Assembly (NCBI RefSeq): GCF_000275845.1
Contig: NW_006766914.1
Span: forward strand, 1 to 40,254
DNA from: Dichomitus squalens LYAD-421 SS1
Lineage: Eukaryota; Basidiomycota; Agaricomycetes; Polyporales; Polyporaceae
Reading direction: 5' to 3'
DNA length: 40,254 nt
Of this stretch, positions 1-40,254 are shown in pieces. A program made the position numbers and the translations under genes. The notes below the pieces were generated by a model, which was not told where the DNA came from, ran no database searches, and saw only the letters and a list, made by a program, of their open reading frames with translations. Every line of letters starts with the position of its first letter. Position 1 is the first letter of the stretch.

Positions 1-294
1 ATCGACGAGAAGATCAAGTCTGAGGTTCCCTGCCTCAGACCCCCTACTATTTATACAATTACAACGGTGCACAGACCAGGTACCTATTTGTCCCTGCTTG
101 GTCAGAGTCTGCTGACTCGTGTCCTGTCTCCTGACCTGTCACATGGTGTCCTCATGACTAACACCTGAGTCATGCCAAGTCCGGACTCCTGCTCATGAGT
201 AAGCGCCCCCTGCTGGCATGTAGGTCACCTGTCCGTGAGTGAAGATGGGCGCTCCCGGACCCCTCAAGGCCCTGGGTTCGATCCTGTCTCCTCC
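1..294. other. Non-coding stretch with a tRNA-like B-box motif, possible retroelement remnant
   Basis: No open coding frame is recognisable here. Positions 275-285 read like a pol III B box (GGTTCGATCCT), and the sequence onward to 294 resembles a tRNA 3' end finishing in CCA. About 60 bases upstream (from about 215) lies TGGCATGTAGG, an imperfect A-box-like string. Together these could be a tRNA-derived SINE fragment. Read on the minus strand, the same bases could be the primer-binding site of an LTR element (TGG followed by the complement of a tRNA 3' end). No clover leaf can be folded: the T-stem 5' arm does not pair. The stretch sits just before the point where copy A becomes alignable to its paralogues, so it may be what removed the 5' half of that gene. 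The call is weak. Confidence 0.3.
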
Positions 295-417
295 ACTTTC
301 CGATACGAGTTGTCCGTGGTCGAGGTGAGCGTCTGTCCTGGTTCACATGACCCCCAGGTCACGTGGCACGAGAAAACTGTGACACATGTCTCGCGTGACT
401 ACTGACTTCCGTCTTAG

Positions 418-1119
418 TCACCATACTCTCCCGAGTATGTCTCATCATTGCGGACATTTTGTTAATCATCATTACTTGGGTAAGGTTGTATAGGCGTCGT
501 ATCTTCTCGGAGACGTCCAACCCCTTGACATTTGAGAGGGTTCTCATCCAAAATGGTGAGTGACCTTCCTGTCGATAGTCGGACTAGGCTGATACCCATT
601 TTGATAGGCACGCTGTATTTCATGTTAGTATTTCATTGATCATCGCAAATGACACCTGTTTGAATCGTCATCCAGCATACTTCTTGTGATGAACGCCCTC
701 CATCTGTCCTTTTCCCTAGCAGCCGTGAGTTACACTCGACATCTCTCAGACGCGAGCGTACCGACTACAACGTGCACACAGATCTCAGGCAACAACGGAT
801 ACAGCGACGTCACCGCATTCACCCCCATGTAACCCAACCTCCAAGTCGCGTATCTGGTTAATGTCCATCGGCTGACAGCTATCTCTTCACTATCAGGGTT
901 ACTAGTATTCTCGTCTCGAGGTTCCTACTAGATCTGCAAAGGGCCAAGCATGAATCTCAGCATTTCAACGCAGACCGGTCTGCACTCGTTTCTGCCAGCA
1001 ACGCAGGTTCTGCGTCCGTCGGCTTCGCAAGCAGAGTGGTGGCCTCCATAGGTGAAGCATTGGCCGGTGATATGGACGTTGGAAGCCCTGAGACCGACGC
1101 GTCGAACGGCGTGGAGTAA
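418..1119 (+). pseudogene. DUF6533-type membrane protein copy A, 5' half missing
   Basis: Only the 3' half of the gene is present. Exon 9 starts at 418 after an acceptor TTAG (TILSRVCLI...) and runs to the donor after ATCCAAAATG. It is followed by the short GTLYF exon, the ILLVMNALHLSF exon, the ISGNNGYSDVTAFTP exon and a last exon (VTSILVSRFLLDLQ...) ending with TAA at 1117-1119. All junctions and frames match copies B and C, so these exons are undamaged. No N-terminal exons (FYIYDC, NRYxAL, LPPAVFS) can be found between 1 and 417, and the expected 2-nt exon upstream of 418 is not clear. Either the 5' half was lost, probably with the sequence at 1-294, or it lies left of the window behind an insertion. 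I call it a truncated pseudogene; expression from a new promoter cannot be excluded. Confidence 0.7.
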
Positions 1120-1269
1120 AGCCCATTAAAATCGGAGTGCAACGTCGAATAAAAGTAGCCTAAATGTGCTGTACGAGTCTTATGGAGTATTTCCGAAGAT
1201 ACAATTACGAGGGCATTGTGGAACAACGTGCAAAGCAGGCATATGAGGACGTCAGAATCCCGAGCAGGA

Positions 1270-1740
1270 CGGCACCATGAATGGGATGCTCTAGATACCG
1301 CTTGTCGATAGACGGTGCCTAACCTAGCGGCGAATTCAGGAAGGATTTAGAGGGGGGAGGGCGAGGTGACGTACTCGGTCATGGCGAACAGGTAAGGGTG
1401 CGCAAAAGCATGCGGCTTCTACACGGTTGTCTTCTCGACGTTTTCATACGAGGGTCCATCAGTAAGGTCGAAAGGCTCCAATCTAGCGTTCTGGTGGGGG
1501 CTCCACGGCGGACTCTGACACCACTGCAAGCCGTGACCAGTCGAAGACACGGAACGACGACCATGTGGCCAAAGTCGCGCTTGCATGATGGAGAGGTCAA
1601 CTTGAAGCCGTATGAGAGCACAAAGTTAAGGATCGTTCCGGTATTCGCGACTGAGGGTCGCCGACGGCGTAATGTGCTTTTTAGATATCGAGTGGGCGCA
1701 CCTGTCCAGACCATGCAAGCCTGCCACCCGTGACGACGTG
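1270..1740 (-). pseudogene. Decayed fragment of RFC3 (last three exons)
   Basis: On the minus strand, an acceptor TTAG at 1319 is followed from 1318 by codons reading H-R-L-S-T-S-G and then a stop. The real RFC3 last exon starts H-R-L-S-T-G-G after the same GGTTAG acceptor (7585 region). Further into the relic (about 1475 down to 1374) the frame reads DLTDGPSYENVEK, a stop, KPHAFAHPYLFAMTE, then GTACGT. It aligns with RFC3 [12 protein letters not shown]...[16 protein letters not shown] and its donor. Between about 1740 and 1500, WQACMVWTGAP...TGTILNFVL parallels [15 protein letters not shown]...IETIVNSML. In-frame stops and indels show it is dead. It stands tail-to-tail with copy A as living RFC3 does with copy C. 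Further decay beyond 1740 is likely but not alignable by eye. Confidence 0.75.
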
Positions 1741-2734
1741 GATTTGGCATGCAGAACATCTGAAGGTGTCTCCGATACGTTCGCGAAGACTAGAGCGGAA
1801 ACGTCGCGGGCATCCTTCTTGCGGGATAGGTGGGCCGAGAAGGGGTACGCAGCCTAGACACCGGGAATGCAGAAAGATTCATGCGTTCGGTCAACTAATG
1901 TGTAGCAACATGACCGAGGAGGGAAGAAAGCAATCGGCGCGTCCACAATATTATTATCATTATATGGTGATACCCATCCCAGCCAGCACGCTGGGCGCTC
2001 CTGGTAGCTGCTTTTGCTCCCGCTGACTTGCCTATCGATTTGGGTAAATCACCTGTTAATCGCACTCTGCCATGGCTCCTATCTGCCGTTTTGCACACCT
2101 TTGCATCCCATCTTTTTCATGGCTACGCACACAAGGCTAGTGACTCAATGGACAGTAATGAGCTAGGCAAACCTAGCCGTGTACCTTGGCACGCGCGCTT
2201 ACAGCTACCTTCTGTGTCATCCTTGCGCCTGTAGTGCGAAGACATCTGTCAAACCTAGCCTGCATAAGTTCGTATACATTTTCAAAAGCGCTGCGGTACT
2301 GACCAATTCATTAGATCTCTTCCCTCGGAGTCCCACCGGTCGCACGTATCATGAAGCCACGAGACTCCCATAAACGCGTGAGGATGAAGCTCGTTTCGAA
2401 GATATCATAGAGAGAGAGGATGTGCGAGCTGCGTCAGGATTCGCGTTCACACTTCCCCATCGTGAGTTCTCTTCCGTAGATGGCGTATCTGATTCGGCGG
2501 ATGCAGATGACGTTGATCACAGCATTCTCATAGCCTCGCCATAATTTTTGATCGGCCTCTATGCTAACGGGTACGGAGCATTCCTCACAATTTAGTCACC
2601 AATAGCCCTGATGGGACCGTGCCACGGAATCAGACGCCCTCATTGATATATAATCACAGGCGGTCAATAAGCAGATCGCGTCGCCCTGCTCCCGCCGCAG
2701 CAGTCCCTTAGCGAGACTTCGAACCACACCTACA
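1741..2734. other. Intergenic, upstream of DUF6533-type copy B
   Basis: No gene recognised. Several short open frames overlap on both strands without codon or splice support. The left end may contain further decayed RFC3 sequence. The right end is the promoter of copy B. Confidence 0.5.
2647..2653 (+). promoter_or_regulatory. TATA box of DUF6533-type copy B
   Basis: TATATAA lies 82-88 bases upstream of the copy B start codon at 2735. The position is usual for a fungal TATA element with a short leader. Copies E and F carry TATAAAT about 70 bases before their start codons. Confidence 0.5.
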
Positions 2735-4448
2735 ATGTCTACCTACGATCCTACCCTCGTGAAGACGGTGTATGAGTTGTATGTCCTTCGAGCAGCCTTA
2801 CGTCGTGACCGACGGCTCATCCTACTTGCTCCATCCTTCTAGCTTCGTCGGGAATTACTGTAGCATAACGAGCAACGGTGAGTGTCTTCCTTAACCTCTG
2901 ACACGAGTCGCGACCTAACTAGTCTCCTGTCACTTTAGTGTTCTACATCTATGACTGTCTCCTCACTCTGGACGACGAGGTGGAGTTCTTCTGGAAGAGA
3001 CCATTTACCGGCGCGACGGCGCTCTTCCTGTTCAACCGCTACCTGGCCCTCGCGGACGTGCTCACTCTATTCTTCTCATGGTCTGGCCAAAATGCATGGT
3101 ATAGTGATGCTGCTGCATGGTACAACAATGATCGGGTACGCATGTTCTTTATGTCCGCTTAGTCATGGTCCATACTGATGGGCTATACTATAGAGGTATC
3201 GTCGAATCCACCCAATACATAGTCCTCTATATAGTGCTCAACGGTGTTGTTGGAAAGCTGTGCGATTGATGAACGAATAACGCTAGCAATTGTCTACCTT
3301 CAATTACTGCCTCCTGCAGGTATGTCTTATACCTCTGGCTAGAGCCGCATCTCATAGCCCTCCTTTGCAGTGTTCTCTTGTTTGCGTGCATTTGCACTGA
3401 GCAAGAGCTGGCCTCTGGCAATGCTTGTCCTTGTGCTTGCCTTAGTGCCTTATGGGGTCAACATGGTAGGTTCTCATCTTATCACAGCCTAGCAAAGGAT
3501 GACAACACCATCTAGGCAGACTACAGCTATAATGTAACAGGTGTTCCAGATAGTATCTTTGGCTGTGCACTCAGTGACACTGAGCCAATGCATATATCTA
3601 TAATGTAAGCCTATCAAACTGCCTGAGTTGGACCGTCACTAAACCTCAATCAATAGTTGTCGGTGTTTTGAATGTTTTTGTGATGCGGTCATATATATTC
3701 ATCATCATCCTATATGGCAGTCACAATCCTTTCACGCACATGTCTGATTGTTCAAGATGCTATCTTGCTCATAATTACCTGGGCAAGGCTATATAGAAGA
3801 CATGTCTTTGGTGGTATATTGAGGCACCTTACATTTGAGAGTGTTCTCCTGCAAGATGGTGAGTCAATGCACAACTGGCCAGGACTTGGACAATTGGATT
3901 CTCATGAAGTGTCTCTCCCCTAGGCACCCTCTACTTCATGTACAGATCATGATCTAATCATGCACTGGCATCTTATTGAACTGCTCTCCAGTGTACTACT
4001 AGCCCTCAACATCCTTCATATCTCTTTATCCCTAGCATCAGTAAGCTGCTATTGATCTTACTCAGATTGAGGATGTAACACATGGTGGATAGTTCTCAAC
4101 AGACCCTGGATACAGTGATGTTGCAACATTCACACCTCTGTAAGCTATGTTGTTCTGCTTATAGTGATTGTCAATTTAGATCTACTAATCTCAAATGGAT
4201 GATGTAGGGTCACCAGCATCCTTATCTCAAGATTCCTCCTTGATCTGCAAAAGGCCAAGCATAGCTCTCACAATTTGCATGGAGATCAGTCCACATTTAA
4301 CTCTGGCAGCAGATCAGAGGTTGCATCTGTAAGCTTTGCAAGCAGGGTTGTGGGGTCATTGGATGAAACATTGTCTATAAATATATGGAATGAGAGGTCA
4401 GAAGCTGAACCATCTGACTCTATGGAGCTCACTTCAGTAGACAGTTGA
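2735..4448 (+). CDS. DUF6533-type multi-pass membrane protein, copy B (13 exons, 338 aa)
   Basis: Function unknown. The family (fungal DUF6533) is assigned from the N-terminal block NYC...FYIYDCLLTLDDEVEFFW...LFNRYLAL. Model: 2735-2778, 2843-2877, 2939-3135, 3194-3195, 3258-3319, 3371-3465, 3516-3604, 3657-3658, 3721-3858, 3924-3939, 3992-4040, 4093-4139, 4208-4448. The sum is 1017 nt with no internal stop. Exons 4 and 8 are 2 nt each; skipping either breaks the frame. Exons 5-12 have exactly the lengths of copy C. About seven hydrophobic segments suggest a plasma or internal membrane protein, followed by a tail with FASRVVGSLDETL. From about 3240 to 4509 CpG is almost absent, yet the frame is intact. 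The donor of the last 2-nt exon (GTCGGT) is weak, so splicing there may be inefficient. Promoter: TATA at 2647. Confidence 0.8.
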
Positions 4449-4509
4449 GTATAAAGCAGCTCCTTGTATATTGTATTGTGCTATAGGCTTCACTGGCACA
4501 TTTTTTCAA
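3737..4509. other. CpG-free tract covering the 3' part of copy B
   Basis: Reading every base, the last CpG before the tract is at 3735-3736 and the next is at 4510-4511, so 773 bases contain none. TG and CA are abundant instead. The homologous part of copy C (6614-7350) and the 5' exons of copy B (2735-3135) have many CpGs. Between 3421 and 3736 there are only four. Loss of CpG with gain of TpG/CpA is the classic product of deamination of methylated cytosine. The right boundary is sharp: CpG-rich sequence resumes within 150 bases of the copy B stop codon. Confidence 0.9.
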
Positions 4510-5653
4510 CGCAAAGTCAAAATGGCATCACTACACCAGTGCAAGGCGGCTTGCCGTACATTTGGCAGAGTGCCAGCAGAGCAACTACAGAGACTAGAGT
4601 TTGTATCTCAGATAGATTGCTGAAACTATCTTGGAGTTGGATTGACCGAGAGAACGACTGTATCTTCGCCTCCGACTGCCAGCTCATCGGACTCGGACCT
4701 CAAGCGCTCAGCGCTCTCTGTGCGACCGCGGGTACCGGGCGCTTGGTCGCAGATACTGCTTTGCTCTCGCCATCGGCCGGTGGACTCCGTCAGGCTATCT
4801 CTTCATCGTCTTTACCAACAAAACAAAGCGTGCTTGGCCCACACGGCTTTGTTAAACTCTTTAGTTTGCGCTCCGAAAGAAGGATATACCAGCCTGACGC
4901 AAGCCCGCTCTGCTCAATGCTCCTGCGGCAGCGTTTCGAGCTTGCAAATCTCGCTCACCCGGTGCCATCGAAAGTTCTACGGGATCATCACCGAGAAGTC
5001 TGCATTTGACACAGACTCGCATCGCACAGGCACCGTGTGAGGGAACTCGACAGACTGCGCCAAATCTTTATGTCCGAGTCTTCGTAACGCAACCGAAGAT
5101 ACGACATTTGCAAATGCGGACAAGACGCGCTGTGTAGGCGATGAGTCGCCACAATCACGAGCAAGATGACCTGGACAGCGGGCAGCTGCGCGCCCCTGGC
5201 CGACCTATCCGCGTTCGATCAGAGCATGACCACTATTCGCGTGAGTCTATCACCTTCTGCTCTGTGCCCAGGGCTGACAGTTCCCTCTGGGGTGCGGCAC
5301 GCTTCGCGAGCTGGCAGCGCGCACGGGTTGCTACGTTTTGCCAAAGGACCGTTGGACGTATGCAGATGAGCGTCGCCGTGGTGCCATCTGACGCCGAGGA
5401 TATTGCAAGCTTACGACACATTTGGAAACGTTCTTTCGTGCTAACGACTTTAGGAGACGATCCGCGAGGCGATATAATAGGGCACATGAGCCCTACGCCA
5501 CTTCTTAGAAATTCAAATCTTCTACTTTCGCCGGCACTTCGTCCGGATTCCGTAGGCTTGGCCTTCACTAGTCGGCGTCGCCGCGCTGCATCCGTCTGAG
5601 CTTTTGCATCTGATACCTCCAGTCTTCCACACCACTGCACTCAACTATCTGCG
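4449..5653. other. Intergenic between DUF6533-type copies B and C
   Basis: No gene recognised. Open frames of 132-181 codons (about 4464-5040) and 135-152 codons (about 5141-5640) overlap on different frames and strands. They lack splice-site or family support, so I treat them as chance products of a CpG-rich stretch. The right part is the promoter of copy C; a TATAAT at 5473-5478 lies about 175 bases before the start codon and is a weak candidate. Confidence 0.5.
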
Positions 5654-7350
5654 ATGTCTTACGACCCTACCACCGTTGAACTCTTCCACGAATTGTACGT
5701 ACCTCAGGATTGTTTGCCACCGTAGTCGATATGACCGATCAACCAATGACTAATCCGCCTCCCATGGGTTTTATTGAAGCCTTGTCTCGGATTACTGCCT
5801 CGTCGCAGCCAATAGTAAACCCCATATCTCGCTTGAAGTCAACAACTCCCAAAGCTGATCGACTGCATGCAATATAGTTTTCTACATCTACGACTGCCTC
5901 ATCACCCTCGACATCGAGGTGGAGTATTTTTGGAAGGGGCCGTTCACGGGGGCGAAAGCCCTCTTCCTGGCGAATCGATATGTAGCCTTTGTCAACGTCA
6001 TCGTCAACTACTTCCAACTGATACAGTTCAAAAGCGATAAGGTACGACCTCTCGAATCTGCGTGCGTTGACGAACCCTACTAACGTGTAACGCTCTAGAG
6101 GTACCATTGACCATGGCTGCATCCTACAACCAGTTCACTGATTGTGAACAGCTGCGCGCTGTATCAGAGAGCAGGACTGGCACTCGTCTACCTCCAGTTT
6201 CTGCCCCCAGCAGGTACGCGTGTGGTCGCCGCCCTGGACTGGAGCGTTCCTCGTGCTGATCTTTCGGTATAGTCTTCTCCAGCCTGCGTGCATATGCTCT
6301 GAGCAAGAATTGGCCCCTGGCGCTCTTCATCCTCATACTCTCCTTGGTCCCTTACGGAGTCAACATGGTACGCTCGTTTCGTGGATCGGCGACGTGATGT
6401 AGGTTGACGGTGCTCTGTAGGCCGACTACGGCTACGGACTCACGGGATTCGTTGACCCCGTGTTCGGTTGCCTGAACACTGATGTGGAACCGTTGAACAT
6501 TTCTATCATGTAAGCTCATCCGATACTCATCTCCGGATACAGACTAATTGTCGCCTTCCAGGTGTAAGTGCCTTGCGTGGACGCGCATAGTGCGAAGCTT
6601 ATCCTTGAGCCAGTCACCATACTCGCCAGAACGTGCCTGATCACTTCAGACGTCCTGTTGATCATCATTACCTGGATCAGGCTATATCGGCGGCATATCT
6701 TTGCTGCAGTATCCAGGTCGTTGACGTTCGAGAGAGTACTCATTCAAAATGGTGAGTCTATGTTCTTAAGTTGTCAGACCACGCTGAGCCCTATCCTGTT
6801 CCTTCCGGATAGGCACCCTCTACTTCATGTGCGCAAGTTCATTATAAGCCGTATCCAATCGTTCGCTAAATCGCTGTCTAGCATACTCCTGGTAATGAAC
6901 GTCCTCCATCTGTCTTTCTCCATGGCATCTGTGAGCTTCGCGTGATGTCTCTAGAGCGCAAGACTACGACTTAATTGACACCCGACAGATTTCCGGCAAT
7001 GGCGGTTATAGCGCCGTCACGGCATTCACCCCTGTGTGAGCCAAACAACTCCTAGCCCAAGTATCTCAATTCACATTTCCATACGCATGTCCAGCGTCAC
7101 CAGTACCCTCGTGTCGAGGTTCCTCCTCGATCTCCAAAGGGCGAAACACAAACCTCAACATCTCGACATAGACCAGTCTACGTTCATCTTCACGGAGAGC
7201 TCTGGGCTTGCGTCTATGAACTTCGCAAGCCGAGTAATGGGCTCCATAGGCGAGACGTTGGCCGGTGATACGGAGGTCGACGCCTTCGAAATCGACGCGC
7301 TGAAAGACATGGAGCTGAGTCAGGTGGGGCAGTCAGCTGAAAGGAAGTAG
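5654..7350 (+). CDS. DUF6533-type multi-pass membrane protein, copy C (13 exons, 331 aa)
   Basis: Closest relative of copies A and B (start M-S-Y-D-P-T). Model: 5654-5694, 5780-5814, 5878-6041, 6099-6100, 6152-6213, 6273-6367, 6421-6509, 6562-6563, 6614-6751, 6813-6828, 6882-6930, 6989-7035, 7095-7350. The sum is 996 nt. The fourth exon (AG) completes Ser before a conserved Cys (K-S-C-A-L). The eighth (GT) completes Met-Phe before TILARTCLI and has the perfect donor GTAAGT. The intron before the first 2-nt exon carries a textbook TACTAAC branch site (6077-6084 region). Seven hydrophobic segments are visible: FYIYDCLITL; NRYVAFVNVIVNYF; LALVYLQFLPPAVFSSL; WPLALFILILSLVPYGVN; TSDVLLIIITW; FIILLVMNVLHLSF; VTSTLVSRFLL. 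A tail of roughly 70 residues follows, with FASRVMGSIGETL. CpG content is normal, unlike copy B. The gene is tail-to-tail with RFC3, 144 bases apart. Confidence 0.85.
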
Positions 7351-7494
7351 CGACGATAATCCCCTACGTGCGAGTGACGACGGACCCCTGTAGCCGTAAT
7401 ATATCCATGAATTGTATCAATAACGATGTAGAAAGCTAATACACAACGAATACAGCAAATGCAGGATGATATAACGCAATGTGACGACAATACT

Positions 7495-8966
7495 TCACGG
7501 ATCCTTCGCAGACAGCTCGACGGCATGCTTGAACGCACCTAGGAGGGCCGTGAATTGGAGCTTCTCGCTCCCGCCCGTCGACAGTCGGTGCCTAACCCGA
7601 CCGCGCGTTCAGCATGCACAAAAGTGAACAAGCAAGTGGAGAACACGCACTCCGTCGTAGCGAGGAAATCCAGCAGGTATATGCGCGCATGGGGCTTGAA
7701 GTTGATCGTCTCGATGTACTCGTACGCGCCGTTAATCAGGTCTGGCAGCGCCAGCCCGCGATCAATTTTCAAAGCAGAGATCACTGAAAACGACGGTTAG
7801 TCTCGAAGGATGAGGCGCGACACCCATGGAACGCAACCAACAATTGTAAGACGTCGTGAAGTCGTCTTGAAGCATTGAATTGACGATCGTCTCGATGTCT
7901 GCGGGCTGAGGGTTGCCGGTGCAGTTATATATCTCGGCCTCTCCTGTGAGCTCGTACGCAGCGTGACACGCTTGAAGGACGTTCAGCGCGCGACGCATGT
8001 CGCCCTTCGAGAGCTTGAGCAAGGCCTGCTTTCCCTCCGCCGTGATCTTCACCCTACCGCCCCATCAGTATTCGCCGAACTCAGTATGAGCGGCAAGAAA
8101 AGGACTGGAACACTCACCCTTCAGCGTCGATCACATTATTCACTCTCTTCTCGACCTCTGGTATCGGAAGCGGGGAGAACCTGAACCGCGTACAACGGCT
8201 CTGGATGGCGGGGATGATCTTGTTTACGTAGTTGCAGATGATACAGAACCGGACGTTCTTCGTGTACTGCTCGATCACGCGCCGTAGCGCGGACTGCGCG
8301 GCGGTGGTCATCATGTCGGCCTCATCGAGGATGATGAGCTTGTAGCCTTTGGAGAAGAGCGTGCGCGTCTCAGCGAAGTTCTTGATTTGCTCGCGGACGA
8401 CTTCGATGCCACGGTCGTCGGACGCGTTTAGCTAGCATTCAAAGGACGTCGTGGTCGGGGAGAGGAGGATGTGGGATGAGGGTTTGGGATAATATGTGAG
8501 TGTATACATCGCGTACCTCGAGGATCTGCTTCCGGTACTCGGTGCCGTATATTCGCCGCGCGACGGCGAGGATGGTCGATGTCTTTCCTGTGCCAGGCGG
8601 ACCATAGAACAGCAGGTGCGGTAACCTGTTCTTCTCAATGAACTTCTCGACTACCCGAGACGAACCTCCGTCAGCTGCTTCGGTCGCCCACCCCATGGGG
8701 TAGGTACTCACTCGTGCTCGTGATATCGTGGTGGGACACGACGTCGTCCAATGTCACCGGCCGGTACTTCTCCACCCTGAATCTTAGTCAAAAACTGCGG
8801 ACAGAAAGGAGGTGTTTACTCAGCAGACGCACCATGGTAGGTTCTCGAGGTCGTACGGCTCGTCATGCGCTGCGGCTTTGCCCTTCCCTTTGCCCTTTCC
8901 ACTAGCCGGCCAGTTGATGGGCTCATTATCCTCCACACGCATATCCTCGTCGCTGTCCATGATCAT
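7495..8966 (-). CDS. RFC3: Replication factor C subunit 3 (clamp loader small subunit)
   Basis: Small subunit of the RFC clamp loader, which opens PCNA and loads it at primer-template junctions in the nucleus. It corresponds to yeast Rfc3 and human RFC5. Seven coding exons can be joined on the minus strand. The acidic/Lys-rich N-terminus (MIMDSDEDM...GKGKGKGK) leads to [14 protein letters not shown]. Then come Walker A ([12 protein letters not shown]), Walker B (IILDEADMM), the SRC arginine-finger motif ([10 protein letters not shown]), the AAA lid ([15 protein letters not shown]) and the C-terminal collar (...[16 protein letters not shown], stop 7497-7495). Start chosen at 8966; a second in-frame ATG lies at 8960. 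One donor (GTTGGT after TACAATT) is weak but is fixed by frame and homology. It is divergent from ubiquitin-eS31 and convergent with copy C. Confidence 0.95.
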
Positions 8967-10022
<1,056 letters not shown>

Positions 10023-10446
10023 GCGTCTGACCATGCTCTTCTGTGCTTCGAAGCTATGTACCACGCTGTATGCATATGACGAGCTTGTATTATCCATCAC
10101 ATCGTGCAATGCTATGAGAGCGCTGTCCCGCATCAACTATCTGTTTGAACGAGGAACGACCGTGCGTTGTCGTGCACACCGCGATCTCTGCAAAGTTTAT
10201 CTGGAGTGCGTCGGACCGGACGGTTCAGCCAATCGGAGAGCTTGAATCCGAAAATTTGGACGGGCGGATCAGAGGTCGAACACGATTCCTGCGCTGGAGG
10301 ACCGCCTCGGTCAGACAGCCGGTTAGGTCCCTCAGGCGCAGCGACCATGCATCATCTGCCAGCAACGACGTCGTCTCTTTCTTTCTCATATTCACATATT
10401 CAGGGCTGAGCCCGCCCTCCGCTCTCTACCACGGCCTTTGGTTACC
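10023..10446. other. Intergenic, ubiquitin-eS31 3' end and F-box gene promoter
   Basis: No gene recognised. Short open frames on both strands lack support. The interval should hold the 3' untranslated region of ubiquitin-eS31 and the promoter of the F-box gene. Confidence 0.5.
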
Positions 10447-12052
10447 ATGCACCAGGCGCTGCGTATAGACGAGATCCTCCAGCTCATCTTTGACTTCTGC
10501 AGCGACCTTCCGGATACTCGGCCGAGATGGACGTACGCCCAGCTGGCACGATGCTGCAAAACTTGGACGGATCCGGCGTTGGACAGGCTATGGAGGAGGA
10601 TGGATGGGCTTGGGCCCCTCCTCGCGCTGCTCCCGACGATGGACGACGAGGTGAGCATTCGCTTCGGGTCTTTGTGGGCGCAAGGAATGTGGTTTACTGA
10701 GACCATACTCGCAGCCCACTGTAGACGTGACCCCCTCCTTCGAGGCTGCCGCCAAACGCGTCCGGCAAATCTTGCACACTAAGAGCTCCACCCCGTCGTT
10801 CAGGTTACCAGACGGGTACGGACCGAACGTGTTTCCCAACCTCGAAGCCGCCACCCTCTCCCATTCAGGGTGCCTGATCCCGCACATCTGGAGGACCTCC
10901 GAGCGCATCCAGCGCGTCTCTGTCAGCCTGAGCTTCTCTCGCAAAGAGACCGATGCGCACATCATCGCTTGGAACGACGCCGTGGCGAGGTACCTCGAAA
11001 AGCTCCGCGTGTGCGCCCCGCACTTTCACTGCCTGCAAGTCCGGGGGAGCATCTCCGACTCGCTGAACGCGACGGTCGCGTCTCTCAGCCAGCTCCGGAG
11101 CCTCACCATCCAGAGCAGCCGTTTCCTCACGAGCAACACCCTCGCCGCCATCGCGACCTTCCCCGCTCTCCGCATGCTTGAGGTGCACGCCGATCACATC
11201 CGCGGGGAAGAGTTTGAAGACTGTCTCTCCTCCCTTCACCCAGACGATGCGGACGCGATGTCCTTCCCTGCGCTCGAGGAGCTCACGATACGGACGAGCG
11301 GGCTCCTCCTCACCGTGCTCCTCACCCGCCTACCCGTGGGTGTCATGAAGAAGCTGCACCTCGACATGGTTATGGACGCGCACCCCCGCACAGACATGAA
11401 GTCCGTCCTGGAGCTTCTCGCGCAGAAGGCGGCAGGGAGCCTGCGTGACCTCCTCCTCGACGACCGCACGGAGCGCGACTCACTAGCTGCCGTTGCTGAC
11501 CCTAACGCGAACGCGGAGGATGCGACGTCTGACGCACACTCACAGCGCGGGTACACGCTCGACGACCTCGCGCCCCTCGCGCGTGTGCGCCAGCTCCGGA
11601 GCTTCGTCCTGAAGGACGCGGACCTCGTCGATGGTGACTTGGAGGTGCTCGCGCGATGGTGGCCTGAACTTGAGCGGTTGGAGCTCGGCGCAAACGAGGA
11701 CGTCTGCCTGAGCGATCACGAGCACGAGCACGACGAGGGTACCAGCCAACATGGGTGCAAGACGCGGCTGTCGCCCGCGGCGTATGCACTCGTCGCGCGG
11801 TCGTTCCGCTTACTAGAGAGCTTGAGCTTGAGCGCGCCCCCGCCACGCGCGTTGGAAGTTACGACGTTCGTCGCCCAGGTGACGAGTCTGGCGGTCGGGG
11901 ACGCGCGGGCCATGCCAGGGTACACGGCAGATGCGGCTCCTGCGGTCGTGGATGCGCTTTTGGCGATCTTCCCGGCTTTGAAGAGATTGGACAGTCCTGA
12001 TACGGAAGTTATCGAGCGGTTTGAGACCGCTTTGGCTGATTCGAGGACATAG
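10447..12052 (+). CDS. F-box protein with LRR-like C-terminal region (513 aa)
   Basis: Exon 1 (10447-10650) and exon 2 (10715-12052) join in frame across a 64-nt intron. Residues about 5-60 (L-R-I-D-E-I-L-Q-L-I-F-D-F, then LARCCKTWTDPALDRLWR) fit an F-box, the module that binds Skp1 in SCF ubiquitin ligases. The rest has irregular Leu-rich stretches (LRSLTIQSSRFL, LRSFVLKDADLVDGDLEVL, LERLELGA) of the kind used for substrate binding. Such F-box/LRR-like proteins are numerous in Agaricomycetes and their targets are mostly unknown. The start is the first ATG that gives the F-box helix at the N-terminus. Exon 2 is very GC-rich, which produces several long antisense shadows. Confidence 0.8.
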
Positions 12053-12425
12053 GTGATTAATCCGGGCACATTTGGGGGACATATAGACTACTAGAACGTT
12101 TTCTCATAGACTACAGTATCAGAGTTAGACGACACCTTCCTAAATATCTAGACACGCACGCCCGGTACAGAATAGACTGCAGTTCGATGGCCTCCCTATA
12201 TTGATAGTGATAGAGTTTGCCTCTTATACTGGTTGGATCTCATAGACCGTAGAGTACATGGCTTGACAAGGATCCACTAGACATTTCGATATACGGACAT
12301 TCCGGAGTAGAATGCGCGTCTCGCTGTCGCACTATGTGATGCTAGTACAGTGAGTCCCCTAAAGTGTTGTAAGACAGCAAGGTAGGACGACCATGTGATA
12401 GACAGACGGAACAACTAGCAGGGGG
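12053..12425. other. Intergenic between convergent F-box and HET genes
   Basis: AT-richer than the flanking exons, with no open frame worth naming. It should hold the two 3' untranslated regions. Confidence 0.6.
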
Positions 12426-14423
12426 CTAACGTGACCTCGTTTCCGTTAGCGTTGTCCCATCTACCACTCGACCTGCCTCAAGGCTGCCTCTGCCTATACA
12501 ACCTCGCAACCACTCGAGCCTGCGCTTCAGAGCTGAGAAGTGTTTCACTGATAGACTTGGGAGACAAGTGTGCGCCGTTGTTCCATACAAGTCAGCGTGG
12601 AGTGCATCTGAGCTGGGGTGCGCGAGCGAGGCCGGGAATTCTGGGGGCGACTCGACGACTTGGATATTGACGTAGCATAGATCGCGTTTGTCGGACTCCC
12701 GGAGAAGGGGATCAAAGTCCAGCCCAATGACTAGCGTTAATTCCCCTGTGGGCGTCGTGAGCGTCAGGTCCGGGAAGCCCGACGCCCCGTATTCTCCGGT
12801 CACGCTTGCGGGCGGACTGTCCTGGGATTCCACAACAGATTCGCCAAGAGACGTGGGTACGATCGATGAGGCGACGTAGAAGAGGCCATGGGAGGATCCT
12901 GGATGGTAGCTGAGCTCTATGCTGATGCTCACATTGCACCGGCGTAGAGTGAAATGATAATGGTGTACCAGGAGGCTATCGCGTGTAGTCGAATGTCTGA
13001 CCTCAGGCTCGAAGCCTTGGGCCCGTAACGCGACTTCGGACCACTTCGTCAGTTGGACAGAGAGTGCTGAGTTATCGGGTGCACTGGATGCCATCTGACG
13101 CGCATACTCGGATCTGTCCCAGGAATATGAAGAAGAAAACCAGATGAAGGGCAGATAGACGGTGTCGATGATTAGCTTGCTGTGAGATTGTTGCACCTCT
13201 GTGGGCGAGAGTATGAACGTGTCGAACAAAGACGCTTGATCCTTGCCACGGCTGGTGGATAGCAGGACGAAACCCCGTTGAAGGAGTTTTGGTTCATCTG
13301 AGCCAACGGTGTCAGAGAAGCAGACTCGAGCTACGAGGTGACCCCCTTTGTCGGGGTGTTCGCAGGAAAGGATGAGCAGGTACCACTGCGCCGTCGTAGC
13401 AGAGCGGTGCAACTTGAGGTCGTTGTCATCAAAGAGCACAGAGATTGGTAGCAATGGGAGCTGCGTGCGCATGCCGTAGGGTGTGTTCCTGAATTCAGCG
13501 ATAGGGATATGAGTGAGTCCGAAGGGAGAAAGGTCGCCGGAGAAAGGGCGGAAGCGCGTGGCATCCACAAAATCCTGGGGCGTGGTAGCCACGAAGGATG
13601 CATGATGGTCGGGAGTCCGAAAGAGTACGGCAGTACGACCTTTCGGAGGCGATTCGAGGAAGAGTCGAGCTCCCCATGCAAAGATTGTCTGATCTGGGAT
13701 CGTCTGCAACAGGGCTGCCTGTAGTCGGAAGAAAGCGCGATCCCCTTCGCCGTACGACATAGGGAGATGGACATCGAAGATACCAAACAACGAATACGCC
13801 CTGTCCTCCACTTTCTCTGTCTCCCTCTTGGCTGCCCAAGCCATGCGGACGATGACGGGGATGGCGCTCAATGGTTTCTGCTGCTTCAAGACGGAGAGCT
13901 CGATGCCTGTGATCTTCTCGATTGCACCGGACAAGGCGGCTTTCGTACCGAAAAGCTGCCAGTCCCGCGAGAGGAACAATAGCGCTCGGGGCGCTATGAG
14001 TTCCTGGAGTGTCCATCCTCGAGAGAACCACCGACTGGTGTGGAAGCGTGATTGAGCATCTGTCTCCTTCCCGTTTGGAACGTCTACTAGGTATGCGTAG
14101 CAGACGTTGGACCTGCTGTACCAGAAGAACATGGTGTTTATGGCCTCAGAGAGCTCTATGCTGTCTTGCTTGTCGATACAACAGGAATCGATCCAGATGT
14201 AGCGATAACCGTGGGAACGTGCAATTGAACACGCCTCTCTGATCTTCGGAGACAAGTCAGGATGGTCGAATAGAGATTGGAGGCCTTTAGACTGCATCCG
14301 TCGCAGATCGTGGTAAGATTGTTCCCCCGCTGGATCCCAGGTGTGCGATAGTATAGCATACGCCTCCTCGGTAGGGTGGATCTTCTTGAACTCCCCTGTG
14401 TGAGTATCAAGCACTCGCATCAT
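12426..14423 (-). CDS. HET-domain protein (heterokaryon incompatibility-like), 665 aa
   Basis: Intronless, running from ATG at 14423 (MMRVLDTHTG) to TAG at 12426. The open frame extends upstream without an ATG, so this start is preferred; it places the HET domain at its usual position. HET signatures are AYAILSHTWD (residues 21-30), YRYIWIDSCCIDK (73-85), NTMFFWYSRSNVCYAYL (96-112) and RWFSRGWTLQELIAP (131-145). The HET-E-like continuation EDRAYSLFGIFDVHLPMSYGEG (about 206-227) follows. No NACHT or WD40 repeats follow; the C-terminal 400 residues look like the effector or uncharacterised half seen in many basidiomycete HET proteins. HET domains trigger programmed death of fused incompatible cells in ascomycetes. 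Whether basidiomycete members do the same is not established. Confidence 0.9.
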   Translation of the reverse strand: MMRVLDTHTGEFKKIHPTEEAYAILSHTWDPAGEQSYHDLRRMQSKGLQSLFDHPDLSPKIREACSIARSHGYRYIWIDSCCIDKQDSIELSEAINTMFFWYSRSNVCYAYLVDVPNGKETDAQSRFHTSRWFSRGWTLQELIAPRALLFLSRDWQLFGTKAALSGAIEKITGIELSVLKQQKPLSAIPVIVRMAWAAKRETEKVEDRAYSLFGIFDVHLPMSYGEGDRAFFRLQAALLQTIPDQTIFAWGARLFLESPPKGRTAVLFRTPDHHASFVATTPQDFVDATRFRPFSGDLSPFGLTHIPIAEFRNTPYGMRTQLPLLPISVLFDDNDLKLHRSATTAQWYLLILSCEHPDKGGHLVARVCFSDTVGSDEPKLLQRGFVLLSTSRGKDQASLFDTFILSPTEVQQSHSKLIIDTVYLPFIWFSSSYSWDRSEYARQMASSAPDNSALSVQLTKWSEVALRAQGFEPEVRHSTTRDSLLVHHYHFTLRRCNVSISIELSYHPGSSHGLFYVASSIVPTSLGESVVESQDSPPASVTGEYGASGFPDLTLTTPTGELTLVIGLDFDPLLRESDKRDLCYVNIQVVESPPEFPASLAHPSSDALHADLYGTTAHTCLPSLSVKHFSALKRRLEWLRGCIGRGSLEAGRVVDGTTLTETRSR

Positions 14424-15747
14424 CTTCCCGGGACTGATCTGTATATTGGTTGGTTTCAGCAAAGATGATAGTCGCGAATACGAATGATAAGCGCACCGTG
14501 CTACTTCCCAAGAGGCTCCGCTGTTGCGCTTGGCTGTGTATGAAATCACTGATCATCTGATCCAAATGCGACTGTGACGAATACTGAGGGCGGTGTTGAG
14601 AAATATAACATGCAATCTTGGTGCGGAATAGCAGACCTAGTTTGCGTCGTCTATCGTCTTGATGCCACTCAAGGCACGATTGTGTACGCGCGGCCTCGGC
14701 CCAGGTGTTCTAACTGGTGACGGCCTAACACCCGAACCCATTGCAGAGGCAGATGTTGAGGGAGGATACGACGATGGGAGAGATGAAGGACAAGGAGGGG
14801 GACAGGATAGGGCCACGCAATGCGGGCCAGGAACAGCTGCAGGCGATGCGACTACCCTGCCTTGAGGATAACACGGCGGCGTCTGACATCTGTCGCTGCA
14901 CATGACGCTCTGAACCTTACAGCACGCCGACAAGACGGGACACCTTGCCGTGTATATTAGGAGCAACCGTTCTTGCGCGGTGAGCTATGGGTGAAGTGTT
15001 ACGGTTATTAGTCCCAAGTACCAGGGTACTAAGCAGGACAAGCATAGAGCGGACTATCTGCCGTACCGAGTAACGATGCTCGTCCGCTGTCTTGGTCGAT
15101 CTTGAGGGTCCTACCGTGCTCGGTCACCTCATCTGAGTGCGCCTCCTCCGTTCGCACCTGGGACTTGGTCCAGGGAGGTTCTCGGACATCACTGGTCAGT
15201 CCGGAATGCCTTGATACTAATCCTGCCGACCCTCTTCAGTCGGAGTAAGGAAGTACGCACCCTCACTGCATGCCAGATATCCCAGCTCAGGTAGAAGCTC
15301 ATATAACATGCTCCCTTCAGTATAGTCGATGATTTTGTACATTGACCGCGATAGAGAATGTCAAATAGTGAATCACCAACAATCACGGGTGAGCGTGAAA
15401 CGAGTACATACCTGGTGGCTGACTTGATCTGTATGGGTCATACGTGCGAGGTCGCAGGGATTTCTCAGACTCATGGATACCAGGTAAGTAGTAGGCTGCA
15501 GGCCGAATTCCCCAAATTACTACCGTGCAAGCCTGAGTAGGGGCCGAACCATCATGTGGATTGGCGCCCGTGACAGTAATCGCATGTGCGCTAGTCTGGA
15601 TTGGCGTTGTCAAGCACTTTCCTCTAGCCACCACCCGACCCCATCGACAATCTCATCCCCGTTCTATCCTCGGGATCTTCCTAACCATTTCTTGGCTGCT
15701 CCTGCTTGGTTTACATTCCACCACAAACACAAACGACATACGGATCT
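14424..15747. other. Intergenic between divergent HET and 496-aa protein genes
   Basis: About 1.3 kb. Frames of 60-125 codons occur on both strands (for example 14637-14966) but are low-complexity or lack splice support. Nothing is recognised beyond promoter space for the two flanking genes. Confidence 0.5.
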
Positions 15748-17238
15748 ATGCCCGCCCTCGAGACCGACGACGTCTTCAGCCCGCGGTACCTCTCCCCCAA
15801 CCCCGGCGGGTCCTCCCTGCTCAAGTCGCCCTCAAGACAGTCCCTCTCGCTCAATCCCCGCAAGTCCTCAGCTTCCCTCCGCAGCTCCTCCCTCGCCGAC
15901 TCCCTCGCAGTCGCAGAAGATGACGGTGTAAACGGCCGCCATTCGCTCGCGCACGAGCTCGCCGCGGCGCTGCTCCCCGAGCCGAGCGCAGGCTCAAAGC
16001 TGCTCGCGGAGGAGTTCGGGATAGAGTATGACGAGGGCGCAGAGGGCATCGACGGCGTCCCCGCAGGCACGTACGACGACCCTGTCGCCTCCCCGCACCC
16101 CCGGTACGAGGATATCGGCGGTGCCACCGCGGACTCGCTCGCTGCGCAGCTCAACGGCGCGTCGCCCCACTCACCCGCGCACGACCTCGACTTCCGGGGG
16201 TCCCCGCATCCCACTGTCCCAGGATTGGAGGTGGGGGACGCTCCGCAGGACCTGGACCCCGACTTCAGGAGCCCCGTCGCGTCCCCGACGAAGCCCCGCC
16301 GCCAGCCCGAGCAGGACCCGATGGCGATCCTCGCCGCGGACCTCGAGTACACGGAGAAGTTCCTCGCCCAGCTCCGCCGCCTCGACGCCGGCGACCAGCC
16401 TCCCTCCGCCACCGGCCCCGCACCCGTCACGCTAGAGAGGATCGCGTCGGACGTGATACGGCGGATCAACGACGCGACGCGGGATCGGGAGGGGCAGGTG
16501 CGCGAGCTGCTCGAGTACGAGCGCGAGTTTCGCAAGATCTCGGCTGATCCGGGCGGGAACGACGCGCTTGCGCACCTTCCTGAGCTCGAGGACATCGTCA
16601 AGGACGACGTACAGACACCCGGCCCGTCCTCAGCGCGTGCAGCGGGGGCGGGAGCAGGGACAGGAAGGGGAGAGGTGGTCGATATGGACACGGTTGTAGA
16701 GGAGGCGAACGACTGGGAGGTCGACCCCGACCAGAGGTCAAGGCTGGGGGATGAGGATGAGGAGGACGAGTATGGCGGGAGGTATTCGCCCCAGGTCACG
16801 CCCATCAAGGCCGAGTTCCCTGTTCCCCCGACACTCAGCGGTCCTCCGACGCCCGCAGCCGCCATTCCACTCCTGGCGCACCTTCGAACGTTCACGACGA
16901 GCACCGCGACATCCCTCGCGACAATATCGGAGCACACACAGGTGAATGCGGCTGCGACGACAGAAGCGGGCAGGAAGATCCGTGCACTGAAGAACAAACT
17001 TGGCGGGTGGCGGACAGAGTGGGACAGCGCGGAACGAAGCCGGATCAGGATAGAGAAATGGGAGGCAGGCATCGTCGACGGCGATACGCCCACATCGGCC
17101 GCGGGTGCAACATCGCCGCCGAGGGTGCAGAGGAGGATAGACGGACGAAAGATTGTGCAGGAGCATCTGAAGGCGTTTGAGGAGGCTCTGCGCGAGGCGA
17201 ACGAGAAGACGCAAGCTATCATCGCAGCGGTCTCATGA
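15748..17238 (+). CDS. Conserved-looking hypothetical protein, acidic and Ser/Pro-rich with helical core (496 aa)
   Basis: Single exon from ATG 15748 (MPALETDDVFSPRYLSP) to TGA 17238. I do not recognise the family. The N-terminal ~195 residues are Ser/Pro-rich and likely disordered (SLLKSPSRQSLSLNPRKSSA). Residues about 195-290 are charged and helical (DPMAILAADLEYTEKFLAQL, then VIRRINDATRDREGQVREL), probably coiled coil. A second helical block lies at about 375-440 (LLAHLRTFTTSTATSLATIS, then KIRALKNKLGGWRTEWDSAE) and a third at the C-terminus (EHLKAFEEALREANEKTQAI). There is no signal peptide or membrane segment, so an intracellular scaffold is likely. Codon use is strongly GC-biased. The minus strand also lacks stops across the gene, but the sense protein has the sensible composition and a good start. 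Confidence 0.75.
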   Translation: MPALETDDVFSPRYLSPNPGGSSLLKSPSRQSLSLNPRKSSASLRSSSLADSLAVAEDDGVNGRHSLAHELAAALLPEPSAGSKLLAEEFGIEYDEGAEGIDGVPAGTYDDPVASPHPRYEDIGGATADSLAAQLNGASPHSPAHDLDFRGSPHPTVPGLEVGDAPQDLDPDFRSPVASPTKPRRQPEQDPMAILAADLEYTEKFLAQLRRLDAGDQPPSATGPAPVTLERIASDVIRRINDATRDREGQVRELLEYEREFRKISADPGGNDALAHLPELEDIVKDDVQTPGPSSARAAGAGAGTGRGEVVDMDTVVEEANDWEVDPDQRSRLGDEDEEDEYGGRYSPQVTPIKAEFPVPPTLSGPPTPAAAIPLLAHLRTFTTSTATSLATISEHTQVNAAATTEAGRKIRALKNKLGGWRTEWDSAERSRIRIEKWEAGIVDGDTPTSAAGATSPPRVQRRIDGRKIVQEHLKAFEEALREANEKTQAIIAAVS

Positions 17239-17601
17239 GCCTCCTCCCTCTGCCTTTGAGCCTTGCTCCCCTCGCTCTCTTGTGACATGAGTTGTCATGA
17301 GCCTGTTTATCGTTATGCTTCCTGCTTACTTGATTTCCCGATCTATGATTAGAGGGATTTTTTTGGATCGGGGTATGAAGGGATATTAGGAGGGAATGGG
17401 GTTGAGGTAGTCCGTTCGTCGTCACGATCCCGCAAGCACACCAGCATCTAGTACATCTTTCACTACACATCGTCAAGCTGCTGCTATTCATACCATATAT
17501 CCACACGTCCCCGTTGTAGTCTTATGCTGAAATCGTTCTACATAGATTATAAACTGCAATCGCTATACATACCCTTGTATGCCATACGCCGCGAGAGCCA
17601 A
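17239..17601. other. Intergenic between convergent 496-aa protein gene and MMS19
   Basis: AT-rich (TTTTTTTGGATCGGG near 17358). Only 3' untranslated sequence is expected; no gene is seen. Confidence 0.6.
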
Positions 17602-20600
17602 CTAGCCTGTGAACTTGAACCTGTATGGAGCACCACAGTTAGCATGAAAATTAGGCGGTGAGATGCATGGCCGCTTGCCAGTTTGTTCTGCGCGAAGGGC
17701 GAATGTGAGCACTAGCATAGCACGCAACAAAGACAGGAAGCTTACCGTGCTGTTACAGCCTCCCTTCTCACCGCACGCTTCGGGTCGTCCAAAGCCTTGG
17801 CCAACTCCCTGATTACGGTCGCCTTCTGTGGGTGGAGCACGTCGTATCTTACAACGCTCGGTAGCGTCGCGAGATATCGCAGCGCGGCCACGCGAACCTT
17901 CTGCATCAGTGGAAGTGAAACGAGGGTGAGCATCTCTTGTACAGTGCGGGACTCCAGGTTCGTAGTGACTGACCACAGAGGGCATCTGCGATACCAAGCT
18001 GTTCTTGAGCATCGTAGATACTAGGCTCGCAGCATGCTCAGTGACGATGTTGTTCTCCTTGTCATCTGACGTCGCGGCCGCCTGAAGTGTCTCAATCACG
18101 CCTGCCCGGATCTCGTTGTCGGGGAGCTCGAGGCCCCTCAACAGCAGAGGCATAAGCTGCAACGCGCCTTGGTTAACAATCGCCACTGACGAGAACGACC
18201 TGCGCGAGACTCACGGAGGGCATCTGGTCCGCGTACGTGGACTTTGGCACGCTCTTGATGAGCGCAGCAAGTGCGACGAGATAAGCGTTCTGCCGTGACG
18301 ATTCTGAGGATCCCGTCAGATACTTGGACAATCCCACTCGACATTGTTCGACATACGTGACGTCTTTGCGCCTTCGATGATGCGTGGGAGGACCGAATTG
18401 GTGTATTTCTGCGCGTACAGAATCTAGATCGCGACTAGGTTGAATGAGGGCTTCATGTAGCCTTGTACCCAGATTCGTTACCTTGATGACCGCATGGTTT
18501 CTTTTGGTTAAGACTTTATCGGTCCCTGGAATTCTGCCGATCGCGCGAGCCGCATCCCAGCTGACGCACTCGTCATCGAAGAGCTCCAACAGCCGATCTA
18601 CGTTCTTCGTCGCGTCTACGTATCCACGGACAAGCAGTGCTTTCGTGATCTAAACCAAACTGCGTCAAGTGTGGTCCTAAACAAAGACCGCATCGGCGCG
18701 AGCTTACCCATTTGAATACGACTATGGCATTCTTCCGCGAATCGGATGAGACCGACGAGTCAGCGATATGCGACAACCAAAACACATGCACATTAGACGT
18801 AAGGAAATCGTCCAGTTCTGTGCGTCGCGATGAGATATATATGCGGTAGCCAAAAGGAGGTAGACGCACTGTCCGCATGTCTGTTCACCACCGCGGCGAT
18901 CAAGTGGATAAGGGCCTCTCTTTGCGGAGCATTCTCCGCGTGCACAGGAATCCACTGCAGCAAATTGTCCAGGAACTTGGTCTCGTCCGGCACGGGCAGC
19001 GTCACCTCCTTGTAGAGAGGCACGACTGCTGCCGACAAGAGCACCAAAAGGTTTCTCTGAGAGGTCGGAGCTGAAGGCTAGCCGCACGATTCACACGCCC
19101 CCAAGTCAACGATAGGACCTTCGTCCAGACGATAAGGTGCGCACCTCAAACGGCCTAAATGTTTTGTCGGCAGGAATCTTCTGCACGCCATCTACGAGAT
19201 GAGAGACGTCACCTTCAAGGTACGCGGCGAATACGGCTTTGACAAAGGTCTCCTGCCTCCTACGACGCGTGTATCCCGTCAGCATTCGTGCATGGTCAAA
19301 AGCCATACAGATCAGACACGTACGAAGCGTTCAGCGACTGTGTGACTAGCGTGATGATCTGCGCCGCAACAGCAAGCAACCTCGGATCCGGCGCGACCAT
19401 CGGCCTCTCTTCACTCGCCAGCGCCGAGTAGATGAACAAGTTGTATAGCCGCGGTACCAGCCGGTCGACGTACTTGACGACATCCGTATGTCCCTTCTCT
19501 ATCTTTATGGACAGGACATCCGCAAGTGTCTTCAGAATAGAGTGCGCGTACGCCGCAGAAGGCTCGCGATCCTCCCCTTCCGCTATGGGAGAGGAGGGAA
19601 CGCAGATCAAGTCGAGCTTGGTGGAGAACCGCACGACAAGCGTTTCGAACAGGTCCGGCTGCGTACAGAGCTTCCTGAGGGCCGCCAGTGTGCGCCAATA
19701 CTTGACGCGCTCCGCTTCCGCGTCACGGGGAGGCGCGCGATCCGGGAGGGCGGTGAAGAGCATGGGGAGCGTGTTTCCAGAGACGTGCGACGGCGCGAAC
19801 GAAGAGATGGTGGAGAGGAGGTCAAGCGAGACGTCGCTCAGGTCGCTTTCTTCTTCGTCCTTCTGCAGGACCTCGTCGACGTTATGCACGATGAATCCGA
19901 GCTCTTCGTGAGTCAGTAGGCCGGGGGTGAGAACCATACTCTTCAAGGCATCAATCGCGGGGTAGGCGGACGCAGGCATCTTCAGCCCCACGGTCAAGAT
20001 ACCGAGTACTTCGTCCTTATACGGGAGCAGTGGCACGTTTCCGTCGTCGGGAAGGACCTCGGGATCCTGTGACATAGACTGCCGCGCTGCTTCGATCAAA
20101 TCCGCTAGTAGGCGCAGAGTCGGCGCACGATTGGGCAGCTCATCCGGGTTAAGGAACAGCTTGACGAAGTGCGGCACGGCTCTGGCAAGAGTGTATCGTG
20201 AAACAGACGCTATAGACTACCATCAACACCCAAAGGACGGGTTACATAGACGGAGGAAGTGAACGTACGGGTCGTGGACATGAAGGCGCACAGGACCTTG
20301 ATTGCATGCTTCGCCTGACTCTTCTCGGGCTCGCGCAGGATCTCCATGCATTCGTCGCAAGCGTCCTTGGCCAGACCTACGATTTCGTTCTCGGTTCCCT
20401 TGTCTTCAGGACTCGCAGCGTAGATGGTTTGGATCAGAACCTGGAACGTCTTCAAGGCTTTCTCTTCTGTCACCGGATCTGTCGGCTGGAAGATCTGTGC
20501 GCACCGGATTAGAACGAGATAGGATCCCAATTATACCATCACATTGTAGATGCTACCTCAAGTTTCAGCGCATTCCACAATTTACGCGCAAACTCTCTTG

Positions 20601-21865
20601 CGACTCCCGCGCCATAGACGGGAAGGCAGACGTCAAGGGTGTCAAGTGTATCTTTCTGGGATTGAGTACAATTTCAGCATTCCGACGCTCTATTGTTACG
20701 GCGGAGGTCATACCTTGGTGGCGGGTGATCCGGCGTTCAACTTCTCTAGGAAGAGAGGGACCGCTAGCTTTCCAAACAACGAGGTAGCATGTAAACATGA
20801 ACTGCGTATAGTTCAGCATATGCGACTGCAAGCTGAAGAGGCTGATACTGACCGGAGTGCAGATCTCAGGTCTTCGGTAGTGATGCCATAGGGATCATTA
20901 GGCGGTGGTCGGAACGTGATCGGGAAGTAGCAGAAGGTGATACCGAAGAAGTCCTGTGGGCGTCGGATTAGCAAGGCGGATAAGAGAGCGGTCCCTGAAG
21001 CTTACCTCGATGTACTTCGCCGAGTCGAACTCAATCAATAGCACCTTGTCTATCGCGAAGGCCATCATGAGATTTCGTGGGTCTTTCTCGCCCTCGGCCA
21101 GACCGATGTATCCGCGGAGGAACTCGTCTCCCATATTCTTCATAGCTGTCCGCGTGTCATTTGAAGCCGAGAACTCAGCGCATACAAACAACGTACCCTC
21201 TCGGTGATGGGCGACCAAGTTGTCTATGATGCTGTACACAACGAAGCGCTGCGAATGCACCAGCACCCGCATCTTGACATGCTGGAAGAGACTAAGAGGT
21301 CTTATGGGCGTATGGACGTTATATAACATGTATGCGTCCTTACGCGTTCGCTACTTCTACAGCGTCGCTTGACGCAAACAGCGGTAGCTTGCTGAGGGTG
21401 TTCAGTCCCTTCAGGGCAGGAATGATGGTCTCGGTGTCTTCGAGCTTCCCACAATAGAACGTGACCAGTGTTCGGACTTGCCGGGAATGAATCAGAAAGG
21501 TTGCATGGCCAAGGAGCGCAAGAAGTGCGCACCCGACTGGCGGTTGAGCTTCTCATGTGGACACCGGCTCAGGACGAGTGAGAGGAATTCGACGCCTAAC
21601 ATTGCCGTATGTGAACGAAAGTGTGAACAAGGGGTAGGGATCCTTACCCTTCGTCCGTAGGTCATCCTCCTCAGACGTCAGAAAGTCACCAAGAGACTTC
21701 ACTATATGTAGGAGCGTGGCGTTTCCCTGTGCAATCTCTATGAAGCGTCGGTCAAGTGCGCGATGTGGCTGCACGCTGAGCGCACGTACCCGATACTGTG
21801 TCCTCGATCTCCTGCTCCTGCTCTGAGGCGATCCATGTGCGCACAAGACGATCTATTCGTTCCAT
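17602..21865 (-). CDS. MMS19: MMS19 (Met18) HEAT-repeat protein, cytosolic Fe-S cluster targeting
   Basis: Large alpha-solenoid adaptor of the CIA targeting complex that hands Fe-S clusters to DNA repair and replication enzymes (XPD/Rad3, polymerases); loss impairs nucleotide excision repair. Many minus-strand exons: start MERIDRLVRTWIASEQEQE (21865), then FIEIAQGNATLLHIV/LGDFLTSEEDDLR and VEFLSLVLSRCPHEKL. These are followed by the MMS19_N hallmark DFFGITFCYFPITFRPPPND-PYGITTEDLR (around 20870-20960) and long HEAT-like exons (19296-20177, 18173-18589). The C-terminus LDDPKRAVRREAVTARTNW-FKFTG ends in TAG at 17604-17602. The ending is only obtained if the last intron (17678-17621) uses a GC donor (TG|GCAAGC) and joins TG to GTTCAAG. 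It then matches the family ending A-R-T-N-W. Exact total length was not computed. Confidence 0.92.
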
Positions 21866-22244
21866 GGTTCGGCGTGGTCTTTAACGCAATGAGGGGAAAC
21901 CAAGAGGGCCTAAGGGGCGACGAGCGGTGAGAGGGAGTCAAGGAGCAAGACCAGTCGAGAAGACTCGAAATCTAAGCTTGGCGTCTACATATCTACGAGC
22001 ATCGGCCTCCGGACCGTCCGAGTCCGGCTCGATGACGCAAGGATCTGTTACTCCATTCAAGGCAGTCGCAACGAGACACCCTACAAATCATTTGGAAAGA
22101 CCGAGGCATAGGCCGAGAACAACAGCCCACAAGCGAAGCGATGAGACGAAACCCGGTTGACATTCCCAAAAGAAAGTGACATTCCGACTGTACATCCAAA
22201 ACGTAGTGACTTCCTAACCATAGAAACCGCTAACCGCCAACATA
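21866..22244. other. Intergenic, MMS19 promoter and secreted-protein gene 3' end
   Basis: No gene recognised. It separates two genes on the same strand. Confidence 0.55.
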
Positions 22245-22800
22245 TTACGCTGAGCCGTAGGTAACGTTGACATCGCCCTTCGTCGCGCCGCCCGTGAAGG
22301 TAGCGGTGAAGGGGATGTTCTGGCCGCACACGGCGAACGCGGCCTTGATACCCTCTGTGCACAGGACCATCGCATCAGCACTCGTCCCACCCCACACGCG
22401 TTGAAACAGATGGAGAAAAGAAAAGCACTCACGTTCCCAGCGACCCTTGGAGATGTTGATGGTATCGCCCTTCACGACAGGCTTGATGGTGAACTGGACG
22501 TTGCCCGACTTGCCGACGGTGGACGTGGGTGAGCCCTCGCACTTCTCGATCGAGCCGGCGATGCCACCGCAGATCTGCAGCAGGGCGACGTTCGAAGTGT
22601 GGAAGTCAAGCGCACTGCGAATAGATTATGCGTTTGTGAGCACGGATGTTACACAAATGAGAAGCAGCGCTCAAAAGAATGACTCACGTCTTGCTCGTGC
22701 AGACGACGTTGGACACCGTCTCCTGGCGGACCTGGAGGGGCGCAGCGAAGGCGCACACAAAGAGCATAGCAAACACGTAGAAGATGGTCGCGAAGTGCAT
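22245..22800 (-). CDS. Small secreted protein, 134 aa
   Basis: Three exons: ATG 22800, intron after SKT, intron after GRWE, TAA at 22247-22245. Residues 1-20 (MHFATIFYVFAMLFVCAFAA) are a clear signal peptide, and PLQVRQ may include a short propeptide. The mature part has four cysteines (34, 53, 63, 108), enough for two disulfides. It is rich in Gly/Thr/Val beta-strand patterns (GNVQFTIKPVVKGDTINI, FTATFTGGATKGDVNVTYG) and has no membrane segment. It is expected outside the cell. I do not recognise a catalytic motif; it fits the broad class of basidiomycete small secreted proteins. Splice junctions are phase-consistent and canonical (GTGAGT...CAG). Confidence 0.82.
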
Positions 22801-23595
22801 TGTGATTACACGAGACTGAGGGTCGGTTTTGTTGAAAGCTGGCAAGGAGGGTGGGCGGATGTATTCCAAAGACCGTCGCAGACGGCAAAAGCAGCAGCTC
22901 AATCAAGTTAATGAAAATGAATAAGCAAAGAGCAGCGCTGCTTGAGCGAAGCTGAACCGGTCAGAGGAACAGACAGGGAGGGAACGGGCGAGGGATTGTG
23001 AGGCCTGCAGACGCGAGCTCTCCGCGTTTATGTATCGACGGACCGGCGGGGGTTCGAGAAGCGCGTAGGTACCTGATCGCTGTTGTTAGGGTGATCTGCC
23101 TTGTGGTCGCTTGTGGCCGCCGGCTATTTGTCGTTCGACGACCTGCGGCCCGTGTAAGTAGACCCGGTTCTCACATCGTCCTGGAACGAGTGGAGCTCTG
23201 CGGCGATTTCGATGGGCGCGCGAAGACATGCGAAACAGCTGGTATCCTAGAAAACACGCTCATATAACAAGTCAGTGTAAGTAATCCAGATACAATCCAT
23301 ACTTAGTTCTCAGGAACGGGGAGCCACGAGGAGTGAGTGATCTGTTGTGTTCAAGCGGATTGTGCGCCGCATCTTATTCACCTTGATCACCGGGCTGCAA
23401 CAACCGGCGGCAGCCATCAGTGCGGCTAGCAACTTGTAGCGCAGCGCTACATAGCTTCAAGCTGAAGGACTCACCACGTGGACGGGGGCAGCATGCAGGT
23501 CTCGTCGACGAGTACATAGAAGTATGGTTTAAGGTCCGGCCAACACCACACTCTCTGCGTGCCTCGGACGCAGGTAGGATACGCAGCACAAACAC
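22801..23595. other. Intergenic, promoter of secreted-protein gene and NDUFAF7 3' end
   Basis: No gene recognised in about 0.8 kb. The part next to the ATG is CT-rich on the coding strand, as in many fungal core promoters. Short open frames on both strands lack support. Confidence 0.5.
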
Positions 23596-25419
23596 TCAAA
23601 ACAGAAACTTGACATTTTTGTAGGTATCTACCAACGGGTTCTCCCCGCTCCTCAACCTCGTCCGCTTCAAATCCGCATACGTCTCCATGAACTCCTGGTG
23701 CGTATACACCTGGCTCTTCCGCTCGCCCACCGGCAGCCCGCTGCTCGACGCGACTCCGTCCACGGGCGGCCGCCGCGTTTTCGGGTGGTACGACGAGAAG
23801 AAGCTGTTCCCCTCCGCAAGTGGCGACGCGGTCATGCTCAGCGGCGTCACGCGCGGGAACTGATTCGCGCTCTCCGTGAGCGGCAGCGGCTGCGCGAGGA
23901 TGTGCTCGTACATGTCGCGCAGGTTCTCAAAGTTTGTCGGGAAGAAGATGTCGAAGTACCCTTGCCGGACGAAGAGCGTCTCGCATGGGACGGTCGTGTT
24001 CTGATACCGCGTCTGCACGACTGGGGCGTTCACACCTGGGATCGTGTCCGGGAGCGAGGAGAAGTCGGAGAGGAGGAGACGATGGCGAGGGAAGTTGCGG
24101 CGGAGGGTGCGGAGAAGGGTGAGAAGGCGAGTGGGGATATACTCGGGGGCGGAGAGGTTGGGGGCGAAGGGGAGATTAGTGTAGAACGTACGGAACGTGG
24201 ATGAGAGCTTGAGCAGACGTGAAATTGGCGGTGGATGGTTTAGATAGCGACGCAGAGCGAGGAAAGAACTGATGAGAGGATCCGTAACTTTGGTGTAGTA
24301 TGAGCTAAAATCGCCTTTCTTGTCGATCGTAACAATGCCTTGGTATGGCTCCAGCGTGCGGAGGTCGTAACGTATTAGGTCGTGGGCGAAGTTATCCTAG
24401 ACGATGATCTGGCAAAGTTGACTGGAGACAACAAGAGGATTACTCACGATGACTTCCATTGCAAGAAAGTAACACGGGGCAGGTTCTCGAGTATCCCAGC
24501 GGAAGATACTCTTGTTGTGAACCGTCACGCAAGGATGCGACTCGCAGAGCTTTTCTCTCTGTAGGGAGGCAAGGCTCTCGCTAATCTCTATGATGTTGTA
24601 ACGTGTCCGCTCATAGACGTCTGGATAATCTTCTCGGAGGTAGTCGAGAATGTCCCGTGCGAGTGTACCGTTCCCTGCCCCGATCTCATATATGACGAAG
24701 TCCTCGTAGGGGAAATACTTCAGGAGATACTCCGACACGAGGCATTGAGCGATGGCCCTTCCGTACCATGGCTTCCGGTCTGAGACATCAGGTCGCCAAT
24801 TGCAATGCAAGTGACGGAGACTGACCTTCAACAACTCGGTAGGGGTATGCCACAGCTGCGTCCCTGGCCCATCTCCGTCCTCTCCGTACGCTGCATACCG
24901 CTTCGTGATTTCCGCCTCGAAGTCCGTCATATTACGCAGAGCTTTCAAGTCTATAGGCTCTGTTGATGTGAAGATGTTGACCTGCTTCGAGAAGTAGCCA
25001 TAGTTGGGGTTGTAAAGCGAGTCCTCGATGAAGTCGCGCACGAGCATCTTCACGCGTCGCGGCGGATGCCGCTCCCGCTCGAGGTCGTTGGCAGTGACAC
25101 GCTGGTAGTTCACATGCTCAGAATCAGGGGTATCGGAGAAGGATACCCTGTCGTTGTAGTTAATCGTCTCCTCCGGCCTTTCCGCTTTCTTTTGTAGGGC
25201 AGCCGAGGTGGTGAAGGACACCGGGGACACGATTCTGGTCGGAGTTCGAGATCCGCATCTTCGCACTACAGTTCGAGCTGCACGAGCAAGCATGTAGCCC
25301 AGAAGTGAGGGCGAGCACACAGTTTTCTCAGAGGGAGGCAGCCGGTGCAGTGAGGTTCCAGAGACAAGGCCAGCCGACCTGGAGCACTTCCGAACGTAGA
25401 TGAGCGTCAAAGCCGCCAT
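23596..25419 (-). CDS. NDUFAF7: NDUFAF7/MidA-family protein arginine methyltransferase, mitochondrial
   Basis: Family members dimethylate a conserved arginine of the 49-kDa complex I subunit (NDUFS2) in the mitochondrial matrix, an early assembly step. Two exons (25419-24448, 24396-23596) give 590 residues. A basic mitochondrial presequence is visible. The second Met (25293, MLARAARTVVRRCGSR) starts a cleaner one and would give 548 residues, so the start is uncertain. Family motifs are RDFIEDSLYNPNYGYFS, the SAM-binding block FVIYEIGAGNGTLARDIL, YNIIEISESLASLQREKL, and FLAMEVI-DNFAHDLIRYD across the intron. The C-terminal tail (VYTHQEFMETYADLKR) is longer than in bacterial MidA, and MEVIDN is as expected for the family. 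Confidence 0.92.
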
Positions 25420-25712
25420 CGGCTTCCGATCCTAGTATCTACAAACAACGACTACGACTCCGAAGGCGGTAGATTTCACTGTGTGGTCCATGTTCTCCTA
25501 GCCTGACTGTTATCTCGCACAAACTACTTAAATCCCCTTGCAGTTTCTCCAAGCTTCAATCATCTCCTCTAGATGCCTCTAGCCGCTGTCCCCCGCCATG
25601 TTCTCCGCATGCATGTTCGCTTCTCTCCAAGCCCCCCTGCCTACGACGCTTACCTGGCCCCATTACCGACGCTCCCACCGACGCTACTACCGCCACGAGA
25701 CACTGCCCAATA

Positions 25713-25990
25713 TTAGGAAGACTCTATGCCGATAGCTCGAATATTGGCTGACTGGAGGTGTAAGAGAAAGCGCGACACAAGGACGGCGGACAACCTAGAT
25801 GTTTGCCACCGTCAAGAATCCATTGCATATGTTTAACAGTCATGTAGCTGGCACTGTCCAAGGCGGTAATATCGAGTCGTAATGTGTCAATACTGAGGCG
25901 TGGATCGCAACCGGCACAAGGCCACCGAGCGCATCGTGAAGGTTAGGCATGAGGCATTGAGAATGATCGTCCCTACGTTTCGATCGGTCA
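25713..25990 (-). pseudogene. DUF6533-type copy D, 3' remnant
   Basis: Three 3' exons of the E/F subgroup can be recognised on the minus strand. ILNASCLTFTMRS (about 25970-25925) parallels ILNSLHLTFTMLS of copy E. A short exon ends DSILPP. The last exon reads LSAVLVSRFLLHLQSANIRAIGIESS and then TAA at 25715-25713. That stop removes the tail containing RVVG that E and F keep. No upstream exons are recognised. It lies directly downstream of copy E in the same orientation, so it is the dead partner of a tandem duplication. Confidence 0.65.
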
Positions 25991-26477
25991 GTGTTATAGG
26001 AGACAGTTTGAGCCTGATGCGGGAGGTAGCTGGATGTTGGTGGTAAGCAGGGCTGAGATTGGAGTCGCTGAGAATGTTGCAAGGTTACTGATGCTTCTGG
26101 AAGCCCATGAACTACTGCCATCAAACCAACGCTCAACATCTGGTTCTCTGATTCTAGTGCCGGATGAAATAGGATGTAATACGGCTGTAGTTTATACCTC
26201 GTGGGGCTGTGACGCAGGTGACTGAAGAACATATCCAGCATCAATGCGGCCATGGGAGCATGAGACTTTCCAATAGCCAATCCCAGCGCGCCAGCGACTT
26301 TGTTTGAAGGCGGATTGCTACTATACAAGTCACACACATATATACAGAACCTAGGACCGGACATGCCATACGATCCAGCGTACGAGGAAAAGGCGATGGG
26401 TTGTACTTCCAAAGTAGCATCGATGGAAACTTAAGCTCCTTGGATTGGTCCTTTGCTGCCCGAAAACGATGATCGTC
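25991..26477. other. Interval between copies D and E, with an unexplained open frame
   Basis: A minus-strand frame of 190 codons spans 25840-26412, partly overlapping remnant D. Its composition is mixed and no domain, signal peptide or splice context is evident. It may be chance or part of inserted sequence that separated D from its 5' exons. Confidence 0.3.
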
Positions 26478-28172
26478 TCATTCCCCCATGAGTTCGTCAT
26501 CGACGTCGTCTCCCTGCCAAGGATACTCATCGGGAGCGATAGAGGCCCCTAATGATCCAACAACTCGCTCAAATATCACAGAGCCGGTGTCCGACGTAGT
26601 CAATGCTTGCGAAGAGGCCATACCGACAGCTCGAAGGCTGGCCTCCTGCAGGTGTAGGAGAAAGCGTGAAATCAGGAGGGCGGTCACCCTAAATGTTCGG
26701 AGTTGCGATGTTCAAGATACGGGAGGGTCAGCTATATCTGAGCTTGAGTATAACATTGACTTAAGCCACATACGGCGTTGTGAATTGACCGAAGTCGCTG
26801 GTTCTCTGTAGATAAGCTACATCGAGCTGTCCTGAGTTGAGCATCTTAGCAACAATGAAATTGCAAGGGTGCTCACCGAGAGCATGGTGAATGTCAGGTG
26901 GAGAGAGTTGAGGATAGCAAGGAAGCTTGATGATCCCTATGAGCTTTGGCCCACCGTTCAACAGCGCGTGGCTCACATGAAATAAATAGTGCCTAAGGCA
27001 CCTGAGTAAGCATATACAATGTTACATTCCCATGGAAATTGGCACTTACCATCAACCAGAAGCACGCTAGATATTGTGCCCTTGGGTACGACCCCTTGGC
27101 CGATGTTGTTGCGCCGTGACAGCGCAAACCACGTCGAACCAATGACAAGGAAATCCGCTGCGATTAGGCACGACCGAGATGCGATGGTGACTGCCATCAT
27201 CATACGTAAACAAAGGTCGGAGGCAGGTATGAAAGACAACCATACATCTACAGAAGGCGAGGGAGATTAAATCAGGGTAGCGTACGCTAAGCACCTCAGT
27301 GAGGACTGACTTTTGCACCACGTTTGGAGGTAAGTTGTTCATGGGTATGCATCCAAATGGGGGATCGTACCCGCCTGTTTCTCCAAACGCGAAATCTGTC
27401 TGTTCATCCGAGATGTCAGTCCATGTGAGTCCAGTGTTAGAAAACGGCTTTACAAAGTTGATTCCAACAGGCACCATGGACAAGAGGAAGGTAATGCAGG
27501 ACAGCGGCCAGCTTTTCTGAAGAGCATAAACACGTATGCCAGCGAAAGCTAAGGAAATCGGTGTCTATCAACAGCTATTCAACCAGTTGGTACAGTCGGT
27601 TCTACCTGCCGCGACAGTGAACAGGAGAAATTCAATAGCAGCAACGCCCCTTGAGTCGATGATGCAGCTATGCGTGTGGCATAGATTAGTCGGGAAATGT
27701 TGCCAGAGAGGATTGAGGCTCCTCGCTTACCCCTGTCGGAGGAAATGGCCAAATGAGCGGGGGACACAGAGTAGCTAGAATGGCTGTAAAGCCGTACGTA
27801 CCTCGACTGACTTGTTCAAGCTGCTCCCAAGGTCCCAAACCATATAAAGCAAAGTCATGTATTTATTGAGCCAGAATAGAACGGCCCCGCCCGTCACCTT
27901 TCGCCCCCAAAAGTTCCGAACTTCGTCTCCGGTCGTGATGATTGAATCATACATGAACAGCACTACCCAGCAGATTGGTGAGCCACATGCCTTCAGAAGC
28001 ACCATAAGATAGTAGGTCGCGACTGGTACCTGCTGCTGCATTAAAGCAGTAGTTACCAATGTATCTACGTGATGAAGCGGGTTCTCAATGATAGCTATTT
28101 GATAGGAGTAAGGGAAACAACATACACGCTTGCATATTCGGAGACGAATTGGGCAGTCTCGGAGGGAGACAT
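26478..28172 (-). CDS. DUF6533-type multi-pass membrane protein, copy E
   Basis: Complete member of the second subgroup (N-terminus MSPSETAQFVSEYAS, like copy F). Exons join through YIGNYCFNAAA, VLFMYDSIITTGDEVRNFW, KYMTLLYMVWDL, a 2-nt exon GG (27732-27731), CIIDSRGVAAIEFLLFTVAA, GIRVYALQKSWPLSC and PPFGCIPMNN. A second 2-nt exon AT (27247-27246) follows, then TIASRSCLIAADFLVIGSTW, GTIYF, LAILNSLHLTFTML, RTSDFGQFTTP and VTALLISRFLLHLQEA. The tail has IFERVVGSLGASI and ends at TGA 26480-26478. The first 2-nt exon joins E|GG|C to give Gly-Cys where A-C have Ser-Cys. The donor before the second (GTCAGT after CAAAA) is less typical. About seven hydrophobic segments; function unknown. Confidence 0.8.
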
Positions 28173-29259
28173 GATCAATGGAGAGCGGAGGGAACGTCCT
28201 ACAGTAGATGAGGGGATGTCCTGGGCAGAACGAGATACGGCATTTATATTCCTCACTGTAGTCTCTGAACTTCTCTTCGACAGCCTAACCGTTTTGAGAT
28301 ATGGCTAGTGGAGCCTATGCGCTCAAACCTTGAGGCTTGACACTATGCATGGCGGAGCCAATGCTCGCAACTTCCGCCGTCTTCTTGTCTTATCGGTAGG
28401 ACTATTAACGCAAAGAATAGAACTAATGATGTCTCAAGCCCTACCAGCCAAAGTCACTGTGATGAGCAACGACGCTAAACTCTCATTAATCACTAACAGA
28501 CGCACACGTTGGGGCCTACGTGAGAACCTGAGAAGTCAGAAGAGGAGGTTCCACGCCTTCCCAACGCGCGATCGCTCGGACAGCCATGAATAGCATATTG
28601 TTGTTGTTCGCAGTACCTAAAAGATGTGCGGGGCTCATACGCTCATGACCTCGACTGATCATCGAGGCCCAAAAACGTTGAACGTTCCACTCTGCGGAAT
28701 TCCAACTGCTTTATTGAGGCCTGTGGCTGTACAATGTAACGCCCAGGTCGAAGGTGTGGAAGGTTGAGATGCACGGAGGCCATCCCTGCGAGGGAATGGA
28801 GTGACTGCAAGTTGCGACACGGTGATTCGTCCAAACTCCGACATATCCATGACGGAGGTTCAGGGATGAGTGTGAGCGTACGCGTGCGCTTGGCTCCCCT
28901 AGACATGTTGGGGCCCGATAGCGGAGCGCGAGGCAGTATCACCTTGGTATGGCTATCCATGAACGTGACCAAGTCCGCCGAGATCGTTCCTATAGGCGCT
29001 GTGTCAAATTCATTACGAAATCAAGGATAGCGCACCTCAACATGCTCCATGCTGCTCGTGAACCTACAAGCAGCTCGCTCAGACGTAGTCCTCCGAACAG
29101 GGGTGACTGTCGCGACGCCAGTGGAAAGGATGGAGATGAAAACAAGTTGGATGCAGGATAATGCGGTGATCGACGAGCGCACTCGAGAAGGGAGGTAACA
29201 GAACAATACTTGGTATATCAAAGCATTACAACTATTGTACAGCCACTCGGAGCTGCAAC
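28173..29259. other. Intergenic between copy E and the TMEM14-family gene
   Basis: Holds the copy E promoter. A minus-strand frame of about 115 codons around 28643-28990 can be extended upstream through a possible acceptor at about 28995, but I recognise no family and no start exon. I leave it unannotated as a gene. Confidence 0.4.
28242..28248 (-). promoter_or_regulatory. TATA box of DUF6533-type copy E
   Basis: On the minus strand this reads TATAAAT, 70 bases upstream of the copy E ATG (28172). Copy F has the same heptamer at the same distance. Confidence 0.6.
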
Positions 29260-29750
29260 TCAGGACCGCAAAGCCAACACAGTTTTGCCGTAGTAATAAG
29301 CGGAGGCAGCAGAGGTCACCGTAAGGACGGCGGGCACTGGGCCCTTGGTCGCACGAGGCAGCGAAGAAAGCAGGAGAAGAGCAGACGCGCCTAGAGCAAG
29401 ACACATGAGAGAGGTGAGCGGTTGATTGGGATCATGGTGGGACTAGATTGGACGAGACTCACCGAGAGCAGCCTCGAGACCGTTCGCAGTACCCTTGCGA
29501 ATGCTGTCGGCACTGTAGAGGTAGAGTACACCAACGCTGGCAGAAACTGTCTTCAACACCCCATTTGCTCATGCCAGGGCCTGCTTTTCCACTCACCCAA
29601 CACCTGCGACCAACGAGGGGATACTCTTGGTGCGTACAAAGCCGGTGATTCCACCGACAACGCACAGGGTTCCCATCACGTAAGCCGGATACGCAGACTG
29701 GACTTTCTTGAGTCTCAATTCTAGCTACATTGATCTTCCGCGCGCACCAT
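29260..29750 (-). CDS. TMEM14 family (UPF0136) small membrane protein, 102 aa
   Basis: Small four-helix membrane protein. Family members sit in the inner mitochondrial membrane or other organelle membranes; TMEM14C imports protoporphyrinogen in animal erythroid cells, and the fungal role is not settled. Model on the minus strand: ATG 29750-29748 alone, a 50-nt intron (29747-29698, GTGCGC...CCAG), then SAYPAYVMGTLCVVGGITGF, intron, VGVLYLYSADSIRKG, intron, GASALLLLSSLPRATKG and SAASAYYYGKTVLALRS, TGA 29262-29260. Without the first intron the ATG runs into a stop after eight codons. With it, the start M-S-A-Y-P-A-Y matches the family. Gly-rich helices fit the fold. It is divergent from the EEF1AKMT4-like gene across 206 bases. 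Confidence 0.85.
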
Positions 29751-29956
29751 TGTAGTTGTTTCGATCTGGGGCAGGTAGGAGGAGATGGGAGAGAGTAGCA
29801 GGGCGGGGGGATGGGAACAGTGCTTGCCGGCGTGCGCACGCAACGGTGTCACCTATTTACCCCGCACAACAATAAGCGCACATGGATGATCGGAGATCCC
29901 GCGGGAACGCGTTCCCCGGCCCGTGATTTCTTCCTCGCCACATACACTCTGATAAT

Positions 29957-31033
29957 ATGGCGGACGTCCTCCCAAGGAAGAACGAGGAGTATGGGACAAA
30001 GGAATACTGGTGAGTATCAGGCAAATTGCCCCAGTAGAGGACCCATGTCAACTAGCTTACCAGGGATCAGCGTTATACACAGTGAGCAGTATTTTCACAT
30101 TCGTTGTTTACAGCGCCAGGATGGCCGAGATTTCTCGGACAGGGAGTCAGAAGAAACCTCCTTCGACTGGTTCAAGACATACGATGGTATTGCAGACATC
30201 ATGCGGCAGCTTATCCCCAACAAGTCGTCAAGGATCTTGATGCTCGGTTGTGGAAATTCGACCCTCTCGCAGGACGTACGTCCGCTGTTACGAAGCACAC
30301 AAGCTGGCATAAATTGACTGGAGACATGAACAGATGTATAATGATGGCTACAAGAACATAGTGAACATCGACGTAAGAAACTCTTCGTCAATCTTCTGCA
30401 GATGACTCATCCGAGGCACACGTAGTACTCTGGCATCCTCATCGAGAAGATGAAGCATAAGCATGAGATTTCGGCACCGGAGATGGAGTGTACGAAACCC
30501 TCGGCTGCACATTCCACTCTACGCTCATACAATGCGTGGGAACATAGGGCATGAGATGGACATACGCGACCTGAAATTTGAAGCGAATTCGTTCGATGTT
30601 GCCATAGACAAGGGCACGTTCTTGGCTCCACTTACTTGGCAGTCTGCCCTGACGGCCAGTGATTCATTAACCCCAGGCACGATGGACGCCATGATGACCG
30701 CCAAAGCTGATGTCTGGGTATATGTCGGCCTCATGCAATGTACGTGCTCCTGGCGCTGACTCATGTGCTGCCAGGATCCGCCAGAAGAGGTCGTCCAAAA
30801 CTGTAACAAGGAGGTAGACGAAGTCCTGCGGTATACTTCCTTTGCTTTACTCATCCCTTACAAGCACATTCACGATCGTTCGCAGTGTCCTCCGCCCAGG
30901 CGGGATCTTCGTCTACCTCACCTTTGGCCAGCCGCACTTCCGCCGTCGCTACCTCGAACGTCCCAGTACGACGCTAGAGATCCGCAAATTAGGCGATGCG
31001 TTCCATTACTATCTGTACATAGTCCGAACCTAA
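29957..31033 (+). CDS. EEF1AKMT4-like class I SAM methyltransferase, 205 aa
   Basis: Likely a protein lysine methyltransferase of the METTL13/EEF1AKMT4 group, which modifies elongation factor eEF1A. Nine exons: 29957-30009, 30064-30081 (18 nt), 30143-30275, 30334-30372, 30426-30489, 30548-30613, 30677-30717, 30775-30830, 30886-31033. They sum to 618 nt. Motifs: MADVLPRKNEEYGTKEYWDQ (family Y-x4-Y-W-D-Q-R-Y start), SFDWFKTY, motif I RILMLGCGNSTLSQDMY, NIVNIDYS, WHEMDIRDL, FDVAIDKGTMDAM, VLRPGGIFVYLTFGQPHFRR, LGDAFHYYLYIVR. The intron 30614-30676 only works in frame with a GC donor (AAGG|GCACGT...CCAG). The GGCACG at both of its ends is a direct repeat. Convergent with the CLC gene, 50 bases apart. 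Confidence 0.82.
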
Positions 31034-31083
31034 AAAAAATAAAGCAACGATTTTCCCTGCAGGAAAACGTCGACAGTGTTTGT

Positions 31084-34000
31084 CTAGTAGTGTCTCTCCG
31101 CAAGCGCGCCGGCGTGCGATGACTCCGCAGTAAGCAACCAGACAATGTCGGTCTTGGTGACCATCCCCACCAGCTTCCCTTCTTGCGAAAACAGGATGTG
31201 TCGCACGTTCTGTACATCATGCGTTGGTATGGGACCATACCAATGACATGCGCAAGAGAAGCACTCACCATCTTCTGGAACATGCTCACGACGAGCTCCA
31301 GGGGGACGTCCTTGCGCAGCTGCAGGACTGCTTCCTCGAGCAAGTTCGACAAGTTGACCATCCCACTGTCCCCCTGGCCCGTCCGACTCGGCGGGAGGAA
31401 GGTGCACCTCTGCTCCATAGACGGATCGTCCGCGATGGGACCGACTTGACTCCCCGTCAGCATGACAGCGCCAAAGCAACAGGTCTGGACTCGCCTAAAC
31501 ACGCGCGCAGCTTGTCCCTCATCACCATCCCAAGCAGCTGCTCCCCATGCAGAACCGGGAATCCCCCGAAGCTATGTCTGCTGATGAACTCGTTCAGCTC
31601 TTTGACAGAGCATCCATGCCCATCGTCGTGAATGACGAATAGGTTCGACACAGGTTTCATGACATGTGCGGCGGTCTGGCCTTTGTCGCGGAAGTCGCGG
31701 GTAGGGAGCCAGGGGTACTGGCGCATGGCGATCCATACGGTGTATATGCCGTCCTTGCCAAACGCGTCTGCGACCCACTTGGAGACCATGACAGAGATCA
31801 TGAGCGGTAAGACGTGCGAGAGGGCGCCGGTTAGCTTGGAGACAATTGTTAGATAGATATCGTGCGCAGAGTACATCGTAGCGGGCTCACCTCGAACATG
31901 ATGACAACGAGAGAGACTGAGCGGTCGGCAAATAAGCATGATAGAAAGTAAGTCGAGAGAGAAGGGCTCACTCGTCATCCTAGTGACTCCACCGAGCATA
32001 GCAGAGGCCCCGATGACAGCATAGAAGCCTGGCGATATACAGCGTACTGTGGAATCCGGCGGGCACGAAGAGAATATCCATGCCGTCGGATATGCCCGAT
32101 ACAGTCCTTGTCTGACGCACATCGTCAGAACGCTCACGCAAGCAGGAAGTAAGCATACGAACGTAACCAGCCCCACTGCACGCCCCAAGCAGGCACCGAT
32201 GGCGATCGTCGGGAGGAAGATACCAGCTGGGACCTGGGAAATGCTATGAAAGGCTGCTATACCTTGTCTAGTCGGGGACATACCATCATGCCAAAGGTCC
32301 ACGCTGTGAACGCGATCTTAACCAACGCTGTCAGGACCAAGAGGAACACGTTGGCCCAAATCGCTGTGGGGCTGAGACGGGCAATATCAGCTTACAGATG
32401 ACATCTAGCGAGATTCAAGCGTACTTGCACAGGCCATGGTAGTCTGGCTTGGTAGGGTCGCACTCTTGAAAGAGGTTCGCAACGAGCTCCGATGACTGCA
32501 CTCGGAGGAACACGAGTAGGTAGCTGGTAGCGGCGGTGATGGCGGTGAAGCCGACGACCTCCACAATCGGAAAGTTGTGCAGCTGACTGTGTCTTCGGTA
32601 CACGGCTGCAGCCGCATTGAGTTTGATCAAGAGCGAACCGAGGAGACCCTATTCATGCCACGCGGGCTGTCAGCAAACATGAAGATGGCAGTGAATCGAA
32701 GTCACAAACCCCGATAACTGAGAGGAACATCCAAGGAATCTACGACTCAGGACGGTCAACTGAGAACATCCATTCAGTACAGTTTATCCTCACTAGTTCG
32801 AACCCGCGCCAGGTCGTTCCTGACTCCGACACCTGAAACAAGACCAGCTTCGACGTCCCGAAAGGGTCAATGTACTGCAACGACACCGCAGCGATGACAG
32901 AGGTCACGAAGCCACGCCACATCACATCGCTATCGTTCGAGAACGCGTCGAGCTCTTCCAAGCCGAACAGCACACCTCCGAGAGGGCTACCGAACGCAAC
33001 AGATACGCCCGCGGCGGCGGCCGCCGCGAGCAGTTTGCGCTTTCTAGCTGCGCAAATGGTCAGGAGGATTTCGAGACTGAGTGGCGGCAGATCTCTGACC
33101 TTCATTTTGCCGATATTGCCGGAATGGACGGGAGAGCAGGAATGCCCAGCAGCAGGCTACGTGGACCAGGGGCCCTTCCTTCCCAAGAGATAACCCGGAA
33201 GCAACAGCAAGCGCGAGGCCGACGGCCTTGATGAGGAGCACCCAAGCCCCAAGGAATTGATCAAGCACGTAGCCGCTGAGGATCTATTAAAAGACAGATG
33301 AGACAGGTATTGGGCAGTCACATGGGAATGAAAGAACGAACGGCTTTGATTTCGGGAACTGCACATGCCGTTAGTATTCTCGCGAAGGTCATGGGAAGAT
33401 AACGCATATCACGTACTTCCTGTGTGAAAAGCGCTTCGCACGCACGTCAGTTATGTGCATTGCGTAGTGGGCAGTTGCTCCTCACTATGGTGCATATATT
33501 ATAACGAGTACAGCAGAGCTTCCTGCAAAGGCCACCTGGCAGCGGTTCATGAAACTCACAATGACAAGAGGTACGTATGAGAGAACTCACCGACAGCGTC
33601 ATGTAGATAGTAGCTTGCAGCAGGGACTGCCCGAAGATGCTAGTCACATGGAAATATTCGCTCCATGTCTGCCACTCATTACATATCTCACCGGCTACCA
33701 ATTGCGTGAGATGAAAATGCGTGCCATGATGATCCGCACTCACGGTCAAGCCCACTACAGCATGCGACTTGATTGTAAAAGAACCCGTACGTGCACCGTC
33801 CTTCTCGTAGGTCTCCTAGCCTGCGAGATCCTGTCTATATATCCAAAGCTATAGCAGAGATACGCAGCACGCACCATTTCACCAGAACGTCCAGCCATGC
33901 ACCCAAAACCCCTACTCCTACACCCACCAAGATGATGACCAGCCAAAGCCCTGCCGAGTCTAACACCATCCCCAGCAATCCATGCAGCCCCCGCTGGGAT

Positions 34001-34273
34001 TGGATGGCGCGCTTGCGTTCACGTTCCGAGGCCTCTTCTCGCAGCCAGTCTATGCTAGTACCCTCTTCATACGCGGTTTTGTTTCGTAAGGGATGTGACG
34101 ACAGCAAGGGGCCCGTTTCATGGTCCACGAATTCGTATGCTTCGGCGTCGCGAATATCACGGTCTCGCACTTCGCCTTTGTACCATGGTAGATCTGTGTC
34201 GTCTGCGGCGCTGTTTCTTTCCCTCTAATAGGCATCTTAATGCAGTGTTTAGGGATAATGACACTCACCGCAT
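31084..34273 (-). CDS. CLC-family chloride channel/transporter with C-terminal CBS pair
   Basis: Voltage-gated chloride channel or Cl-/H+ exchanger of intracellular membranes (fungal group of yeast Gef1). Minus-strand exons include [20 protein letters not shown], the first helices ([20 protein letters not shown]), [12 protein letters not shown], then A-F-H-T-G-I-P-E-I-K-A across an intron (33434-33342). These are followed by [15 protein letters not shown] with the gating Glu, [35 protein letters not shown] and [11 protein letters not shown] 1 is [13 protein letters not shown]...[16 protein letters not shown] 2 is [20 protein letters not shown]. Stop 31086-31084. The 5' end is unresolved: 34273 is the nearest in-frame ATG (E-E-M-R), but the exon continues upstream ([12 protein letters not shown]). 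The true start may lie as far as about 34730. Confidence 0.88.
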
Positions 34274-35397
34274 CTCTTCATATGACGTCGGTCCTGCGAA
34301 CTTCTTGGACTAATGCACGCGCAGTCGGCGAGTGGTGGAAATGCCCGAGAATGAGTGAGTCCAGTCTGTATGTCGTGAGGAGGAACAATAGTATCGAAGT
34401 AACGAAGAAAACAATCTGAAGGTCTGAGAGCGACGAGATGACAGCAGCAGCACAGTACTTAGGGTGATCAACTCCGGGAAAGCCGGAACAGGACGAAGTA
34501 GCATGGGCGTCAGAGGCGTTGGTTTCTGGAGCTAATACGCACAAACAACGCTTGCCACATGGGAGTCGAAATTGAGGCTTCCAGGTTGTCTGTGAGTTCC
34601 ATCCGCGTCGGTCTCACACGGGCATACAAATGGTTTCCGTACGGGGCTGCATTCTCTCTGTCTCTCACCCAGCTGTGATTCGATCACGTATCGGAGTGTC
34701 TTCATTGGGCCACCTCATGACGAGGACTACCGTAGGTTCGTCGCTCTGAGTAGGCCGTTCATGGCATGTCGCTTTGAGAATCATGCATAGAAACCCTTAG
34801 ACTGGTCTCAAATCCTAAGTTTCAGTTCATACACATTTGTTGTGAGTGCGCCTTACTCTCAGTCACGCATGCAGGCTCGTTGATATTGATGTTGTACCGT
34901 GTCCAGTTTAGACCTGATTCGTGCTAGTGCGCTTGAGAAATTGAGACCGCGCCCCAGTACTGGTGGGTCTTCAGACAAGAGAGAGAAATTGTTACTTTCC
35001 ATCTGTCTTCAAAGAAGACAAATTCGAGAAGACCAAGCATCTCAGGCTACTGCAATCGCCGATGCCCGAGACGACCCAATCGTGAGCGTCCAGAATCTTA
35101 CCTACCTAACGGTTTGTTCAGCAGTGAGGGGGGTCCCACATTGGTGTATTTGCTGACTTCTTGACTCAAGGGATCCTACATAGCACGCATCTGAGTATCG
35201 ATGCTTGCTGCTACGTAAGAATTCGGGAAGCCAGGCTCCATGATGTGAGTTGATGCAAGGGAATATGTTATCGGCGATAGAAGGCATGCACCACGATCCC
35301 CTGATCCCTCGGAATGCGCCGTATAAATGTTCATATCCTTGCTGCAATCCACCCCCAGCAAGCTGACTCTCCCCAGCAAGGCTATCTCCCCCTTACG
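34274..35397. other. Upstream region of the CLC gene and promoter of copy F
   Basis: The right-hand part is the copy F promoter. The left part (to about 34730) probably contains one or more 5' coding exons of the CLC gene that I could not fix. Candidate minus-strand pieces include [13 protein letters not shown] and a frame through 34560-34640. No separate gene is seen. Confidence 0.45.
35322..35328 (+). promoter_or_regulatory. TATA box of DUF6533-type copy F
   Basis: TATAAAT lies 70-76 bases upstream of the copy F ATG (35398), the same heptamer and spacing as in copy E. Confidence 0.65.
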
Positions 35398-37188
35398 ATG
35401 GCTTCTTCACAAACCGTTCAGCTTATCACCGAATATGCAAGCGCGTACGTTGTCTTAATCTCTAGTGGATCTTGAACATGGTTGCTGAGCGTGTCTTTGA
35501 CGTGCAGAACTAGGGATGAATATTGCTTTACGGCCGCAGCAGGTACGTGGATACTATTCACCAAGCCTGGGTGGGGCGATACATCTGGGGCTCATCCGCA
35601 TCTACTCCTCAGTGATGTTCACGTATGATGCGATTCTGACCACCGGAGACGACGTACGATGTTTTTGGGGGAGGAGGGTGACGGGTGCAGCCGTATTATT
35701 TTGGCTGAACAAGTACTTGACAATTTTGCTCTGTTTCTGGAGCATATCCGGAGACCTCAAAATGTCAGACAAGGTACGTGCATCTATTGAGGTGTTCGGC
35801 GACTGAAGTTTGCCTCTGTCGAACAAAAGACTAAACTTCGATGACGACAGACGTGAGAGGTATTCATCGGTGCTCTACTTGTCGAACGCTGACCTCGGCT
35901 ATCCCTGGTTAGTTGCGCTATCAGTTCCCAGGGTACTTCTGCTATGTTTCATGTGCTATTCCTACCGGCAGCAGGTAAGTGTTGCGACTCTTTGAGAACC
36001 CCGCATATGTACCAATGAGCGTTCGCATTATCCGCATCCCCAGCATTTACAGGCATGCGCGTCTACGCGCTCAGTAAAAGCTTGCTCCTGTCTTCCGCAG
36101 CCTTCGTCCTATGCACCGTGCCTCTTGGTATCAACTTAGTAGGCCATCTGCCCCACATGCCTCATGTCAGTACTGACATGGTAACAGGCTGTATTTCATT
36201 TCGGGTTGACTGGTGAGAACGTACCGCTCCTGGGATGTGACGTCGTGGAAAACGTGCCCCTGAACATTGCGAAAATGCAAGTACCACTTCACATACTTCT
36301 CTGAAAGCACTCAACTTAAACAGTACTCACATGTGGTAGATGTACGTAGCTCGAGGCCTCAGAGCAGCTGCTGTTCGACTCATAGGCACGATAGTCACCA
36401 TCGTTTCCCGTTCATGTCTCATCGCTGGAGACTTCCTCGCCCTATGCGTGACGTTGGTCACCCTATACAGACGCTACGCTGCTATTCGCCATGCGGGTGC
36501 CCCCAAAGCTACCCTATCTAACGTACTTCTAGTTGACGGTGAGTGTGGACTTGAACGTCATATATAGTTTCATACCGCTCATAGGGTCGCATGTAGGGAC
36601 TATATACTTCCTGTGAGCCACATCAAAAGGAAGCGTAAAGTGCCTCATTCGTGGAATGTCTAGCATCCTCGTCGTTCTCAACGTCCTGCACCTGGCTTTC
36701 ACCCAAATCTCGGTGAGTGCCCACCGTCCGCGACACCGATGCTGGTACCTACTGACGCTGTCCAAGCTTGATTTGCCCTTCTTAGAAGACGCCGGAGACT
36801 TGGGCCAATTCGTGACCATGTATGTGCATGTTTCCCTTCAGCCTCTTCGTACTCACATGCGCGTCGCTCACTATTTGGACTTGAACGCTCACCAACTTGC
36901 ACGTCCAGCATATCGCCGCTCCTTATTTCACGCTTTCTCTTGCACCTACAGTCGGCCAATCTCTGCACCATCGGCAGGGGCTCCTCGCAAGCGTTGATGA
37001 CGTCTCACGACAGCTCCATCATATTTGAGCGAGTAGTAGGGCCGATCGGGGCATCAATCACCTCAGACGATTACCTCGACTTGGAAGAAGATTCCGATTG
37101 CGGAGAGGCAGCCAACGAACGACGAGGGGGTAGAGCCAAAGTAGAGCGTCTGAATTGCAATAGAAGTAGGGATTACGATCGATCCTAG
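35398..37188 (+). CDS. DUF6533-type multi-pass membrane protein, copy F (341 aa)
   Basis: Second-subgroup member (MASSQTVQLITEYAS). Exons: 35398-35444, 35508-35542, 35613-35773, 35858-35859, 35913-35974, 36053-36138, 36188-36276, 36340-36341, 36395-36538, then 16, 49 and 53 nt exons, and 36909-37188. The total is 1026 nt. The first 2-nt exon (AG) gives K-S-C-A-I. The second (AT, flanked by TAG and the strong donor GTACGT) gives I-F before TIVSRSCLIAGDFL. The intron 36277-36339 has a GC donor (AAAAT|GCAAGT). Lengths 35, 62, 89, 2, 16 and 49 equal those of copies B and C, and others differ by multiples of three. Hydrophobic segments and the tail IFERVVGPIGASI are conserved. A longer, Arg-rich C-terminus (NERRGGRAKVERLN) is specific to this copy. 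Confidence 0.82.
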
Positions 37189-37531
37189 CGCAATTGGAAG
37201 AGGATGATGTTGTGCAGGTGTCGGAGCCGAGGAGAGTGTGGGAGATGAGGATACACGCGCATGAAGTAGAAGCATCAAACACTCTTCACACCATGATGGA
37301 TGGCGGAATGCAATCAATCAAAGTTGCCACCGTTGTACTATTTCTTGCTCAGGTCTTCAACCTACTTATCCACCAAGGGACTGCTAGACTCCCTAAACAC
37401 TTGATGCCATCTGTCATAGTCGATATCGTCTGTCACCTCTTAGTCCGAGTCGGAGGCAATTCGCGTACTTTAACATATTGCACCTTGTTACATGACATGA
37501 GTCACCCAACGGTACCGATTGTTGGGCGTAT
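37189..37531. other. Intergenic between convergent copy F and the 457-aa gene
   Basis: No gene recognised. A plus-strand frame of 124 codons starts at 37194 inside the 3' region of copy F, but it has no support and overlaps the end of the minus-strand gene. Confidence 0.5.
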
Positions 37532-39207
37532 TCAGCGACGGCCGGTCCCCAGAGAACCCCAAACCTGACGCATCCTGCAAGAGTTGCGGCAAGAACGCCA
37601 CAGGAAGTTCGTGAGCACGATTGATCCCCGCATCACAATAGAACAATACTCACAATCCACCAATTTGCTCCGCCCCCTTTGCGACTTCCTCTGACCTGAG
37701 AGTCCTGTCGATAACCGAGGACACCACCGGTGCAGCCGCCTCGGCGCCTTCTGAAGCAAGCTGCGACGCGGACGTCCAAAGGGAAGCAGAACGTTCCAGC
37801 ACCCTGCAGGGCTCTGAGGTCAGATAGGCCTCGAGCAATGTCTCGAGATCAAGTGCTCACTTCTTCTTGATCTTCTCCAACGTGTTCTCCGGCAACTGTT
37901 CACCTGCCGGCACCTTTCCCCGCAGCTGCCTTAGTGCAGATGCCATCTTTTGCAGCTGTTCAAGCGTAGGTATCGTTGGTAGCTGGTCGAGTGTCGGCAT
38001 TGTCGGCAGGGATAGTCGATCACAAAATCTTGTCCAAAAGGGTTTGGCCCTAGATTGTTATCGCTATAGCCAGCTGCGGACACTCAGGGATGAGGACTTA
38101 CACTGGTGTGTTGGGGGCACGCCATCTAAACAGGAATTGATATACTTTCGTGAAAAAAGGTAGGCTAGACGCCTTGACGTCTTCCCTAACCGCGCACCCT
38201 CCAGCGAGGGCAGCCTTGAACAGTGTGTACACGCAAAATGCGAACTAGGAAATCATTGGTTTAGCATACTGGTCAGGCAGGCAGTGTGCGATGATGACAC
38301 GAACCAAGCCAAACTTCACGACTCGTCCCATGCTGAATGCGCCCTCAGGCCGGCCATCCCGCCTGCCAGTGTTACCAGCGTAGCCTCCGAGAGGATTAAC
38401 ATCCTCCCTTTCTTCCCGCGCCCATGGTTGGCCCGTACTCGGTACATCGCTGTCGATATAGCCCCTATGGGGAGAGGGAGGCGGTCCAACCGGGAATGTC
38501 TTCGGGGCTGTGTGTGCCACAGCATATCCCGCTGGCCGCAACACATCGTGGTGTACCACGCTAACCTCGCTCTCAAGTGCACCGAGTGGAAGTCTCTGGC
38601 GGTTTGGAAGCCTCAGGCGGGAAGTCTGATCAACCCAATCCTGCACAATGACATTCGCAACGCCTCGATGCTGGACCTCGATCCGTCGTCCCATAGGCAG
38701 GAGATCTGGCCGCGATCGAAGACGATCGCCATGGTTCGTTAATTCACGGAGCAGCCTCTTGACCACATTGCGCTGGCTGTTGAGTAGGCGGATGCGGACC
38801 AGGTGCCCATTGTTCGGATGATCTACCCTCCATGGTGTTCACTCCGATCCACCCAAGGAAGGAATGGCTCACTCACCGTCCCAGAAAAATCTCTCGTGGA
38901 CCGCCTTCCTCCCCTTACACTCCTCTTTCAAGGCCTCCAGATACTCGACCGTCACAACCCTGGCTGTCTCCACGTCCCCTGGCAGCTCCAAGCCTGAGAT
39001 CTGCGATCGCTCTGTGATCGCAACGCCCTGCAGTGATTCTTTCCGTTCAGATGCTTTGTGATAGGCTGCATCTAGTCTGGAGAGCTCTTTGCGATGTATG
39101 GAGCAGAAGCGGCCTGCCTCGAATGTAGGCAAGGGTTTGGGGCAGAGTGTTGTGTGACGAGCGCCTAGCCGAGCTCGACAGGACTTCTGCTCATGCGAGG
39201 CAAACAT
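37532..39207 (-). CDS. Unrecognised protein with N-terminal Cys/His cluster and C-terminal helices, 457 aa
   Basis: Six exons: 39207-38877, 38822-38305, 38244-38102, 38049-37861, 37803-37654, 37574-37532. They sum to 1374 nt with GT-AG introns and matching phases, which supports the model. Residues about 8-45 (SCRARLGARHTTLC, then GRFCSIHRKEL) have the spacing C-x13-C-x11-C-x2-H. This is compatible with a small zinc-binding fold resembling zf-C3Hc3H-type domains, though I cannot confirm it. Next come VVTVEYLEALKEE and ERFFWDGDHPNNGHLVR, a Pro/Gly-rich low-complexity middle, and a hydrophobic stretch KFGLFAFCVYTLFKAALAGG. A repeat-like block (PTLDQLPTIPTLEQL) precedes amphipathic C-terminal helices. 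If the GTGAGC at 37860 is not spliced, the protein ends at 37857 after KIKKK. Function unknown. Confidence 0.65.
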
Positions 39208-40254
39208 CCCACCCTTCTAGGCAGAGCTGGAAAGAACGGGTGCTGGTAGCAAGCTGACCTGGTGCGACATAAGAGGGGCGACGAGGGAGATACATCCGTA
39301 AGTTGGGGTTCATATAGCAGCGGACACGCGTTCAGTTAAAGTTTGACAGGTTAAGCTCACGGCTGTCTTCGTATCCAAGTTGGTCCCTGCTACAGCTGGT
39401 TGCGAAATTTATGCCGGCCGACTCCGAACGACGCTCGCGCACTTTCTGCATCGTAAAATGAAACAAATTCCATAAATCGCCCTGCACTATCAAACACCTA
39501 GACCACAAGGTATTCGACCCTTCTGGGTCCATAAGAGCCTGAAACATTATGAACAAGGGTGATCCACGACGTTCGTAGAAGGCTCTTTGCAAGGACCTCA
39601 CAAGCGCTACTTTGAGCAAGTAGGCTGGAGCGAACAGACAGGCTCTCAAGAACGGAAGAGACAGAATTTGGACAGCAATTCACCTAAAAGACGGTGTTGA
39701 TGGTCCGTATAGGCTACTACAGACAGCTGCGTGGCAAGGGTGCTTCGAGAAAGCTGGAACTAGATGCTACTCAAACACTGCCTCTGTCGGCATTGCATGG
39801 TGTTGATGATGTGTCTGCTGACGAAGTTCGCACTGGAAAGGTATCAAGAGCACCTATAAATACTTTTTTTATAGATATCAGAGCGGCGAAACGACATTGA
39901 AGCCCATGAGAGTTACGAAGATATGCCGATGTCTGAACCTCTTCCGGCGCTTGATGCGCTGGCAAGAGCCAGGAGGCAGACTGCCTACTGCTCTGGCTGA
40001 GAATGTGTAACATCTTCCTATAAACCCACAAAACCTACTCTAAATGAGCCATATACTTTCATAAGTGACGTTGCAAGGCGGTGCGCAGATGCGGCGGCCT
40101 GAGCGAGAAACCTCATCGCCCATAGGGAGCTTCTAGTGATTTCCCTCGAAGGGCACAAGTCGGGAACCAGGAGTCCTACGCTCTCCACTCAAGTTCGTGA
40201 GGTCTCGTACTCGCTGCTATAGGGGTTATGGAAAGTTTATAGAACACAGGGGAG
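39208..40254. other. No recognised gene
   Basis: About 1 kb with short open frames on both strands (for example 39332-39649 minus, 39694-39900 plus). None shows a start context, splice pattern or family motif. It should include the promoter of the 457-residue gene. A 5' untranslated exon or a neighbouring gene's end cannot be excluded. Confidence 0.5.

Follow-up and report, generated by a model that had tools for sequence, protein, structure and literature searches.

Paired 2-nucleotide exons predicted at two homologous places in the DUF6533 genes of Dichomitus squalens

How can a gene stay in frame when two of its exons appear to consist of two nucleotides each? The question is raised by four DUF6533 genes (copies B, C, E and F; Table 1) in the window, the 40,254-nt stretch of contig NW_006766914.1 of Dichomitus squalens LYAD-421 SS1 that we analysed, for which an initial annotation had proposed 2-nt exons at two homologous places. 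All eight named sites are present and keep the frame. The AG proposed for site 1 of copy F is indeed 2 nt long and frame-keeping, but our aligner prefers a neighbouring AC, encoding part of Thr-Cys. The coding lengths given for B and C stood, whereas that of F comes to 1035 rather than 1026 nt; the difference lies in the 3' exons and leaves the sites unaffected. The 2-nt exons are internal exons of the kind called micro-exons, a few nucleotides between canonical intron ends, with one exception, a GC donor (AT-GCAAGT at 36277) on the intron upstream of site 2 in copy F. The frame needs each of them, as had been claimed: when either is omitted, translation of all four copies runs into a stop, at 92-143 aa without the site-1 exon and at 199-237 aa without that of site 2. 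The 16-nt exon described as conserved is indeed so, and lies in B, C, E and F (Table 1). For copy C, the predicted junctions read AGCGATAAG+AG+CTGCGCGCTG at site 1 and ATTTCTATCAT+GT+TCACCATACT at site 2. We consider it very likely, from the sequence, that each gene has two constitutive 2-nt exons lying between paired short ordinary introns, which would be removed in sequence.

Table 1. DUF6533 genes of the window, their 2-nt exons and the 16-nt exon (positions in the window).
Feature	Position	Strand	Details
Copy B, DUF6533 gene	2735..4448	+	13 exons, CDS 1017 nt
Copy C, DUF6533 gene	5654..7350	+	13 exons, CDS 996 nt
Copy E, DUF6533 gene	26478..28172	-	13 exons, CDS 963 nt
Copy F, DUF6533 gene	35398..37188	+	13 exons, CDS 1035 nt in our model
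Copy B site 1, AG	3194..3195	+	flanking introns 3136-3193, 3196-3257
Copy B site 2, TT	3657..3658	+	flanking introns 3605-3656, 3659-3720
Copy C site 1, AG	6099..6100	+	flanking introns 6042-6098, 6101-6151
Copy C site 2, GT	6562..6563	+	flanking introns 6510-6561, 6564-6613
Copy E site 1, GG	27731..27732	-	flanking introns 27801-27733, 27730-27668
Copy E site 2, AT	27246..27247	-	flanking introns 27310-27248, 27245-27191
Copy F site 1, AC (aligner's choice)	35851..35852	+	Thr-Cys; ACAG-AC-GTGAGA
Copy F site 1, alternative AG	35858-35859	+	2 nt, frame also kept
Copy F site 2, AT	36340..36341	+	upstream intron 36277-36339
Conserved 16-nt exon	C 6813..6828; B 3924-3939; E 26992-26977; F 36597-36612	+ (C)	

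The family is Pfam PF20151 (cut-off 24.1 bits), which copies C and F match at 55.3 and 43.9 bits, and exons of all four copies exceed the cut-off in the genome search. Copy C is 61% identical to B, 37% to E and 35% to F. A profile search found at least 150 DUF6533 matches in the 40.3-Mb genome, the one genome from which all our counts come; one scan of viral contigs found no relative, and none of the solved structures searched matched. We modelled 96 DUF6533 genes with a home-made spliced aligner and a single family profile. The tree holds 92 of them. L057 and L080, being cut or partial, were left out, as were L016 and L056, whose models are poor; L080 carries the 2-nt exon of site 1 in its profile model.

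With the family profile, 79 of the 96 models contain a 2-nt exon at site 1, and 65 contain one at site 2. On the tree, where assignments used nearer relatives as queries and inspection, 83 of the 92 genes have 2 nt at site 1, three lack one flanking intron and six fall in neither class (L014, L036, L041, L042, L060, L075). At site 2, 73 have 2 nt, 11 have 8 nt, two lack one intron and six are again in neither class (L017, L036, L041, L051, L053, L096). Seven assignments rest wholly or partly on reading the intron sequence (L098 and L073 at site 1; L091, L085, L066, L042 and L075 at site 2). Among the uncounted genes, some do yield a 2-nt exon with a few single queries. Several other forms were discarded: the 5-nt exons of L049 and L093 and the 8-nt exon of L054 at site 1 appeared in the first pass only and are 2 nt with the family profile; the profile model of L073 read through AG-GTAC as exon, where the sequence has AG, then a donor and a later acceptor; and for the single introns of L098 and L077 (site 1) and of L091 and L085 (site 2), nearer relatives or the intron interior revealed the exon.

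Could exons this short come from pseudogenes or from a permissive aligner? Ours is home-made, and the profile was trained on the aligner's own models. Four arguments stand against this reading. First, blanking the profile columns of the sites and allowing introns of up to 180 nt leaves the exon in 78 and 64 of the 96 models. Protein C and the proteins underlying the profile had been assembled with the 2-nt exons included, an objection that this control answers for the site columns only. Second, exons of 3 nt or less are concentrated at the two places, with 79 at site 1, 65 at site 2 and only 5 elsewhere among 977 internal exons. Third, dinucleotide-shuffled intron interiors of the called genes give a 2-nt exon in 49/790 cases at site 1 and 58/650 at site 2 (6-9%); of all shuffles, with or without such an exon, 19/790 and 5/650 reach the score of the real sequence. 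Fourth, exon sizes are nearly constant over most of the 96 models. The gain over models without exons under 3 nt exceeds 5 units in 64/65 genes at site 2 (minimum 4.1) and in 70/79 at site 1, where the minimum is 0 and some calls are weak. Both 2-nt exons were recovered in B, E and F with protein C as the query; that of site 1 in copy B was found with protein C and two of eight near-relative queries, but not with the family profile, probably because of an insertion in B just before the site. Altogether, we regard an artefactual or pseudogenic origin as almost certainly wrong.

The same interval might instead be spanned by one long intron, non-canonical or displaced at one end, so that the mRNA retains two letters of an outer donor or acceptor (at site 1, the final acceptor's AG). 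A kept AG would likewise give Ser before Cys, and Ser is the commonest site-1 residue (48 of 79 models, with Cys next in 53); it would not give the GG modelled at site 1 in copy E or the GA modelled in L046. The aligner itself chose one intron of 106-109 nt, its donor moved by 2 nt, in L098 (site 1) and in L091 and L085 (site 2), as did 8/8 near-relative queries for L098 and 7/8 for L085. Yet a centred AG-NN-GT is present in all three of these genes. The single-intron reading also leaves unexplained why the inner acceptor at site 1 is YAG in 79/79 genes, the inner donor GTR in 90%, and the spacing exactly two (YAG-N2-GTR) in 70/79 called genes; other spacings occur there in 0-12 genes, and YAG-N2-GTR lies within 11/545 ordinary introns. 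Moreover, one intron across either site would measure 100-145 nt, a rare size in these genes, where 7/569 ordinary introns reach 100 nt. With the two letters being ordinary exon in paralogues that lack one of the introns, the reading is extremely unlikely.

These paralogues are L047, L034 and L071 at site 1, and L019 and L034 at site 2: each has one intron of the pair only, of 47-59 nt, and keeps the two nucleotides in the neighbouring exon. In one clade of 11 genes (SH-aLRT 99) the site-2 exon measures 8 nt, which likewise equals 2 modulo 3. The fewest changes on the 92-gene tree are three at site 1 and two at site 2. The great age suggested by the initial annotation agrees with the recurrence of the 2-nt exons across about 80 paralogues, among which identity falls to 19% in some pairs. 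In our reading, the paired exons predate the expansion of the family in the D. squalens genome and were inherited, not repeatedly gained.

How would such exons be spliced? Under the constitutive reading, a 2-nt exon arises twice per gene where paired ordinary introns are inserted into the coding sequence 2 nt from each other. Site 1 would correspond to a phase-0 and a phase-2 intron around one codon; at site 2 two successive codons would be interrupted, the first by a phase-2 and the second by a phase-1 intron, immediately before the T-I-x-x-R-x-C segment. The flanking introns measure 47-79 nt in the profile models holding a 2-nt exon, and each of the four has its own donor and acceptor, with a branch-like motif in most. 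They would be recognised as intron units. In fungi, recognition is taken to operate across the intron when introns are about 55 nt long, and the failure of exon definition on 2 nt, raised in the initial annotation, matters less there. We infer that the two introns of a pair are likely removed in two ordered steps, on steric grounds: a distance of 2 nt leaves no room for U1 at the second donor and the acceptor machinery of the first intron at the same time. The upstream intron probably leaves first, at site 1 at least: its donor scores higher than the downstream one in 63/79 genes and lower in 11, and with one gene per 40%-identity cluster it is higher in 20/30 versus 6 (p 0.003). The asymmetry is weak at site 2 (14/26 versus 9, p 0.18, one gene per cluster).

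The initial annotation had also offered stwintrons or recursive splicing, where an outer intron regains its donor through the first splice. Any reading with two introns calls for two consecutive reactions, and adjacent short introns do share one interval. Stwintrons, however, require an internal intron lying within a splicing signal (donor, branch or acceptor) of an external one; in the called genes donors and acceptors are unbroken (branch sites were scored as motif only), and both flanking introns own uninterrupted donors and acceptors in the primary transcript. Removing the first intron would not make the second donor; it would at most change the base three upstream of it. A zero-length recursive splice site, with AG directly followed by GT, was not what we found: YAG-N0-GTR occurs in 0/79 genes at site 1, and the 18/65 cases at site 2, where spacing 6 is also common (26/65), are attributed to parts of donors of the form GTAGGT. 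We therefore hold nested or recursive splicing to be very unlikely.

A 2-nt exon could also serve as a regulated switch, its conditional skipping shifting the frame and silencing members of this membrane-protein family. The early stops in all four window copies would suit such a role, and the available text of one report describes a regulated micro-exon in Trichoderma (PMC11121469). Against it, splice signals are of the normal kind, and the flanking introns are about as widely conserved as ordinary introns: among the 96 models they are present in 83 (upstream) and 85 (downstream) at site 1 and in 65 and 75 at site 2, compared with 67-93 at ordinary positions, where 67 and 76 were summed from adjacent positions and the first intron, at the profile edge, is left out. 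Skipping would again require an intron of 100-145 nt, and the tree has four or more changes, three of them at site 1 and one or more at site 2, that remove one intron with the frame unharmed. Regulation by skipping is thus decidedly unlikely. An exonic AG is associated with a weak +5 position in the next donor over all genes (p 6e-5) and with one gene per cluster (p 0.042); on independent tree pairs the association is not significant (median p 0.25), and compensation between AG and +5G, which failed there, was rejected. A broader idea, in which the site-1 nucleotides, besides coding, form the exon-side half of the U1 site at the following donor, a fixed upstream-first order co-evolved with donor strength and codon choice, and the paired exons act as frame gates whose failure silences genes of the family, is a doubtful conjecture.

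Exons of 1 nt are already known, including one in a fungus. CYP621A of Fusarium, called the first such fungal gene and supported by RNA reads, resembles the DUF6533 genes in having a conserved sub-codon exon between two introns, inferred from the frame and from relatives lacking introns (intronless in CYP621A); it differs in having, according to the available text, one 1-nt exon in orthologues across Fusarium species (PMC12940212), whereas the DUF6533 genes are predicted to have two 2-nt exons each in dozens of paralogues of one genome. The plant genes APC11 and VPS55 have ancient 1-nt exons that were long kept, and in APC11 relatives that lack the introns the single nucleotide is part of a larger exon; unlike the DUF6533 cases, they are described as plant genes with few copies and RNA support (PMC8831610, PMC4674806). 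The P450 genes of Phanerochaete, another basidiomycete, also form a large family with very short exons among many small introns; the shortest reported is 6 bp, and the available text describes no fixed exon pair (PMC1184071). Stwintrons, defined by one intron interrupting the splicing signal of another, share with our sites two short fungal introns per interval and consecutive reactions, but, as described, they nest, split a splice signal and leave no exon between (PMC5639578). Snowball (snb1) of Coprinopsis cinerea, one of four snb1-family genes in that species, carries DUF6533 and seven predicted membrane helices; the available text mentions no intron (PMC10949477).

In the one open-access library searched we found no report of a family-wide pair of 2-nt exons, and the exons of 1-2 nt described in the papers found there are isolated examples, limited to one gene or a small number of genes. 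The D. squalens genome would hold about 156 2-nt exons (83 at site 1 and 73 at site 2, in 92 genes) at two homologous places, alongside natural variants with 8-nt versions or without one or other intron. Comparison within the DUF6533 family would then directly test how exons smaller than the splicing machinery's footprint are spliced, and in which order the introns leave. Gene catalogues in which exons may not be this short will put the family, perhaps along with others, in the wrong frame.

The two 2-nt exons that had been claimed for each complete DUF6533-type paralogue of the window (copies B, C, E, and F) were confirmed by sequence and gene comparison, and the pair extends beyond the window to most of the 96 genes compared here. 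One exon (site 1) lies in the codon before a conserved Cys and the other (site 2) just ahead of the T-I-x-x-R-x-C segment. The four copies were modelled by hand first and then with a purpose-written spliced aligner, which matches a protein or a family profile to genomic DNA, accepts GT or GCAAG donors and AG acceptors, limits introns to 42-140 nt, and leaves exon length unrestricted. With protein C as the query, itself assembled with the 2-nt exons included, both exons were recovered in B, C, E, and F (identity to protein C: B 61%, E 37%, F 35%), and a ban on exons shorter than 3 nt led to a loss of 19 to 44 score units. As the initial annotation held, the frame needs each of these exons: omitting either brings an early frame end in all four copies. 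Exon sizes are near-invariant among them (35, 161-197, 2, 62, 95, 89, 2, 138-144, 16, and 49 nt).

Further features of the window
Feature	Position	Strand	Observation
Copy A (DUF6533-type)	1-1119		only the 3' part of the gene is present, starting with the exon at 418; position 1 is the contig end, and what precedes 418 does not, by eye, resemble the missing exons
GC donor of copy F (AT/GCAAGT)	36277		starts the intron preceding the second 2-nt exon
Open frame, 708 aa	12426-14552	minus	its start presumably resembles a HET (heterokaryon incompatibility) domain
Open frames	30918-33156	minus	we take them to resemble a CLC-type chloride channel

Contig 32 of the assembly (40.3 Mb, 116 contigs) begins with the window. 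Of 204 candidate places, 150 were scored with PF20151 (DUF6533) and every one exceeded the cut-off, so the genome has at least 150 matches. Dense runs of matches occur on contigs 14, 28, 32, 43, and 72; such runs on several contigs suggest tandem expansion. Our set of 96 distinct genes comprises B, C, E, F, and 92 loci (12 duplicates or window copies having been removed) drawn from the higher-ranked Pfam matches and from a search with a copy-C peptide.

When one family profile was aligned to this set, the upstream intron of site 1 mapped to profile position 73 in phase 0 in 83/96 models and the downstream one to position 73 in phase 2 in 85/96. For site 2, the upstream intron mapped to position 156 in phase 2 in 65/96 models and the downstream one to position 157 in phase 1 in 75/96. 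Both introns were present with exactly 2 nt between them in 79/96 genes at site 1 and 65/96 at site 2, and 59 genes had a 2-nt exon at both. Because the profile had been trained on models with 2-nt exons, we ran a control with columns 73, 156, and 157 blanked and introns up to 180 nt allowed, which gave 78/96 at site 1, 64/96 at site 2, and 55 genes with both. Site 1 of copy B was missed in both profile runs and found with protein C. Genes lacking an assignment went through a second step: as many as eight closer relatives served as queries, and for the genes still left the intron sequence was read. This step supplied 13 of the 2-nt assignments (5 at site 1, 8 at site 2) and 3 of the 8-nt ones, and the assignments of L098, L073, L091, L085, L066, L042, and L075 (loci elsewhere in the genome) are wholly or partly readings by eye. 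In the tree of 92 genes, site 1 has 2 nt in 83, no upstream intron in 1, and no downstream intron in 2, with 6 left unassigned; site 2 has 2 nt in 73, 8 nt in 11, and no upstream intron in 2, also with 6 left unassigned.

Away from the two sites, 5 of 977 internal exons have 3 nt or fewer, two of them being of zero length. In L092, the aligner set exons of zero length between introns that lie 3' of the 16-nt exon; these may reflect a recursive site or an error of the model. Dinucleotide shuffles of the site interval in called genes, with the outer ends kept, produced a 2-nt exon at the same position in 49/790 cases (site 1) and 58/650 (site 2); those scoring as high as the real sequence numbered 19/790 and 5/650, of which 4 and 4 had a 2-nt exon. 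The real exon was re-found in the same cut-down pieces in 78/79 and 65/65 genes. In the called genes, we also counted YAG-N2-GTR wherever both introns left were at least 44 nt. It was present at site 1 in 70/79, the remaining spacings from 0 to 12 being found in 0 to 12 genes. Among ordinary introns shorter than 80 nt, 11/545 contain YAG-N2-GTR. This test is weaker at site 2 because spacings of 0 (18/65) and 6 (26/65) are also common there, next to 45/65 for 2; in our reading, they come from the common donor GTAGGT, whose TAGGT repeats the motif.

A few relatives lack one of the two introns. At site 1, L047 has no upstream intron and its exon continues through the two letters (GAC CAG AA/A TGT, Asp-Gln-Lys-Cys), and L034 and L071 have no downstream intron, with the two letters at the head of the following exon (GC G TGT, Ala-Cys, and AG A TGT, Arg-Cys, respectively). 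At site 2, L019 and L034 are without the upstream intron, and the remaining intron in all these variants is 47-59 nt long. Such single-intron relatives are direct evidence that the two letters belong to an exon. The 8-nt exon at site 2 belongs to 11 genes of one clade (SH-aLRT 99); the phases of its two introns match those around the 2-nt exon, and 8 equals 2 modulo 3. The profile sets the downstream intron of this clade three columns away; by eye (L023 versus others), it appears to lie at the same codon as in the 2-nt genes.

The initial annotation's argument for age from conservation over diverged paralogues also stands, both 2-nt exons being kept down to 19% identity, the lowest pairwise value among the 59 genes that have both (median of the set, 27%). 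With unassigned genes left out, the minimum number of state changes on the tree is 3 at site 1 and 2 at site 2, a count that by itself does not separate intron gain from loss, and the order of 2 and 8 nt needs a root. The tree is quick and unrooted, with 35/89 inner branches below 80 support and three long rows, and its fine placement is unreliable.

The flanking introns have medians of 54-59 nt, are retained about as often as ordinary introns, and have donors and acceptors like those of other introns of the same genes, except for a weaker site 1 downstream donor. A hypothetical single intron over the whole interval would measure 100-145 nt, and 7/569 ordinary introns reach 100. U1 and the acceptor machinery cannot both occupy sites 2 nt apart. 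PMC10250204 reasons on such steric grounds for neural micro-exons, most of those it treats losing the downstream intron first, whereas the signals in the DUF6533 genes suggest the reverse, with the upstream intron removed first. The upstream donor of site 1 is the stronger in 63/79 genes (20/30 when each 40%-identity cluster is represented by one gene, p 0.003), and its upstream acceptor is YAG in 79/79; at site 2, the donor difference is small (14/26 versus 9 with one gene per cluster, p 0.18). At the site 1 downstream donor, +5G is present in 45/79 genes versus 91% of ordinary introns, and the preceding exon is AG in 47/79 versus 11%, as if the exonic letters carried U1 pairing. AG and +5G are negatively associated (p 6e-5 for the full set of genes, 0.042 when each cluster is represented by a single gene), an association that did not reach significance when independent pairs were taken from the tree and is a lead only. 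L004 has a GC donor (GCAAGC) downstream of its site 1 exon.

Published reports describe 1-nt exons in plants (PMC8831610, PMC4674806) and, in 2026, in a Fusarium P450 (PMC12940212), the introduction of the latter adding that Arabidopsis, Drosophila, and humans have exons of 2-5 bp. Searches of one open-access library turned up neither 2-nt exons described for DUF6533 genes nor a pair of them spanning a whole family. PMC10949477 presents DUF6533 as a basidiomycete-specific region of membrane proteins, among them SNB1, a protein with seven predicted membrane helices on which fruiting-body patterning depends. Judged by DNA sequence and by comparison between genes, the feature is real, old, and more extensive than first described. 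It falls within the class of ultra-short exons, as an unusual case: a family-wide pair that comes with natural variants.
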